Assembly (NCBI GenBank): GCA_951799405.1
Contig: OX637361.1
Span: 11,692,170 to 11,756,169 of the forward strand
From: Agapetus fuscipes
Taxonomy: Eukaryota > Arthropoda > Insecta > Trichoptera > Glossosomatidae
Length of the DNA: 64,000 bases
Direction of reading: 5' to 3'
Part shown: positions 1 through 64,000 of the stretch, piece by piece
Layout: each line of letters starts with the position of its first letter
How positions within the stretch are numbered: the stretch's first letter is position 1
The notes under the pieces: model-generated
The model's database searches: none
Told to the model about the DNA's origin: nothing
Seen by the model: the letters and a program-made list of their open reading frames with translations, nothing else
Program-made: the position numbers and the translations under genes

Positions 1-238
1 TACGAGGCTGACCACCCGTGCTGTAAAAATCGGTTCACTTTTGCCAATGCCACCCCGGTTCAAGGAACGGCGGCAGGAGTTGCAAGGTTTATGCCCATGT
101 GAGGTTTTCTTTATTTGTATGCACACATGCAGAATGTGTAGGCGCGAACCTACATGTGCCTGTCTGTAGGCATGCATTTCATATGAGCCTTAAATGCTTA
201 CATATCCTTGCAGCTTAGATTATAGATTATAGATTATA
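1..238 (+). mobile_element. R1 repeat, older subfamily, 5' end cut by window edge
   Basis: Matches the R1 body from the GAGGCTGACCACC block through TTGCAGCTTAGATTATAG and a short TTATAGA tail. It differs from the young R1 type by a CTTTTGCCAATGCC block and GTAGGCGCGAACC, which also occur at 25142 and 33075, so it belongs to an older subfamily. Confidence 0.8.
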
Positions 239-251
239 CCATGGCTTTTAT

Positions 252-500
252 AGTTCCTTGAATTATACATAGATTCATATGAGACTGCCAACTCACACTG
301 GAAGAAATGACACACTTTGGAAAAGTCTAGTTCTAGTTTCGGGGAAGGTCGGCAAGAGTTGCGAGGCTTATGTTCATTTGAAATTTGTTTTTTTATTTGT
401 TAATTCACACGCGGCACATGTAAGTGTAAGCTTATGTGTATCTGCTTTTGGGCATGCATTAAATACATACAAATATTATGCAGATCTCTTAACTAGGTTC
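252..500 (+). mobile_element. R1 repeat, strongly diverged
   Basis: Starts TTCCTTGAATTATA and keeps GGGGAAGGTCGGCAAGAGTT and the GCATGCATTAAAT block near the end, but the middle is rearranged. An open frame inside it is not a gene; it follows the repeat. Confidence 0.65.
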
Positions 501-756
501 ATACGGAAAATTAAATAGCTTGACGCTTTCTGGTGATCGGCCTACCGGCGTTTTATTCTACGTTGACGACGTATTTTCATGGCCTTGCAACATTAGAGGG
601 CTATGCCCGAGGAGATCCGTCAAACGTCAAACATTCTGTCGTAAATCTGTCAATCGGAAAACACAAAGGTAAAGCAAAGCTCTGCGCCTGTAGGTGTGTT
701 GATGGATGGAGACCTCCACAATATTTTAAAATACATTATCAAGCTGTGTATTGTAG

Positions 757-834
757 TCCAATTGATAGCTCAGTTTGTAGAATGCAATCCCAGAGAGCCA
801 GGGTTCGATCTCTACCAAAGGTGTCAGAAAGGTA
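757..834 (+). mobile_element. S1 SINE, tRNA-like head only
   Basis: Contains the S1 box A like GATAGCTCAGTTTGTAG and box B like GGGTTCGATCTC, the two internal RNA polymerase III promoter blocks of a tRNA. The body is missing because an S2 element follows directly. Confidence 0.7.
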
Positions 835-1112
835 ACCGGTCCGCAGTCTAGTGGTGACGCTTCTGACTCGTACACAGAAGGACGTGGGTTCGAATCCCAG
901 CGGAGCACAAAAAATACCATTTATTCTTTCAAATATGCTCTTCGCTGGATTGAAAAATGCATATATACCTTTACCAAGGACCGGTCACCAAAGGTCCATA
1001 CAAAAACTGGGTCTTGCTTGAAAATTATCGCTTTCTATAGCGATGACCAAGCTTGCAAAGGGCTGTTGAGGTGTAATTCACACAAAAACAGCGTCACCAA
1101 ATAAATCATCCT
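835..1112 (+). mobile_element. S2 SINE, near full length
   Basis: tRNA-like head with GGTCCGCAGTCTAGTGG (box A) and GGGTTCGAATCCC (box B), then the S2 body (GAGCACAAAAAATACC, GACCGGTCACCAAAGG). The 3' end GAGGTGTAATTCACAC AAAAACAGCG is the block shared with the LINE-D 3' end. Confidence 0.85.
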
Positions 1113-1244
1113 TATACTACTATTTATTTAAATGATTTCCCGTGTAAGCTTATTGCAAAGCAAAAATAAAAATACCAGCAATGTTTCCTCAGTCTCTCAA
1201 GAATGAGGTCCTGCACCTTTGAAAGCAGAGAAACCCCCGTTTTA

Positions 1245-1428
1245 ATAAGCTCAATGCAAGAGGGCTAGGGTTCAATCTGCACCACGAGAAATGATTTCCC
1301 TTTTCGGAATTTATTTCAAACCCAAAATCTACCGGCAAAGTATGTTCAGCCTTCACAAAAAATGAGAACTTGTTCTCTCGGAGGTAGGGAAATCTCCGCT
1401 TCAAGTGATGTGGCTGCTCCCCTTACCT
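1245..1428 (+). mobile_element. S1 SINE, partial, diverged
   Basis: Box B like GGGTTCAATCTGC, then GAAATGATTTCCC, a CCGGCAAAGT block and CTTCAAGTGATG, all in S1 order. The head before box B is degraded. Confidence 0.65.
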
Positions 1429-1432
1429 CTTC

Positions 1433-1929
1433 TAATCTAATCTAAGTTGCAAAAATATGTAACATTGCGGATGCACACTATATGCATTCTCACAAGCAGA
1501 CACGTACCAACAACTTCGCGCTGGCAAATCGCTCCCCCAGTTCGTGTCTATCGTATACGCCAATCTTGTCAAATGTGACTTTTTCATGCAGTTGTCTTAT
1601 GAATCAAATTCTACACAATCTGAGCTAAGAAAACCCGTAAAACTCGATAATGTGAGAGTTCTTTTAAATATTTTTTAATAAATTTCTCGTTTTCATAAGA
1701 CACATGGGTCCAGTACACATGCAAACATTGCTCATGTAAAATATTCTCAATGGCGTATACGATAAACAAGAACTAAGGCAGCGAAATGCAGCATGTGAAC
1801 ATACCACATAAAAACCCCGAAATCTCAAATGGACGTCCTTCCCTGAACCAGGGGTGACATAATTGGCAAAGTGAAACATTTTCTGCATCATGGCTGGTCA
1901 GCCGCATACCAACCTATAAGTCAAGGAGT
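1433..1929 (-). mobile_element. R1 repeat on minus strand, split by an insertion
   Basis: The tail side (CTAATCTAATCTAAGTTGC, to about 1540) and the head side (CCTTCCCTGAACCAGG to CCAACCTATAAGTCAAGG, from about 1790) are two parts of one R1 copy. About 245 bp of a different repeat (R7) lies between them. Confidence 0.75.
1545..1785. repeat. R7 repeat inserted in R1
   Basis: The stretch around TTAGCTCAGATTGTGTAG (reverse complement here) and GTGTCTTATGAAAAC recurs at 52722-52890. Near-matching ends TATCGTATACGCCA and TGGCGTATACGATA are inverted copies of each other, as in a small DNA transposon. Class not recognised. Confidence 0.5.
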
Positions 1930-2631
1930 TAACAATAAAAAATCCATACGCTACGTAAGAAGTTGTATTATGCGTGCGTAGTATTTGAAGTGCATACTTC
2001 AAATTATTGAATAAAGTATATTTTATTTACATTTCATTTAGTGCATATCATGCCCGTCCTTGAGTCCCCCCATGTTTGCAGGAGTAATAGAACAACCTGT
2101 TTTTAATATTGGCTCTGGCCACCCCTAGCGGCGGATTAGTGATGGGCCCGCGAGCACACAATATGCTCTCTGTTTTACACCCACCAAGCTCTGCTCTATG
2201 AACCTGCGCACTTTCCCCTCCCTAGGGTCAAAGCAGAGGCGTAACCAGAGCACCTATTTAAAATATTTGAATTAAAATCAATTTCTCTTATCATAATCCT
2301 TACCCTTTTTTCACACGCTCCGGTTTTGTTCTGGATCCGGTCGCGAAATTTATATATCGCCACCTTAAAGGTAAAACTGAATGAGTGCTGATTCACAGAT
2401 CTGAGAAATCGTGGATAAAACATTTTATTACGGGTAACTTCTCATAGTAAGTGAACTAATAATAAGAAATACTCAAAAACTTCTACACTACAGGATTTTT
2501 CTCTCGTAGAAAATAATGAAACGGCTAATTTAATAAAGAAACCCATGTTAGAATAATAGTCACTTATTCAGTTTTACCTTTAAGGTATCTATATGCAAGT
2601 AGGTATAATATATTTGGAAGGAACACATAAT

Positions 2632-2880
2632 TAGAGAGCGCCGTTTTTAAGAGTGTCAGACCTCAAGGGCCTTCTCAAACCACGTATAAAATCTTAAAGA
2701 TATGCCTTGAGTAGGTACTCTTATAAGACACCAACAGTTTTTGCCTTCCTCTCATTAGGTGGTAGTCTGTTCCACTCCATTGGGCCCGCAATCCAGAAAG
2801 CACGGTCCCCAAAATTAGTGTACTAACGGTGCGGCTGGGCACCCCATCCTGAAATGTATGGGATCATCGGAAAAACTGAG
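2632..2880 (-). mobile_element. LINE-D (CR1/L2-like) 3' end fragment
   Basis: The minus strand encodes remnants of the C-terminal block NFGDRAF..AGPMEWNRLPP seen intact in the LINE-D frame at 55058, followed by the shared 3' end (here GAGAGCGCCGTTTTTAAG). Stops and shifts make it non-functional. Confidence 0.7.
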
Positions 2881-2889
2881 TAAAAGCTA

Positions 2890-3083
2890 ACATACATCAT
2901 ACCTATGTATGTATCAGACATACCTATTGGTATCATTTCATCCTCAATCTTTGTACAGAAAGGATGCTTCCTGAAAACGTTGGCTACGTCGCTAACGAAA
3001 TGTCGAGAATAATGTAAGTTCTCGCATAACGGTTCGTCTAATATCCGAAAAGTGTAAATAAACTGGAAAGTTAATTATAATAT
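2890..3083 (+). mobile_element. PLE foldback unit remnant with ribozyme-like core
   Basis: Matches one arm of the PLE unit at 29260-29560 (GTTGGCTACGTCGCTAACG, ATATCCG). Only one arm is present. A solo LTR was inserted at its right edge. Confidence 0.55.
2966..3010 (+). ncRNA. hammerhead-type ribozyme, degraded core
   Basis: Core CUGAAAA at 2971-2977 (one base off CUGANGA, G8 to A), one extra base, stem II GUUGGC/GCUAAC at 2979-2984 and 2991-2996 with one G-U pair, then GAAA and cleavage triplet GUC ending at 3004. Stem I is weak. Probably inactive because G8 is changed without a matching change at C3. Confidence 0.45.
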
Positions 3084-3431
3084 TGTTACGAATGTATGAT
3101 TTTATGTCTGTGTATATTTACTTATGATTGTGTGTCTGTGTGTGTTTTACTCACTTGTATGGGTGTGTTTCTGGATATAAGTACGAGTATTTGGATGGTT
3201 GTACTAGTGTTTGCTCGAAGCTTCTGATTGAGAAGATTTTCGCATGGTCTGGCATATGCCAGAAAGCCTTATGCACCTATATATACAGAGATAGTGATGC
3301 TTTGAAGGGGAATGAGAACCCGAAACGTTGAGCAAGATATTACGAAAATGTAATTGTGAAACAAATGTGAGTGAATTCTAAAATAAATGTAATCGAAGTT
3401 ATATTAAATTGAACCCAAGCAAATTGTTACA
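3084..3431 (+). mobile_element. solo LTR, family LTR-1
   Basis: Begins TGTTACGAATG and ends GTTACA, i.e. TG...CA, and is flanked by a 4-bp direct repeat ATAT (3080-3083 and 3432-3435). A relative with the same start type and the same 4-bp duplication is at 16301. Length about 348 bp; no internal retrotransposon sequence flanks it, so it is a solo LTR. Strand is arbitrary. Confidence 0.7.
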
Positions 3432-3435
3432 ATAT

Positions 3436-3840
3436 GTACAAATGTAAGGCTTTTGGTTGCGCTACTGTCTACAAATGATCGGCGGACCACATACAAATAT
3501 TTGACAAAGGGCTGACGCAGATCAAGGCGCATCCACACTCTCCATACAATCGTCACGAGTGTCACGTCTACACAACTAATATGTATTGCCGTCCTTTAAT
3601 CACCATTGTAATGCACCCTATAGGGGAAGCCAGAAATTTAATTTGACTTTTAAAAACATGACAATTTTGTATGCATGATCTATTACTCTGCGAAGGTCCA
3701 AACTGAGATGGAGGCCTCGATATATAAGAACTAGAAGCTAAGGGCTAGAACTATAGGCTAAGAAAGCAATTCTTTGAGAATTTCGAATGCGCTAACCCAT
3801 TCATCATACAAAAATCCAAATTCAGTCTATCGGTAACCTT
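3436..3840. other. unassigned stretch
   Basis: No recognisable repeat family, RNA gene or credible exon seen. Confidence 0.4.
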
Positions 3841-3846
3841 CCAACT

Positions 3847-3968
3847 GTCAACAGGTGTGTTATCTAATTGGTAAATAGGTGTGTTACCTAAATGGTATAT
3901 AGTTGTGTTACCTAATTGGTTTATAAGTGTGTTACCTAATTGGTATATAGGTGTGTTACCCAGTGGGC
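3847..3968. repeat. minisatellite, ~30-bp unit, about 4 copies
   Basis: Units of the form TGTGTTACCTAATTGG plus TATATAGG repeat with a 30-base period and few changes. Because 30 is a multiple of three, the minus strand shows an apparent 10-residue protein repeat (LGNTPIYQ-like); this is a by-product, not evidence of a gene. Confidence 0.8.
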
Positions 3969-4002
3969 ATATAAATGCCAAACTGAATATTTTCTATACG
4001 TG

Positions 4003-4262
4003 CTAATCTAATCTAATCTAATCTAAGCTGCAAAGATATATATCATTTAAGATTTATATTAAATGCACTCCCACAAGCAGACATGTATAATTTCGCGCTA
4101 ACACATACCGCATGTGGACCTACAATATAAAAATCCAATCTCAAATGAACATAAGCTCTGCAACTCTTGCCGTCCTTCCCTGAAACAGGGGTGACATTGG
4201 CAAAGTGAACCATTTTTTACAGTATGGGTGGTCAGCCGCATACCAACCTATAAGTCAAGGAA
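4003..4262 (-). mobile_element. R1 repeat, full length
   Basis: Reads from a (TAATC)n tail at the left to CCTATAAGTCAAGGAA at the right, the complete young-type R1 in minus orientation. Confidence 0.9.
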
Positions 4263-4306
4263 CGTGCCAACAAAAGAAAATAAATTTCGATCGCAAAACT
4301 GAACTT

Positions 4307-4550
4307 ATTTACTTTTTTTTAAGAAATCCTGTGCGGGAAACTCCCTAGATTCTAGAGACTCTAGGGGTCTATGACACTTGTTGTAGTGCCGCAAAGGTGT
4401 ATGACCTTGGTCGTCGCTACAAAGCGCCAATACTCAAGCAAGACCCAGGTGCTGTAAGGCTGGATGGACCTTTGGTGACCGGTCATTGGTAAAGGTTTAT
4501 GAATTTTTCAACCCAGCGAGCCACCACTGAGCTATGGACCGGTCACTATA
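4307..4550 (-). mobile_element. S2A SINE (S2 head and body with alternative A-rich 3' end)
   Basis: Read on the minus strand, the S2 body (GACCGGTCACCAAAGG) is followed not by the LINE-D-like end but by ACCTTTGCGGCACTAC, GACCCCTAGAGTCTC and a poly-A tail. The tRNA-like head is degraded. Same 3' end at 8252, 50525, 53043, 54868 and 57895. Confidence 0.75.
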
Positions 4551-4667
4551 TACACTATATATAGACATGGATGGGTGAAAAATTATTAACAGTCAAAAAA
4601 TACGGTAAATTTTTCAAATTCAGGGTTTTAATTTGCATTGATAAACCACTGCATATAATGCTGTTGG

Positions 4668-4826
4668 TAAATTAACAGTACCCCGAGTAAAATAAATGCG
4701 TAAATCTCTCCTCGATTGCGTAAATAAAAAATGTATGGTATATAAAACCGCACTCCTAGAGGATGATTTAGTTTTATTACCATTTTTCGATTTACGCAAT
4801 GCAATGCAATACTCGGGGTGCAGAAA
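4668..4826. mobile_element. M7 foldback element
   Basis: Ends GTACCCCGAGTAAAA and AATACTCGGGGTGC are inverted; inner TTGCGTAAATAAAAAATGTA also occurs at 10560 and, diverged, at 57487. Small non-autonomous DNA element; superfamily not identified. Confidence 0.5.
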
Positions 4827-5140
4827 TGCATCAATATGCGTTTTAATATATGCACCAAAATATGCCGCTCTGCATATGATCCCAGTATCAGGCATTCCAT
4901 CCATAACTCAATACTGCGCGAGTTATATGCGCATATTATGTTTCTGCATATGTGTACGTCAGATGGATTCCCATTCACCAGTCTAACTTTGTTGTAAACA
5001 TTCATCCATGTAGCGAGAGAAAAATATAACGTACAAAAAAAATTAAGTGTGTCTTTATGCAAAAATATTATGTATATTGGTACAAATTTTCTAGTGGAGA
5101 GGTTTGCTAAAACATTTTTTTTAATGAATGAAGATGATTC

Positions 5141-5318
5141 TATAATCCAAGTTGCAAAGATGTATGAACAATTAAAATTCAAAATAAAATCACACCAACA
5201 AGCAGCAGCGCGTAAGTTCGCGCTTACACTTGCTGCATGTGCGCAAACAAAAAACAAGTCCCAAGTTAACATAAACCTTTCAACTCTTGCCGACAGTCCT
5301 TGAAACAAGGATGACATT
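5141..5318 (-). mobile_element. R1 repeat, truncated and diverged
   Basis: Contains AATCCAAGTTGCAAAG, GTAAGTTCGCGCTTACAC and CTTGCCGACAGTCCTTG in R1 order on the minus strand; the head end is missing where LINE-A begins. Confidence 0.7.
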
Positions 5319-5324
5319 GAATAA

Positions 5325-5556
5325 CAGTAAATTAAGAAATGACGACCGTGGAAGACCAAGAAAAGTATGGAGTGATCAGATTGAGGAGATTGTAAAAGAG
5401 CGGGATATATAAAGTGAGCGTAAAAGAAGAAAATGCATGAAAATGTGATATGAATAAATTGAAAGAGGTATGTCAGGATAGGAAAAAATGGAGGCAACTC
5501 TGCAGAGGCTCTGGTCACCCCTAGCGGAATGGCGACAGAGTTACAGTACAGTAAAA
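5325..5556 (+). mobile_element. LINE-A (RTE-like) 3' end
   Basis: Encodes fragments GRPRKVWSDQIEEIVKE and CQDRKKWRQLCRGSGHP of the C-terminal region, with stops, then GGCGACAGAGTTACAG and a short (ACAGT)-type tail. Same family as 44853. Confidence 0.8.
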
Positions 5557-5559
5557 AAT

Positions 5560-6318
5560 GACATCGACATTCAAAGAGATTTTTCACAAATTATATTTCA
5601 TTCAAAGGCATTCTAGATTTTCAAGTCTATGATTTGAATTTTTTTATTTAATCAGTTAAATATTGAATATGTTGAGTATTTGTGCCTTTAATTGTTTATT
5701 CTGTTCCTATTACATACATATTGCCACAAAATCCGTTACATTTTGTTCATTTATTTTTTTGTAACTTTTCATACATCGAACATTTCGTACAACGTCGAAA
5801 ACTCGTTATATTCACTTGTTCGCTACAGGGGTGTTTGACACTAATATTTTCACTATTTATTACCGAGCAAGTGTTCACCTCTTATTAAAAATGTTAGTGC
5901 GTGCGATTAGGGGAAGGTGGCCATTGTGTCTCTGCAGATATAACGCACAAAGCGCCCCTCGCATTCCCGAGTGCCGTGTCCGATCTATTAATCGTGCGTT
6001 ATTAGTTTTTATGATCCCGCCCTTTGTGCGCGTGGCTTTATTGCATTTTATTTCACTTGTCATTGTCCGTTACAGCGAGGGAGAGGTCGGACGCATCGCT
6101 GGGCACTTTTATTAAATAAATCTCGATTCGAATTAGCGAGGTATCCTTACTCAAGAACCAGAGGGTCGAATCGTTTTTTTTTATTACTTTACGTACTTAC
6201 TATGGAATGAAGTGGTATTTAAAACAAACTATGATGTATACATAGTAGTTGCATTATCTCAGAAAGGATCGTATAGAGGCGTGTTGAACCTATTTATTAG
6301 AGTAAGCCTTGTCTTTTA
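5560..6318. other. unassigned stretch with GC-richer core
   Basis: Positions 5890-6100 are richer in GC and CpG than the surroundings and hold overlapping open frames of up to 99 codons, but none shows a recognisable protein or splice context. Possibly old unique DNA. Confidence 0.4.
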
Positions 6319-6320
6319 AA

Positions 6321-6561
6321 TGAGGCTATCAGGGCAATAGTGGTGTAATCCACAACTTCGGCTAAGTGGTGTTTTGGCATAATTCTCATTCCTTATTATA
6401 GTACAAAACATCGTCTCTGGCGAAATCTCTTTTTCAATAGCTAAACTATTTTACACCACTTATAATTTGTTAGATAAGTACTGTAATAAGGAATGAAAGT
6501 TACGCCAAAATGCTACTTAGGCGACATTGTGGATTACACCACTATTGCCTTGATAGCCTCA
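6321..6561. mobile_element. M8 MITE with ~80-bp inverted ends
   Basis: Left TGAGGCTATCAGGGCAATAG and right CTATTGCCTTGATAGCCTCA are inverted copies; similarity continues inward through TGGATTACACCAC and AATAAGGAATG with scattered mismatches. Too short to encode a transposase. No second copy seen in the window. Confidence 0.75.
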
Positions 6562-6775
6562 AATATTATTTGGCGATAAATGAAGTCAGCAGCTTTGACG
6601 TGGCTAGGAAAAAAGATAAAGCTTTTATTTTGTTGTAACATACAACTGTGACGTTTGCCCGGCGGGATAACGTCTAATTAAAACATCAAATCCGAGTCAA
6701 AAGTCATCTCACAAGTTGCAGTGTGAGTGATTCTATAAAAGCATAATCTGTGATCATAGTTCATACTGGAAACAT

Positions 6776-7021
6776 GCAGTGCTATTCTTAGACATTTAAG
6801 TCGTCCGTTGAGCCCATATTTTGACAAACTAATGATGCCTGGGCTGAAGTCTCATCCCCACAGTCATTCTTACTTACCGAATTTTGGTAATATTTGTATG
6901 AAGACTAATCAGCTGTTGACTCGCGGCCATCTTCAAATTGACAGGTCTTCATACAAATGCATCATTAGTTTGACAAAGCGTGGGCTCAACGGACGACTAA
7001 AATGTCTAAGAATAGCACTGC
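6776..7021. mobile_element. M1 foldback element with M2-derived centre
   Basis: Outer ends GCAGTGCTATTCTTAGAC and GTCTAAGAATAGCACTGC are perfect inverted copies, and the similarity runs about 65 bp inward (GTCGTCCGTTGAGCCCA, GACAAACTAATGATGC). The centre carries one half of the M2 element (GAAGTCTCATCCCCAC to TCTTCATACAAAT), making a mosaic. Confidence 0.75.
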
Positions 7022-7560
7022 TGGTCTCTAATATGTCATACTTATATACACTGGAATATTTTAATAGACAATAAAAAAAACATTCTTAAATTCCTAACAC
7101 TAATGTTATCAATTTGCTTTGTATTCTAAGATTTCTGTTTCAAATTTATTCGGGATGTTAAAAACACGTTTTTTTATCTGAAATCCTAATGAAATTATCT
7201 CGGAATTCGATTTAAGTTGTTCACAAATCATAGTTTACAAGAAGCCAAATTGTTTCTTTTATAGAACCAACAAAGCGATGTGGAAATAATAAAAAAAAAC
7301 ACGTAAAAAAACTCAGTTGGAGAATCCACGAGATCTGTTAAAATACCATTTGACATTCACACAAAAACCAACTTAATTTTGTATTGATCGGATAAGTTTT
7401 TAAGGATCGGTTTCGTTTGTGTTTTTTGTGATGTTTTGGGATACTCCGAAATCTCTGAGTAACTATCTTTTTTAAGTATCCGAACTAGTAATTGTAAATG
7501 GATTATTTTTGAGTTATCCGATGAAATGAGATTATTACATTTCTGTGTTTTTTTTTAATT
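7022..7560. other. unassigned AT-rich stretch
   Basis: Long T and A runs; no repeat family or coding signal recognised. Confidence 0.4.
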
Positions 7561-7565
7561 TAATT

Positions 7566-7835
7566 AAAAGCTCTCATTTAGATTTTGTAGGGTTTGTGTA
7601 TTCACACAGTGAAAATAGATTTTAATTTAATATTTTTTTTTTTTTCAAAACGTAGTTTTATTTTCACAATAATTTTATCTACCTCAAGCACTTTCGACCT
7701 TCAATATTCAGGTCACTCTTGATAATGACCTGAATATTGAAGGTCGAAAGTGCTTGAGGTAGATAAAATTATTGTGAAAATAAAACTACGTTTTGAAAAA
7801 CATATTTTATTTAAAAAAAAAAAAGCTCTCATTTA
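7566..7835 (+). mobile_element. PLE foldback unit with target duplication and perfect 75-bp hairpin
   Basis: A 15-bp direct repeat AAAAGCTCTCATTTA (7566-7580 and 7821-7835) brackets a 240-bp unit. The unit opens with GATTTTGTAGGGTTTGTGTA and the block TTCACACAGTGAAAA. It then forms two perfectly complementary 75-nt arms (7641-7715 and 7726-7800) with a 10-nt loop. The right arm with the loop holds a hammerhead-type ribozyme. The same unit in the other orientation is at 20381. Confidence 0.8.
7716..7758 (+). ncRNA. hammerhead-type ribozyme with UUGAUAA core
   Basis: Stem I CUC/GAG (7716-7718, 7756-7758); core UUGAUAA at 7719-7725 instead of CUGANGA; one extra U; stem II GACCU/AGGUC (7727-7731, 7741-7745); GAA at 7746-7748; two-pair stem III AG/CU with a UG loop; cleavage expected after U at 7755. 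C3 to U and G8 to A change together, which can keep the 3-8 pair of the hammerhead core. Activity is inferred, not shown. Confidence 0.6.
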
Positions 7836-7999
7836 ATAAAATGTAGTGTTAGAATCAGATACCTTTCGATTGAGCTAGTATCCGCATTTTCTTGGTCTCC
7901 ACAAGCCACCACAAAGAAAGCAATGAATCTATCTGTCAACGAACTAGAAATAACACGCAAGCTCCATGGATTGCTTGGTGTTTTTTTTTTAATGTGTCA

Positions 8000-8237
8000 A
8001 GTGGAAATTGTTTATTTTTACAGGTAAGGGGCCAGCCTTACGCAAACCACCTCAGTTGAAATAAGGGTTTCCGAGATCTCGAAAGTGGTGCTTCTTATTT
8101 CTTGTGAAGGCTGAGTAGGTATGCCTGGCCGGTTCACAGGACCACCAAAACAGGAAATTATTTTTGATACCCTCGAACCTTCCAAAGTCTCCTGGCATGG
8201 AATGCAAACATTCTACCAACTGAACTATTGACCGGAA
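8000..8237 (-). mobile_element. S1 SINE, diverged
   Basis: Minus-strand copy: the tRNA-like head is at the right (ATGCAAACATTCTACCAACTG = reversed box A region), the body blocks TTACAGGTAAGG and CCAGCCTTACGC at the left. Confidence 0.75.
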
Positions 8238-8251
8238 TATTTACCGACCAC

Positions 8252-8360
8252 AATGACACCTCTGCGGCACTACAACAAGTGTCATAGACCCCTAGAGTCT
8301 TTAGAATCTAGGGAGTCTCCCGCACAGGATTTCTTAAAAAAAAAAAAAAAAAAAAAAACA
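8252..8360 (+). mobile_element. S2A SINE, 3' end fragment with long poly-A
   Basis: ACACCTCTGCGGCACTAC, GACCCCTAGAGTC, CGCACAGGATTTC and then a run of about 24 A, the A-tailed S2A end. Head and body are missing. Confidence 0.7.
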
Positions 8361-8572
8361 AAAAAAAGCAGTCAAAAACCGACAATTTGGACATCTCCTA
8401 TGGGTATTTCTTGATCTGATATCTCTACCGTTGATTGACTACTCGACTAAGCAGACACGTGTAGGACAAACTTACGCATTTAAACAAATTTACACGTCTG
8501 TAAATGTTACTGTATCCCTGCAACTTAGATAAGGTAGAAATGGTAGAAAAAGCTTGGATGTTGCTAGTATGC

Positions 8573-8940
8573 GTTGAGTAGAGTTGCTGGGATGGTCGAG
8601 GATTTGGCGAACCGCCGGTTCGAGCCCGGTCTTGTCCTATCGACAATAACTACAACCCTGGTTCAACAGATGTCATTGCATGCACACAAGGGACAACTGT
8701 GCTGGAAGTCTCATCCCCACGGTATTCTTACCTACCGAATATCGGTAATATTTATATGAAAACTAATCAGCTGTTCACTTGCGGTCATCTTGGATTGGCA
8801 GGTCTTCATACAAATATTACCTATATTCGGTAGGTAAGAATTACTGTGATGATGAGACTTCCAGTCTTGACCAGGCAAAAGAGGTTGGTAAATTGCATTA
8901 CTCTTCACAAATCTATTAAAAAATTGTTACATCCTGTTTT
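8573..8940 (+). mobile_element. S3 SINE, diverged, interrupted by M2
   Basis: CTGGTTCAACAGATGTCATT before the M2 element and CCAGGCAAAAGAGGTTGG, GAATTGCATT-like bases and CACAAATCTATTAAAA after it are the S3 body and A-rich tail. Box B like CGGTTCGAGCCC is at 8609. Confidence 0.65.
8700..8866. mobile_element. M2 foldback element
   Basis: Ends GCTGGAAGTCTCATC and GATGAGACTTCCAGT are inverted; inner arms TACCGAATATCGGTAATA continue the hairpin; the centre holds CAGCTGTTCACTTGCGG. Further copies at 34705 and 62330. Confidence 0.8.
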
Positions 8941-9250
8941 TTTTGGCATTTTTAGCTTTATGAGTTCATCTCCATCTGCTGTAGCCTGCAGGGCTCAGGC
9001 GTTTAGCATGAGATTCCCAGGCTGTTTTGGTTTGGTCCTTGGTCCAGTGATTCATGCGACTGTGACCGCGGGCCGCGGGGAGCCGTCTCTCCCCTGGCTC
9101 GTTACTCACCTCCGTGTCAGCGCCTCTGCACACATTCCTGCCAGACACACATGTCAGCTCTAAGCGCGCAACTGCTTCATTATAACGCGCCAGATTCATG
9201 TGAAAATCAACAAAATATCAACTTATCTCATTACATACTAACATATCCTT
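8941..9250. other. unassigned, GC-rich island at 9050-9150
   Basis: Contains CGCGGGCCGCGGGG and a locally high CpG density in otherwise AT-rich DNA. Open frames on both strands overlap here (105 and 77 codons), which speaks against either being a gene. Could be an old promoter or exon remnant; no support. Confidence 0.35.
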
Positions 9251-9254
9251 AGTT

Positions 9255-9772
9255 CAGACCGGTCTGTAGTGCAGTGATTATTATGATGATGATGACTTGA
9301 TATAGCGCCGTTTCGTGAAGATTATCACTCCAAGGGCGCTTTCTGTGCTATCGCGGCGAAGTAGTGTGTCTTGAGGGATGTTTTAAAAGGTTTTCCCTGG
9401 ATTTCGATGCTCGAACTTCCGGTGGCAGCTGGTTCCCCGAAAAGGGACCCGCAACAGCAAACGCACAATTGCCAAACAAAGTGGTTAATTTCCTGGTTAA
9501 CACTTCTAAATGCTAAATGGAAGGTTGTGGATTCGAATCCCGGAGGAGCACAAAAAATGTGCCATTTATATTTTCAAATATGCTCCTCGTTGGGTCAAAA
9601 ATTCATATACCTTTACCAAAGACCGGTCACTGAAAGGTCCATCCAACCTTACAACAACTGGGTCTTGCTTGAGAATTGGCCCTTTCAACAGCGATGACCA
9701 AGCGTGCAGAGGGCTCTTGAGGTGTGATACACACAAAAACAGCGCTCACCAAATAAATCATCCTATATTATA
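9255..9772 (+). mobile_element. S2 SINE split by a LINE-D fragment
   Basis: The start of the head (GACCGGTCTGTAGTG) is at 9257; head resumes after the insertion with GTTAACACTTC and box B GGATTCGAATCCC, followed by a complete body and the 3' end CACACAAAAACAGCGCTCACC. Confidence 0.75.
9273..9485 (-). mobile_element. LINE-D-like 3' end inserted in S2
   Basis: Begins with an (ATT/ATG)n tail, then GCGCCGTTTCGTGAAG; minus-strand translation retains a block similar to the C-terminal LPPEVR and KTHYF region. Truncated at its 5' end inside the SINE. Confidence 0.6.
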
Positions 9773-9779
9773 ATTATAA

Positions 9780-10031
9780 TTATTCCTTGACTTATAGGTT
9801 GGTATGAGGCTGACCACCAATACTGTAAAAAATGGTTCACTTTACCAATGTCACCACTGTGTCAGGGAAGGTCGGCAAAAGTTGTAGGGCTTATGTTCAT
9901 TTGAAGTTTGGATTTTAGTTGTAAGTACACATTCAGCATTTGTAAGCGCGAACTTAGACGTGTTTGTTTGTGGGCATGCATTTGAGAGCCTTCAATGTTA
10001 ATATATCTCTGCAGCTTAGAATATAGATTAT
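9780..10031 (+). mobile_element. R1 repeat, full length
   Basis: TTCCTTGACTTATAGG start to CTGCAGCTTAGAATATAG tail; belongs to the subfamily with GTAAGTACACATTCAGC shared with 15177 and 39107. Confidence 0.9.
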
Positions 10032-10077
10032 TATTAACCTACCTAACCCTGATGTCAACTTCAATCAAACATCTATA

Positions 10078-10310
10078 ATAATCTAAGTTGCAAAGATATA
10101 TTAACATTCAAAACTCATATTAAATGCATGTCCACAAACATACACTTGTAAGTTCGCGCTTACAAATTCTGTATGTGTACTTGCAAATTAAAACCAAACC
10201 TCAATAGAACATAAGCCTTGCAACATTTGCCGATCTTCCCTGGCACAGGGGTGACATTGGCAAAGTGAAAGTATGGGTGATCAGCCTCATGCCAACCTAG
10301 AAGTCAAGGA
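10078..10310 (-). mobile_element. R1 repeat, near full length
   Basis: AATCTAAGTTGCAAAG through GTGACATTGGCAAAGTG to CAACCTAGAAGTCAAGG; a small deletion near the AACCATTTTTTACAG block. It faces the copy at 9780, giving a head-out inverted pair of R1 units. Confidence 0.85.
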
Positions 10311-10556
10311 ATATCTATCCATTATTATATTTGTTTTCCTGTTTTTTTTTTCATTAAAATTTTGTCACGCATCATACGTATAAAAAAACGAAACCAGTTA
10401 TATCAATAAAATATTCAATGTCTCCATCAATTTCCTGAAGACATAAACCGCGAGCCTCTACTTCAAGTATAAAACTAAACGCTTAACAAAATATATAGGG
10501 AAACTTAGCAGCGCTATGTTATTAGTTAATGGATTAAAGAGATTCTGTACCCCATA
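10311..10556. other. unassigned AT-rich stretch
   Basis: Nothing recognised. Confidence 0.4.
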
Positions 10557-10557
10557 T

Positions 10558-10732
10558 TAGAGTATACAACATGATAAAAACTCCTTCACTTGCGTAAATA
10601 AAAAAAATGTATGTAAACTAAATCATTCACTATACGTGCTGTTTTATATTCCATTCATTTTTTTTGTTTACGTGATCGAGGTGAGCGTACATAATGTTTT
10701 ATTCTCGAGGTATACTGTCGCTGTAGGGTGCC
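10558..10732. mobile_element. M7 foldback element
   Basis: GAGTATACAACATGAT and TTCTCGAGGTATAC at the ends, TTGCGTAAATAAAAAAAATG inside, as in the copy at 4668; inverted ends imperfect. Confidence 0.45.
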
Positions 10733-10956
10733 TTCTAGACTAAACCTTCGCAGGAGGGGGCCCATAGACACACGGGTGACAGTCGACCTAGCCAACATTG
10801 GAGCCTTAGTGTGGGACTCACCTATTAATCAAAGCAGCCACAGTTTTTTTTTTACTGTGAGGACCTATCATGATTTAGTGAGGACATTTTTTGTCTAACA
10901 TGACCCTGTCAACTTATGGATTCAATTTTAATATTTTTTGTTTGATTTTGATTATG

Positions 10957-11345
10957 CATTTTATATGAATCTTATATGTTAGTATATCTTTGCAACATAG
11001 ATTATATGTAGATGAGGGTAAAGTATACAGTAACTGTGTTTTTCAACTGGGGGTTTTATTAGGGGATTCATATTATATTCATTTTCACAATCAGACACGT
11101 ATAAGTTCGCGTTTGCACATGCCGCATGTGAAACTACAGTTTAAAAACCCAAATCTCAAAATGAACAAACACCCTGCAACTCTTACCAACCTTCCCTGAA
11201 ACACGGGTGACATTGGCAAAGTGAACCATTTTCTACAGCTCGGGAGGTCAGCCGCATACCAACCATACCAACCAACCATGCAATACCATACAATACAATG
11301 GCGAGCATGTTAATATACGAGTATCTTTGCAACATAGATTACAGA
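10957..11345. mobile_element. cluster of R1 pieces
   Basis: A plus-strand R1 3' end (to about 11007, ATCTTTGCAACATAGATTAT), a minus-strand nearly complete R1 (11060-11278, ending ACCAACCATACCAACC) and another plus-strand 3' end (11305-11345). All are separate insertions or breakpoints of the same family. Confidence 0.7.
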
Positions 11346-11359
11346 TGATCCCTGGCAAC

Positions 11360-11830
11360 CGGGCTAGGCTACACTTTTTTTGTACCCATACCAACACAGA
11401 GTCAAGACTGTTCCGGGACGAAACAGTCTAGGTGGGGGGTAGTGCTATGTAAATAGTCAAAGTACAAATATTTTAGGTAGGTAGATAGGTATAGGAAATA
11501 ATTATGTTGGTACTCGTAGTTTTTGAAATCTTCTGGATCATAAGTATCTACCTACTGGAAGGTGATCTAGTCTAGCAAAAATGTGTTCTCCATAGTTCTA
11601 CCTTCTCAGTATAAAAAGGCGCCAGTTGTTTGCACCGGAGTAGTGTACCTTCAGCCTCCTACCAATACAGTCAACAAATTAGATCAGTGAACCAAAACCA
11701 GTAAAAATAAATCCAAGTGTAATGAAATGAATGAAAGTGTAAAAATAAATCTAATTGTGTGAAATAAATAAGTAAAAAGAAGAATAGAGTTTCATTTGAA
11801 AAGTTTCCGAACCCCAAAAATCGTAAGAAT
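11360..11830 (+). mobile_element. LTR-2 family: end of internal region plus 3' LTR
   Basis: A G-rich tract GGTGGGGGGTAG, typical of a polypurine tract, sits directly before TGCTATGTAAATAG at 11443, the same start as the LTR at 38400. The LTR has a TATA-like CAGTATAAAAAGGCGCCAG and AGATCAGTGAACCAAAACC shared with 38400 and runs to about 11828. This suggests a Ty3/gypsy-type element whose coding part is lost. Confidence 0.6.
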
Positions 11831-12149
11831 ATTATTTGTGGTATTTTATTATAGGAAAACGTGGGGAATAGAAGGGCGTATAGGTGGGTATGGTTGTTGT
11901 TGCATTTGCATGTAGCCCCTCATCCGCCCGCGCTGATAATTGCCGCAGTAAATCTGTCTTGTTCTGTCTCCTCCTATAGCAGAGGCCGGCATAAGCTGGT
12001 AGCGGCCCGGCGGACAAGCGTTACACGGTTCTTCCATCTGCCCAGGAGAAGCGAGTGAGTGTGGACGGTTAGGACCTGTAGCAGGAGTCAGCACTACAGA
12101 CAAGCAACTGTACGCAGTCAAATGAAATACGTGATGTATTTTTGTACAA

Positions 12150-12505
12150 AAATGGACTACTTACTGTTACTCTATCCTGCTGCCGTTCCACTAGAGATGG
12201 CCTGTACCTCCGCATATGCGTCTCCACTTTTTTCTGTCCTTGCATATCTACCTCTTTCATCTCTTCAACATTCATCACTTTCTTCATACACACTCTTCTC
12301 TTATTCTCACTCTGCAGGTTCCATTCTTTCGCAATCTCACCTATTTGTGTCTATCCATTCCTTCCTCAGTCTTCCCCTTCCACGCTTTCCTCCGTACACT
12401 TTCTTCGTTAGTCGTTCATCATCCATTCTTTCAAGATGTCCGAACCATCTCATTGTACTTTTTTGTACTTTCATTCATCACCCCAATCATTGCGAACTCT
12501 ATCAT
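12150..12505 (-). mobile_element. LINE-A (RTE-like) fragment, diverged
   Basis: Minus strand encodes MRWFGHLERMDDERLTKKV and adjoining GRKR-type residues with frameshifts, the same C-terminal region as the copy at 44853, then the GTAACAGTAA-type tail. Confidence 0.75.
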
Positions 12506-12589
12506 TCAGTGTCTTTTCGGTGGTTGCTTTCAGGTTAGCCATTACAACCGTAGGGCTTACCTAGAAGCATTTATGATGTGTGTCTAACG

Positions 12590-13245
12590 AAGAATTCCCT
12601 GGCGTGATCGGGTCACCAATGAAAAAGTCCTCCGACGTGTGCTCACAACAAAGGAACTTCTGCCAACCACTAAGCAGAGAAAGCTGATGTACTTCGGTCA
12701 TGTTTTGAGAAATCAGAAATACCGCCTTCTCTATTTTCCAATTCCTCCAATTCCTTGACTTATAGGTTGGTATGAGGCTGACTGTAAAAAATGGTTCACT
12801 TTGCCAATGTCACCCCTGTTTCAGGGAAGGTCGGCAAGAGTTGCAGGGCTTATGTTAATTTGAGATTAGGTTTTTTATACTGTGGGTCCACATGCGGCAT
12901 GTGTGAGCGCGAAATTATGCGTGTCTGCTTGTGGGAATGCATTTGATATGAATCTCAAATGATACATATATTTGCAGCTTAGATTTAGATTAGATTTAGA
13001 TTTCCATCTTATCACACAGGATAAGATTGAAGCGAGAAGAACTCAGGGACGCCGAAAAACATCGCTACTGAAAAACCTGCAACAATGGTTAAATAAAAGC
13101 ACAAAGTCCCTCTTTCGAACTGCAGCATCCAAGCTTAAAATAGATAATGATCGGCCAATCTTCGATAGAAGTGACACAGAAAGAACAAGAAAAAGAAGTC
13201 TGCTTACTCTCTTTGTAGCATGGTTATTGGCTGCGTGTATTGTAT
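12590..13245 (+). mobile_element. LINE-C (RTE-like) C-terminal region, split by R1
   Basis: The first part translates as IPWRDRVTNEKVLRRV and YFGHVLRNQKYRLL; the second part as KIEARRTQGRRKTSLLKNL and KSTKSLFRTAASKLKI. Together they follow the usual order at the end of RTE-type reverse transcriptase proteins (known family feature). An R1 copy sits between them. Frame is broken by R1 and the product would be inactive. Confidence 0.8.
12752..12998 (+). mobile_element. R1 repeat inserted in LINE-C
   Basis: Complete R1 with TTAGATTTAGATTAG tail; a small internal deletion removes the CCACCC bases. The flanks share TTTCCA, a probable short target duplication. Confidence 0.85.
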
Positions 13246-13430
13246 TGTGTTGCCTTTGTTTTTAGACACTGAAAACAACTGGCGATTGATATTGGTTTTG
13301 ATGAATGGAGTCAAAAAGGAGAAAAATTTGAATCGGCGGGCAAACGTCTCAGGTCTATGCATTGACGTATACATCGATACCATACATCGTATGATATACT
13401 TAAGAGGGCTAGAGTTCGATCCCCACCTAG

Positions 13431-13992
13431 GGGGCCGTCCATAAATTACGTCATCGGTTTTGGCCGGTTTTCGACCCCCCCCCCCCTTACAATCATCCTA
13501 TAGTCATTATCTAATGACCCCCTCCCCCCCTCTTGCTGTAATAATGGATGAGCTTAATAATTAATAATGTTATATATGTTCCTTGACTTATAGGTTGTTA
13601 TGCGGCTGACCACCAATACTGTAAAAAATTGGTTCACTTTGCCAATGTCACCCCTGTTTCAGGGAAGAACGGCAAGAGTTGCAAGGCTTATGTTCATTTG
13701 AGATTGGATTTTTATATTGTAGGTCCACATGCGGCATGTGTTAGCGCGAAATTATACATATCTGCTTGTGGGAATGCATTTAATGTAAATCTTAAATGAT
13801 ATTTATCTTTGCAGCTTAGATTAGATTAGATAGATTAGATTAGATATTACTTACATAATATTTTGTATATTTTGTACAAATTGGTATTTACAAGAACGAC
13901 GTCACTTTTGGTACTCGTACATCATTTGCCATCATCCGCAGACCAGACTCCCCCCCCCCCTTAATGCGAATGACGTAATATATGGACAGCCC
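13431..13992. mobile_element. M9 MITE with TA target duplication, carrying R1
   Basis: Ends GGGGGCCGTCCATAAATTAC and ATATATGGACAGCCCC are inverted and flanked by TA on both sides within S1. C- and G-runs next to TTACGTCAT/ATGACGTAA lie just inside. A second copy without the R1 insert is at 63014. Two-base TA duplication is typical of Tc1/mariner-type and some related elements; exact superfamily not settled. Confidence 0.8.
13575..13850 (+). mobile_element. R1 repeat inserted in M9 (empty site known)
   Basis: Starts ATGTTCCTTGACTTATAGG and ends in (GATTA)n. The M9 copy at 63014 lacks it and reads straight through AATGTTATATTACTTAC, so the insertion edges and a short ATAT duplication can be read directly. 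Confidence 0.9.
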
Positions 13993-14458
13993 CTAGGGTG
14001 TTGGAAGTGATATCCCGTTTGAGTTTTTATTAAGTGATCGGCGTACTAGTGCCGATCCCCTTACCTGCGCTAATAAATAGATTTAGTCACATGCAGCCCC
14101 TTCGAGGACAACTCGGTGAGAAGTTGCAAAATATATGCAGGTTCGTTGTACTTTTCGCTGTCAACGTGACCAAAATATTTAATATTTATATTAACGCGAT
14201 GAAAGTATACAAAATATTGAAATTCGCGTGAAAACGTTTGCCTAACCGTCCCAGGACTCGCGTCTTCCTTTGCCAGTGTGCCGCCGCCGATTGACAACTT
14301 GCCGCAGTGTGTTCAAAGTTCTACTGTAGCGATACTTTCCTTTGCCGCGCACAAGTCACGGGTAGGCACTAGCAAGTATCAGATACTTATACCGATATAA
14401 GAATTTAACAAGTATCAAGTATGACTGAAGTAGTAATCTCTCCTTGTAAAAGATTTAT

Positions 14459-14690
14459 ACTGTAACTGTACGTCTGTCATTCCGCTAGGGGTGGTTATCC
14501 TATCCTGACATACCTCTTTCAATTCATTCATATCCATCACCTTTTTCATGCCTTTCCTTCTTTTACGCTCACTTTGTATATCCCATTCTTTCACAATCTC
14601 CTCAATCTGATCACTCCATACTTTTCTCGGTCGTCCCTTCCCTCTTTTTCCTTTCACACTTTCTTTGTATACATACTTTGTCAGTCTTAT
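14459..14690 (-). mobile_element. LINE-A (RTE-like) 3' end
   Basis: Minus strand encodes KRGKGRPRKVWSDQIEEIVK and MKKVMDMNELKEVCQDR, then TGACAGACGTACAGTTACAG tail. Truncated at the 5' side. Confidence 0.8.
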
Positions 14691-14694
14691 GAAA

Positions 14695-15174
14695 GACGGT
14701 AAATAGATTGAATTCAAACTGAAATAACGGGCGTTTGACATATCCCTCGAATAACATGGAATCTCTGCACTAAACAAATAAATGTGATAAGCAGGCCTGT
14801 ATTAACTCCTCTGGGGGCCCTGGTTTGGGAAAAAACTTCCTAAATCTCCCCTCCCCCATCCTGAAAATTATGCCTCCCCCCTTTGCCACTATTTTGTTTG
14901 TAAGGCCAAAGATGCATATAATTTCCGAAAAAAAAAAGTTGAAATGTCTTCCGTACAAAATTTAAAAAAAATGTACCTATTTTTTAATTAAGAATTAAAA
15001 ACCCTAAAATCTACCTAACATCCTAAGCATCCTAAAAAATACAATATCTTCTAGCCTTCGGGGGGCCCTTCTGCCTTAATGCCTCATAAAACTTGAGCCC
15101 CAAGTATATTTTTATTGTAAATTGTAATTTGTAAGGTTTTGTTCTTTTTTATATTTAAATGTAATTTATTATTC
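14695..15174. other. unassigned stretch
   Basis: CCTCCCC-rich and A-rich bases, with GGGGGCCCTTCTGCC at 15060 and GGGGGCCCTGG at 14813 suggesting another old repeat (similar GGGGGCCCC at 15471); not resolved. Confidence 0.35.
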
Positions 15175-15176
15175 AT

Positions 15177-15425
15177 ATTCCTTGACTTATAGGTTGGTAT
15201 GAGGCTGACCACCCATACTTTAAAAAATGGTTCACTTTGCCAATGTCACCCCTGTTTCAGGGAAGGTCGGCAAAAGTTGTGGGGCTTATGTTCATTTGAG
15301 GTTTGGATTTTATTTGTAAGTACACATTCAGCATTTGTAAGCGTGAACTACACTTGTTGGTTTGTGGGCATACATCTGAGAGCTTTAAATGAATATATCC
15401 TTGCAACTTAGATTATAGATTATTA
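15177..15425 (+). mobile_element. R1 repeat, full length
   Basis: Very similar along its length to the copy at 39107, including the rare GTGGGGCTTATG and AACTACACTTGTTGG bases, so the two share a recent source copy. Confidence 0.9.
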
Positions 15426-15855
15426 TTATTATAGTAATGCATTTAAACTACTTTCTCTATAGTTTGTGATCGGGGGCCCCTTGGTCGCAAATGCTCGCAA
15501 AAAATAGGGCACTGTAAAATACATACGAGTTTTTCGGCATTTTGATGGCCCCCTGAGCATGGGGGCTTCATTCGGTTGCACCGCTTGAACCGCCCTTAAT
15601 CCGGGCCTGGTGATAAGGATTAATAATCCCACCGTTATATCTGCCGACCAGATCCCCCGCATACTTTTGAGTATCTATTTCATTTTGTTGTATCAGATAC
15701 TTAAAGCTTCGCCTCCCTACAGGGTCCTTTTGCGGACAGTGGCGTACCTACTAATTGTGACTGACTCACACAAGACCGGACCAGCTGATTACAAAGTCGC
15801 GCCATTCTCACGATTGTCAGACCCCGCTTCTTTCTACATAGCCACCTGAAAAACA
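15426..15855. other. unassigned stretch
   Basis: Includes GGGGGCCCCTTGGTCGC and a GATCCCCCGC block, perhaps the same unresolved old repeat as at 14800-15070. No coding support. Confidence 0.35.
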
Positions 15856-15857
15856 CA

Positions 15858-16127
15858 ACTAAGCTGCACATATAGTGTAACTTCTTGCCCGCGTCATTCC
15901 CGAAGAAATCGCATGTGGTGATTCGGCAACTTATTATCTGTACAAGTAAGGGGGCCGGCCTCACACCAAACACTTCAGTTGAAGAGGGGATTTCCCAGCT
16001 CCCAGGAGGACTGGTTCTCATTTCTTGTAAAGGTTGAGTAAACCTTGGCGGTATTTTTATTTTGGGTCTGAAATAAACGTAAAGCTTAGCCTTCTGGCAT
16101 AAAACCTACTGAGCCATCAACCAGCCT
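15858..16127 (-). mobile_element. S1 SINE
   Basis: Minus orientation: 3' blocks AACTAAGCTGCACATATAG and GGGGGCCGGCCTCAC at left, degraded tRNA-like head (ACTGAGCCATCAACC) at right. Confidence 0.8.
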
Positions 16128-16180
16128 AAATTGTTGATGTTTGTAAACAAAATCATATTCATTCCATAATACGCTCTCAT

Positions 16181-16300
16181 TCCTTGACTAATAGATTAGT
16201 ACCAAACTAACCTTACATGCTGTAAAAACTTGATTCACTTTTACTAATGCCACTCCTATTTCAGGGAAAGGCGACAGGAGTTCCAGGTTTATATTTATAT
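16181..16300 (+). mobile_element. R1 repeat, older subfamily, 5' part
   Basis: TTCCTTGACTAATAG and CACTTTTACTAATGCCAC followed by GGGAAAGGCGACAGGAG. It stops where the LTR-1 copy begins. Confidence 0.75.
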
Positions 16301-16674
16301 TGCTACGAACATATGAGCCCGATTGCGTGGCTTGCTTATGTGTATGTGTCCGCTCCTAGTATGTTCTACTGTGAGTTTGAATGTGTGCATGTGCCCAGGC
16401 ACGTAGTTGTCGGTATGTGTAACTGGAATGTAAGTAGAGTAATATGGAGCAATACAGAGGTGTGTGGAGAGGTTCACTTTAGAAGGGTCTGGAATATGCG
16501 AGAGGCATCCGTTGAGATGTCATATATTTGGACCGCAATTGTGTGAGAGATCAGAGTCGACTAAAACATTGAGCCGTGAAGTTCAAGAGCTAGAAATCAG
16601 TTGGTACATTGTAAATCGGCGTTGTGTCAAATAAATTGCAGTTTCATTAAAATAACCCAACTAAAATCATAACA
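16301..16674 (+). mobile_element. solo LTR, family LTR-1
   Basis: Starts TGCTACGAACATATG and ends CATAACA, flanked by ATAT on both sides (16297-16300, 16675-16678), the same duplication length as the copy at 3084. About 374 bp. An open frame inside (to 99 codons) is LTR sequence, not a gene. Confidence 0.7.
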
Positions 16675-16685
16675 ATATGAAGTTT

Positions 16686-16976
16686 AAATAAGAGTTTTAG
16701 TTACACGGCCGGCTGATGATGCTGGAGTGATGTTTTCCGGGATCTGTTGCCGTGGTCTGTGGGAGCTGGAGCTTCCAGACGTTTCGCCCATTTCTACAAT
16801 GGGCTTGAAGTATGATGATGATGAAGATGATCTTGATGAGAACTGTGATCACAGAAGATCATCTTCATCATCATCATACTTCACGCTGAAGAAGCTCATC
16901 GTAGAAATGAGCGAAACGTCCGGAAGCTCCAGCTCCCACAGACCACGGCAACATATCCCGGAAAACATCACTCCAG
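16686..16976 (+). mobile_element. PLE foldback unit with 13-bp target duplication
   Basis: Direct repeats CAATATGAAGTTT at 16673-16685 and 16977-16989 flank a unit that folds back on itself around 16851. The right arm reads like the C-terminal PLE coding end (LKKLIVEMSETSGSSSSH) and carries a ribozyme; the left arm is its inverted copy, in which the ribozyme core is deleted. Confidence 0.8.
16879..16926 (+). ncRNA. hammerhead-type ribozyme (PLE)
   Basis: Stem I CUUCACG/CGGAAG with one bulged A; core CUGAAGA at 16886-16892; one extra A; stem II GCUCAU/AUGAGC (perfect six pairs) with loop CGUAGAA; GAAA; then ACGU and cleavage triplet GUC ending 16920. Stem III is only the self-complementary ACGU with no loop, as reported for small PLE hammerheads that act as dimers. 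Confidence 0.75.
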
Positions 16977-16989
16977 CAATATGAAGTTT

Positions 16990-17330
16990 GTACCTACCTG
17001 GGTGGTTCACATCTTAAGACCCCTTTGCTGGCTAGGTTTTCGCCAGTCAGCGCAGAAAAATTCGCAAATAAATAAAGAGCAAACTGCGTGTAAATGAAAT
17101 ATAATTGTCGTGTATAATTTCGATATTATTACTTGATAATAGTTTGTCATTACGGGACATGGGGGTCATTATAATATGCGCGCGCAGCAAAAAACACATC
17201 TTTAATTCGTTTGGCGAGCGCTGGGCTGCCCAACGGCCGGTCTGTAAGCTTTTTGTTGGCGCAATTAAACATATCGCGGTCGCGAAACTTAATAATTGCA
17301 ATTAATGTTGAAATTGAAGGCATTTAACCC
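16990..17330. other. unassigned stretch
   Basis: Contains GC-rich GGCGAGCGCTGGGCTGCC at 17211; no repeat or exon recognised. Confidence 0.35.
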
Positions 17331-17331
17331 G

Positions 17332-17405
17332 GTCCGGTCGATAGCTCAGTGGGTAGAATGCTTGCGTTTCATGCCAGAAGGCTGGTGTTTGATCCCCTCC
17401 AAGGG
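17332..17405 (+). mobile_element. S1 SINE, tRNA-like head
   Basis: GATAGCTCAGTGGGTAGAAT (box A region) and GTGTTTGATCCCC (box B), then cut where LINE-B sequence starts. Not a tRNA gene: no cloverleaf arms pair properly and the same head starts many SINE copies here. Confidence 0.7.
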
Positions 17406-17600
17406 GAATATCCAGAGTCATAATAAAAGGAGAGTTTGTATGAAGAAGGTTATGACTCTGGATGCAATGAAAGAAGTGTGTAAGGCCTGAATGAAATGGC
17501 GGTTGATCTGTTATGTTGGCAGCTAGGGCTAGAGTTTTTTCAATTAGAATTTTGTATTTTTTTTTTTAATGTGTATACTTAGGTACATATTTTATTTATA
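17406..17600 (+). mobile_element. LINE-B (RTE-like) C-terminal end and 3' UTR
   Basis: MKKVMTLDAMKEVC is readable, followed by the conserved 3' block ATGGCGGTTGATCTG..ATGTTGGC. The C-terminus parallels that of LINE-A (KKVMDMKELKEVCQDR). Shifts break the frame. Confidence 0.7.
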
Positions 17601-17604
17601 TTTT

Positions 17605-17745
17605 GAATTGTTTGTGTATTAACACTGTGAAAATTCATATTCAATAATATTTTATTTATTTAATTGAAAGATTCAAATCAAAACACTGTTTTGTATTTTC
17701 ACGATTATAATCATTTATCTATTATTTAATTTTTACAAACGTTTT
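17605..17745 (+). mobile_element. PLE terminal-repeat piece
   Basis: GTTTGTGTATTAACACTGTG followed by AAAACACTGTTTTGTATTTTC, the same two blocks in the same order as in the PLE units at 7566 and 61105. No ribozyme core is left. Confidence 0.55.
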
Positions 17746-17780
17746 TTTATTTGTTTATTTAAAAAAAAAATGTTGTGTAT

Positions 17781-18214
17781 GTTCCTTGAATTATAGGTTG
17801 ACCACCCGTGCTGTAGAAAATGGATCACTTTGCCAATGTCACCCCTGTTTCAGGAAAGGTCGGTAAGAGAGAGTTGCAGGGTGTCAGAAATTACAAATAT
17901 ACCGTTTCGTTGTTTATGTCAATCCAAGAAAAGGGAATACTTTTTGTAAAAAATAAAGTGGGAACGCAGGTGTTTAATATTTTGTGCTCTCAATTATTTT
18001 TGTACTGTAAAAAATGGTTCACTTTGCCAATGTCACCCCTGTGTAAGGGAAGGTCGGCAAAAGTTGTAGGACTTATGTTCATTTGAGGTTTGGATTTTAT
18101 TTGTAAGTACACATTCAGCATTTGTAAGCGCGAACTACACGTGTTTGTATGTGGGCATGCATTTGAGAGCCTTTAATGTTAATATATCTCTGCAACTTAG
18201 ATTATAGATTATTG
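17781..18214 (+). mobile_element. R1 repeat, two overlapping parts with ~117 bp between
   Basis: First part 17781-17885 (R1 head with GTTGCAGGGTGTCAG, the LINE-B-linked subtype); second part 18003-18214 restarts at TACTGTAAAAAATGG and continues to the tail, of a different subtype. Either two insertions or a template switch. Confidence 0.75.
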
Positions 18215-18217
18215 TTG

Positions 18218-18370
18218 AAACAGATATAAGTATAATTTTAAAGAATGAAAAAAACGGATTTTACTGACCGTGCAAAAGAGAAGAACGATTTTCTCTACGT
18301 TTCGTCGGAGTCATATCCGACGTCCTCAGGAGACGTGTGTCCTCTACAAAGAGGAACCACGAACTGTTGA
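18218..18370 (-). mobile_element. PLE foldback-derived unit with 10-bp target duplication
   Basis: Direct repeats ATTATTGTTG at 18208-18217 and 18371-18380 enclose 153 bp that holds one ribozyme arm on the minus strand. Inserted at the tail of an R1 copy. Confidence 0.75.
18292..18333 (-). ncRNA. hammerhead-type ribozyme (PLE)
   Basis: On the minus strand: stem I UCUC/GAGA; core CUGAGGA; one extra C; stem II GUCGGA/UCCGAC, six perfect pairs, loop UAUGAC; GAAA; ACGU; cleavage triplet GUA; then stem I 3' strand. All core positions known to be needed in hammerheads are present. Stem III again only ACGU. Confidence 0.8.
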
Positions 18371-18380
18371 ATTATTGTTG

Positions 18381-19298
18381 TTTGATCGAGGCCGAAGGTT
18401 GTAGGTACTTAGGTTACTACTATAATTATAATGTTTATTTTCGTTGAAATAATTTCTAGTCCTCAGATATCCTAAGTCAATGACGTTTTTCGTGTTGTAC
18501 ATTTTTCACGACATGCCCCGTTAGAGAGGGAGAAAGGAAAAAGAAAAGAAAGGCCGTCATCTCTGTCGGTGATGCAGCGAAAGACAGATGTCTGCTTCTG
18601 CAGGCGGTCCCAGCATCCACACATTTATTTATTTATTCAGTTTCCTCGTGTAAGTTATGACACGATCATTAGAAAGGGGACAGGATGAGTTGATCTTCGA
18701 GTTGATCACTTCATCAACCATGTTGGACTTTTCCGGCTCAACACATGAACATTTCTTTCAAAGAAGGAAATTCTAAAATATTTAGGTATGATAACCTTTA
18801 TTGAAAAAAAAAACATATTTTAAAATTACAATTATTTGAAAGGCAAAAATAGCGTTGCATGTTTTGTTGCTTTGAAAAGTATTCAATGTTCGTAGTACGC
18901 ACACGAAACTCCTATTTCGAAATTGTAACATCACACCGCTGCGCTGGGTTACTGAAGAAAACGTAAACTCATATTTTGTTATTGTTTACTAACGATCTTG
19001 GTCTTATAGACGTGGGACGTTTACCTGCTGAAAAATCAAATTTAAAGTCGATTGTAGTTTCAGTCGTTTTTTTTTTTTTTTTTTTTTATTAGACAAACAA
19101 ACAGTTATACATGTAATATATGGGATAAACAACATAGTTATACAATTTCAAAAACCAGCAAAGAAGTTTTCCAGAGGTATCATTGGTAGGTACCTACCTA
19201 TATTTTTTCTCGAATTAAAATCTTTGTAAACACAATTTTCTCTAAGCGTTGTATCTACAGATTTCTTCTTTTTTATATAGATTTATTTTTAAAGTTTT
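18381..19298. other. unassigned stretch, shared repeat block with 30540
   Basis: AAATAATTTCTAG and CAGATATCCTAAGTCAATG at 18450-18483 resemble 30586-30625, so part is an unclassified repeat. The rest, including a 20-T run at 19070, shows nothing recognisable. Confidence 0.4.
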
Positions 19299-19300
19299 GT

Positions 19301-19560
19301 TCTCTTATACATAGGTTGGTAATTGGTATGAAGCTGACCACCCACACTGTAAAAAATGGTTCACTTTGCCAATGTCACCTCTGTTTCAGGGAATGTCGGC
19401 AAGAATTGCAGGGCTTATGTTCATTTGAGGTTTGAATTTTATTTGTAAGTACACAATCAGCATTTGTAAGCGCGAACTACACGTGTTTGTTTGTGGGCAT
19501 ACATCTGAGAGCTTTGAATGAATATATCCTTGCAACTTAGATTAAAGATAGATTATTATA
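19301..19560 (+). mobile_element. R1 repeat
   Basis: Full R1 with a small duplication at the head (GGTTGGTAATTGGTATG); otherwise the GTAAGTACACAATCAGC subfamily. Confidence 0.85.
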
Positions 19561-19564
19561 GATA

Positions 19565-20040
19565 GTTGTCCTAAGACAAACACTTACTAACACATACCTA
19601 TGAATAGAATTAGGTATCACACGACCTAATTATGCAAGCCTTTCCAGGACAATGCAGTAAGAAGTAAGTACTATATATGCAGCTCAGTTGTGTCGTCTTT
19701 AACATTCATGTAAATAGGTATAGGTTGTTTTCTTGGGATAGGATTCATAAATAATTTAACGTATTTATTTCTCAACAGGTATTCGGTACCTAGGGGGGCA
19801 GGTGGCGCCTAGCAGGAGTTAGGACATCACGGACCTTATCCATTACGAGATCTCTAAACCACAAGAGACATAAATATCCGACATTAAAAACGGCCGCACT
19901 AAATAACAGATAACATGATGGAGCGATGACTTATTCATGCGATAGACATCTGATCGCTTCATCTTAGCTTTGTCAGCGGCTTTTCTATTTTTTGGATGTA
20001 TATTCCAGTTGGTAGAATGCTTGAATCCCATGCTCAGAGC
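19565..20040. other. unassigned stretch
   Basis: No family recognised. Confidence 0.35.
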
Positions 20041-20042
20041 TT

Positions 20043-20265
20043 TCCTTGACTTATAGGTTGGTATGAGGCTGACCACTAAATCTAATCTAAATCTAAGCTG
20101 CAAAGATATGTATCATTTGAGATTCATATTAAATGCATTCCCACAAGCAGGCACGTATAATTCGCGCTAACACACGCCGCATGTAGACCCACAATATAAA
20201 AACCTAATCTCAAATGAACATAAGCCCTACAACTCTTGCTGACCTTCCTTGAAAAAGGGGTAACA
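20043..20265. mobile_element. two R1 pieces, head to tail in opposite orientation
   Basis: The first 35 bp of R1 on the plus strand (20043-20077) run straight into a minus-strand R1 3' part (20078-20265, starting AAATCTAATCTAAATC). Looks like one R1 broken by or switched into another. Confidence 0.7.
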
Positions 20266-20446
20266 TCTATTTTCAAAAATTACCGAAATCCAGAAAATTT
20301 CATCTCCACATTTTCGAAAAAAAAATCTAAATACGTTAAGGGCTTTTTGTGATTTTTTTAAAAATTTTCATCTAAGTAATGAGTTTAAAATAAAATTATT
20401 TCTTTCTAAAACGTAGTTTTATTTTCACAATAATATTTTATACCTA

Positions 20447-20492
20447 CCTCAAGCACTTTCGACCTTCAATACTCAGGTCATTATCAAGATCA
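20447..20492 (-). ncRNA. hammerhead-type ribozyme, UUGAUAA core, left arm
   Basis: Minus strand: core UUGAUAA, extra U, stem II GACCU/AGGUC, GAA, stem III AG/CU with UG loop, U at the cleavage position. Stem I pairs only two or three bases. Confidence 0.5.
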
Positions 20493-20505
20493 CTCTATAT
20501 ACATC

Positions 20506-20550
20506 ATTCTTGATAATGACCTGAGTATTGAAGGTCGAAAGTGCTCGAGG
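20506..20550 (+). ncRNA. hammerhead-type ribozyme, UUGAUAA core, right arm
   Basis: Plus strand: UUGAUAA at 20510-20516, stem II GACCU/AGGUC, GAA at 20537-20539, stem III AG/CU, C at 20546 as the cleavage base, GAGG for stem I with weak pairing on the 5' side. Confidence 0.55.
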
Positions 20551-20666
20551 TACTTATAAAATATTATTGTGAAAATAAAACTACGTTTTAGAAAAAAAAA
20601 AAATTATTTTAAAATAAAATGAATTTTCACTGTGTGAATACACAAACCCTACAAAATCTAAGTAAT

Positions 20667-20955
20667 AAGTACTAACATCCTTTAGAATTTCTAATCAAGC
20701 ATTAAATTCAGGAATGTGTTTTTCGAAAATTCAATCGAATATTCTGAGTCAATAAATTAGCATTTAATTTGCCCAATAAAACAGCACGACAGTAAAAAAT
20801 ACAAACTTAATTAAAATACTCAAAACACCTGTCAAACATTAGGGATTTCTTTCCATCTTTTTGGTTAGCAACTCGGTGGGATGACGTCACAAATTATATT
20901 ACACTGTGATACTGTAAAGGAATTAATATTTAAGTAAAATACAGAAAAAAAAGAC
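20667..20955. other. unassigned stretch
   Basis: Nothing recognised. Confidence 0.35.
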
Positions 20956-20956
20956 G

Positions 20957-21091
20957 GAAAGAAATGGCGGTTGATCTGTAATGTTGGCGGCTAGGGTTTA
21001 TTAAATTGGAATTTGTTTTTGTTTGTAAATGGATATTTTGTATTTGGATATTATTATTTAGTGATGTATAAAATGTAATTTGTCGTGTGTG
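20957..21091 (+). mobile_element. LINE-B 3' UTR joined to R1
   Basis: AAGAAATGGCGGTTGATCTG, GTTGGCGGCTAGGG and AAAATGTAATTTGTCGTG lead without a break into R1 at 21092, as at 53572, 58975 and 61722. Confidence 0.8.
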
Positions 21092-21348
21092 TGTGTTCCT
21101 TGACTTATAGGTTGGTATGCGGCTGACCACCCATGCTGTAAAAATGGTTCACTTTGCCAATGTCACCCCTGTCTCAGGGAAGGACGGCAAGAGTTGCAGG
21201 GTGTATGTCCATTTGAGATTTGGTTTTTATGTTGTAGGTTCACATGAGGCATGTGCAAGCGCGAACTTGTACGTGTCTGGTTGTGAGAATGCATGTAATG
21301 TGAATCTCCAATGTAACATATCCTTGCAACTTAGATTAGATTAGATTA
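21092..21348 (+). mobile_element. R1 as 3' end of a LINE-B copy
   Basis: Young R1 subtype with GTTGCAGGGTGTATGTCC. A 75-codon open frame here is shared with 59161, but it only follows the repeat sequence. Confidence 0.9.
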
Positions 21349-21351
21349 AAA

Positions 21352-21650
21352 TAAAACTCTTTTTTTTCTTGACGAGTTGATTTATTTCCTCGTGCGCTTA
21401 CGATGTTTCAAGAGGACAACTAACTCAATCTAAAATTACAAATGTGGATTCCGGAGAAAGTTTTCTAACCAAAGGAATCCACATTTGTAATTTTAGATGT
21501 GTTAGTTGTTCTCTTGATAATGATGTGATAGCATCGAAAGCGCTCGAGGAAATAAATCAACTCGTGAACAGAAAGTTTGTGTTTTTTATTTTTTTGCATT
21601 ATTACTTAATTTGAAATGAATCTTCACAGTGTCAAAACATGAACCCTTAA
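21352..21650 (-). mobile_element. PLE foldback unit
   Basis: Arms about 21372-21452 and 21474-21564 are inverted, imperfect copies (GTTGATTTATTTCCTCG and CGAGGAAATAAATCAAC; AATCCACATTTGTAATTTT). Ends with the TCTTCACAGTGTCAAAACAT block, the reverse of the PLE start motif. Sits directly after an R1 tail. Confidence 0.7.
21510..21549 (+). ncRNA. hammerhead-type ribozyme with UUGAUAA core
   Basis: Stem I UCUC/GAGG; UUGAUAA at 21514-21520; extra U; stem II GAUG/CAUC; GAA at 21536-21538; stem III AG/CU with CG loop; cleavage base C at 21545. Stem II differs in sequence from the 7716 copy but pairs, which supports the fold. Confidence 0.65.
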
Positions 21651-21724
21651 ACTAATACTAAAAAGGACTTGACATCGAATCATGTTGAAACCAATAGATT
21701 ATAATATAAAGTATCTATTTTATT

Positions 21725-21920
21725 TTTTAGTGTTGATCTATTAACACAGTGAAAGTACATTTTTATAAGTTTAAAAATTCAAATGGGTAAAACATAGTTG
21801 TAATCATCGATATAAATTATATACATATTTTATTTAGATCAATGGTTGTAATTCACTTATTTATCTCTTTTTTGTGCTCGAACATTTTCGCCTAATAAGG
21901 CATCTTCAGGAGCAGAATGG
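21725..21920 (-). mobile_element. PLE terminal-repeat unit, single arm
   Basis: TTAACACAGTGAAAGTAC, then GGTAAAACATAGTTGTAAT and a minus-strand ribozyme; the same order as the left half of the 7566 unit. Confidence 0.65.
21875..21914 (-). ncRNA. hammerhead-type ribozyme (PLE), complete
   Basis: Minus strand: stem I UGCUC/GAGCA (five pairs); core CUGAAGA; extra U; stem II GCCU/AGGC with UAUU loop; GAA; stem III AA/UU with UG loop; cleavage base C in triplet UUC. Every core position matches the hammerhead consensus. Confidence 0.8.
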
Positions 21921-21924
21921 TTTA

Positions 21925-22958
21925 TAAGTATTTTGCTGCCCGCATGGCGTAAATAGATTCAAATGCGTGACGGCAAAAACAGAAAATGCATATCTGTCGG
22001 GCCATTGCATTTAATAATGGTGTTTTTGCAGAAACGTGTTCACATCTTCTGCTAATATTTGCAATATTAATTTGATAAACGCACCGTCCGGTGGTGTGGC
22101 TGTCAAGATTTCCATAAAGCGGGCGACCTCATACGGGCAGCGACATTTTGCCACCGTTTCACGTAATTGCTTCATTTAGAAATTATTTTACAGCACCTTA
22201 GCTAAAACAATAAAAAAAGACAGCTTATTACTTATGTTTTGATCTTTTTTTTCGTTTATATAACTCAAAAATGTACAAATAAACTTGTGAATCGTTGTAT
22301 CAAATAATCTATGTCAAAGGAAGAAACAAAACGCGGCAGGGAAAAGTGTTCCAATTTCGAATTTTTAATTCGTGGATTCTCTATGGTTATTAATTAGTGA
22401 TGCCAGGCGGCTTAATTCAGATGTATTTGTTACAAGTAGGTAAATAAATTGATAAATATTTATTTAATAAAAAAATATATATATATATTATTAAGAGCAT
22501 TTTAATCATTTTTAAGTACACTTATGAATATAAAATATTATACTGCGTAAACAAAATATAACGATGCATTTTTATACATTCTTAGCAGAATGCCAATTTT
22601 AATTTTTCATATGGTATTATTTTGCACAATCAGTACTGCCAATCGTTGGAAATATGTTTTAAGCTGTTAAGTTTTCGGGATTGGTAGAAAATAAATATAT
22701 ACCTACCTGAATAAAATTAACGTTTTTTAAATGACATTAATTTGACGATATATTTTTATTAGAAAAATGATAAACGTGTGTTTGGGCGATGGCGGCAAGG
22801 TGTTAACTCGTGGTTTCCTGTTTGCAGTAACTGTCATGGGGGCGATTCATACTTTAATGTTTTTATTATGAAAAACATTATTTTCACATAAAAAAAGACA
22901 CGTAAAAACAATACCTAGGTACATTCTTCGATCACCATGTTTTTGACTATTCGAGGGC
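21925..22958. other. unassigned stretch
   Basis: AT-rich; contains a short (AT)n at 22475. No open frame of note, no repeat family recognised. Confidence 0.35.
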
Positions 22959-22961
22959 AAA

Positions 22962-23248
22962 AAATGTAACTTCTTGCCGCGTTATCCCCGAAAGGTTTCG
23001 CATGTGGCGAGTGGAAACTATTTATTTTTACAGGTAAGGGGGCCAGCCTTACGCCAACCACTTCATTAGAAGTGTGGGTTTCCCAGCACCATTTATTGTG
23101 AAGACTGAGTAAACCTTGCCGGTATTTAATTTTGGGGTTTGAAATAAACGCCGAAACGGGAAATCATTTCTGACACCCTCGGCGGGATTCGAACCCGAGC
23201 TCACGGCATGGAATGCAAGCACTCTACCAACTGAGCCACCGACCGGAC
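22962..23248 (-). mobile_element. S1 SINE, full length
   Basis: Head at the right: GGGATTCGAACCCGAGC (reversed box B) and ACCAACTGAGCCACCGACC (reversed box A region). Body and 3' blocks (GTAACTTCTTGCCGCG) at the left. Confidence 0.9.
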
Positions 23249-23249
23249 T

Positions 23250-23870
23250 AAATAATTTTAAAATGTATGGGATCACAGCATCTTGTGAATGAAATAATTT
23301 TTGTTATTTATGAGTTTGTATACGGCATATAACAGGCTTCATTAACGTCTAAACACACACTTAACTTTTGTTTTATTAATTACCTTTCTTATTTCTCGCT
23401 CTGTGTAAACTATACTTTATGTGCCTATAAAAAACAGAAAGCCAAGTCCACACATCGTACAAACATTTGGAGCGAGTATGCCGAGTGGCCGAATATTCGT
23501 CAATCAAATCTAATATTATTAAATTTCTAGCTCGTGTAATTTTTTTTACGTTCAAGTGATATTTCACGGCATGGCGTCAAATGTTTTTTTTTCTATAAGT
23601 CAATATTCAAGTTGCAAAGGTGTGTTTTCAAAGTTAATGATAAAAAGTGAGAAATAATTCAATCAAAATGTTGATTTCTTATAGAAGCTACGTGTTTATA
23701 TACGAAAAGGTACTTTTGTTGTTGTTTACTTGATTAATTAGGTATCTGCATTCGCTAGGACACATCCAGCGAATGGATCTTTGGAGAGGATTTCGGTGAG
23801 CCTGGAGAGGTATTTAGAAGATTAAATTTGTTGCAATGGACTATCGAAAAAGTGTAAGGATAAAACAAAT
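23250..23870. other. unassigned stretch
   Basis: No family or gene recognised. Confidence 0.35.
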
Positions 23871-23871
23871 T

Positions 23872-24131
23872 AATTCCTTGACTTATAGGTTGTTATGAGG
23901 CTGACCACCCATGCTGTAGAAAATGGTTCACTTTGCCAATGTCACCCCTGTTTCAGGGAAGGTCGGCAAGAGTTGCAGGGCTTATGTTCATTTGAGATTG
24001 GGTTTTTATATTGTAGGTCCACATGCGGCATGTGTTAGCGCGAACTTATACATGTCTGCTTGTAAGAATGCTTTTAATATGAATCCCAAATGATACATAT
24101 CTTTGCAACTTAGATTAGATTAGATAAGATA
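23872..24131 (+). mobile_element. R1 repeat, full length
   Basis: Clean young R1, TTCCTTGACTTATAGG to a (TTAGA)n tail. Confidence 0.9.
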
Positions 24132-24139
24132 GGGGGAAA

Positions 24140-24510
24140 AATTATTTCCTTTCATTGCTTTTATCTTTTTTCCCCCACTTCATCGCTCCATCTCTGTCTG
24201 GGCCTTCCAAATCTTCTTCTTCCTCTTGGGTAGACGTTCATCATTATTTCGGATATCCACGCGCCTGGTATTCTGTGAACATGTTCAGTCCCCACCAATC
24301 TTTGCAATAGTACAAAGGTTGAAATACTGGATGTTTGGTTTATGCAGGACAGTTCATCATTCCTCCATATGTGTCACTCTTTTCATCCTTTCTGGACCAC
24401 ATATTAAAAGGAAAGTCTACACCGAATACCAAGCCCTATTATCTCAAATCATATCATTCACAGTCTTTTCTAGTCATTCCTCTGAAGTAAGTCATTTCCA
24501 CCTTATGTAG
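24140..24510 (-). mobile_element. LINE C-terminal remnant (RTE/Jockey-like)
   Basis: Minus strand reads HVHRIPGAWISEIMNVYP and RRRFGRPRQRWSDEVG, the usual GHV...GRPR.RW.D block at the end of many LINE reverse transcriptase proteins. Stops interrupt it. Different from LINE-A to D. Confidence 0.6.
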
Positions 24511-24610
24511 GTATATATATTAGACTCTTACTAAAAGATGATGTTGATGATGATGATGTCTCCATCCTTCCGGGCTTGTAGGCCATGTTCAATATTGTAG
24601 GCTGCTTATT

Positions 24611-24970
24611 AATACAAGGCTCAAGGAACATAACCGTTACTGCAGACTAGGCCAAACTGATAAGTCAGCGGTGGCTGAACATGCGTTGCTCGATAACCAC
24701 GACATTAATTTCAAGGATACAAAAGTACTTGCAAAAACCGGTGGTTATTATGCTCGTCTAAATAGAGAGGCCATAGAAATTTACAAAAATAAAAATTTTA
24801 ACCGAAAAGAGGAGGGAATGAAAGTAAATAAAATATGGCGTCCAGCTCTGGAAAGTTTAAAATTTCAAACACTGCCTTTCCCGCCAAATTTACAAGCCCC
24901 GCCCACTCCACATAGACACATAAATACCGCATGCTCAAATCAAAGCGATCAGTCGAAGAAGAAGCCCTGA
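24611..24970 (+). pseudogene. PLE protein C-terminus (GIY-YIG endonuclease part), truncated
   Basis: PLE proteins join a reverse transcriptase to a C-terminal GIY-YIG endonuclease that nicks target DNA; here only the last ~120 codons remain. The frame reads through TRLKEHNRYCRLGQTDKSAV, AEHALLDNHDINF, REAIEIYKNKNFNRKEEG and IWRPALESL, and stops at 24970. The glutamate in REAIEI and the asparagine in NFN are the family's conserved active-site neighbourhood. The start codon, the reverse transcriptase and the GIY motif itself are absent because the copy is 5'-truncated, so no enzyme can be made. The hammerhead overlaps and follows the stop codon. Family call is strong; exact PLE clade is not decided. 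Confidence 0.85.
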
Positions 24971-25010
24971 AGAAGTCAGTCGCACGTCACTGACGAAACG
25001 TTGCAAAAAG
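24960..25010 (+). ncRNA. hammerhead-type ribozyme (PLE)
   Basis: CUGAAGA at 24967-24973; extra A; stem II GUCAGU/ACUGAC, six perfect pairs with an eight-base loop; GAAA; ACGU; cleavage triplet GUU ending 25002. Stem I pairing is poor, unlike at 16879, so activity is uncertain. Confidence 0.65.
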
Positions 25011-25141
25011 AGAAAAAAGAATAAGCAGCCTACAATATTGAACATGGCCTACAAGCCCGGAAGGATGGAGACATCATCATCATCAACATCATCTGAAGCC
25101 GGCCATGAAAGCCTTAAAACACTTATCTTACTAAAAGGTTG

Positions 25142-25400
25142 CCTCCTTGACTAATAGGTTAGTATGAGGCTGACCACCGATGCTGCAACAACTTGTTTCA
25201 CTTTTGGCAATGCCACCACGGTTTCAGGGAAAGGCAGCAGGAGTTGCAAGATTTATGTTCATGTGAGGTTTTTTTTATTTGTATGCACACATGCAGAATG
25301 TGTAGGCGCGAACCTTCATGTGCTTGTCTGTGAGCATGCATTTAATATGAGCCTTAAATGCTACCATATCTTTGCAGCTTAGATTATAGACTAACAGGTT
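25142..25400 (+). mobile_element. R1 repeat, older subfamily
   Basis: TTGACTAATAGGTTAGTATG start, CTTTTGGCAATGCC and GTAGGCGCGAACC inside; nearest relatives are the copies at 1 and 33075. Confidence 0.85.
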
Positions 25401-25402
25401 GG

Positions 25403-25690
25403 TTCCTTGACTAATAGGTTAGTATGAGGCTGACCCCCATGCTGTACAAACTTGGTCCACTTTTGGCAATGCCATCACTGTTTCAGGGACAGGCGGCAGG
25501 AGTTGCAAAGCTTATACGAGTATTCATTTGAGATTTGGTTTTTGTTTTATGTAGGTACACATCCAGCATGCATCAATATATCTTTGCAACTTAGATTATA
25601 GATTAACTACCAACAAATACGGTGTGTCTGCTTGTGGGAATACGTTTAATATAAATCTTAAATGTAATATAATATAAGATTAGAGATAAT
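25403..25690 (+). mobile_element. R1 repeat, older subfamily, plus a second 3' end
   Basis: A tandem second copy (25403-25608) with an internal deletion after ACATCCAGCATGC, then a loose R1 3' piece (25628-25690, CTGCTTGTGGGAATACG). Confidence 0.75.
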
Positions 25691-25694
25691 ATTA

Positions 25695-26070
25695 TTAAAA
25701 ATATTCGTTGAAATGTTTCGTGCTGTGTGTAACAGCTTTGTAGGTCTCCTGGGTGTCAGTGTGACAATCCAGTGTTCATAAAGATGGTTGTGTGTCTCGT
25801 CTCTTGCACACATGGCGGCTGGATAACGGTACAGATAAATCAGACACAGGAAGCTGCGCTGACACTTCCTCCCGTGGACCCCAGACCATCTTAAGATCAA
25901 CAAATGATCCTCACTCTAATCCTTGGATCATTTCTAGTTATAAATCTTCACGTACAACTCCTAAATTGGATGAAAATCTGAAATTAATACAAATCGATGT
26001 TTCTTGAACGCCCTTTTGATGAAACTGACATTCTGGTAAGTTGGTACTTAATGAACTTAAAAGATGGTTT
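25695..26070. other. unassigned stretch
   Basis: Open frames of 71-81 codons on both strands overlap; no recognisable protein. Confidence 0.35.
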
Positions 26071-26076
26071 AATCTT

Positions 26077-26268
26077 ATTTAATCCAAGTTGCAAATATAT
26101 TTAACATTAAAGATTCACATAATATGCATTTTCACAGACAGACACGTATAAGTTCCACATGTGGCATGTTTAAGCGCGAACTCATACGTGTCTGCTTGTG
26201 AAAATGCATATAATGTGAATCCTTGATGTTACATATATTTGCAACTTAAATTAGATTATATTAAATGA
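26077..26268. mobile_element. head-to-head pair of R1 3' halves
   Basis: A minus-strand R1 3' half (26077-26152) is fused to a plus-strand R1 3' half (26153-26268) at CACATGTGG, so the DNA can form a hairpin of about 75 bp. Confidence 0.75.
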
Positions 26269-26550
26269 TGTTTGGTAGTTTTTTTTAAATGTCACATGGA
26301 AATGAATACGAAAATATAAAATAGTTCCTATATGTGTATTTGTTTACAAAATATAAACAAAACCTCAATAATATCAAAACGACAATAATATATTCAGTAA
26401 ACTTAAAAATTCTGTATAATAATAATTAATTAAACTTTTTGACGGAGTCAATATGTTGGTAAAAGAACCACACACAAAAATACTGTAGGTACATTTAGAT
26501 ATTATGTAGGTACATATGTATTTGCAAGAAAATATTGTGTGCAGTCATTT

Positions 26551-26797
26551 CGCACGTTTAATAATAAAGAGCAATAACTCGAAAATTGGGAAAATCGAGA
26601 TTTTGTAATAAATCGCAAGAACAATGCGAGAAGAATAGGTAGAATGCGACAGCCGTTCAATTTGGACGAATATGACCGAGATAAAACATCGGTCGCCTTT
26701 TTCATCCCATACAAGTTGTACTGGTTGTCTAAACTTCAAACGTGATTTCCCAACATTTTTATTTTTCGAGTTATTTCTCTTTATTATTAAACGTGCG
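26551..26797. mobile_element. M3 MITE, full length
   Basis: Ends CGCACGTTTAATAATAAAGA and TCTTTATTATTAAACGTGCG are inverted copies; similarity continues through AATAACTCGAAAA. 247 bp, no coding capacity. Copies at 51278, 52454 and (truncated) 60828. Confidence 0.85.
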
Positions 26798-26799
26798 AT

Positions 26800-27390
26800 T
26801 TATTAATTTATGGAATACCGTAATTTAGAGATCATACCGTTTTGATTACAATTTATAAAAAACAATATTGCTTTCAATTTCAAAATTAATGTTTAAAAAA
26901 GAATAATCCAATTCCATCGTAAAATAATCCATTTAATGTGTATTTAAAAAAAAACATCTTACATATATATTTTATATGTATCCGCCATCTCTGTTCTTTT
27001 CTATTTGTTCCCGGTCTCAATGAGTGAAAGAGATGACACTTGACTTTATGAGATTATTGACAAAATATACAATTAAAATTATATAATGGACTTTCACTGT
27101 GTAAACTACCAAACCCTGAAAAATAATTAAAATTATTATTGATAATATTATGCATACAGTTCCAAAAATTATCTCGCGTGTCGATGGACGCTGTGAGTTT
27201 GTTTGTCGAAAATAAATAGATTTGTGCATTTTTAATTACTTTTATTTAGTACAATCAATCTGTAGAATTAAAATGTTGTTTTTTGGAAGTGAATGATAAA
27301 GTGCAGTGCGTGTTTTCAAGATGCGTGCATCATTTCGTCCAATGAAGAAAGCAGTGACTTCAGGTTAGTTTTTTTCTATGAAATAATAAA
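26800..27390. other. unassigned, with one PLE-type motif
   Basis: CTTTCACTGTGTAAACTACC AAACCC at 27091-27115 is the reverse of the PLE start block, but no arms or ribozyme are seen around it. Confidence 0.4.
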
Positions 27391-27393
27391 CTG

Positions 27394-27575
27394 TAACTCT
27401 AACTCTGTCGCCATTCCGCTAGGGGGGAGGGGCAGAGCCTCTGCAGAGCTGCCTCCATTTTTACCTATCCTTACATACCTCTTTCAATTCATTCATATCC
27501 TTCACCTTTTTCATGCATTTTCTTCTTTTACCCTCGCTTTGTATATCCCATTATTTCACAACCTCCACAATGTGA
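27394..27575 (-). mobile_element. LINE-A 3' end
   Basis: Minus strand: KRRKCMKKVKDMNELKEV-type region with stops, then GCGACAGAGTTAGAGTTACAG tail at the left. Confidence 0.75.
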
Positions 27576-27599
27576 TCACTCCCGGCATAAATAAACTCG

Positions 27600-27730
27600 G
27601 CACAAATTCTGTTGATAACAAATTGTGACGTTATACGACCGGGTTGCTAGGGGAAAGGAAAAACAATATTATTGGTTACTAAGGACTTCAGTCACATAGA
27701 TGTGTGACGATTGCTCGTCGAGAAATCAAT
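27600..27730. repeat. R8 repeat piece
   Basis: GTGACGTTATACGACCGGGTT and GGTTACTAAGGAC, then CTCGTCGAGAAATCAA; related blocks at 29085-29135, 37495-37610 and 63285-63355. Class unknown. Confidence 0.45.
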
Positions 27731-27892
27731 GTATTTTCAAATTCCTGCTGGATCCATTTTTTTACTACATACCTCGAATGGAATTGTCACAATTTTTACA
27801 GATATTATTTTTCCTTACGACTTAATTTTTTTTACGAATCCAGGAGATTTTTTTTTATTCTTAAATCCGCAATATTGCCAGTATAAAAATAA

Positions 27893-28075
27893 CAACTAAG
27901 ATTCACACTTTATGCGCCCCACAAGCAAACTCGAGTAAGAACGCCCTTTCACATACTACAAGTGTATCTAATTACAGAGGAAAACTCCAACCTCAAATAA
28001 ACATAGCCTCTGCAATTCTAGCTGCCTTTCCTTGAAACAGAGGTGGTATTGGCAAAAGTGAATCAATTTTGAGGT
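27893..28075 (-). mobile_element. R1 repeat, old and diverged
   Basis: AAGATTCACACTTTATGC, CTCTGCAATTCTAGCTGCC, CTTGAAACAGAGGTGG in R1 order on the minus strand; the head end is cut. Confidence 0.7.
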
Positions 28076-28145
28076 AAAGCAATTGTTTCGGATATAAAGC
28101 AGTTGTTTATTTTAATTTTGAGCTAACACTTCTTCAGTGGAAGCT

Positions 28146-28475
28146 CCGGTCGATAGCTCAGTTGGTAGAGTGCTTGCATTCCACGCCGAGAGCTTGGGTT
28201 CGAATCCCGCCGAGGGTGTCCGAAATGATTTCCCGTTTCGGTGTTTATTTCAAACCCCAATATAAAATACCGGCAAGGTTTACTCAGGCTTTACAAGAAA
28301 TGATTACCAACCCACTCAGGAGCTGGGAAACCCCCACTTCAACTGAAGTGGTTGGCGTAAGGCCGGCCTCCTTAGCTGTAAAAATAAAAAAGTTCAACTC
28401 GCCCCATGCGACCCCTTCGGGGATAACACGGCAAGAAGTTACACTATATGTGTAGCTTAGTTGCGTTAGTTGCCG
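28146..28475 (+). mobile_element. S1 SINE, full length
   Basis: The best S1 head: GATAGCTCAGTTGGTAGAG (box A) and GGGTTCGAATCCC (box B), 40 bases apart as in tRNA genes. The body includes GAAATGATTTCCCG and ACTTCAACTGAAGTGG; the 3' end is GCAAGAAGTTACACTATATG and TAGCTTAGTTGCG. Confidence 0.9.
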
Positions 28476-28499
28476 CACAAACTAACTTGTCGGGCCTCA

Positions 28500-28745
28500 G
28501 GTAGAGTATGGTTGGACTAGTGTTAGATTCCCTCCGAGGTTTGATAATTGATTTTACCGATTTGTACGGCAAGGGCAAGGTCTACTCAGTCTTCACAATA
28601 AATGAGAACCAGCCCCTTGTGGAAGCTGAGAAACCCCGGCCCCTTTAGCTATAAATATATTTGGATTCCACACGCCACAGGTTCCCCTTTGGGAACAACG
28701 CGGTAAGAAGTTGCATTGTATATGCAGCTTTGTTGTGCTGACTTT
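28500..28745 (+). mobile_element. S1 SINE, diverged, second in tandem
   Basis: Same block order as the copy before it but the head is nearly lost; GGGAACAACGCGGTAAGAAG marks its 3' part. Confidence 0.75.
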
Positions 28746-29145
28746 TTAACGTCAGTGGTACGTAATTATGTGCATATATCTTGCTTTAGTAATGTATGGC
28801 TGCGGGAGATTTATTTTGACAGTTATATGAATGGGAGCCGGGCGTACGTGTCTTCTTAATATGACATCTTTCATAAACACTTTTTTAAATCTTCTTTTTT
28901 CCGAGTCGCGAGCAACGTGTGCCCGAGAGATAACTCAAAACTGTACAAACAAGAACACAGCAGCTGCTCCTCGCCTGTAAAAATAAATAGGTGCCACACA
29001 TTTAAAAAAATACAAACATGACATGCTTGATTACTTGTACGGGTAAAAATCATTCAAAATGTCATAATGGGCTCCAAATTCCATCGAAAACAAAGTTTTG
29101 ACGTCACACGGCCGGGTTGCTTGGTAAAAAAATGTTTTTTTATTT
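28746..29145. other. unassigned, R8 block at 29085-29135
   Basis: TTTTGACGTCACACGGCCGG recalls R8; otherwise nothing recognised. Confidence 0.4.
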
Positions 29146-29347
29146 AATTCCTTAATTTAAAAGATGGTATGAGGCTGACCACCAAAATGGTTCACTTTGC
29201 AAATGTCTCCCCTGTTTCATGGAAAGTCATCAGAAATTTCAGGTTTAGTTGGAATTACGGTCGTTTGACATATTAACTACACAAAATAAATAACTACACA
29301 GTTAAAAAAACGGATATCAGACGAACATTTATAAGAGAACATACATT

Positions 29348-29390
29348 ATTCTCGACGTTTCGTTAGCGACGTAGCCAACGTCTTCTGTCT
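29348..29390 (-). ncRNA. hammerhead-type ribozyme, left arm, one core change
   Basis: Minus strand: CAGAAGA instead of CUGAAGA, then stem II GUUGGC/GCUAAC, GAAA, ACGU, triplet GUC. The U4 to A change probably weakens it. Confidence 0.45.
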
Positions 29391-29430
29391 CTGTCTCTGT
29401 CTCATCCCCAGTCGTCGTGGAGAGAGGGTG

Positions 29431-29470
29431 TCTCCTGAAGACGTTTGCTACGTCGCTAAAACGTCGAGAA
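29431..29470 (+). ncRNA. hammerhead-type ribozyme, right arm, damaged
   Basis: Stem I UCUC/GAGA and core CUGAAGA at 29435-29441 are intact, but bases are missing just before GAAA (GCUAAAACGUC), so the second half of the core is broken. Confidence 0.45.
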
Positions 29471-29720
29471 TGTTGTGAGCTTGCTTAAAACGGAATCATC
29501 TAATATCCGATAATTTTTTTTGACTATGTAGTTATTAAAGTTGTAAAAAAAAACAGATTAAATATATTAATTTTATATTAGTTTTTTTTATTTTGTAAGT
29601 GCAAATGAAGCATATTTTGTAAGGGCGAACTTACACGTGTCTGATTTTGGGCATGCATTTAATTCGAATCTTAATTGCTAATATACCAGTACCTACAACT
29701 CATATTATAGATTTTATTAA

Positions 29721-29965
29721 TGAAAGATCAAATTACTGAGCAATTTATTTTGTTAACAAGAATCAAGTAAGATGATTTTTTTATGATTTGTTAACAAGAT
29801 AATTAAAATCATATTATTCGCCCATCTTTTCACACATTAGTTTCACCGCCAGAAGTTAGATGTTTACGAGGTGAACTCATAAAAGGGAAACCATTAAATT
29901 ATTTAGTTACATTGAGTATGAGGAGCATAGAGATCCCATAGAGGAGCAGAAACTAACTTACTGCA
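29721..29965. other. unassigned stretch
   Basis: Nothing recognised. Confidence 0.35.
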
Positions 29966-29967
29966 TA

Positions 29968-30180
29968 ACTGTACTGTACTGTAACTGTACTGTAACTGTA
30001 ACTCTGTCGCCATTCCGCTAGGGGTGGCCAGAACCTCTGCAGAGTTGCCTCCATTTTTTCCTATCCTGACATACCTCTTTCAATTCCTTCATATCCATCA
30101 CCTTTTTCATGCATTTTCTTCTTTTACGCTCACTTTGTATATCCCATTCTTTCACAATCTCCTCAATCTGATACATACTA
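29968..30180 (-). mobile_element. LINE-A 3' end with long microsatellite tail
   Basis: The tail (ACTGTA)n at 29968-30000 is followed on the minus strand by CQDRKKWRQLCRGSGHP-type sequence and EEIVKEWDIQSERKRRK. 5' end truncated. Confidence 0.8.
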
Positions 30181-30320
30181 TCTATCACTTTTGCCTTAGT
30201 CCTGTTAAACGTTCAAATTGTGCAGACACATAAGACATGTTTATACGTGTCAAATTTTATGTTTTCTTGCTTTCTCCATTTTGTGTTTTGGCAACCAATT
30301 ACAACACATACCATAATGTC

Positions 30321-30776
30321 TTAAAATAATGCCTTTTTCTTTAAAAATTCGTCAATTTTATCCATCACAATATTTATACCGCATGCGTCTATGTTCGGAC
30401 TGCTCCGGGCATAGTACGCACGCAGCAATGCTGCCACCTTTCTAGAATCATTTTTACATTCGTCCGAGTTTTTTTTTGTACACATGGAAATGTAACTGAA
30501 GTTCTTTGTTCTCTTTCTTACTAATAACCATTTTCGTAAGTAGGTTGAAACAGATATACCTACGAGTATATTGTATATTTTCTTAAAATAATTTCTAGCC
30601 CACAGATATCGTAAATCAATGTTTATTAATCTGTACCTCAAATATACAACATTATATTTAAACTCAAGCTCGGTAATAATAAAAAATATATACAAAATAA
30701 AGCAGCGCCTATGGTGAACGTTTTCATTTCCATACACTTCTATGATTTTATACTTGCAACCTGGTTGAAATTTCAC
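30321..30776 (-). CDS. 151-codon open frame, unrecognised; probably inside a repeat
   Basis: I do not recognise this product. It starts MKFQPGCKYKIIEVYGNE, is rich in I, Y, K and N, has no clear domain and ends FLKKKALF. Bases 30586-30625 inside it resemble the non-coding stretch 18450-18483, and a GTTGAAACAGATAT block recurs at 18213, so it lies in a repeated sequence. No splice, promoter or homolog supports it. Listed only because it is the second longest intact minus-strand frame. Confidence 0.2.
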   Translation of the reverse strand: MKFQPGCKYKIIEVYGNENVHHRRCFILYIFFIITELEFKYNVVYLRYRLINIDLRYLWARNYFKKIYNILVGISVSTYLRKWLLVRKRTKNFSYISMCTKKNSDECKNDSRKVAALLRAYYARSSPNIDACGINIVMDKIDEFLKKKALF

Positions 30777-30964
30777 GGTAGCTGAGGCGTGCAGAGTAAA
30801 TAGTTAACAAGTCTTTATACAGGTTAATGGCCTGTGATGATAGAAAAGATGTCAGGATATTAACAGGGAAAAACGTTTGAACACTCCATTTTTTTATGTT
30901 TCTAATTAGTAAACGTCCAAAAAGTTAATTGAAAAAAAAATGTTTGTTACTTTTTTTTTGAGAC

Positions 30965-31248
30965 GCAACTAAGCTACATACATAGTGTAATTTATTGCCG
31001 AGTTATTCCCGAGGGCTTTCGCATGTGGCGAGTGGAACCTATTTATTTTTACAGGTAATGGGGCCGGCCTTACGCCAAGCATTTCAGTTGAAGTGGGGTG
31101 ATACTCATTTCCTATGAAAGCTGAGTATTTTATTTTGGGTTTGAAAATAAACATTGAAATAGGAAATCATTTCTGACACCCTTGGTGGGATTCGAACCCG
31201 AGCTCACGGCATTGGATGCAAGCACTCTACCAACTGATCTATCGACCG
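30965..31248 (-). mobile_element. S1 SINE
   Basis: Head at right with GGGATTCGAACCCGAGC and CTACCAACTGATCTATCGACC; 3' blocks at left. Internal deletion before GGGGTGATACTC. Confidence 0.9.
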
Positions 31249-31361
31249 GTAAAAAAATAAGTAATTCCCACTGATTTTATAAGTTTAAAGGCCCTAAAGT
31301 CATAACAGCGACCTTTTTCTGCTGTCTTCGACTTTGAGTTTAAGCTGTAAAGTAGCTTATC

Positions 31362-31412
31362 TGTAGGTGTGATTCACACAAAAACAGCTCTCACCAAATC
31401 ATTCATCAACTT
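31362..31412 (+). mobile_element. S2 SINE, 3' end only
   Basis: GTAGGTGTGATTCACAC followed by AAAAACAGCTCTCACCAAAT, the LINE-D-like end. Confidence 0.65.
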
Positions 31413-31970
31413 CTTTTACATTTTTTTTTACAACCGTATTGAGTTGTTCATTCATTGTTGCACTCAGGCGTGAAGTCTCCATTGAGGATGTTTGGTGTTT
31501 GAGAGGAACGGAAGTGTGGGAGGAGCTCCTCCATGCCAGGGTGTCAGGAGCTAATTGTACGTAGAGGCAAGTTCTTACTTTGCCAGCGCTCCGCAATGAC
31601 AGGCGTCAGTCAGCGAGAGGGAATGAAGGATGACCTTCCGAGATACAAATGAATATAGAGAGTCAGGGAGAGGAGTTATTTTTGTGATTTTCTTGATTTT
31701 AAAGAATACCGGAAATACAAACAATAATATTGTTATGTTTTCAGTGGGTTCTCTTTTAATTAAAGTGCAATGATTTAGTTTCACAGAATTTATTTTTTAA
31801 CACAATTTACTTCACAAATTTACAACAATTGATTTCCAGCTCTGTACTTTTCATTTCGTAGTTCGTAAAACTATCATCATCATAATAGTGCCAGACTGTT
31901 CTATGTATGCATGTAGAGTCGCACGTACTTCAAGTTTGTAAGAATATCTTAAGACTTTGTCTTATCTATA
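31413..31970. other. unassigned stretch
   Basis: Frames of 65-69 codons on the minus strand are not recognised; TCAGTCAGCGAGAGGGAATG at 31605 might be old LINE sequence but is not supported. Confidence 0.35.
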
Positions 31971-31973
31971 GGT

Positions 31974-32355
31974 ATTCCTTGACTTATAGGTTGGTATGAG
32001 GCTGACCACCGATACGGTAGGTAGCTACGTTACTATGGATAAAAAAACTCGTCTACCCACATACGCCATCGATGACCAAAATATATTGTAGAAGCCTTAT
32101 TAAATAGGTATTATGTGACGTACCTACCCATACCTTCTGTAAAAAATGGTTCGCTTTGTCAATGACACCCCTGTTTCAGGGAAGGTCGGTTAAACTTACA
32201 GGGTCTATGTTCATTTGAGGTTTGGATTTTAATTTGTAAGTACACATGCAGCATTTGTAAACGCGAACTTATACATGTCTGTTTGTGGGCATGCATTTGA
32301 TGTGAGCTTTGAATGTTAATAAATCCTTGCAAGTTAGATTATAAATTATAGACAA
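31974..32355 (+). mobile_element. R1 repeat split by a ~110-bp insert
   Basis: Head to GACCACCGATAC (32016); rest from ACCCATACC (about 32127) to the tail. The insert has near-inverted ends GGTAGGTAGC and ACGTACCTACC, and the flanks repeat ACC-ATAC, so it is a small DNA element with an ~8-bp duplication. Confidence 0.75.
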
Positions 32356-33070
32356 TAAATATTTTCGTACCTAGTGCCCTATCTTAGTCAACTAAATAAT
32401 AAAGGAAATTATGAAAGTAAGACTAAGTACGAGTAGAAGGCATATCTGTGCGAGTCTGCATTTTCTCATATGAAAGTAATAAAATCAAAAGATCGTACTC
32501 GTTTCACAAATGATCGACTGTGGCAGTGGTCGGAAAAGTGTTGCTCGGAAACGATAATTTTAATCGACATCTTATTGATTAGGTCGATCTCCTCATGAAA
32601 AAGTATGGGCACCCCTGGCTTATTCAATACCGGTGTTGGTATTGAGAATCCCGGTTTTCGTAGATAACCCAATACCAGTATCTACTGCGAACCCTAATAA
32701 GTGGCGCTGAGAGCTTCATAGAGCGCCGACGTCTCGTGAAAAATATTTTGTTTTTACTTTTATTTTACGTTAGATGAAATATCGCTTGAGAATTTACGTG
32801 AGTTATTGAGTGACTGGAGCTTGTCATAGCTCAGCAAAGGCGGCAAAAGTTGTGAAAGTTGAAAAGTTAATAGTGATTTGCATTTTCTTGTACTTCCTAT
32901 ATTACAGCTTCAAGCTTTTAGCAAATTTTCCAACATGTAAATCGCTGATCATCAGATGAAAATGTATATAATAAAAGGATTTTTATTTTTCCAATGTTTG
33001 AGACAGGTACTTTTATCGAATTTAATTTTAGCGAATAGGACGATGTATGGTCCTATTTGCGGTTATGGAC
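32356..33070. other. unassigned stretch
   Basis: ATACCGGTGTTGGTATTG and AATACCAGTATC near 32625-32680 are interesting only as weak inverted words. No gene seen. Confidence 0.35.
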
Positions 33071-33074
33071 GTTG

Positions 33075-33162
33075 AATGCATGCATGCAGAATGTGTAGGC
33101 GCGAACCTGCATATGCCTGTCTGTGAGATCAGTCTCATATCTTTGAAGCTTAGATTATAGAC
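33075..33162 (+). mobile_element. R1 repeat 3' part, older subfamily
   Basis: ATGCAGAATGTGTAGGCGCG to TGAAGCTTAGATTATAG. Confidence 0.7.
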
Positions 33163-33356
33163 GAAACATTCATGAGACGCTTCTAATCCTGAAATTCTTG
33201 AGCGACCTCTTGTTCGTCTTTCCAAGATTTTTCTTTCAAAGATTTTCCTAAGTTAACAATTTTTATTGATTTTTTATCGTCAAGTGGCTTGAAATGAGTC
33301 GATTAATTGTACATCAAACTATCGTAAAACATTTTTTACATCAAACTATCTTACAA

Positions 33357-33582
33357 GACGGGTCCGTAGTCCAGGGGTAACACTTCGGACTCGTAAATGG
33401 AAGGTTCGAACCCCGGCGGAGCACAAAAAAATGCCATTTATATTTTCAAATTTGCTCTTCGCTGGGTTTAAAATTCATAAATCTTTACCGAAGACCGGTC
33501 ATCAAAAGGTCCTTCCAGCCTAACAGCAACTGGGTCTAACTTGAGAATTGGCGCTTTGTAGCGAAGACCAAGCTCATAAAAA
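33357..33582 (+). mobile_element. S2 SINE, lacking the 3' end
   Basis: GGTCCGTAGTCCAGGGGTAA (box A), GGTTCGAACCCC (box B), body to GCGAAGACCAAGCTC; then an S1 copy begins. Confidence 0.85.
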
Positions 33583-33750
33583 GTCCGGTTGATAGCTCAG
33601 TTGGTAGAATGCTTGCATTCCATGCCGAGAGCAAGGGTTCGATCCCCACCGAGGATGTCAGAAATGATTTCCCGTCTCGGTGTATATTTCAAACCGAAAA
33701 TAAATACCGGCTAGGTGTACTAAGCTTTCACAAGAAAAAGTAATCACCAA
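33583..33750 (+). mobile_element. S1 SINE, 5' half
   Basis: GATAGCTCAGTTGGTAGAAT and GGGTTCGATCCCC; ends within the body after CTTTCACAAG. Confidence 0.85.
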
Positions 33751-33754
33751 ATAA

Positions 33755-34700
33755 TGAGTGGAATGACATGAAATTCTCAATGAGTAGGTACTTTATTTCT
33801 GGAGAATGAAAGAATAATTTGAAAGTGGCGTCTGTATGATATTAATGCGCCGTAGGAAAGAGTTGTCACGCTTGTCACGAGAGCTTGGGAGTCAGGCGTG
33901 TCATAAGAGCCCGAGTGTCACGCGTGTCATAAGGAGTTGAATGTCACGGCTCTCCCATACATCATCAGCGAGTAATGATTTGGAACGGCGGGAATGGATT
34001 TCCATTAGTGGGGAGAGCGTCTGCCGCGTCATCCATTTCTTCGTTTTGTGTCATTTCTTCCATCACGAGAACAAACTGATCTCTGTGTCACTTTTAGATG
34101 ACGATACATCATCTCACATAACTCACGCCATGGATGCGAATCTGTAATACGGTAATTGCAGTGGTGAGGAATACGGTTGAAAATACTATGGTTGTGTAGA
34201 GTACATTTCAAGCATCACAACCATATGTTTTTTAAGTAGTAATGAAACCTTTAGCTGTTTTGATTTTAACGGTATGATAAAAAATAAAAAAGTTATGCCA
34301 TTTTTCTGCAATCTCAAACTTTAAACTGCTCTCCTGAACAATTTAGTTTCTGTCGCTTATGTCTTTTAACCGTCGATATCTTATCTATTCAGTGATTTTA
34401 GGTCCTATTAATTTATTTCGCTTCAACCTCAGTCTGTCTACATTAGCCATGATCAATGAGGTATATTTATTTGTTTGTGTACTCGTATGACAGAGTGTTT
34501 GGGCGTCAGGACTTGTACATATATACACTACACGACTATAACCCTTGCCATACTTACACGGCAGATGACTTCACATACTTCACGGCAATTGGGAACGGCT
34601 CCCTACAGATCATTCCTCCGCCAGCAAAGGGATAAATCACAAAAGTAAAAATAATACTAATATTTCGTTTCTCTCATATCCGCCCAAGCTTATAGCTATC
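33755..34700. other. unassigned; short imperfect repeats at 33860-33950
   Basis: GTCACGCGTGTCATAAG-like words occur three times in 33865-33950. Beyond that no family or gene seen; overlapping small frames at 33941-34211 are not convincing. Confidence 0.4.
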
Positions 34701-34704
34701 TGTG

Positions 34705-34878
34705 CAGGGCTGGAAGTCTCATCACCACGGAAATTCTTACCTACCGAATATCTGTAACATGTGTATTAAGACTAATCAGCTGATCACTTGCGGCCATCTT
34801 GGATTGACAGGTCTTCATACAAATATTACCGATATTCGGTAGGTAAGAATTACCGTGGTGATGAGACTTCCAGCCCTG
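34705..34878. mobile_element. M2 foldback element, full length
   Basis: Ends CAGGGCTGGAAGTCTCATC and GATGAGACTTCCAGCCCTG are perfect inverted copies, with paired TACCGAATAT arms inside. Confidence 0.85.
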
Positions 34879-35027
34879 GTACTTACGTTTAATTTTGTAC
34901 TTGTTTTATACAGAATTGAGAGGATGCCTCCAGGATGTGATTATCATACTTCTTCTGGCTAGTCATCATCATCATCACTCAGGGCGTAGGAATTCTTTTT
35001 AGTGGTATTAATAATAATAATAATTTT

Positions 35028-35320
35028 AGGATGATTTATTTGGTGAGCGCTGTTTTTGTGTGTATCACACCACAAGAGCCCTCTGCGAGCTTGGTCGTCG
35101 CTGTAGAAAGCGCCAATTCTCAAGTAAGACCCAGTTGCTGTAAGGCCGGATGGACCTTTTGATGACCGGATCTTCGGTAAGCGTTTATGAATTTTTCAAC
35201 CCAGCGAAGAGCAAATTTGAAAATATAAATGTTATATTGTTTGTGCTCCGCCGGGATTCGAACCCACAACCTTCCATTTACGAGTACGAAGTGTTAACCA
35301 CTAGACTACGGACCGGTCGT
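35028..35320 (-). mobile_element. S2 SINE, full length
   Basis: Minus copy: 3' end GGTGAGCGCTGTTTTTGTG at left, box B GGGATTCGAACCC and box A CACTAGACTACGGACCGG at right. Confidence 0.9.
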
Positions 35321-35530
35321 CGGTAATAAGCAGAATATAATAAGCAATACTGTAATCTTAGTACGAGTTGCAAAACTTGAGAAAAGTAAAGTTTACGGAA
35401 AGTATTGAAGAGTGATTTTCTCCAAAATCTGCCGTTTTTGGTTGTTTGAACTTGATTTTCTTCATCACTGCAAGTCTTTAGCTAAGACCATAAAGTGTAA
35501 GAAACAAAAACGGCAGATTTTGGGAGAAAT

Positions 35531-36260
35531 GTGTCGGGGTTATAGCCGCGGGGGCCAGGAGGCGTGTTCCCATTCCACGACCTAAAAGGAATCTTTACTC
35601 AGACAAGCACACGGAAAAAAATTAATTCATCAAGTAGTTTCAGTTTTTCCATATTTACTCAAAAACTATTGACATTATAAAAAAACGGTTTCGATATTAC
35701 ACTAGACAATGTATAGTTCTATAAATAGAATGAAAAAAAAATATTCCAAAACATAGCACACACGAGAAAGTAGCTACAGAAGTGAAAAAAACGTATTTTT
35801 TTAAATATTTTTTTGTGGTCGCAATTTTTAAGTTATATATTTTGTTTAAACTTTATAATTAAGATAAAAAATTAATAAACATGCTTGATTTTTTTCATTA
35901 CTGTCACTTTTTTGCTAAGACCATAAAGTGTAAGAAACAATAACGGCAGATTTAGGGTATGATACTTCCGTGTGCTGTCAGAGTAAAGATTTGTTTTAGG
36001 TCGTGGAATGGGAACACGCGGCCAGGAGGGCTGATCTTTCTAGCGTGTTTCGAATGGAACAACGTTGGTTCGATCCCCGCTTGGGTCACTTGACTTTAAC
36101 TTTGACCCTGGTTCAACAGATGTTATTGGGTAATTATTATTTAATAATTCATTAATAATAAACGATAATGAATTATTAAATTATGAAATTAATACCTGTT
36201 TCTGGCCAGGCAGAATAGGTTGGTGAATTGCATTCCTCTTCACAAATCTATTTAAAAAAA
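35531..36260 (+). mobile_element. S3 SINE inside M4, split by M5
   Basis: Head GGGGCCAGGAGG with GGCTGATCTTTCTAGCGTG, box B GTTGGTTCGATCCCC, body CTGGTTCAACAGATGTTATT and CTGGCCAGGCAGAATAGG, then a run of A. The head is cut by M5. Confidence 0.85.
35563..36019. mobile_element. M5 element inside S3, 9-10 bp target duplication
   Basis: GGCCAGGAGG flanks it on both sides (35553-35562, 36020-36029). Ends CGTGTTCCCATTCCACGACC and GGTCGTGGAATGGGAACACG are inverted, followed by GAATCTTTACTC / GAGTAAAGAT. About 457 bp, no transposase. Its core also holds GCTAAGACCATAAAGTGTAA and AACGGCAGAT, words shared with M4, so M4 and M5 may be related. Confidence 0.8.
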
Positions 36261-36414
36261 AAAAAAAAAAACACTTTAATATTTTCTGTAAACTTTACTT
36301 TTCTCAAGTTTTGCAACTCGTACTAAGGGTACTGGTCACTGGTATTACTAGGTTGCAATTAATTAAAGCATGATTTGATATGAACCAAATGAATATTTTC
36401 TAATACGAGTATTT

Positions 36415-36546
36415 CTCTCCCCCACTGCAACTGAAAGTGGTTGGTGTGAGGCCGGCCCCTTTACCTGTAAAAATAAATAGGTCCCGAAGCGCCACATGCG
36501 ACCCCTTCTAAGGTAGTTACACTATATGTGTAGCTTAGTTGCGTTT
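36415..36546 (+). mobile_element. S1 SINE, 3' half
   Basis: CAACTGAAAGTGGTTGGTG, CCCTTTACCTGTAAAAATAA and GTAGCTTAGTTGCG. Confidence 0.8.
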
Positions 36547-37055
36547 CTCTATAAAAAGCACGACATTTTAATTTGTTCACAACATTTTATTCCAACTTTT
36601 ATCCATCGTGTTAATTTATTAACAACAAACAGAAAAGCCGAAAGTAGAATTTCGTGTAAATTTGAAAGAAGGCGTTGTTCAGTATAACAGATCATGGGAA
36701 AAACCATAAGTCAACACGTGAACTCGAACCCAGGCCATGGGATCGAAAGCTCTCGAGATTAAGGCGCAATAACCATTAGTATAAAAGTGTCAAGCGCCGT
36801 TAGTTATTGGGATTTTTTTCAATTTTTGTAACTTGATATTTTTCTTAAAGCCATGAAAAGGAAAATGACCTTTGACCATAAAAATCTCATTCACGGACGA
36901 TTTATAAAGTTAGAACTCTAAATTATTATAGTTTTGTCAATATTTAAGTGGTCAGAGTGTGAGTTTATTGAGCTAGAAGTCATGCGTTCGAATCTAACAT
37001 TGTCAAGACAAGATTCTCCATTTTTTCTATCAAATATCAAAAGCTCCAGTACCTT
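36547..37055. other. unassigned
   Basis: GAACTCGAACCCAGGCC at 36720 resembles a reversed box B and might be an old SINE head on the minus strand; not resolved. Confidence 0.35.
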
Positions 37056-37059
37056 CTGA

Positions 37060-37160
37060 CTCTGAATCTTTTCCTTCGCGGGCAAAGAAACCTCCACTTC
37101 AAGATGATTGATTGGTATAAGGCTGATTTACTTACTTGTGATAATAAATAGGTTCAGATG
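37060..37160 (+). mobile_element. S1 SINE fragment, old
   Basis: CCTCCACTTCAAGATGATTG and AATAAATAGGTTCAGATG follow S1 block order. Confidence 0.5.
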
Positions 37161-37164
37161 CTCA

Positions 37165-38395
37165 TGTTGGAGTCAATAGCCGATAGTGATAGTGAATAGT
37201 AAATAGCGATAAAAAGATGAACACTACAATAATTTTCAAATTAGATTTGATTTTTGTATGAAAGACTTTTTTATTTACAATGGAGTTGTCAGAACTGACA
37301 TAAACACAAAAATCTTAATATCTCTCGGCCAGGTCGTTACAGGAGAAAGCTAACAATTATTTTGTGACTGGTTGCAAAGCACCCTAGTCACATAGAACTG
37401 CGTGGTTAACCCACCGAGAAAAGGATCAAATTTGGAACTGCTTTCCGATTCTACGTTAAAGTGAGGTCTACACGTGTCAAAACTTCAAAAGAGTGGTGAT
37501 GTCACACAGTCGGGTTTTTAGGAAAAAAGCTAACTAATCATGTATCATTGATAACTAAAGCCCTTCGTTTCTATAAAGGTAGGTATAACATTCGCACGTC
37601 GAGAAAAAATCAAATTACGAACATCCATGCAGAAAACGTTCAGAAAATTAAACTTCCTCTTCATTTTAACAGATGGCAGCATATTTTATAACTTCAACCT
37701 CTGCATGGACTTTTAGAATAATAATTATGCGTTTCCCAGACAGTTTGTCTGGCGGTGCAAGACAAGGAAACGCTGACTTGTGAAAAAAACATCATCTGAG
37801 ACGTTAATGATCTCAGACATGTGTTTGGCACATCCCTAGTCACGGACGGATGGCTTTTACTCCATATAAATTGGCTTACGGCTTTCAGGGTCCCCCAAAA
37901 CTAACTGTATTATTCTTCTAATGAACTAGATTGCATAAAAAAAACTTCCGCCCTTGATTTTTGAGTCCTTGTAAGATATAACTGTTTTTCGAGAAATAGA
38001 TACCTACCTTCCTTGTTCCTATATTCGATAATATAACTTTTGATCTTTCTGGTCGATCTTTTGATATAGCTAGATAAATAACTACCTAGGTGCCTATACT
38101 ACCTATTGTCAGGTTTTATATTAGACAGATAACTGTTTAAAGAATGTCAAATATGCAATCAGAATAGAGACACTTAATTTTCAAATGACTTTAAATAAAA
38201 TATTTTTTCGTTATTTGAAACACTGTTGTATTTACAGTATTAATGTATCTTTAAATAATTAATTTTAACAGTTTTTAATACACAAACCATTACATATTTA
38301 CACAGTTTTTATCGAGATTTATTTATAAATATTGATGGCTGAAAAGCCTATAACAGGTAGGTATTAAAAAAATGGTTCTATGCGACTCAAAAATG
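37165..38395. other. unassigned, R8 block at 37495-37610
   Basis: GATGTCACACAGTCGGGTTT and CGCACGTCGAGAAAAAATCA recall R8. AATACACAAACCATTACAT at 38277 is like a reversed PLE start block. No gene seen. Confidence 0.4.
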
Positions 38396-38399
38396 GTAC

Positions 38400-38792
38400 T
38401 GCTATGTAAATATGAAATATAAATATTTAAAATAAGTAGGTATAAGTTATAGGAATTCTGTATTGTATTGTGTGGGTAGGAATCATTGAATAAAATACGT
38501 GCAGCATCGAGAAATAATAATTACTATGCCTTTCTGGAACTGTCTAGCAAATATAGGTCTAGATTGTACTGTTTTAAAGAGTATAAGAAGGGTGCCAGTG
38601 GCTTGCAGGGCCAGCAGTATCATACGAGATTTACAAACACATAGAACTAACTTGATCAGTGAACAGAAACCAAGTGGAATAGTCGAGAAAGCTTTGTGAA
38701 AATAAAGTATTTAAAAGTATAAAATAAACAACTGTATAAGAAGACCTGTGTATTTTAATTTGAAAGACTTTTTGAACCCTAATTTCGTAACA
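38400..38792 (+). mobile_element. solo LTR, family LTR-2, with GTAC target duplication
   Basis: Starts TGCTATGTAAATATG, ends CGTAACA, and is flanked by GTAC at 38396-38399 and 38793-38796. Shares GTATAAGAAGGGTGCCAG and GATCAGTGAACAGAAACC with the LTR at 11443. 393 bp. A 66-codon frame inside is LTR sequence. TG...CA ends with a 4-bp duplication fit a Ty3/gypsy-type LTR. Confidence 0.8.
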
Positions 38793-38796
38793 GTAC

Positions 38797-39100
38797 AAAC
38801 AAAAAATAAAAATGAAGGAATATATAAATTTAAGTGAAATCAAAGTTTTTTTAAAGTTAGAATATACCTACTACTATACTATAGCAAATAGCTTATATCA
38901 AATATCTACAATGAGTACACAATCAGAAATGATAGCGGAATGGATTAAACTTTTTTGGGTGTAAAAAAAATTACAGGAAAAACTGTAAAAAGGTGAGAGT
39001 TAGAATTGAAAATGTTGAAATGAAAAGCAAAATGGAATAAGATGCAATAAAAAGTGTACGAAAAATAGAAGTAGGTACGTAGTTTTAATTTTCGGGTAGA
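38797..39100. other. unassigned
   Basis: AT-rich, nothing recognised. Confidence 0.35.
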
Positions 39101-39106
39101 ATGGAC

Positions 39107-39365
39107 TTCCTTGACTTATAGGTTGGTATGAGGCTGACCACCCATACTGTAAAAAATGGTTCACTTTGCCAATGTCACCCCTGTTTCAGGGAAGGTCGGC
39201 AAAAGTTGTGGGGCTTATGTTCATTTGAGGTTTGGATTTTATTTGTAAGTACACATTCAGCATTTGTAAGCGCGAACTACACTTGTTGGTTTGTGGGCAT
39301 ACATCTGAGAGCTTTAAATGAATATATTCTTGCAACTTAGATTATAGATTATAGATTATAGATAT
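39107..39365 (+). mobile_element. R1 repeat with 6-bp target duplication
   Basis: ATGGAC at 39101-39106 and 39366-39371 flanks a complete R1, which fixes the R1 start at TTCCTTGACTT and the end in (TTATAGA)n. Confidence 0.9.
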
Positions 39366-39399
39366 ATGGACACTGAAAGAGTAAATATTTTAACACAAT

Positions 39400-39598
39400 A
39401 ATGTGCTTATCCAAAAGTAGATCGAGAAAAGTATGGCTTGATCTGATTGGTGAAATTGTGAAAGAATGGGATATCAAAAAAAGGTGAGGGATATGAATGA
39501 ATTGAATGAGGTATGCAAAGACTGCAGGAAACGTAGTCAACTCTGCAGAGGCTCTGGCCACTCCTAGCAGAATGTTGACAGAGTTATAGTAAGTTCAC
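39400..39598 (+). mobile_element. LINE-A 3' end, diverged
   Basis: SRKVWLDLIGEIVKEWDIK-like residues, then GCAGAGGCTCTGGCCAC and GTTGACAGAGTTATAG. Confidence 0.75.
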
Positions 39599-39599
39599 A

Positions 39600-40105
39600 G
39601 ATATTTCACTGGTTAACGCCACTGACTTCCATTCATTCAAAGAGGATTCCATTCATAAAACTGCCACATTTAGCATGTTGTTTAAGTTAATAGATCTTTT
39701 TCTCTTATTATTTTCTTTTAACTTTAATTTGTAAGACGTTTAGCACTTCCACGCTGAGCTGTTTTTATTTTATTTTATTTCTTATTGTTAACAAACAGCA
39801 ATTAATTACATTACATTGTCAACAAGGTTTTATTATTCAAAAATAATTAACAAGAAAACGAATGTCGTGTTACTGTAAAATGCAAAATGCAAAATGACTG
39901 CTGTGTGATAGTGAAGAACAGGGCAAAATGTTGTTTAACCATACAAGTAAACTTCTAGTTTTTCAAAGCTTACTTTCATGCTTTTTGTGGATTTTTCAAA
40001 TGTATTTTTTTTAAATGCTAGTGTGAGTAACTCGTGTAAAAAAAAAAAGTAACGAAGTAAAGAAAATTATTAAATTTGAGCGTCTGCCGATATACCTATA
40101 CAAAA
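39600..40105. other. unassigned AT-rich stretch
   Basis: Nothing recognised. Confidence 0.35.
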
Positions 40106-40109
40106 TAAG

Positions 40110-40219
40110 CCAAACCTTACGTGAGCAAAAACTTTGCAACTCCTGGCACCTTTCCCTGAAACCGAGCTGGCATTGGCAATAGGAGTCAGCCTCATTCTAA
40201 CCAATTAGTCCAAGGAGCG
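40110..40219 (-). mobile_element. R1 repeat fragment, old
   Basis: ACTTTGCAACTCCTGGC, CCCTGAAACCGAGCTGGC and AACCAATTAGTCCAAGG. Confidence 0.65.
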
Positions 40220-41445
40220 CCGCAAAATTTTCGGAAAAGGAAATAATCAAAATAATCTTTAAATTAAACTACTTTAAAGAACATTTAAATTCAACTAAGT
40301 ATGTAGGTACTTAAATTCAAAATTAAATTAAATAAATAAATATCGGGCTGGCTTAGGTATTCTGTTACAGCTATGATTGTGTAAATCACACCTTAAGAGC
40401 GCTTTGTATTTCTTCGTAAAAAAATTTCAAAGATTTCAACCTTGCGAATTTAGATGGTAACCAGTAATCTACAGCAACTTGCTACAGGGCGAAAAGATAT
40501 TAGAAGTCATCAATGACTCATCAAAAATATGATATGACTAATAAAAATATAATAAACTTCAATGTGATAGGTAGGTACCTACTGTTTATTCAATAAAGGG
40601 CTATTTTTACTTTCGATCTATAATACAGCAGGAATTGTATTAAAATGCATTTTTATTCCATTTAAATTCAGCATAATTTCGCATGCAGGGGGTTAAACCA
40701 TATGCCCGGTAGCATTTTGAGCGCACATGTTCATAACGCCGCTCACAAACCATCACTTCTGCATGACCTTTTTGCACGTATGTGTCAAATCAAAAGCAAG
40801 CATGAATTACGTGTAATTGAGTGTTCGCACAACACAAATACATGAAAAGCTAGTTGGCTTGTAGAAGTTAGATTGTATGATGTTTCATACGCACTGAACA
40901 GCTTAGCATCTTGCCGATATTTCATCTGCCGAACGTTTCGTTCATATCTGCGATGAGCATCAATAACAGGGATCTGTTGCGGTGCGCTGATGATGTTCGT
41001 TGTAGATTTAGGTGAAAAGTTCAGAAAATTATTTTTGCAAGACCTCACGGCTACTGGGGCCTGATTTCGGTATTTTAACATCATAAAGAAAAGGGATGGA
41101 TGCATCGCAAGTAAGCAAGTGCGAGAGAGACAGATAATAAAACGAAAAAAAAACTGTGTACTCATGAAAGGTGTTTGCGTGAATACACAATTTGAAGAAA
41201 GTAAAAGCAATGAAGCAACACTGGATACAGCGAGTCATATGTAAAATTATATATTTTTTAACTTAAAAACTGCCGCAAATATTACTTTCAAAATAAGTAA
41301 TACCTCTGAACCCGAACGCTTATCTGTGTCCAAAAACCATGTATGCATGGCAATCATCCATGAATGAATTATTCAACTCAAAATAATAGTGACAAAAATA
41401 TAATTATTATATTATAACGTGTGTACCATCATGTGGGAGTTCAAA
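40220..41445. other. unassigned stretch, overlapping minus-strand frames
   Basis: A 141-codon minus-strand frame at 40785-41210 begins MLLLSSNCVFTQTPFMS; I do not recognise it and see no splice or homology evidence. The rest shows nothing. Confidence 0.3.
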
Positions 41446-41449
41446 AGAC

Positions 41450-41796
41450 TGTAACTGTAACTCTGTCGCCATTCCGCTGGGAGTTGCCAGAGCCGCTGCA
41501 GAGCTGCCTCCATTTCTTCCTATCCTGAGATACCTCTTTCAATTCATTCATATCCATCACCTTTTTCATGCATTTCTTCTTTTACGCTCACTTTGTATAT
41601 ACCATTCTTTCACAATCTCCTCAATCTGATCACTCCATCCTTTTCTCGGTCGTCCCTTCTCTCTTTTTCCTTTCACACTTTCTTTGTAGGTATATATACT
41701 TTGTCAGTCTATCATCATTCATTACTTCCACATGCCCAAACCATCTCATCACATTATTTTGTACCTTAACTTTCACATCCTCTTTCAAATTAAAAA
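41450..41796 (-). mobile_element. LINE-A 3' end
   Basis: Minus strand: VQNNVMRWFGHVEVMND, then KRGKG-type and GRPRK-like residues, KWRQLCSGSGNS-like end and GTTACAGTTACAG tail. Cut at the 5' side by a PLE unit. Confidence 0.8.
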
Positions 41797-41809
41797 TGAC
41801 ATAAAAGTA

Positions 41810-41984
41810 TGATGATGATGATGATCTTGATGAGAACTGTGATGAACTACTTCACGCTGAAGAAGCCCATCGTAGAAATGGGTGAAACGTCCGGAAGTTC
41901 CAGCTCCCACAGACCACGGCAACAGATCCCGGAAAGCATCACTCCAGCATCATCAGCCGGCCGTGTAAGCCTAAAACTCTTATT
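41810..41984 (+). mobile_element. PLE 3' unit with 13-bp target duplication
   Basis: Direct repeat TGACATAAAAGTA at 41797-41809 and 41985-41997. The unit is a 5'-truncated PLE 3' end: it reads LKKPIVEMGETSGSSSSHRP and ends TAAGCCTAAAACTCTTATT. Only one arm is present, so this is the simplest complete unit. Confidence 0.85.
41850..41897 (+). ncRNA. hammerhead-type ribozyme (PLE)
   Basis: Stem I CUUCACG/CGGAAG with a bulged A; CUGAAGA at 41857-41863; stem II CCCAU/AUGGG plus an A-U closing pair; GAAA; ACGU; triplet GUC ending 41891. Compared with 16879, one stem II pair changes from C-G to U-A with pairing kept. Confidence 0.75.
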
Positions 41985-42235
41985 TGACATAAAAGTAGTT
42001 ACTTATCTTGTTTGAATGTCGAATGTTGAACGATCGTCAATAGAGGGTAAAAGGGAAGGAACTTGAGTTGCAGTAAAATATATAGATACCTACTATCTAC
42101 AATCTAAATTGTATATTATTATTATATTTGCACATTTTATTATCTGTATGGAAACAAAAACGCTAACCAGGAGGCACTGTTTTAGTTTCCATATTTTTTC
42201 CATAAACACTATGTTTTATACTTGGTTAGCAGACT

Positions 42236-42345
42236 TTACTTAGGGATACTATTCTACACGTATAAAATATTGCGTTAACTCGCAATGATCATGTAAATAA
42301 GTTAAAAAAAATGTATCAATACTACAAAATTCATTCTTATTCTTC
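42236..42345. repeat. ~100-bp block duplicated at 43250
   Basis: GATACTATTCTACACG, TTGCGTTAACTCGCAATGAT and ATGTATCAATACTACA recur with few changes at 43248-43350. Confidence 0.75.
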
Positions 42346-42703
42346 TTTTTGTGCCAATTCTATCGAAGATCGGCAATCATCATGGCTATTTTGACTTCGG
42401 ATGCTGCGGCTCGAAACAGGGACTTGGTGCTTCTACCGAATCACTGTCGCAGGTTTTTCAGCCACGATGGCTGATAGGTTGGTATGCGGCTGACCACCCA
42501 TACTGTAAAAAATGGTTCACTTTGCCAATGTCACCCCTGCTTCAGGGAAGGTCGGCAAGAGTTGCAGGGCTTATGTTCATTTGAGATTGGGTTTTTTATA
42601 TTGTAGGTCCACATGCGGCATGTGTAAGCGCGAAATTATGCATGTCTGCTTGTGGGAATGCATTTAATATGAATCTCAAATGATACATATCTTTGTAGCT
42701 TAG

Positions 42704-42898
42704 TATATTATTTAGATTTTGGGCAGTAACTTTGTGAAAGCACATTTTAATTAATTAAAATACTTTTTTAACTTTGTTACAATTCACTTGAGTTTTATTT
42801 TTTAAAAAACACAACCTTGTTGATATTTACACCTGAAGATGGGAGGTACTGCTTCTCCCGAAACTGGTTGTGTTTTTTAAAAAATAAAACTCAAGTGA
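42704..42898 (+). mobile_element. PLE foldback unit with 12-bp target duplication
   Basis: TTTGTAGCTTAG at 42692-42703 and again at 42899-42910. Inside are two perfect 29-nt arms (42787-42815, 42867-42895) enclosing the ribozyme core. Confidence 0.85.
42829..42873 (+). ncRNA. hammerhead-type ribozyme, complete
   Basis: Stem I ACAC/GUGU; CUGAAGA at 42833-42839; extra U; stem II GGGAG/CUCCC with nine-base loop; GAA at 42860-42862; stem III AC/GU with UG loop; cleavage base U at 42869 in triplet GUU. All three stems differ from the 21875 copy yet still pair. Confidence 0.8.
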
Positions 42899-43247
42899 TT
42901 TGTAGCTTAGATTTAGATTAGATTTAGATGGCTCCCCTCAATCTTACCCTGAATGATAAGATGAAGGAGACGGTACTTCTCATTTCTCATAATGTGACCG
43001 AAGTACATAATCTTTCTCTGCTTAATGGTAGGCAGGAGCTGCTTTGTAGTGCGCATTCGTTGAAGGACTTCTTCATTGGTGACTCGATCACGCCAAGAGA
43101 TCCGAAGCACTTTTCGGTAGAGACACATCTCGAATGCTTCAATTCGTCTCTCCAGTGCCTGCGTGAGAGTCCAAGGCTGCCTCTACTACTACCATGTATA
43201 CTATTCTATGTATAGATACTATTCTATGTATACTATTCTATACTATC

Positions 43248-43350
43248 TGTACTATTCTACACGTGTAAAATATTGCGTTAACTCGCAATGATCATGCAAA
43301 TAAGTTTAAAAAAATGTATCAATACTACATAATTCATTAGAGGTGCTGTT
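43248..43350. repeat. second copy of the 42236 block
   Basis: See 42236. Preceded by several TACTATTCTATA repeats (43190-43256). Confidence 0.75.
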
Positions 43351-43645
43351 GCATACTTAATACATTTTTCTGTTTACGCAAACGCTGGGAGTTTTCGCTG
43401 TTTGGGATGTTGTATACTTGAAGTTTTGGTGGCTTGTCGCTAAGTTGCACATCTGTCGTCACCCAACATTCTCAGCCGTACGAAATATAATCTAAGGAGG
43501 ATTATAACTCAATTAACGGGAGCTTGCTTAAGCCAGGGGCTAAAATAATAAAGAAAACACACTCGAATGAATGTGCTGAGTTTACGATAAGCCAAAGATT
43601 TGTGAAAAATGTAAACGTGCAAAAAATCATTATTTCGTTATTACT
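43351..43645. other. unassigned
   Basis: Nothing recognised. Confidence 0.35.
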
Positions 43646-43649
43646 TTCG

Positions 43650-43912
43650 GTATGGTTGATAGCTCAGCTGGTGGAGTGCTGGCGTAACATGAAAGAAGTC
43701 TAGGGTCCAATCTCTACCAAGGGTGTCAGAAATTATTTCCCATTTCGATGTTTATTTCAAGTCCAAAATCATAATATTGGCAAGGTTTAGGTACCCCCCA
43801 AATTTCAGGTGAAGTAGTTGGAGTAAGGTTACTCCCCTTACCTGTGTAAATAAATAAGTTCAACACTCCACTTGCTCCAACGCGGTAAGAAGTTTCACTA
43901 TATTGGCAGCTG
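43650..43912 (+). mobile_element. S1 SINE, diverged
   Basis: GATAGCTCAGCTGGTGGAGT head, TAGGGTCCAATCTC as a decayed box B, body to GGTAAGAAGTTTCACTATAT. Confidence 0.8.
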
Positions 43913-44380
43913 TAACTGTAAGAGCCCGTTCTTACTTGTCGGATGTCGGATCCGAATATAAGTCGGAGGTTCCAGTGGCAGAACATTTCGAACAAAATCG
44001 GTTTCCGATAAGTGTGAATAGCTTCATACATAATGTTCTGCCACTGGAACCTCCGATTAATATACGGATCCGACACCCGACAAATGGGAACGGGCTCTAA
44101 CTCTGTCAACATTCCGCTAGGGGTGGCCAGAGCCTCTTCAGATTTGCCTCTATTTTTTCCTACCCTTGCGTTCTTCTTTCAATTCATTCATATCCAACTC
44201 CTTTTTCATAAATTTCTTTCTTTTACATTCGCTTTGTATTCCGTTCTTTCACAACTTCACCAATCTGATCCAATCATACTTTTCTCAGTCTTCCCTTTCC
44301 TCTTTTTCCTTTCACATTTCCTCTGTATACACACTTTGTAGGTCTTTCATCGTCCATTCTTTCACAAAAGGGTTCGTCGG
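43910..44380 (-). mobile_element. LINE-A 3' end with M6 in its tail
   Basis: GTAACTG tail, M6 insert, then the minus-strand C-terminal region (44101-44380) with many stops. Confidence 0.75.
43922..44097. mobile_element. M6 MITE with TAA target duplication
   Basis: TAA at 43919-43921 and 44098-44100. Ends GAGCCCGTTC/GAACGGGCTC; arms continue GTCGGA..CGGAGGTTCCAGTGGC inverted for about 68 bp. A 3-bp TWA duplication is typical of PIF/Harbinger-type elements. Second copy at 48697. Confidence 0.8.
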
Positions 44381-44394
44381 TCTTCTTCTTCGTG

Positions 44395-44690
44395 TCAGCT
44401 TCACACCGTATTGGCCCAGTAACGAGCAATGTCTACAGCTCGTTGGTTTCCCGCAAAGAGATCATCCATGGAGCAGCTTGTCGGACAGGAGGGACAACAC
44501 CGCAGGTGCTCCATAGTTTGCTGAGCTCCACACTCACATAGTGTAGAGTCCTCCCGTCCCAGAAATCCCCAGGTCAACATGTTGGCATGCGAATTGTAAC
44601 GAATAATTTTTGACCAAGTATTGCTGAATTTTGATAAGTTTTGCATACGGCGAGCGAACGCCTCCATTATTCAAAGAGGCCGGACACACT
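44395..44690 (-). mobile_element. LINE C-terminal zinc-knuckle-like remnant
   Basis: 88-codon minus frame contains WGFLGREDSTLCECGAQQ, TMEHLRCCPSCP and NQRAVDIARYW: the CxCG..QT..H..CP pattern is known from the ends of several LINE proteins (Jockey/R1-like groups). Distinct from LINE-A to D. Truncated at both sides. Confidence 0.65.
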
Positions 44691-44852
44691 GATCATACAT
44701 CGAGCATTGTGTGTCTATCAGAGCTTTTATCTAAATCCATATTTCAATCAATTGTTGCGAAAACCGTTTTTACTGCATAAATAGAACAAGTACCTACCCA
44801 ATAATTTATTTTCCTTTTTATTGTTTTTTTTTGCATACGTTAAAAAATGTGG

Positions 44853-45390
44853 TAACTGTAACTGTAACTCTGTCGCCATTCCGCAAGGGGTGGCCGGAGC
44901 CTCTGCAGAGTTGCCTCCATTTTTTTCTATCCTGACATACCTCTTTCAATTCCTTCATATCCATCACCTTTTTCATGTATTTTCTTCTTTTACGCTCACT
45001 TTTTATAACCCATTCTTTCACAATCTCCTCAATCTGATCACTCCATACTTTTCTCGGTCGTCCCTTCCCTCTTTTTCCTTTCACACTTTCTTTGTTTACA
45101 TACTTTGTCAGTCTATCACCATTCATTCTTTCCACATGCCCAAACCATCTCATCACATTCTTTTGTACTTTAACTTTCACATCCTCTTTCAAATTACATT
45201 ATTTTTTTACCCATTCATTCCTAACTCTATCCCTCAAAGTTTTTCCTGTCATACTTCTCAAATGCTTCATTTCCACCGTACATACTTTACTCATTTCGCT
45301 ATCATTCACTATCCATGCTTCACTTCCATACATCAAAGTCGGTTACAATATGCCATTGTATAAATATATTTGGTGGATGTCTTTTAAAAG
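44853..45390 (-). mobile_element. LINE-A (RTE-like) 3' end, longest copy
   Basis: The reference copy of LINE-A. On the minus strand it reads MYGSEAWIVNDSEMSKVC and MKHLRSMTGKTLRDRVRNEW, a frameshift, then MRWFGHVERMNGDRLTKYV, GKRGKGRPRKVWSDQIEEIV and CQDRKKWRQLCRGSGHP, followed by a (GTTACA)n tail. These blocks are the thumb and C-terminal part of RTE-like reverse transcriptases; the catalytic palm is missing, so it is a dead 5'-truncated copy. At least ten related copies lie in the window. Confidence 0.85.
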
Positions 45391-45394
45391 CGCC

Positions 45395-45605
45395 GATTTC
45401 ACTAGAATTTAGTCTCAAGGGCCCTTTATTCCGGGTATGACCTTTCAAATAGGTGTGTCTTCAGCTTTCTCCTGAAGCTTGCCCTGTCCTGTTCTTTCCT
45501 CACCTCAACCGGCAACCGGTTCCAAGCCATTGGTCCCGCAACTGAGAAAGCACGATCACCAAAGTTGGCTGAGGTTGCCCTGAGGGTGCTGAAATGTGCT
45601 GCAAC
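45395..45605 (-). mobile_element. LINE-D-like 3' end, different subfamily
   Basis: Minus strand reads NFGDRAFSVAGPMAWNRLP and ASFRRKLKTHLFERS-like residues, then CTCAAGGGCCC and GGCGCTTTTAAAAG end. Confidence 0.7.
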
Positions 45606-45620
45606 TAACTTTTTTGTACA

Positions 45621-45810
45621 TTTACGGTGCTATTATTAGACATTTTAGTCGTCCGTTGAGCCCACGCTTTGACAAACTAATAATGCATTTGTATGAAGAC
45701 CTGTCGATCCAAGATGGCCGCAAGTGGTCAGCTGATAAGTCTTTATACAAATATTATCAAATTTCTGTAGGTAAGAATGAACGTGGTGATGATACTTCCA
45801 GTCCAAAAAA
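45621..45810. mobile_element. M1/M2 hybrid foldback
   Basis: Left end is M1 (GGTGCTATTATTAGAC, GTCGTCCGTTGAGCCCAC); from TTTGTATGAAGACCTGTC on it is M2 reversed, ending GATGATACTTCCAGTCC. The join is at the shared TTTGTATGAAGAC word. Confidence 0.7.
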
Positions 45811-45831
45811 ATATTTGCAACTTATATTATA

Positions 45832-46350
45832 TCTATAATCTAAGTTGCCAAATTATATTACATTTAAGATTTATATTAAATGTATTCCCACAAGCAGACA
45901 TTTATAAGTTCGCGCTCACCTAATCTAATCTAATCTAATCTAAGCTGCAAGGATATATATCATTTAAGATTTATATTAAGTGCATTCCCACAAGCAGACA
46001 TGTATAATTTCGCGCTAACACATGCCGCATGTGGACCTACATTATAAGAACCCATCTTAAATTAACATAAGCCCTGCAACTCTTGCCGTCCTCCCCTGAG
46101 ACAGGGGTGACATTGGCAAAGTGAACCATTTTTTCACAGTATGGGTGGTCAGCCACATACCAACCTATAAGTCAAGGAACAAACACTAAACATCCCGTAT
46201 ATGAATCTACAATATAAAACCCAATCTCAAATGAACACAAGCCATGCAACTCTTGCTGACCTTCCCTGAAACAGGGGTGACATTGGCAAAGTGAACCATT
46301 ATTTTACAGTATTGATGTTCAGCCTCATACCAACCTATAAGTCAAGGAAT
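45832..46350 (-). mobile_element. R1 inside R1, both on minus strand
   Basis: An outer copy (45832-45920 and 46184-46350) is split by a complete younger copy (45921-46180) that begins with its (TAATC)n tail. Confidence 0.8.
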
Positions 46351-46675
46351 TGTAGATGTTTTTTTACAATGATATGGTAATACACACAAAAAGGGTGCAT
46401 CCACACATATGCGCGTTTATTCGGGCAGTTGTCTTGTCCACTTTATGTATAGGTCCCTACATTGTGACGTCATGACAGGGCTGACATCTCGCAAGACAAA
46501 ATATTCAACGCGACTTCGGCTTGAAATATTTATTGTTTCAAATTACACGCACATCACCTGCCACGCATTCCTGCCGAATAAAAATACTTGAATCATTTAG
46601 GTTCGCTAACGTATTTGTGATGGCTAAACAATACAGTAGCCGGAGTATAAAAAAATGCTTAAATTAGAAAGAGAT
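46351..46675. other. unassigned
   Basis: Nothing recognised. Confidence 0.35.
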
Positions 46676-47512
46676 ATGTGTGGAAAATAAAGCAGCACCC
46701 CTATTGCCAGCCACATCTAAGCGTGATCACCTATTAGTGAACGGATTACCACTCTCCATAGGAGGTAAGCTAATCCAGCCTTCTGATTCAGTAAAACTTC
46801 TAGGAGTCTTACTGGATCGGAATCTGACACTGGAGAGGCAAATAGATGCCACAATAGCTTCTTTTTTTTTTCACTACGCCAAATTAAGGCTATTAGAAAG
46901 TGTTTACCGTCAGATGCAGTCAAGATCCTAGTGGGCGCGTTTGTGGTGTCTCGGATTGACTATTGTTCGACGCTTTATAGTGGTCAGCCAAAGAAGCAGT
47001 TCAATCGCTTTCAATCTGTGTTGAATTCGGCAGCAAGACTCATATTCGGGATACCCAAATTCGCTCACATCACTCCGCTGTTAAAAACACTGCATTGGCT
47101 TCGTTTCCCCGAGAGGGTGGTCTACCGTGTTTGTGTGATGGTATATAAAGCCATCAATGGCTTGGCTCCACCTTATTTGACTGACATGATGTTGCCTGTT
47201 GAGATAGGTGTAAGGAGGCAGACACTCAGATCCGCGGGCGATGGAGTAGTCAATTTGGTTCAGCCACGCCGTCAGATTCGTACAAATTTCGGAGACCGCG
47301 CTTTCCGTGTTGCGGGTCCGGTGGAGTGGAACAGACTGCCACCCGGAGAAAAGAACTCCAAATCTGTGGATGTATTTCGCGGAGCACTCAAGACACACCT
47401 TTTTAGAAAGTCTTATCCATGATCGGAGAGGGCCCTTGAGGTGTGACACACACAAAAACGGCGCTCTCTTATCATTTGTAATTTAAAATAAATTAGCCTG
47501 ATATTATTATTA
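46676..47512 (+). mobile_element. LINE-D (CR1/L2-like), 5'-truncated copy
   Basis: Encodes the last part of the reverse transcriptase protein in two frames: SIGGKLIQPSDSVKLLGVLL, then after a shift SRIDYCSTLYSG, LKTLHWLRFPERVVYRVC and NFGDRAFRVAGPVEWNRLPP to KTHLFRKSYP. The 3' end GAGGTGTGACACACAC AAAAACGGCGC and an (ATT)n tail are complete. Close to the copy at 54978; the 163-codon frame at 46931 is part of this dead copy. Confidence 0.9.
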
Positions 47513-47601
47513 TTATTATTATTATTGGGTGGACTAAGGCCTGGTATTTTCAACGTTAGCATAGCATAGCGACTTTAAACTGAACGAAGAGGCCGCACAC
47601 A

Positions 47602-47664
47602 TGTCATTAGTTTGTCAAAGCGTGGGCTGAACGGACGACTAAAATGTCCAAGAATAGCACCGTT
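47602..47664. mobile_element. M1 element, one end only
   Basis: CATTAGTTTGTCAAAGCGTG to GTCCAAGAATAGCACC. Confidence 0.7.
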
Positions 47665-48690
47665 AGATTACAGATTACCTTCTGCTTTTTATCTGGTGTT
47701 TTACTTGAATATTTTAGATTACATTTCGGAATTCGAGACCACCGTCTTGCCTATTGATTCCAGCTAATTCTATGTATGTATTTGATAACGTTCATTGCCT
47801 GCTATCCTCGTAGGTGGCTTTGGAATAAGTAATAGGTGACGTAAATCCTCTTTTCCTACATTAAAGCAATTAGAAGCGACCCGGCCGAAGGCTGTGTGAA
47901 CCTTAGACCGGCCATTAAAGCCTGATAACCATCAAATTCACATATCTCGAATACCGGTCCGGCCGTAAACCGTCTTTTATTGTTTTAGGTTTGACAAAAG
48001 ACGTAAAAAGTCAGGTAGCGCGGGACGCTGCTATAAAATCTAAAATGAAATTTGATTCCAGAAAAACGATAAAACTAAGATATCCAAGATTGAGGGAGGT
48101 GGCTGGGCCGCCTGTGCGAGAAAGCCGCGGTGTAAAATTTGACAACATTGTATGTAAATCAGTAGGCCATTAGCATGAATGAGAGATGCTGGGATTTTGT
48201 CGCAGACTACTACTCTCGAGATGAAGACAGCTACTAAAGAGGTCGCTACCAACTAAAAAATGATTTGAGGGTTCTACGTTTTTAAATAAAATAAAAATTG
48301 TGTTGAAAGTGGTAACAGCGGGCCAATAGAAATTAAAAAGAAAAAATGTGATCTAGTTTATCGTATTACAGATACTTCGGAACGTGTTACATCCGAAAAA
48401 ACAGAATTTTTTTATTTTTTTAGATCCTAGTAGCTTTATTTTTCATTATCATTACGTATTTTCAGTTCCGTTTTTCCTCGATGTAAAATAGATAGGTACA
48501 TTATTCTACAAAAAAGATCATCGGTGTGAAACCATATAATTTCTCAGTTTGAAATTTTTTTTTTCGGAAAATCTTTTAAAAGCAAATGTTTTATTTTCAA
48601 AAATTAGCTAATGCCTTCGTGGGATTTGCTGGTTTGTCTTGAATTTAAAGTTTGTTTAAAATGGTATATTTTCACATCGCTGTATTTACG
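47665..48690. other. unassigned stretch
   Basis: Frames of 60-70 codons on both strands overlap at 47991-48252; nothing recognised. Confidence 0.35.
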
Positions 48691-48696
48691 TACACC

Positions 48697-48878
48697 TAAG
48701 AGCTCGTTCCCACTTGTCGGGTGTCGGATCTGTATATTAATCGGAGGTTCCAGTGGCAGAACATTTCGGACAAAATCGGTTTCCGATAAGTGTGAATAGC
48801 TTTATATATAATGTTCTGCCACTGGAACCTCCGATTAATATACGGATCCGACACCCGACCAGTGGGAACGAGCTCTTA
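48697..48878. mobile_element. M6 MITE
   Basis: TAAGAGCTCGTTCCCACT and AGTGGGAACGAGCTCTTA are perfect inverted ends, with long paired arms; flanks give TAA and TTA. Confidence 0.85.
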
Positions 48879-48879
48879 T

Positions 48880-49545
48880 GCTTCACATAATCATCGTCGG
48901 TCCGATAATCTGGCATAAATCTCGACGTACTTGATCACCCGCATCAGCCATGTCTGTTTTTTTTCTCTTTCATTCACATACCTACTTCTGTACGACCATC
49001 CGTCATCCATCTTGCTCTGGGTCTTCCCATTTTCCTGCGTCCCTCTGGGTTTGACACTACAATTATCTTTTTCAGACTCTGATAGTCCATTCACTGAATG
49101 TGACCCAGTCTGCTGACTAAATTTCAATTCATTTCACGGCTTGTAGCAATAGGCGGCTATGCCTTTAATTCCTCATATTTCTACTGCACCAAGTAGTCTC
49201 CCAAGCGCGGCCTTCCTCGGTTACACGTGACCCAGCACGTGAGGGAGTGAGAGGAGTTATTTCACCAAACTACGGTCGATGTTTTTTATAACCATTTTAA
49301 TAGAATGCCATAAAAACGCGTTGATTGCCCATCAAGAGATTATGTGAGCTGTGGTATGTAAAAGACTAGCGATGTTTCATTAAACAAATGATTTATGGTA
49401 AACAAATATTTATTTTCTGAATGGCTTTCTACTAAATGTGGCTCAGCTGTGCCGAGGCGATTAGTATTAACAATTTTTCTGATAAATTGTAATGCTACTA
49501 TTTTTTCTCATCTTCTAAACGATCTTACTTCTGACATCATTCTTG
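48880..49545. other. unassigned stretch
   Basis: A 78-codon minus frame (48891-49127) is K/E/R rich and unrecognised; it may be old LINE sequence. Nothing else seen. Confidence 0.3.
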
Positions 49546-49546
49546 A

Positions 49547-50082
49547 CTGGTCCGTAGTCTTGAAGTTGTAAAACTTCTGACTCATAACTGGAAGGATGTG
49601 GGTTCGAATCCCACGGAGCACAAAAAATATGCCATTTATATTCTCAAATATGCACATCGCTGGGTGAAAAATTCAAATACTTTTACCAAAGACCGGTCGC
49701 TAAATACCCATCCAGCCTTACAGTAACTGCGTCTTCTTTTTTAATAGATTGGTGAAGAGGAATGCAATTCACCAACATATTCTGCCTGGCCAGAAACAGG
49801 TAGTAATATCATCAATTAATAATGCGTTATTGTTTATTTTAATGAATTATTAATTAATAATTACTCAATAACATCTGTTGAACCAGCGTCAAAGTTATGG
49901 CCAAATGACCCGGCGCGGATCGAACCAACGTTGTTCTATTCCAAACACGCCAGAAAGATTAGCCCACTTGGCCCCCTCGGCCATAACACCGACGTCTTGT
50001 CGACGACCGAGCTCGCAGAGGGCTCTTGAGGTGTGATTCATACAAAAACAGCGCTCACCAAATAAATCATCCCAATATTATC
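49547..50082 (+). mobile_element. S2 SINE split by S3
   Basis: Head GGTCCGTAGTCTTGAAG and box B GGGTTCGAATCCC, body to AACTGCGTCTTC, then after the insert GACGACCGAGCTCGCAGAGG and the LINE-D-like 3' end. GTCTT repeats at both edges of the insert. Confidence 0.85.
49738..50000 (-). mobile_element. S3 SINE, full length, inside S2
   Basis: Minus strand: ATGGCCGAGGGGGCCAAG head (box A like, with a long variable region as in tRNA-Leu/Ser types), box B GGTTCGATCC, body, short A tail at the left. Confidence 0.85.
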
Positions 50083-50189
50083 TTTTATCAATTTTGGCTA
50101 GTTCAAGCCTTACAAGACGATTTTTCTGGCAATATTTTATGGATATTTTTGACATTGCTTTTCTTATATTGTTATTTATTTTTCTTGCA

Positions 50190-50410
50190 GACGCTGCAAT
50201 GCCAACACTGCTCCTCCGTGAGTACATTTCCCTGTCTCTCCTCCGGTAAATATAAGCGAGGAATCTCTGTAATTGGTGGAGACTCAGCTCCTTGCTTTAT
50301 CTGAGTTGCCATCCTCCATACACCAGGCCCTGGGAGAGCAAGCGGTATATACACAGGCACTGAAGACACACCTATACAGTATACAGCATGGGAAATATGT
50401 ACAGAACCAC
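50190..50410 (+). mobile_element. possible LINE C-terminal remnant
   Basis: ELPSSIHQALGEQAVYTQAL followed by KTHLYSIQHG recalls the LP..(A)LKTHLF ending of CR1/L2-like proteins. Weak; no tail seen. Confidence 0.35.
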
Positions 50411-50524
50411 ACTTAGCAATTAAATAAATGCAATTTATGACTTCCCTTTTTACTATACGAGTATGATTGGCATTATGAACCGTGTCGATGGGGTAGTAAA
50501 ATTTCTGAATGTTTTTTGAAGTTG

Positions 50525-50620
50525 TATATTTTTTAAGGAAGCCTGTGCGCGGAAGACTCTAGATTCAAGAGACTCTAGGGGTATATGACACTTGTTGTAG
50601 TGCCGCAGAGGTGTTGATGA
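50525..50620 (-). mobile_element. S2A SINE, 3' end fragment
   Basis: AAGCCTGTGCGCGGAAGAC, CTCTAGGGGTATATGACAC, TGCCGCAGAGGTGTTG. Similar fragment at 54868. Confidence 0.65.
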
Positions 50621-50744
50621 CGTGGCAGTTGATGTTCTTGTCTGATTGCAGGGCCGTTAGCTCCAATTATGATTCACAAAAAAACTTAATTGCTAGTTAA
50701 AACTTACGCATGATGGTGTTAAAAATTCACGTATGGATATGGTT

Positions 50745-50815
50745 AATTGGACTAGAGACAGCTCTCCTTTTATTATGATTCTGGATATCTCATTCATTCG
50801 CTATTTCGGAAATTT
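50745..50815 (-). mobile_element. LINE-B fragment
   Basis: GCTCTCCTTTTATTATGATT is the reverse of the AATCATAATAAAAGGAGAG word found before LINE-B C-termini at 17417 and 53578. Confidence 0.5.
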
Positions 50816-50826
50816 CGTCCATCCAT

Positions 50827-51162
50827 CCGGCCGGTCGATAGCTCAGTTGGTAGAGTGCTTGCCTTCTACCCCGTGAGCTCGGGTTCGAATCCCACCGAGG
50901 AGGGTGTCAGAAATGATTTCCTATTTCGGTGTTTATTTCAAACCCCATAATAAAAATACCGGCAAGGTTTACTCAGCCTTCACAAGAAATGAGTACCAGC
51001 CCCCTCGGGAGCTGGGAAACCCCCACTTCAACTGAAGTGGTTGGCGTAAGGCCGGCCCCCTTACCTGTAAAAATAAATAGGTTCAACTCGCCACATGCGA
51101 CTCCTTCGGGGATAACGCGGCAAGAAGTTACACTATATGTGTAGCTTAGTTGCGTTGCGTTG
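50827..51162 (+). mobile_element. S1 SINE, full length
   Basis: GATAGCTCAGTTGGTAGAG, GGGTTCGAATCCC, complete body and GTAGCTTAGTTGCGTTGCG tail; close to the 28146 copy. Confidence 0.9.
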
Positions 51163-51590
51163 CATACCTTTCTCGGTCTTCATCTACCAGAACATCCTCT
51201 ATTCTTGAAACATATACTTTTTTCGTCAGTCTTTCATCATTCATTCTCTCCATATCACACTATAATCTATAATATACACGCTTAATAATAAAGAGCAATA
51301 CTTAACTCAAAAATAGGGAAAATCGAGATTTAGTAATAAAACGCAAGAACAATGCGAAAAGAATAGGTAGAATGCGACAGCCGTTCAATTTAGACGAATA
51401 TGACCGAGATAAAACATCAGCCGCCTTTTTCATCCCGTACAAGTTGTACTGGGTGTCTGAACTTCAAACGTGATTTTCCAACATTCTTATTTTTTTAGTT
51501 ATTTCTCTTTATGATTAAACGTGCGATATGTCCGAACCATCTTAGCATACTTCTTTTAATCTTCACTTTCAGGATGATTTGCATTAATCC
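51162..51590 (-). mobile_element. LINE-A fragment split by M3
   Basis: TTTCTCGGTCTTCATCTACC to TTCATTCTCTCCATAT before M3, ATGTCCGAACCATCTTAGC and CTTCACTTTCAGGAT after it. Confidence 0.7.
51278..51525. mobile_element. M3 MITE inside LINE-A
   Basis: ACGCTTAATAATAAAGAGC and CTCTTTATGATTAAACGTGCG ends; 248 bp. Confidence 0.8.
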
Positions 51591-52225
51591 AAGTTGAAAC
51601 AAATACAGCGTCAATTTGATTTTAAAGCGATTCCAATCCACTAGGTATATGATACGTTTTTTTTAAGTAATCTTAGTTCTGATTCTGACCTGGTTAATTC
51701 AACGATTCGCCTCTCGCTCACCTTTCCCCCTCCTCTCTATTCTTCTTCTTCTTCTACTTATACCGCTCCTCCCACTTCTCACGCTACAGTAGCCGCATAT
51801 ACATGCTGCACAGCTATATAGTACCTACACAAGTATACTTTCAATATCCCAAAGCGAAATTTCCGTTTCACCGAAACTGCATTACACCTGAAATGCTCGC
51901 GTGAAGTGCTCTTTTAGTTTGGATACATTTTTTTGGGTGAGCTCTGTGGTTGATGCGAGTTTGTGATCTCAGATGGGCGGATTACTTGTAGGCAGATAAA
52001 GCTCTCACGACGCTTTTTGGCGCGCACGTTTTTTGCAAAAAAAAAACTACGAAAGAAGATTCCTCGAGAAATTGTTACGACTGTATAAAGGTCCGAGCTG
52101 ATCATAGATAACACGAAGCCAACATGTTATTTTGAGGCAATAGATGCAAATGTGCAAGAACACATTGTTACGTTTTATGGCTCTTTAGTTTTTTAAATTT
52201 TAATCGCAGTCGCTTTATTTTACGT
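51591..52225. other. unassigned stretch
   Basis: Nothing recognised; CTTCTTCTTCTTCTAC at 51742 is simple sequence. Confidence 0.35.
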
Positions 52226-52228
52226 TTT

Positions 52229-52358
52229 TTTCTAGTTTTTATGTTGTAGGTTCACATGCGACATGCGCAACTTGTGCGTGCTTGCTTGTGAGAATGCATG
52301 TAATGTGAATCCCAAATGTTACATATATTTGCAAATAGATTAGATTAGATTACGTTAG
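52229..52358 (+). mobile_element. R1 repeat, 3' half
   Basis: TTTTTATGTTGTAGGTTCAC to TTTGCAAATAGATTAGATTAG. Confidence 0.8.
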
Positions 52359-52453
52359 ATTTCACAGAACTTTTTACCAATTTATTTCGCTCAGGTACCT
52401 ACCTACAAGTTTTGAGTTATATCGTCCCATTAGTACCTACTTGTTTATCTTAT

Positions 52454-52704
52454 CGCACGTTTAATAATAAAGAGCAACAACTCAAAAAACAAGAATGTTG
52501 GGAAATCACGTTTGAAGTTCAGACAACCAGTACAACTTGTATGGGATCAAAAAGGCGGCCGATGTTTTATCTCGGTCATATTCGTCCAAATTGAACGGGC
52601 GGTCGCATTCTACCTATTCTTCGCGTATTGTTCTTGCGTTTTTTTTTTACAAAATCTCGATTTTCCCAATTTTCGAGTTATTTCTCTTTATTATTAAGCG
52701 TGCG
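52454..52704. mobile_element. M3 MITE
   Basis: CGCACGTTTAATAATAAAGA to CTTTATTATTAAGCGTGCG. Orientation opposite to the 51278 copy. Confidence 0.85.
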
Positions 52705-52721
52705 TGATGTCCATCAGAGGT

Positions 52722-52890
52722 GATTTCACATGAGCAATGTATGTGTACTAGTCCAACGTGTCTTATGAAAACTGGAAATTTATTTTTTAAATATTTAAAA
52801 CAACTCCCAAATTATCGTGTTTTATGTTTTTTTTCTTAGCTCAGATTGTGTAGAATGTGATTCTTAAGACGATTGAATTGAAAGGTCATC
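52722..52890. repeat. R7 repeat
   Basis: GTGTCTTATGAAAACTGG, AAATTTATTTTTTAAATATT and CTTAGCTCAGATTGTGTAG match 1565-1740 reversed. Confidence 0.6.
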
Positions 52891-53042
52891 TTTAAGTCAA
52901 ATCGTAGGTAAGCCAAATAAAGCATTGAGAACAGGACAGGTCAGTAGCTTGCAAGCACATATTATTCAATCCAGCACTGTCACGCTAAGCCTTATTTTTC
53001 ACCTACAAAATAGAATGGAGGTCTCTTTCGCTTGCCTGGTCC

Positions 53043-53300
53043 TTTTTTTTTTTAAGAAATCCTGTGTGGGAGACTCTAGGCGTCTATGACACTTATTGTA
53101 GTGCCGCAGAGGTGTACGAGCTTGGTCGTCGCTACAAAGCGCCAATACTCAAGCAAGATCCAGTTGCTGTAAGGCTGGATGGACCTTTGGTGACCGGTCA
53201 TTGGTGAAGGTTTATGAATTTTTCAACCCAGAGAAGAGCAAATTTGAAAATATAAATGGTATTTTTTTGTGCTCCGCCAGGATTCGAACACACAACCTTC
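53043..53300 (-). mobile_element. S2A SINE
   Basis: Poly-T then AAGAAATCCTGTGTGGGAGA, TGCCGCAGAGGTGTACGAG, S2 body and box B region (CCAGGATTCGAACACAC) at the right. Confidence 0.85.
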
Positions 53301-53304
53301 TCCT

Positions 53305-53570
53305 TCATGTACTCTTACAAGTTATTTGTATTTGGATGTTCCAGTGAATCCTCGCATGTTCCAATTCTCAATGATTTGAGAATGATCCTTGTTCCTGCTA
53401 TAAAATAATTGCCAAAGCTCTTTGTAGCTTGAGAAGTCAACCTACCGCTGCATTGTGTAGGTGTATAGTGACTCTGTACGTAAACCGAATCCGAAAGTAA
53501 ATCACCGCAATTTTAATGAAATTGAATCGAATAAATCGAAATGAATGAACGAAACGAATGAATGGAATAT
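53305..53570. other. unassigned
   Basis: Nothing recognised. Confidence 0.35.
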
Positions 53571-53571
53571 C

Positions 53572-53779
53572 TACAGTCATAATAAAAGGAGAGCCTGTAT
53601 GAAGAACGTTATGACTCTGGAGGAAATGAAAGAAGTGCGTAAACACAGAAAGAAATGGCGGTTGATCTGTGATGTTGGCGGCCAGGGTTTTTTAAATTAG
53701 AATTTGTTTTCTGTTAGTTTTTGATGTCCATACATATTATAATTTGTTGATTTTAAAAATGTAATTTGTTGTGTATGTT
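53572..53779 (+). mobile_element. LINE-B C-terminal end and 3' UTR joined to R1
   Basis: Best LINE-B copy: MKNVMTLEEMKEVR, KHRKKWRLICDVGG then stop, with GTCATAATAAAAGGAGAGCC upstream and GTAATTTGTTGTGTATG just before R1. Confidence 0.85.
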
Positions 53780-54030
53780 CCTTGACTTATCGGTTGGTAT
53801 GCAGTTGACCACCCATGCTGTAAAAATGGTTCACTTTTTGTCACCCCTGTTTCAGGGAAGGTCGGCAAGAGTTGCAGGGTGTATGTCCATGTGAGATTCG
53901 GGTTTTATATTGTAGGACCACATGCGGCATGTTTAAAAGCGCGAACTTGGACGAGTTTGTTTGTGAAAGTGCATATAATGTGAATCTTGAATGTTACATA
54001 TATTTTGCAACTTAGATTAGATTAGATTAG
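53780..54030 (+). mobile_element. R1 as 3' end of LINE-B
   Basis: TTCCTTGACTTATCGG to (TTAGA)n; small deletion at CACTTTTTGTCACC. Confidence 0.85.
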
Positions 54031-54355
54031 AATCCATGAAAATCATAACAATACCTTTGCAGCTTAGATTAATTATAGATAGTGAAACCCTATCACGCTT
54101 AGAGGTTCATAGTTCACACGGAACAATGGTCTGCTTGATTTTAATTTATGGTTTCTACGGAGAGAGGGACTCACGTCTATTACTCACTTAGTTGCCTGTA
54201 CAGTACAAACCGGCACGCATGCAACTTAGATAGATAGCTCTGGCGTATAACGAATGCCGACCGAAATGTTCCTGTCATAGCGGAGAGTCCGACCAACATT
54301 GACAAATAACAACCTACCGAAGAGGGGTCGACAACCCAAACTTGTTTTTATATTT
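54031..54355. other. unassigned; one short R1 end at 54053-54080
   Basis: CCTTTGCAGCTTAGATTA at 54053 is an R1 end; otherwise nothing. Confidence 0.4.
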
Positions 54356-54359
54356 TTTT

Positions 54360-54465
54360 AAATATTTAAAAAATTGAAATGGTAAAACATGGTTTTAATT
54401 CACTTTATTATTTTTGTTTTTGCTCGTACATTTTCGCCTAATGAGGCATCTTCAGGAACCCAATT
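54360..54465 (-). mobile_element. PLE terminal-repeat piece with decayed ribozyme
   Basis: GGTAAAACATGGTTTTAATTC and then, on the minus strand, CUGAAGA, extra U, stem II GCCU/AGGC, GAAA. The cleavage triplet is changed to UAC, so it should not cut. Sister of 21875. Confidence 0.6.
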
Positions 54466-54536
54466 TTATTTTTATCGTTTTAGCATCACAAATTATTTAA
54501 TTCACCATTCAAATACTATTTTTTTTAACTATAATA

Positions 54537-54781
54537 ATAATCTATAATCTAAGTTGCAAAGATATATTAGCATTTAAAACTCATTTCAAATGCATGCCCA
54601 CAAACAGACACGTGGAGTTCGCGCTTACAAATGCTGAATTTGTACCTAATTGTACCTAAAATTTGTACTTAAAAATTAAATCCAAACCTTAAATGAACAT
54701 AAACCCTGCAACTTTTACCGACCTTCCCTGATTTTTACAGTATGGGTGTTCAGCCTTATACCAACCTATAAGTCAAGGAAT
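54537..54781 (-). mobile_element. R1 repeat
   Basis: ATAATCTAAGTTGCAAAG to CCTATAAGTCAAGGAA with a deletion at ACAGGGGTGACATTGG. Confidence 0.85.
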
Positions 54782-54867
54782 GCAAATAATAAATAACATT
54801 TGTGTATATAAATACATGAAGATGGTGAAAAAACAATATAATGAGGTAATCTAGTTATTTTTAAGGA

Positions 54868-54960
54868 ATCCTGTGTGGGAAATTCCCTCGATTTCAGAGA
54901 CTATAGGGGTATATGACACTTGTTGTAGTGCCGAAGAGGTGTTGGTGATGTGGCGGTTGA
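54868..54960 (-). mobile_element. S2A SINE, 3' end fragment
   Basis: GGAATCCTGTGTGGGAAATT, GACACTTGTTGTAGTGCCG, then AGGTGTTGGTGATGTGGC as at 50600. Confidence 0.65.
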
Positions 54961-54977
54961 TATATATATATATATAT

Positions 54978-56400
54978 GTCAGGCTTATTTGTTTTAAATT
55001 ACACATGATAAGAGAGCGCCGTTTTTGTGTGTGTCACACTTCAAGGGCCCTCTCCGATCACGGATAAGACTTTTTGAAAAGGTGCGTCTTGAGAGCTCCG
55101 CAAAATATACCCATAGATTCGGAGTTCTTCACTCCGGGTGGCAGTCTGTTCCACTCCACCTGACCCGCAACACGGAAAGCACGGTCTCCAAAATTTGTAC
55201 GGATCTGACGGTGCGGCTGAACCAAATTGATTGCACCATCGCCCGCGGATCTGAGTGTCTGCCTCCTCACACCCATCTCAACAGGCGAAATCATGTCAGT
55301 CAGATAAGGTGGAGCCAAACCATTGATGGCTTTATATACCATCAGACAAACACGGTAGACCACCCTCTCCGGGAAACGAAGCCAATGTAGTTTTTTTAAC
55401 AGCGGAGTGATGTGAGCGAATTTGGATATCCCGAATATAAGCCTTGCTGCTGAATTCAACACAGATAGAAAGCGGTTGAAATGCTTCTTTGGCTGACCAC
55501 TATAAAGCGTTGAGCAATAATCAATCCGAGACATCACAAACGCACTCACCAGGGTCTTAACCGCATCTGACGGAAGACACTTTCTAATTGCCTTTATTTG
55601 GCGCAGTGAAAAAAAGGAGGAAGCTATTGTGGCATCTATTTGCCTTTCCAATGTCAGGTTCCGATCCAGTAAGATTCCTAGAAGTCTCACCGAATCGGAA
55701 GGCTGGATCAGCTTACCTCCTATGGAGAGTGCTACCCCATTAACCAATAGATGGTCGCGCCTAGATGTGGCTGCCCAGAGTATCTCCGTCTTATCCATGT
55801 TCAGGATTAGGCCATTGTTCACCATCCACTCACCGACCTCCGAGATACACCCAGAGACCCTACAACTGAGGTCCTCAGTCATGTCTGGCCGACATTGAGA
55901 GTATATTTGCCAGTCATCTGCATATGAATGTGAGATGAGGCCCCATTTTTCAACAATACTCTCAATGTCAGCAGTATACAATATAAAAAGAATCGGACCC
56001 AGCACAGAGCCCTGTGGAACCCCAGAGGACAGCGAGTAGGTAGGTGAGACACTATCACAAACACGCACCGCCTGCCTGCGTTCCACCAGATAGGAGGAGA
56101 ACCATGCTAAAGCCCCGCCGGTCAATCCGTACGACACCTCCAACCTCTCAATAAGAATCAGGTGACTTACTGTGTCAAAAGCCGCACTCATGTCAAGAAG
56201 CGCCAGTAAGGCCAGATCGCCACACTCTACAGCCGATATCATATCCGATACAAGCTTAAGCATACCGGTTTCTGTTGAATGATATTTCCGGTATGCCGAC
56301 TGCCTCTTAGGCATTAATCTATTTGCATCTAGATACGACACCAACCGCCGGGAGACAATCCGCTCCAGCACCTTCGACAAGAATGGCAGATTTATGATGT
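54978..56400 (-). mobile_element. LINE-D (CR1/L2-like), 5'-truncated, intact frame
   Basis: Reference copy of LINE-D: the coding end at 55058-56380 and the 3' end GGCCCTTGAAGTGTGACAC, then ACAAAAACGGCGC and a degenerate tail at the left. The 5' UTR, endonuclease and start of the reverse transcriptase are missing. Confidence 0.9.
55058..56380 (-). CDS. LINE-D reverse transcriptase, C-terminal 440 residues
   Basis: Reverse transcriptase of a CR1/L2-like LINE, which copies the element RNA into DNA at a nicked target. Motif A is LLDMSAAFD (catalytic D63), motif B SSGVPQGSVLG (about 118-128) and motif C SYADD (Y153 to D156, the catalytic pair); the thumb and C-terminal block runs through SRIDYCSTLYSG and NFGDRAFRVAGQVEWNRLPP to KTHLFKKSYP. 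A full protein of this family is about twice as long and has an endonuclease domain in front, absent here. The ATG used by the frame is an internal methionine, not a real start. It is the only long intact frame in the window and suggests a fairly young insertion. The copy at 46676 is broken. Confidence 0.9.
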   Translation of the reverse strand: MSKVLERIVSRRLVSYLDANRLMPKRQSAYRKYHSTETGMLKLVSDMISAVECGDLALLALLDMSAAFDTVSHLILIERLEVSYGLTGGALAWFSSYLVERRQAVRVCDSVSPTYSLSSGVPQGSVLGPILFILYTADIESIVEKWGLISHSYADDWQIYSQCRPDMTEDLSCRVSGCISEVGEWMVNNGLILNMDKTEILWAATSRRDHLLVNGVALSIGGKLIQPSDSVRLLGILLDRNLTLERQIDATIASSFFSLRQIKAIRKCLPSDAVKTLVSAFVMSRIDYCSTLYSGQPKKHFNRFLSVLNSAARLIFGISKFAHITPLLKKLHWLRFPERVVYRVCLMVYKAINGLAPPYLTDMISPVEMGVRRQTLRSAGDGAINLVQPHRQIRTNFGDRAFRVAGQVEWNRLPPGVKNSESMGIFCGALKTHLFKKSYP

Positions 56401-56452
56401 CTTTATATTATGTCTTTATACTTTGATGTCTTTATACTTTGTAGCAGGCCTG

Positions 56453-56811
56453 TTAGCTGCGTAGTGTTGTGTTGTGTGTTACGTTGGCTTTGTTTTGAGG
56501 CATTGAAAGGACGTGGCGATTGAGAGATCGGCGCAGGCCACATGCTATCAAAATATCAGCAATAGAACCATCGACATTGGAGTTCCAGTCTCGCCAACTC
56601 AACAACTGTTCTCCATTGTATTTGCTCATTGGTAGGCTTGGCACCGGTGCTCTTGTTCTTCGCCAGGATTCAGAAGAAGAAGAAAACATATCATAACAAA
56701 GATTTATTTTAAAGGTAATTAAATTATTCTCTAAAAGAAGGAAATGTTTTAAAAAATATATGGATATGTGTGTCAGTAGAGGAATAAATAGATTACATTC
56801 AGTCTTTAAAA
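56453..56811 (-). other. unrecognised open frame region
   Basis: The minus frame has MFSSSSESWRRTRAPVPSLP and WRDWNSNVDGSIADILIACG; not recognised. The rest of the stretch is A/T-rich. It directly follows the LINE-D break, so it may be old flanking repeat. Confidence 0.25.
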
Positions 56812-57064
56812 ATTTTTTTTTTTTTTTTAAGATTTGTGAAAAGGAATGCAATTCACCAACCTATTCTGCCTGGCCAGAAACAGTTATTAATATAATCAAT
56901 TATTGTTTATTTTAATGAATTATTAATTAATAATTACCCAATAACATCTGTTAAACCAGGGTCAAAGTTATGATCAAATGACCCAGGCAGGGATTGAACC
57001 AACGTTGCTCAATTCCAAACACGCTAGAAAGATCAGCCCACTTGGCCCCCTCGGCCATAACACC
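56812..57064 (-). mobile_element. S3 SINE, full length
   Basis: Poly-T, AAAGGAATGCAATTCACC, CCTGGCCAGAAACAG, then the head CACTTGGCCCCCTCGGCC at right. Confidence 0.9.
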
Positions 57065-57082
57065 GTTATTTAAAAATCATTG

Positions 57083-57316
57083 ACTGACCACCCATACTGT
57101 AAAAAATGGTTCACTTTGCCAATGTCACCCCTGCTTCAGGTAAGGTCGGCAAGAATTGCAGGGCTTATGTTCATTTGAGATTGGGTTTTTTATATTGTAG
57201 GTCCACATGCGGCATGTGTAAGCGCGAAATTATGCATGTCTGCTTGTGGGAATGCATTTAATATGAATCTCAAATGATACATATCTTTGTAGCTTAGATT
57301 TAGATTTAGATTTTAG
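57083..57316 (+). mobile_element. R1 repeat, lacking the first ~35 bases
   Basis: GACTGACCACCCATACTG to GTAGCTTAGATTTAGATTTAG; close to the copy at 42470. Confidence 0.85.
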
Positions 57317-57485
57317 ATTGTCGTCCCTTTTTTACATCTATCTACTCTACTCTTATTTTTGAAAAAAAAAAAAATGAATTCCTTAACTTTCCCCAACCAT
57401 AATATTTTTAGTAGTAGTAAAACCTGCTGTAGTTGTCGATCTCTATTCAGTATGGTGGACATTATTTGTAATTTTCAATAGAGTT
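57317..57485. other. unassigned
   Basis: Nothing recognised. Confidence 0.35.
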
Positions 57486-57486
57486 C

Positions 57487-57640
57487 TGTACTCCGAGTTT
57501 CAAACATTTCGATGGCGTAAATAGAAAATGTATGAAAGGTACGACAGCACTCGTATAGAGCAATTTAGTTTTGATCCATTTTTAGATTTACGCAATCTAG
57601 GGAGTTAATTTGAATGTTTTATGCTCTGGGTACAGATAGA
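57487..57640. mobile_element. M7-like foldback element
   Basis: GTACTCCGAGTTTCAAAC and AATTTGAATGTTTTATGC near the ends, GGCGTAAATAGAAAATGTA inside. Confidence 0.4.
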
Positions 57641-57894
57641 TCTATCATTGTATCGATAAGGGATCATGTCTGGACACAAACAGAGGTCGCTAGTCTATGC
57701 TCTCTACCGCAGATCTCAGTGATCTAAAGATCTCGCCGACTCCTAGATCCCTAGATCGAGATGAAGACTTCATTCTCGTAGTGTGCCGCTTCCGACAAAG
57801 GCCATTGATCATTTTCGCCAACATGGAAGTAACAATTTTTACTTTTTGCAAAAGAAAACACCAATAAAAAAAACGTCCATCCAGCCTCTTTGTA
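57641..57894. other. unassigned
   Basis: CTAGATCCCTAGATCGAG-type short words; nothing recognised. Confidence 0.3.
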
Positions 57895-57990
57895 GCGACG
57901 ACCAAGCTCGTAAACAACACCTCTGCGGCACTACAGCAAGTGTCGTAGACCCCTAGAGTCTCTGAAGTCTAAGGAGTCTCGTGCACATAT
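57895..57990 (+). mobile_element. S2A SINE, 3' end fragment
   Basis: GCGACGACCAAGCTCG, ACACCTCTGCGGCACTAC, GACCCCTAGAGTCTCTG. Confidence 0.7.
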
Positions 57991-58063
57991 ATATTTATTT
58001 ACAAGTTACTCAATAAATTACCTCAAGTTCTATGAACGATTGAATTTCTTTCTGGAAGTGCCA

Positions 58064-58170
58064 TTTCTAACAAAGATCGGCAATCATCGATCGTGGCTAT
58101 CTTTACTTTAGAATTTAGATGCTGCGGCTAGAAATAGGGACTTAGTGCTTTTGTTACACCATTGTCGTAA
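58064..58170 (-). mobile_element. LINE-C 3' end fragment
   Basis: Minus strand STKSLFLAAA-like residues matching 42345-42455. Confidence 0.65.
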
Positions 58171-58503
58171 ACTTATCTTAGCTGCAAATAATATTTAAAT
58201 CAATTTCGAACTTTACGATTTAGTAGGTAGTAGGTATACATACTAGAAAAATATTGTAAAACATAATAAGTTGGTTGAACCCAAAAACAGAGTTTAACTA
58301 GCTTATTAGTATGGTAAAACCGACTTAATACTGGTTTAAAAATAAAAACCTTTTTTATTATTAAGAATAATTGTGGGCATACAAATTAAATTCAGCTGCA
58401 TACTTTTGACACCCTTTCTTAATATGAGGATGATTTGGTCAAAAAATTACAATTTTACAATATCGACTTGCGATATTCTTTTAGAATCAAATTCCAATGA
58501 AAC
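58171..58503. other. unassigned
   Basis: Nothing recognised. Confidence 0.35.
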
Positions 58504-58513
58504 ACTGTACATT

Positions 58514-58795
58514 TTCGATGATGATGATAAGGATGTAGAATCCATCTTTCCGGGCTTGTAGACCATGGTCCAATAATTCTTTTGTAGGCTGCTTTATTCT
58601 TTTTGGAAGGCTGCTACGTTTCGTCAGTAACATATGACTGACTTCTTCAGGGCTTGTACTTAGTCTAAGTAAAGAATAAAGCAGCCTACAAAAGAAGTAT
58701 TGGACCATGGTCTACAAGCTCGGAAAGATGGATTCTAAATACATCCTTATCATCATCATCTGAAGCCGGCCATGAAAGCCTAAAAACACTTAGGT
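58514..58795 (-). mobile_element. PLE foldback unit with 10-bp target duplication
   Basis: ACTGTACATT at 58504-58513 and 58796-58805. Arms of about 85 nt (GGGCTTGTAGACCATGG and CCATGGTCTACAAGCTC and onward) are nearly perfect. Same 3' end as 24538 (CTGAAGCCGGCCATGAAAGC). Confidence 0.85.
58610..58655 (-). ncRNA. hammerhead-type ribozyme (PLE)
   Basis: Minus strand: CUGAAGA, extra A, stem II GUCAGU/ACUGAC with an eight-base loop, GAAA, ACGU, triplet GUA. Stem I pairs poorly, as at 24960. Confidence 0.6.
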
Positions 58796-58974
58796 ACTGT
58801 ACATTATCACCAGTTATTAATAAATTTCAATAAATATTTACGATCGTAATATCGTCAGGTACAATCGATTGGTTGTAAATCGAAAGAGTTTGTAAAGATT
58901 AATTGAAATAAATTTATAATTGGTGAGAATATACAGCGTTTCACTGGAATTTAATTCTAAAAATAAATATTATG

Positions 58975-59137
58975 AATCAATGGAAGAAATGAAAGAAGTA
59001 TGTAAGGACTGAAAGAAATAGCGGTTGATCTGTAATGTTGGCGACTAGGGTTTATTAAAGTAAAATTTGTGTTATGTTTTAGTTTTTGATGTCCATATAT
59101 ATTATTATTTAGAGATTTAATAAAATGTAATTTGTCG
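58975..59137 (+). mobile_element. LINE-B end joined to R1
   Basis: MEEMKEVCKD then a stop in GGACTGAAAG, then GCGGTTGATCTGTAATG and GTAATTTGTCGTG up to R1. Confidence 0.8.
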
Positions 59138-59399
59138 TGTTCCTTGACTTATAGGTTGGTATGCGGCTGACCAACCATGCTGTAAAAATGGTTCACTTTG
59201 CCAATGTCACCCCTGTTTCAGGGAAGGACGACAAGAGTTGCAGGGTGTATGTCCATTTGAGATTTGGTTTTTATGTTGTAGGTCCACATGAGGCATGTGC
59301 AAGCGCGAACTTGTACATGTCTGGTTGTGAGAATGCATGTAATGTGAATCTCCAATGTAACATATCTTTGCAACTTAGATTAGATTAGATTAGATTAGA
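59138..59399 (+). mobile_element. R1 as 3' end of LINE-B
   Basis: Very close to the R1 at 21092, including the shared 75-codon frame. Confidence 0.9.
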
Positions 59400-59835
59400 A
59401 TTAATATGAATTTTCACCGTGTTAATACACAAACAATACAAAATATATTTTTACAATACTTATTTCCATTTCACTTAATATTTGTCTTTTATTCTTTAGG
59501 AAACACAAAAGGCATTAAAGAATTCATTTCCTATTTTGCGGAATGATTAATTAATTTTCTTTCAAAAAAGAAAACATCTCATTGGTGGAATTTTTCTTTT
59601 GAACTCTCTAAAATGGAATTCCGACGTTGTATGTATTATTTTCTTGCATCTATATAAGTGTTGAACGATATTTTCTGTACCTCAATTGAAAGTAACAAAT
59701 TTACCTTCATTATATTTCAAGTCAAAATAGCTCAGTCATCTTCAGATCATAAATATGATTTTGAATCTACTTTAGAAATCGCTACTTTAAAATACTAATG
59801 TACCTATATACCTTTAGAAACTACATAAGGTTCGA
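59400..59835. other. unassigned, one reversed PLE start block
   Basis: ATTTTCACCGTGTTAATAC at 59409 directly after the R1 tail, as at 21620; no arms seen. Confidence 0.4.
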
Positions 59836-59947
59836 CCGGTCCGTAGTCTAGTGGTCAACACCCCTGACTCGTAAATGGAAGGTTGTGGGTTCGAATCCCG
59901 ACGGAGCACTAAAAAATATACCATTTATATTTCCATTATGCTCTTCA
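59836..59947 (+). mobile_element. S2 SINE, head and start of body
   Basis: GGTCCGTAGTCTAGTGG and GGGTTCGAATCCC; cut by an R1 copy. Confidence 0.85.
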
Positions 59948-60184
59948 ATAATATATCTATAATCTAAGTTGCAAAGATATATTAACTTTAAAGCTCATAT
60001 GAAATGCATGCTCACAAACAAACATGTGTAAGTTTGCACTTACAAATGCTGAATGTGTACTTACATGTACAACATAAGCCCTGCAAGTCTTTCCGACCTT
60101 CCCTGGAACAGGGGTGACATTGGCAAAGTGAACCATTTTTTACAGTAAGGGTGGTCAGCCTCATACCAACCTATAAGTCAAGGA
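59948..60184 (-). mobile_element. R1 repeat
   Basis: ATAATCTAAGTTGCAAAG to CCTATAAGTCAAGGAA, with a deletion around GTACTTACATGTAC. Confidence 0.9.
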
Positions 60185-60224
60185 AAAAGAGTATTTCGAA
60201 ATTTCACCCCGACGAGAATGTCTC

Positions 60225-60412
60225 TCTGTTAAAACTAGAGGTGGCCAGATTCTGCGTAGAGTTACCTTCGCTTCTTTCTATCCTTACATCCCTTCCTCTT
60301 TCAATCCATTCATATCCATCAACGCTGTTCATGCATTTCCTTAACTTTACATTCACTCTGAATAAACCCATTCCTTTACAATTTCCCCAATCTGATCAAG
60401 ACATTATTCTTT
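60225..60412 (-). mobile_element. LINE-A 3' end, old
   Basis: GGTGGCCAGATTCTGCG, CCATTCATATCCATCAACG and CAATTTCCCCAATCTGATC. Confidence 0.65.
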
Positions 60413-60664
60413 CTAATCTAATCTAAGTTGCAAAATATAAGTAACATTAGAGATTCACATTATATGCATTTTCACAAAACATACATGTTTAAATTGGCGC
60501 TTAAGCATGCCGCATGTAGTCCTACAATATAGAAAAACCCGAATCTCAAATGAATATACACCCTGCAGCTCCTGCCGACCTTCCCTGAAACAGCGGTGAC
60601 ATTGGCAAAGTGAACCATTTTCTACAGCATGGTCAGTCGCATATCAACTTATAGGTCAAGGAAC
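60413..60664 (-). mobile_element. R1 repeat
   Basis: CTAATCTAATCTAAGTTGC to CAACTTATAGGTCAAGGAAC. Confidence 0.9.
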
Positions 60665-60827
60665 TTTATAGGATATTTTTCTTAGTACCATTTTCACATT
60701 TTTCTTTTAGGCATTTATCTTATCCACAAAATATTTTCTTTTCCTTAAACCCTGTTTTTATTTCACAAATATAATATATTTAAAAAATTTCAAATTTTAA
60801 ATTCTACTACGAAGTTATTAGTTATGT

Positions 60828-60946
60828 CGCACGTTTAATAATAAAGAGAAATAACTCGAAAATTGGGAAAATCGAGATTTGTAATAAAACGCAAGAACAA
60901 TGCGAGAAGAATAGGTAGAATACGACAGCCGTTCAATTTGGACGAA
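60828..60946. mobile_element. M3 MITE, half
   Basis: CGCACGTTTAATAATAAAGA to TTCAATTTGGACGAAT; the other half is replaced by an R1 head. Confidence 0.8.
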
Positions 60947-61013
60947 TGGCAAAGTGAACCATTTTCTACAGCATGGATGGTCAGCCGCATACCAACCTAT
61001 AAGTCAATGAACT
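60947..61013 (-). mobile_element. R1 repeat, head only
   Basis: GGCAAAGTGAACCATTTTC to CCTATAAGTCAATGAAC. Joined cleanly to the broken M3. Confidence 0.8.
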
Positions 61014-61104
61014 TTTTTAGGTGTTTTTTCTTTGTACCATTTTCACATTTTTCTTTTAGGCATTTATCTTATCCACAAAATTATTTGTCATGTATAATTT
61101 ATAT

Positions 61105-61320
61105 AGTTTATGAATTAACAATGTGAAAATTCATGTTTTTTAGTTGGTTATTCAAAAAAACAACACCTTTTTCTTTTCTTTAAACACTGTTTTTATTTCA
61201 CAAATATAATACATTTAAAAATTTAAATTTTTTAAATGCTACAACGAACTTATTAGTTATGTGTTGTTAGTTAAATTTTACCTTCTTCAGAGCGTGTTTT
61301 GGAAGTGTCTGATTTTTTCA
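61105..61320 (+). mobile_element. PLE terminal-repeat piece
   Basis: GAATTAACAATGTGAAAATTC, then AAACACTGTTTTTATTTCAC, as at 17605; reversed CTTCTTCAGAGCG at 61272 is the only trace of a ribozyme core. Confidence 0.5.
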
Positions 61321-61665
61321 TGGTATAAGTAGCTTTCTTTGTTTGTCTGGATGCGTTGTTACACCCAAAGTTACTTAATTTCCCGAAATAAATGCGTTGC
61401 GATATTTGTTGTTGTGCCGCACCGCATTCACGTGGAGACGTTGCCCTCTATCGATCACAGCCACAGCCACAGCTACAGCTCTGCTCTAATGGATAGATGA
61501 CATTTATTACCCCAACCCACCACGCACCAGAAGAAAAACCGCACACAAAAAGTATCGTCTAAACTCTAAAGACAATACGCTTCATAGTGAGAGGAACTAG
61601 TTAGCTTACCTACATGCGGCTGAAAATAAAATCAACATGGTGGTTAGCAATTCCTTTACTGTACC
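61321..61665. other. unassigned; short CAGCCA repeats at 61448
   Basis: CACAGCCACAGCCACAGC is simple sequence; nothing else. Confidence 0.35.
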
Positions 61666-61721
61666 CTGAGTACGAGTTGCGCAACTTGAGTAAAGTAAAG
61701 TTTACGGAAAGTATAAAAGAA

Positions 61722-61876
61722 GAAAGAAATATGCAAGGATAGAAATAAATGGCGGTTGATCTGTGATGTTGGCGGCTAGGGTTTGTTAAAGTGAAATTCG
61801 TTTTATGATTTAGTTTTTTATGTCCATGTATATATTGTTATTTATTGATTTAAAAAAATGTAATTTGTCATGTATG
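61722..61876 (+). mobile_element. LINE-B end joined to R1, inserted in M4
   Basis: GATAGAAATAAATGGCGGTTG, GTTGGCGGCTAGGG, GTAATTTGTCATGTATG. Confidence 0.8.
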
Positions 61877-62134
61877 TTCCTTGACTTATAGGTTGTTATG
61901 CGGCTGACCACCATAATATAAAAAATTGGTTCAATTTGCCAATGTCACCCCTGTTTCAGGGAAGGATGGCAAGAGTTGCAAGGCTTATGTTCATTTGAGA
62001 TTGGGTTTTTATATTGTAGGTCCACATGCGGCATGTGTTAGCGCGAAATTATACATATCTGCTTGTGGGAATGCATTTAATATAAATCTTAAATGATATA
62101 TATCTTTGCAGCTTAGATTAGATTAGATTAGATT
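61877..62134 (+). mobile_element. R1 as 3' end of LINE-B
   Basis: TTCCTTGACTTATAGG to (GATTA)n. Similar to the R1 in M9 at 13575 (both GTTATGCGGC, GTTGCAAGGC). Confidence 0.9.
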
Positions 62135-62329
62135 AAAGAGTGGTTTTCCCCAAAATCTGCCGTTTTTGTTTGTTTGAACTTGTTTTTCTTCATCACTGTA
62201 TAACTCTTTTGCTAAGACCATAAAGTGTAAGAAACAAAAACGGCAGATTTTGGGGGAAACCACTCTTTAATTCTTTCCGTAAACTTTACTTTACTCAAGT
62301 TTTGCAACTCGTAGTAGGTACTAAGGATG

Positions 62330-62495
62330 CAGGGCTGGAAGTCTCATCCCCACGGTAATTCTTACCTACCGAATATCGGTAATATTTGTATGAAAACTGT
62401 TCACTTGTGGCCATCTTGGATTGACAGGTCTTCATACAAATATTATTGATATTGGGTAGGTAAGAACTACCGCGGTGATGAGACTTCCAGCCCTG
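62330..62495. mobile_element. M2 foldback element
   Basis: CAGGGCTGGAAGTCTCATC to GATGAGACTTCCAGCCCTG, with a small deletion in the centre. Confidence 0.85.
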
Positions 62496-62503
62496 ACTTT
62501 TAT

Positions 62504-62710
62504 GTCCCTAGTCTAGTGGTAACACTTCGGACTCGTAAATGGAAGGTCGTGGATTCGAATCACGGCGGAGCACAAAAAAAATACCAACAACACCGGTCAC
62601 CAAAGGCCTATCTAGCCTTACAGGAGCAACTGAGCATTGGGACTTTCTATAGCGATGACCAAGGTCGCAGAGGGCTCTTGAGGTGTGATTCACACAAAAA
62701 CAGCGATCAT
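62504..62710 (+). mobile_element. S2 SINE with internal deletion
   Basis: GTCCCTAGTCTAGTGGTAAC, GGATTCGAATCACGG, GAGGTGTGATTCACAC and AAAAACAGCG. Confidence 0.85.
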
Positions 62711-63010
62711 ATATCAGTGGCAATAATAATCGAAAGTGAACATACTAATACTATCATATGCAATATGCATTTTCACACTTCTCACGGCTCAGTTGTGTTC
62801 TAAGAGGCATAATATGAGGGAGCCTTCATCGCCTTACTAACTAAACACACTTAACTCTACGATGTGCACGCGCTTTTCAATCATTAACCTTTTACTTTGC
62901 TATTATTGTTTTTTGACTACAGACTCCATTTTTTTTAATGAATACTATTTTAGACTTCATCAGAAGCAGGATTATTATCACATTATAGTGAAACTATAAC
63001 GTGGCTCGTC
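62711..63010. other. unassigned
   Basis: Nothing recognised. Confidence 0.35.
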
Positions 63011-63013
63011 CCA

Positions 63014-63240
63014 CTAGGGGGCTGTCCATATATTACGTCATTCGAATTAAGGGGGGGGGAGTCTGGTCTGCGGATGATGGCAAATGATGTACGAGTACCA
63101 AATGTGACGTCGTTCTTGTAAATACCAATTTCTACAGAATATACAAAATATTATGTAAGTAATATAACATTATTAATTATTAAGCTCATCCATTATTACA
63201 GCAAGAGGGGGGGGCGGGGTCATAAGCATAACTATGAGAC
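63014..63240. mobile_element. M9 MITE, one end lost, without the R1 insert
   Basis: TAGGGGGCTGTCCATATATTAC, G-run, then GATGGCAAATGATGTACG through AGCTCATCCATTATTACAGC to a second G-run. Reads across the site where the copy at 13431 carries R1. Confidence 0.8.
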
Positions 63241-63254
63241 CTTGATTTTACAAT

Positions 63255-63355
63255 AGGCCAGGCAAATTAATTGACATAGACAAAATTTTAACGTCACACA
63301 GTCAGATTGCTTGAGTGAAGGCTGACTAATATTGACGTTTGCCCGCCGAGATGAG
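63255..63355. repeat. R8 repeat piece
   Basis: TTTTAACGTCACACAGTCAG and GACGTTTGCCCGCCGAGATG; the last block also at 6650. Confidence 0.45.
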
Positions 63356-63579
63356 TTAATTTACCAGAAAACCTTTTTTTAGTTCCTTATCGCCCTGTAG
63401 CTTCCAATACAAATGCACAATATAACAGTTGCATAAATCGCCTTCAACGTAGTGGTAATACCTGTACACTGGACTTTGACCCACCCAACAATAACTTTGA
63501 TAGGTATAGAGCTGGTCTGTTGAGGTACTTTTTGGATGAATAGTGTTTTTATTTCTGTTGCTTGTATATTTCATTTGAT

Positions 63580-63782
63580 TTTTGATTTATATTTTTTGAT
63601 TTATATTTTTTCTCTAGATAGTAACTTTGATTTTTATTCTTATTTTTATATAGTTTTTGTTATTGTGTTTATTTGTTTCATTTTACTTTCATATACTTTA
63701 CATCTTTTTGGTATTTTTATGTATTTGTGTTATTTTTGAAACTATGTAACCATTTCATGTAAAAGGCACTAAGTGCCGTTAA

Positions 63783-63813
<31 letters not shown>

Positions 63814-63817
63814 ATGC
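63580..63817 (+). mobile_element. LINE 3' UTR with (TAAA)n tail
   Basis: The short hairpin GGCACTAAGTGCC is followed by GTTAATAAATAAATAAA, a common way for CR1/L2-type LINEs to end. The coding part is not seen upstream. Confidence 0.5.
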
Positions 63818-64000
63818 ATTTCTGTACCTTAGAGCATAAACCGTGTTGCTGCGCCCACGGCCTGGAACACATTGCCAGCAGGACTGCGGACAACAGAAAA
63901 AGAGGCAGCTTTCAGAAGGGCCCTGAAAACTGATTTATTCATACAATCTTCAGCGCCTTTGGGATGACCAACGGTCATGAAAAGGCGCAGAAAAAAATTA
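63818..64000 (+). mobile_element. LINE-D-like C-terminal end, cut by window edge
   Basis: VAAPTAWNTLPAGLRTTEKE and AAFRRALKTDLFIQ are readable with a stop after SSAPLG, the same protein end as LINE-D but another subfamily. Starts right after the (TAAA)n tail. Confidence 0.7.

Follow-up and report, generated by a model that had tools for sequence, protein, structure and literature searches.

The 64-kb stretch of the Agapetus fuscipes genome analysed here (the window; contig OX637361.1, positions 11,692,170 to 11,756,169 of the forward strand) carries many copies of a known kind of small predicted self-cleaving RNA, the hammerhead motif, together with the inverted repeat units in which part of them lie (Table 1). 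An earlier note on this DNA had proposed that at least ten sites (14 were listed) share one hammerhead plan, and had suggested a covariance-model search as a check. We ran this search with a model built from 14 window sites, namely 13 noted sites and 7719. It returned 18 sites at E<0.05, including all 14 noted ones, 13 of which are training rows; the noted site outside the training set, 29431, is matched at 24.1 bits. Additional to that list are 7711-7763(+) (46.8 bits, itself a training row) and three decayed matches at 7678-7728(-), 16770-16812(-) and 40924-40974(-).

The window was also scanned with a descriptor requiring the core CUGANGA (one mismatch allowed) or else the pair U3/A8, then one extra base, a stem II of at least 4 bp, GAA, a short stem III and NUH. 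At a score of at least 3 it finds 15 sites (13 of the 14 noted sites, 7719 and the weak 32955), compared with a mean of 0.575 and a maximum of 2 in 40 dinucleotide-preserving shuffles; at a score of at least 6, eight real sites stand against 0.05 in shuffles. The window sites have the core, stem II, GAA and NUH cleavage triplet of the minimal hammerheads associated with Penelope-like elements (PLEs). The Rfam hammerhead families give no match in the window at the gathering score, and none is among the 35 Rfam matches at E<=10.

Table 1. PLE units and predicted hammerheads in the window (CM, score in the window covariance model; positions are those of the window).
Feature	Position	Strand	Basis or remark
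F-type PLE unit, head-to-head pair	42704..42899	+	sequence, copies, arm map
Duplication of F unit, TTGTAGCTTAG	42693-42703 + 42900-42910		inside repeat tail
F unit hammerhead, stem III ACUGGU, predicted cleavage after 42869	42825..42877	+	descriptor, CM 50.4 bits
PLE foldback unit	16686..16977	.	arms 16720-16806/16892-16978
Duplication of unit 16686..16977, AATATGAAGTTT	16674-16685 + 16978-16989		read by eye
Hammerhead, stem II GCUCAU/AUGAGC, stem III ACGU	16878..16928	+	descriptor, CM 48.6 bits
Partner-arm hammerhead of 16686 unit, CUGANGA strand lost, stem II GCCCAU/AUGGGC	16770..16812	-	CM 23.6 bits
Single, non-inverted PLE unit, family as 16686 unit	41810..41985	+	no inverted partner
Duplication of unit 41810..41985, GACATAAAAGTA	41798-41809 + 41986-41997		read by eye
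Hammerhead, stem II GCCCAU/AUGGGU	41849..41899	+	descriptor, CM 46.5 bits
P-type PLE fragment between inverted arms	24536..25094	+	arms 24536-24610/25020-25094, 100% complementary
C-terminal PLE ORF piece, GIY-YIG relatives; next stop codon is UGA of hammerhead core	24602..24964	+	
Hammerhead, stem II GUCAGU/ACUGAC, stem III ACGU	24959..25010	+	descriptor, CM 47.1 bits
Hammerhead of second P-type foldback unit	58607..58658	-	descriptor, CM 45.9 bits
D-type head-to-head unit, flanking repeat ATCTAAGTAAT	20384..20613	.	arms 20384-20489 + 20508-20613
D-type hammerhead, U3-A8 core (UUGAUAA), stem III AGUGCU	20502..20554	+	descriptor, CM 48.1 bits
D-type hammerhead, other arm of unit 20384..20613	20443..20495	-	descriptor, CM 45.7 bits
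D-type head-to-head unit	7581..7820	.	duplication AAAAGCTCTCATTTA at 7566-7580 + 7821-7835
D-type hammerhead, absent from earlier list	7711..7763	+	CM 46.8 bits
Decayed D-type hammerhead, other arm of unit 7581..7820	7678..7728	-	CM 25.1 bits
D2-type hammerhead, U3-A8 core, stem II GAUG/CAUC, stem III AGCGCU	21506..21553	+	descriptor, CM 38.1 bits; 20 copies
Hammerhead, stem II GUCGGA/UCCGAC, stem III ACGU	18288..18337	-	descriptor, CM 46.7 bits
G-type hammerhead, stem II GCCU/AGGC, stem III AAUGUU	21872..21917	-	descriptor, CM 42.7 bits
G-type hammerhead, stem I unpaired	54418..54463	-	descriptor, CM 38.5 bits
H-type hammerhead, G8A core change	2963..3012	+	descriptor, CM 47.0 bits
H-type hammerhead, CAGAAGA core	29346..29395	-	descriptor, CM 38.6 bits
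Decayed H-type hammerhead, GAA lost	29427..29473	+	CM 24.1 bits
Weak, decayed hammerhead-like stretch	40924..40974	-	CM 20.4 bits

The stems were said to change while preserving their pairing, and the site alignment agrees: covariation amounts to 0.713, compared with 0.193 after shuffling (reached in 0/500 shuffles) and 0.153 in the best slid control. Cells that change on both sides number 41 against 13.8 in shuffles (0/500), and 81.9% of cells are paired compared with 53.8% (0/500). Two measures are weaker, as 8 of 10 pairs changed on both sides is reached by 120/500 shuffles and 23 further pair types by 15/500. Stem II indeed varies yet stays paired in 92.7% of its cells, while stem I pairs in 66.1%, which bears out the claim of stem I covariation among the better copies.

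Stem III is short and, by sequence, pairable between two molecules, as in PLE hammerheads: the strings of 14 of 15 families are self-complementary with G-U allowed, and six-nt palindromes occur (AACGUU, ACCGGU, AGCGCU, AGUACU and wobble forms). Plain dimer folds did not single out the stem III duplex among the foldings. A cleavage-type core and NUH site are retained in the F, A and P types and at 18292. One lineage keeps a predicted U3-A8 core pair, exact in 34/44 D arms and 18/20 D2 copies, and stem II of D and D2 differs by compensatory changes. A literature search covering sources other than the two main PLE-hammerhead papers yielded no description of kept U3-A8 cores or six-nt stem III palindromes.

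Judged from their sequences, the motif copies of the window were left by several PLE families. A GIY-YIG-type ORF ends at (P) or 54 nt before (F) the hammerhead core, which identifies these source families as PLEs and bears out the association that the earlier note had named. The P-type ORF piece (P0001) has 52 relatives, two with PF01541 and one, from Dendroctonus, named GIY-YIG domain-containing; a Pfam search of the piece itself (24602..24964) gave no match. The F ORF matches PF01541 at 22.8 bits (cut-off 22.6). For P (via relatives) and F, to which the ORF link is confined, the hammerhead thus sits in a pseudo-LTR whose PLE has a GIY-YIG ORF, and the open stretches in locus L118 and the window P copy comprise the C-terminal part of the PLE ORF only. 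Inverted pLTRs with a tail on one and a target-site duplication, as in PLEs, occur in D and F units.

We applied the same descriptor to 20 random 10-kb pieces (200 kb) of the A. fuscipes genome and found 7 sites at a score of at least 6, or 2.24 per 64 kb compared with 8 in the window (Poisson P 0.002, for a window that had been picked). About eight types occur here and about ten in the random 200 kb, grouped by eye from stem II/III strings in the same way for both. The window is rich in the motif, not exceptional in kind, and the case for calling so many types in one window unusual is weak. Extrapolation (7 per 200 kb over 618 Mb) gives about 22,000 near-intact motifs in the genome, roughly 9,000-45,000 by Poisson error.

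The proposed placement of the sites in foldback units applies to 9/15 descriptor sites, which have an inverted partner within 600 nt upstream (that of 29387 being weak); in this interval none was found for 18292, 21875, 41850, 2966, 54422 and 32955. We mapped 5' and 3' ends in quantity for the F and D families. F arms, numbered with +1 at the predicted cleavage site, were collected by exact match to a non-palindromic query (+1..+108), which leaves out arms ending past +1; 40 arms were scored of about 1,100-1,750 candidates per search, one being the query's own locus. Among the 30 arms that end within the retrieved stretch, 25 have a head-to-head partner, and five of the 40 loci (L058, L091, L094, L107, L110), whose arm likewise ends there, show none in it. 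Of the pairs with both arms complete, all 16 combine a long arm extending to +108 (by selection) with a partner whose end lies at +48 to +66, and all 16 are flanked by a target-site duplication of 10-14 nt, compared with 1.6% of mispaired flanks with at least 10 nt. At the centres there is either no filler or a short stretch that varies from locus to locus. These genomic copies show that each complete F foldback is a single insertion composed of two arms, one starting near each reverse transcription (RT) site. A single direct repeat of the F tail occurs as well.

All 40 selected arms run through the predicted cleavage site, and none ends within 5 nt of +1. The whole hammerhead is kept in 33/40 of them and in 14/18 partner arms, most F arms running upstream through the uncleaved hammerhead to an end at -52 or a truncation point. 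Base -52 is the A of TTAGTTG; 8/22 long arms ending between -110 and -1 fall in -53..-48 (P 1e-5), and in 18 pairs the -52 end is shared by both arms in 7, found in one arm in 1 and in neither in 10 (Fisher P 3e-4). As far as insertion ends tell, -52 is the likely transcription start. Because no selected arm ends at the cleavage site and many end at -52, uncut RNA seems to be the template. Over all 93 F arms, partners included (84 measurable), 7/84 end within 5 nt and 16/84 within 12 nt of +1, 12 of these 16 coming from the 20 palindromic-query copies and the window unit, where the query selects preferentially for junctions of this type; ends do not peak at +1 (2/84 in -1..+2, compared with 12/84 at -52). 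The F insertion record gives no sign of cleaved RNA as template. Two P-type partner arms start 13 nt (the 58607..58658 unit) and 18 nt past the cleavage site, near the expectation for cleaved templates.

A repeat of at least 9 nt in a position that makes one arm 39-66 nt longer than the other was found, as a raw count, in 18/22 D units. Both D arms of a locus share the subfamily in 20/22 loci at each of two columns, and their similarity is 0.904 within and 0.892 between loci. The shared subfamily of D arms and the shared end class of F arms also fit one RNA copied twice.

What is new is that the foldbacks look like cDNA arms joined head to head and running through the predicted cleavage site. 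We consider it probable that minimal dimer-type hammerheads lie in PLE pseudo-LTRs, that the RNA template is uncut and that the foldbacks are products of two-ended target-primed RT. In F, the family with the best-mapped ends, the 3' end of the GIY-YIG ORF is followed by a recurrent, putative RNA 5' end (about -52), the hammerhead (-37 to -1) and an ATG at +68, which we read as opening the ORF of the following copy; two RT start sites lie near +62 and +108. The PLE protein would cut both target strands and prime RT from both ends on RNAs that are still uncleaved. With the RNA 5' end on one side of the hammerhead and the RT starts on the other, cleavage would split the template; cleaved RNA and template RNA would be alternative fates, and the self-complementary stem III may make cleavage dependent on RNA dimers or PLE protein. 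The many short units would result from RT starting close to the 5' end of the transcript that the element itself makes, so that an arm gains only about 115-160 nt. A further reading, which we hold to be doubtful, sees in the hammerhead a fate switch and pairing device rather than a template trimmer: stem III would join two uncleaved transcripts per particle, and head-to-head insertions would result as either end of the broken target receives a copy of one RNA, the two copies beginning at different RT start sites. Cleavage would then only free translatable or spent RNA, and U3-A8 lineages would be tuned to the uncleaved state.

Possibly, if somewhat against our expectation, the motif is kept for its shape: it would serve the PLE particle as a module for protein binding or RNA dimerization, with cleavage weakened or lost, most of all where the core has U3-A8. 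The exact U3-A8 cores with their compensatory stem II changes and the uncleaved F templates fit this. Against it, F, A, P and 18292 still have a core of the cleavage type and an NUH site, and PLE hammerheads other than that of Poseidon of Anolis carolinensis (PAc) reportedly cleave as dimers (Lunse 2017). The PAc hammerhead cleaves in vitro with protein (PMC11167929).

Self-priming, in which a single cDNA or antisense RNA folds back and serves as its own template, as in the model outlined for Adineta vaga PLEs (PMC3846280), appears improbable. It would account for the head-to-head order with palindromic centres, the subfamily shared by D arms and the frequently common end of paired F arms. However, a self-copied arm would mirror the first, whereas the arms start at different RT sites in 16/16 complete F pairs; target-site duplications flank the pair, and D arms are barely more alike within than between loci.

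We think it highly improbable that the RT template owes its 5' end to cleavage in vivo, in line with processing roles suggested for retroelement ribozymes and retrozymes, and for F this is already disfavoured. Stem and core kept by covariation across families, the F ends near +1 and the two P-type partner arms speak for it. Against it, none of the 40 arms from the non-palindromic search ends within 5 nt of +1, though such an end should score equally, the peak lies at -52 rather than +1, and hammerhead mutants leave PAc insertion unaffected (PMC11167929). Finally, that the sites match by chance, against an extensive AT-rich background of repeats, has next to no probability despite the missing Rfam matches, weak descriptor matches such as 32955 and two of five covariation measures that are not extreme, as the shuffle counts (15 sites against 0.575) and the paired cells and covariation score, which exceed all 500 shuffles, refute a chance origin of the sites as a whole.

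The in vivo role of PLE hammerheads has been called a mystery (PMC7761336). The young F family, of which a single genome contains dozens of identical copies, is a record of template state: the RNA was uncleaved, in many cases began some 15 nt before the ribozyme core, and was copied from two fixed RT sites, one per arm. With this record, both the ribozyme's role and the way in which PLE inverted repeats arise can be tested directly, and such insertions offer a source for the dispersed minimal hammerheads of animal genomes.

Minimal type I hammerheads of PLEs are said to have been described by Cervera and de la Pena (2014) and by Lunse, Weinberg and Breaker (2017). As described in PMC7761336, PMC6155905 and PMC6466107, they share with ours the dimer-type plan with almost no stem III, the pseudo-LTR position and thousands of dispersed copies per genome; the kept U3-A8 lineages and six-nt stem III palindromes set ours apart, as far as the literature searched goes. 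Metazoan non-LTR retrozymes (PMC7229834) are also short non-coding units with type I hammerheads in very many copies, but are head-to-tail repeats whose circular RNAs form via cleavage, whereas ours are predominantly head to head and extend across the cleavage site. We rejected a retrozyme assignment, as 25/30 F arms have an inverted partner and 40/40 cross the predicted cleavage site. The Penelope elements of Adineta vaga (PMC3846280, whose main text lacks the word 'hammerhead') share head-to-head inverted pLTRs with an optional tail on one, an initiator-like pLTR string and target-site duplications, theirs of 8-10 bp; self-priming on an antisense template is suggested there, an origin that our arm ends match less well than two-ended RT. 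PAc (PMC11167929) cuts and extends both target strands, has two internal RT start sites defining the tail and a mainly unprocessed RNA template, and carries beside its ORF start a hammerhead that cleaves only with protein. The shared features are the two RT start sites, both-strand cutting and extension, the unprocessed main template and the hammerhead's position; beyond PAc, each arm of a unit here starts at its own RT site, and a recurrent 5' end lies upstream of the hammerhead.

We searched the window for hammerheads using an untrained descriptor built from the structural plan proposed in an earlier note. It returned 15 sites at a score of at least 3 and 8 sites at a score of at least 6; the corresponding means over 40 dinucleotide shuffles were 0.575 and 0.05. 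An alignment of 14 window sites, consisting of 13 of the 14 listed in that note and a site at 7719, had 81.9% of its cells paired. Its covariation score was 0.713, whereas shuffles gave 0.193 (SD 0.037) and slid controls no more than 0.153, which supports the covarying stems that had been described; the count of pairs changed on both sides (8 of 10) was equalled by 120 of 500 shuffles and is not extreme. A covariance model made from the alignment found 18 window sites at E<0.05, and all 14 previously listed sites were recovered; 13 of these were in its training set, so the independent evidence is the comparison with shuffles. The Rfam scan of the window gave no hammerhead match, probably because stem III is nearly absent. 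Its miRNA rows, mostly long foldbacks, were rejected as chance matches, and the two long palindromes in the table match miRNA models by chance.

The earlier note had regarded so many hammerhead types in one window as unusual. As a genome control, we used 20 random 10-kb pieces (200 kb) of the same 618-Mb assembly, which contained 7 sites at a descriptor score of at least 6, corresponding to 2.24 per 64 kb versus 8 in the window; the covariance model found 15 sites in this sample at E<=0.05. Grouping strings by eye gave about 10 types in the random sample and 8 in the window (families F, D, D2, G, H, A and P, and 18292 as its own type). Thus, the window is richer, with about 3.6 times the average site density, but not exceptional in type number, and many hammerhead types per region are the norm in the Agapetus fuscipes genome.

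A dimer mode of the hammerhead was reportedly described by Lunse in 2017. In our data, 14 of the 15 types had a stem III that is self-complementary when G-U pairs are counted (strings ACGU and the six-mers AAUGUU, ACUGGU, AGUGCU, AGCGCU, AGUACU, AACGUU, ACCGGU and GGCGUU), the exception being a decayed copy in locus L034. The central two stem III bases self-match in these 14 types, although a hairpin with a two-base loop has no need of such a match; this pattern fits pairing between two RNAs, and a dimer mode is reported in PMC6466107. ViennaRNA folding of 10 sites gave stem II in most, as judged by eye; the stem III duplex did not stand out in plain dimer energies, and the folds were not counted as evidence. 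Families D and D2 carry a U3-A8 core pair, with the exact core in 34 of 44 D arms and 18 of 20 D2 copies, versus C3-G8 in the other families, and their stems II differ by two compensatory changes (GACC/GGUC versus GAUG/CAUC). According to PMC11167929, C3G/G8C partly restores cleavage in Poseidon of Anolis carolinensis (PAc); by analogy, the swapped pair may be active.

The P-type open reading frame (ORF) piece in the table had no Pfam match, and 52 proteins match it, two of which carry PF01541 and one of which is named GIY-YIG domain-containing; its named relatives are insect proteins. We assign the piece, by sequence, as the predicted C-terminus of a Penelope-like element (PLE). L118, a longer relative of the 42829 unit (family F), carries an open stretch of 223 aa in which PF01541 scores 22.8 bits (cut-off 22.6); one relative of the stretch was found, likewise with PF01541. 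This stretch stops 54 nt upstream of the hammerhead core, and family F has an ATG at +68, downstream of the predicted cleavage site (+1). The F hammerhead thus lies between the end of one ORF and the apparent start of the next, as a pseudo-LTR predicts. For families other than P and F, the putative PLE assignment comes not from an ORF but from the common ribozyme plan, together with inverted arms and target-site duplications in the units that show them. The retroelement frames in the table were rejected as part of the hammerhead units, to which they have no link.

Coordinates of features in the window and, where a locus is named, elsewhere in the genome
Feature	Position	Strand	Observation
P-type ORF frame	24602-24964		extends to UGA of hammerhead core at 24967
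Gene end overlapping ribozyme	24959-24969		core CUGAAGA supplies the stop UGA of the PLE ORF piece
Retroelement frame	55058-56407	-	449 aa, RVT_1 7e-24
Retroelement frame	46787-47422	+	211 aa, no Pfam match; resembles the RVT_1 frame by eye
Long palindromes	43938-44081; 48705-48870		closely similar, inner loop also shared; foldback repeat without hammerhead
tRNA-like SINE copies	17340-17500; 23160-23250; 28146-28270; 31125-31249; others		weak Rfam tRNA matches for some
Tandem repeat	3853-3974		24-base unit, 4.5 copies
Two F tails	C3:13283406-13283679		direct orientation, 166 nt apart; tandem, not head-to-head
Family E unit	L032:9700-10000		CUGAUGA core, stem III AACGUU; intact hammerhead per arm, near-perfect palindrome centre

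We then examined family F with a non-palindromic query (locus L058, +1 to +108). The best 40 of 1102 candidates, one of them L058 itself, were all identical to L058 over 108 nt, and by sequence family F is judged to be young. None of these 40 arms ended within 5 nt of +1, for a query with which copies ending at +1 should score equally and copies ending past +1 are missed by design; 33 kept the whole hammerhead and 10 extended beyond the 260 nt fetched. An inverted F match lay within the fetched stretch at 25 of the 40 loci, 10 ran off the stretch, and no inverted partner was found in it at five (L058, L091, L094, L107 and L110). The partner started within the stretch in 18 of the 25, and with the partners of L103 and L106 running off the edge, the rule of one arm per reverse transcription (RT) site was assessed on 16 pairs. 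In all 16, the partner arm ended at +48 to +66, mostly +62 to +64; the other, long arm reached +108, by selection. All 16 were also flanked by a repeat of 10-14 nt; among mispaired flanks, 1.6% had a repeat of at least 10 nt and 28% one of at least 8. A set obtained with a palindromic query agrees: in each of its 20 inverted units, one arm stopped within +104 to +129 and its partner within +35 to +74 (longer reference, window unit included, single-arm L058 excluded, ends slightly stretched by BLAST). A near-constant sum of the two F arm lengths was put down to the ranking, which used a colinear palindromic query, and was rejected. The window unit at 42829 is inserted into a member of an abundant repeat family whose copies end in (TTAGA)n.

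In PAc, as described in PMC11167929, both target strands are cut and extended, and RT begins at two internal sites bounding the tail. Extension of both ends of a cut target on uncleaved RNA, followed by joining of the two cDNAs, would give the F insertions. Self-priming has been proposed in print (PMC3846280) as another origin of foldbacks; it would mirror one arm, and the outer ends should then be equal, but those of F are not.

In a wider set of 93 F arms (window, palindromic-query and L058-query sets, partners included), 84 5' ends were measurable, of which 7 lay within 5 nt and 16 within 12 nt of +1, with no peak at +1; of these 16, the palindromic-query set together with the window unit supplied 12. 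The 5' ends were unevenly distributed: 12 of the 84 were exactly at -52, and 19 were in -53 to -48, as were 8 of the 22 long arms ending in -110 to -1. Among 18 pairs, both arms had their 5' end in this interval in 7, one arm in 1 and neither in 10 (Fisher P 3e-4). This base, 15 nt before the hammerhead core, is the A in TTAGTTG, an initiator-like string. RT can pass this position, as the arms reaching far beyond it show, and -52 is therefore probably where a distinct RNA begins. With the hammerhead placed between this RNA 5' end and the two RT start sites, a cleaved RNA could not serve as template; the hammerhead may thus act as a switch, or as a pairing device for the two RNAs.

Family D (core UUGAUAA) has the same architecture, its arms meeting head to head in 22 loci (20 fetched, and 20384 and 7620 in the window; the palindromic query favours inverted units). 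Cores were 11-37 nt apart in 21 of 22, all units but that at 7620, with a spacer that varies by locus and partly repeats the arms' upstream sequence. A flanking repeat of at least 9 nt, counted without a null, occurred in 18 of 22, and its placement makes one arm 39-66 nt longer than the other. The upstream string was matched for exactly four bases in 14 of 34 exact-core arms, which thus start at ACTC; a G directly precedes ACTC in 10 of these 14 (L001-L020) and could be a trace of a capped-RNA 5' end or a subfamily base. Arm identity was 90.4% within and 89.2% between loci, which had suggested unrelated source RNAs for the two arms of a unit. This idea was dropped because diagnostic columns 41 and 52 each agreed in 20 of 22 loci, and both in 18; the two arms appear to belong to the same subfamily, perhaps to the same RNA. 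A concordance score of 0.468 versus 0.522 for random pairing pointed in the opposite direction but was set aside, as most of its columns fall beyond the short-arm ends. An inverted partner was present at 12 of 22 unselected hammerhead sites (window and random pieces), 4 of them being the paired arms of two units, 20384 and L032.

The literature searched gave no description of three features, parts of which may be in print: the rule of one arm per RT site, the 5' end that recurs shortly before the hammerhead, and the U3-A8 lineages. The ribozyme kind, its PLE link, inverted pseudo-LTRs, the tail and an uncleaved template in vitro are already known. For PAc, PMC11167929 describes a mainly unprocessed RNA template and a hammerhead that cleaves only with protein, and the F insertions are what a PAc-like enzyme would leave under two-ended extension.
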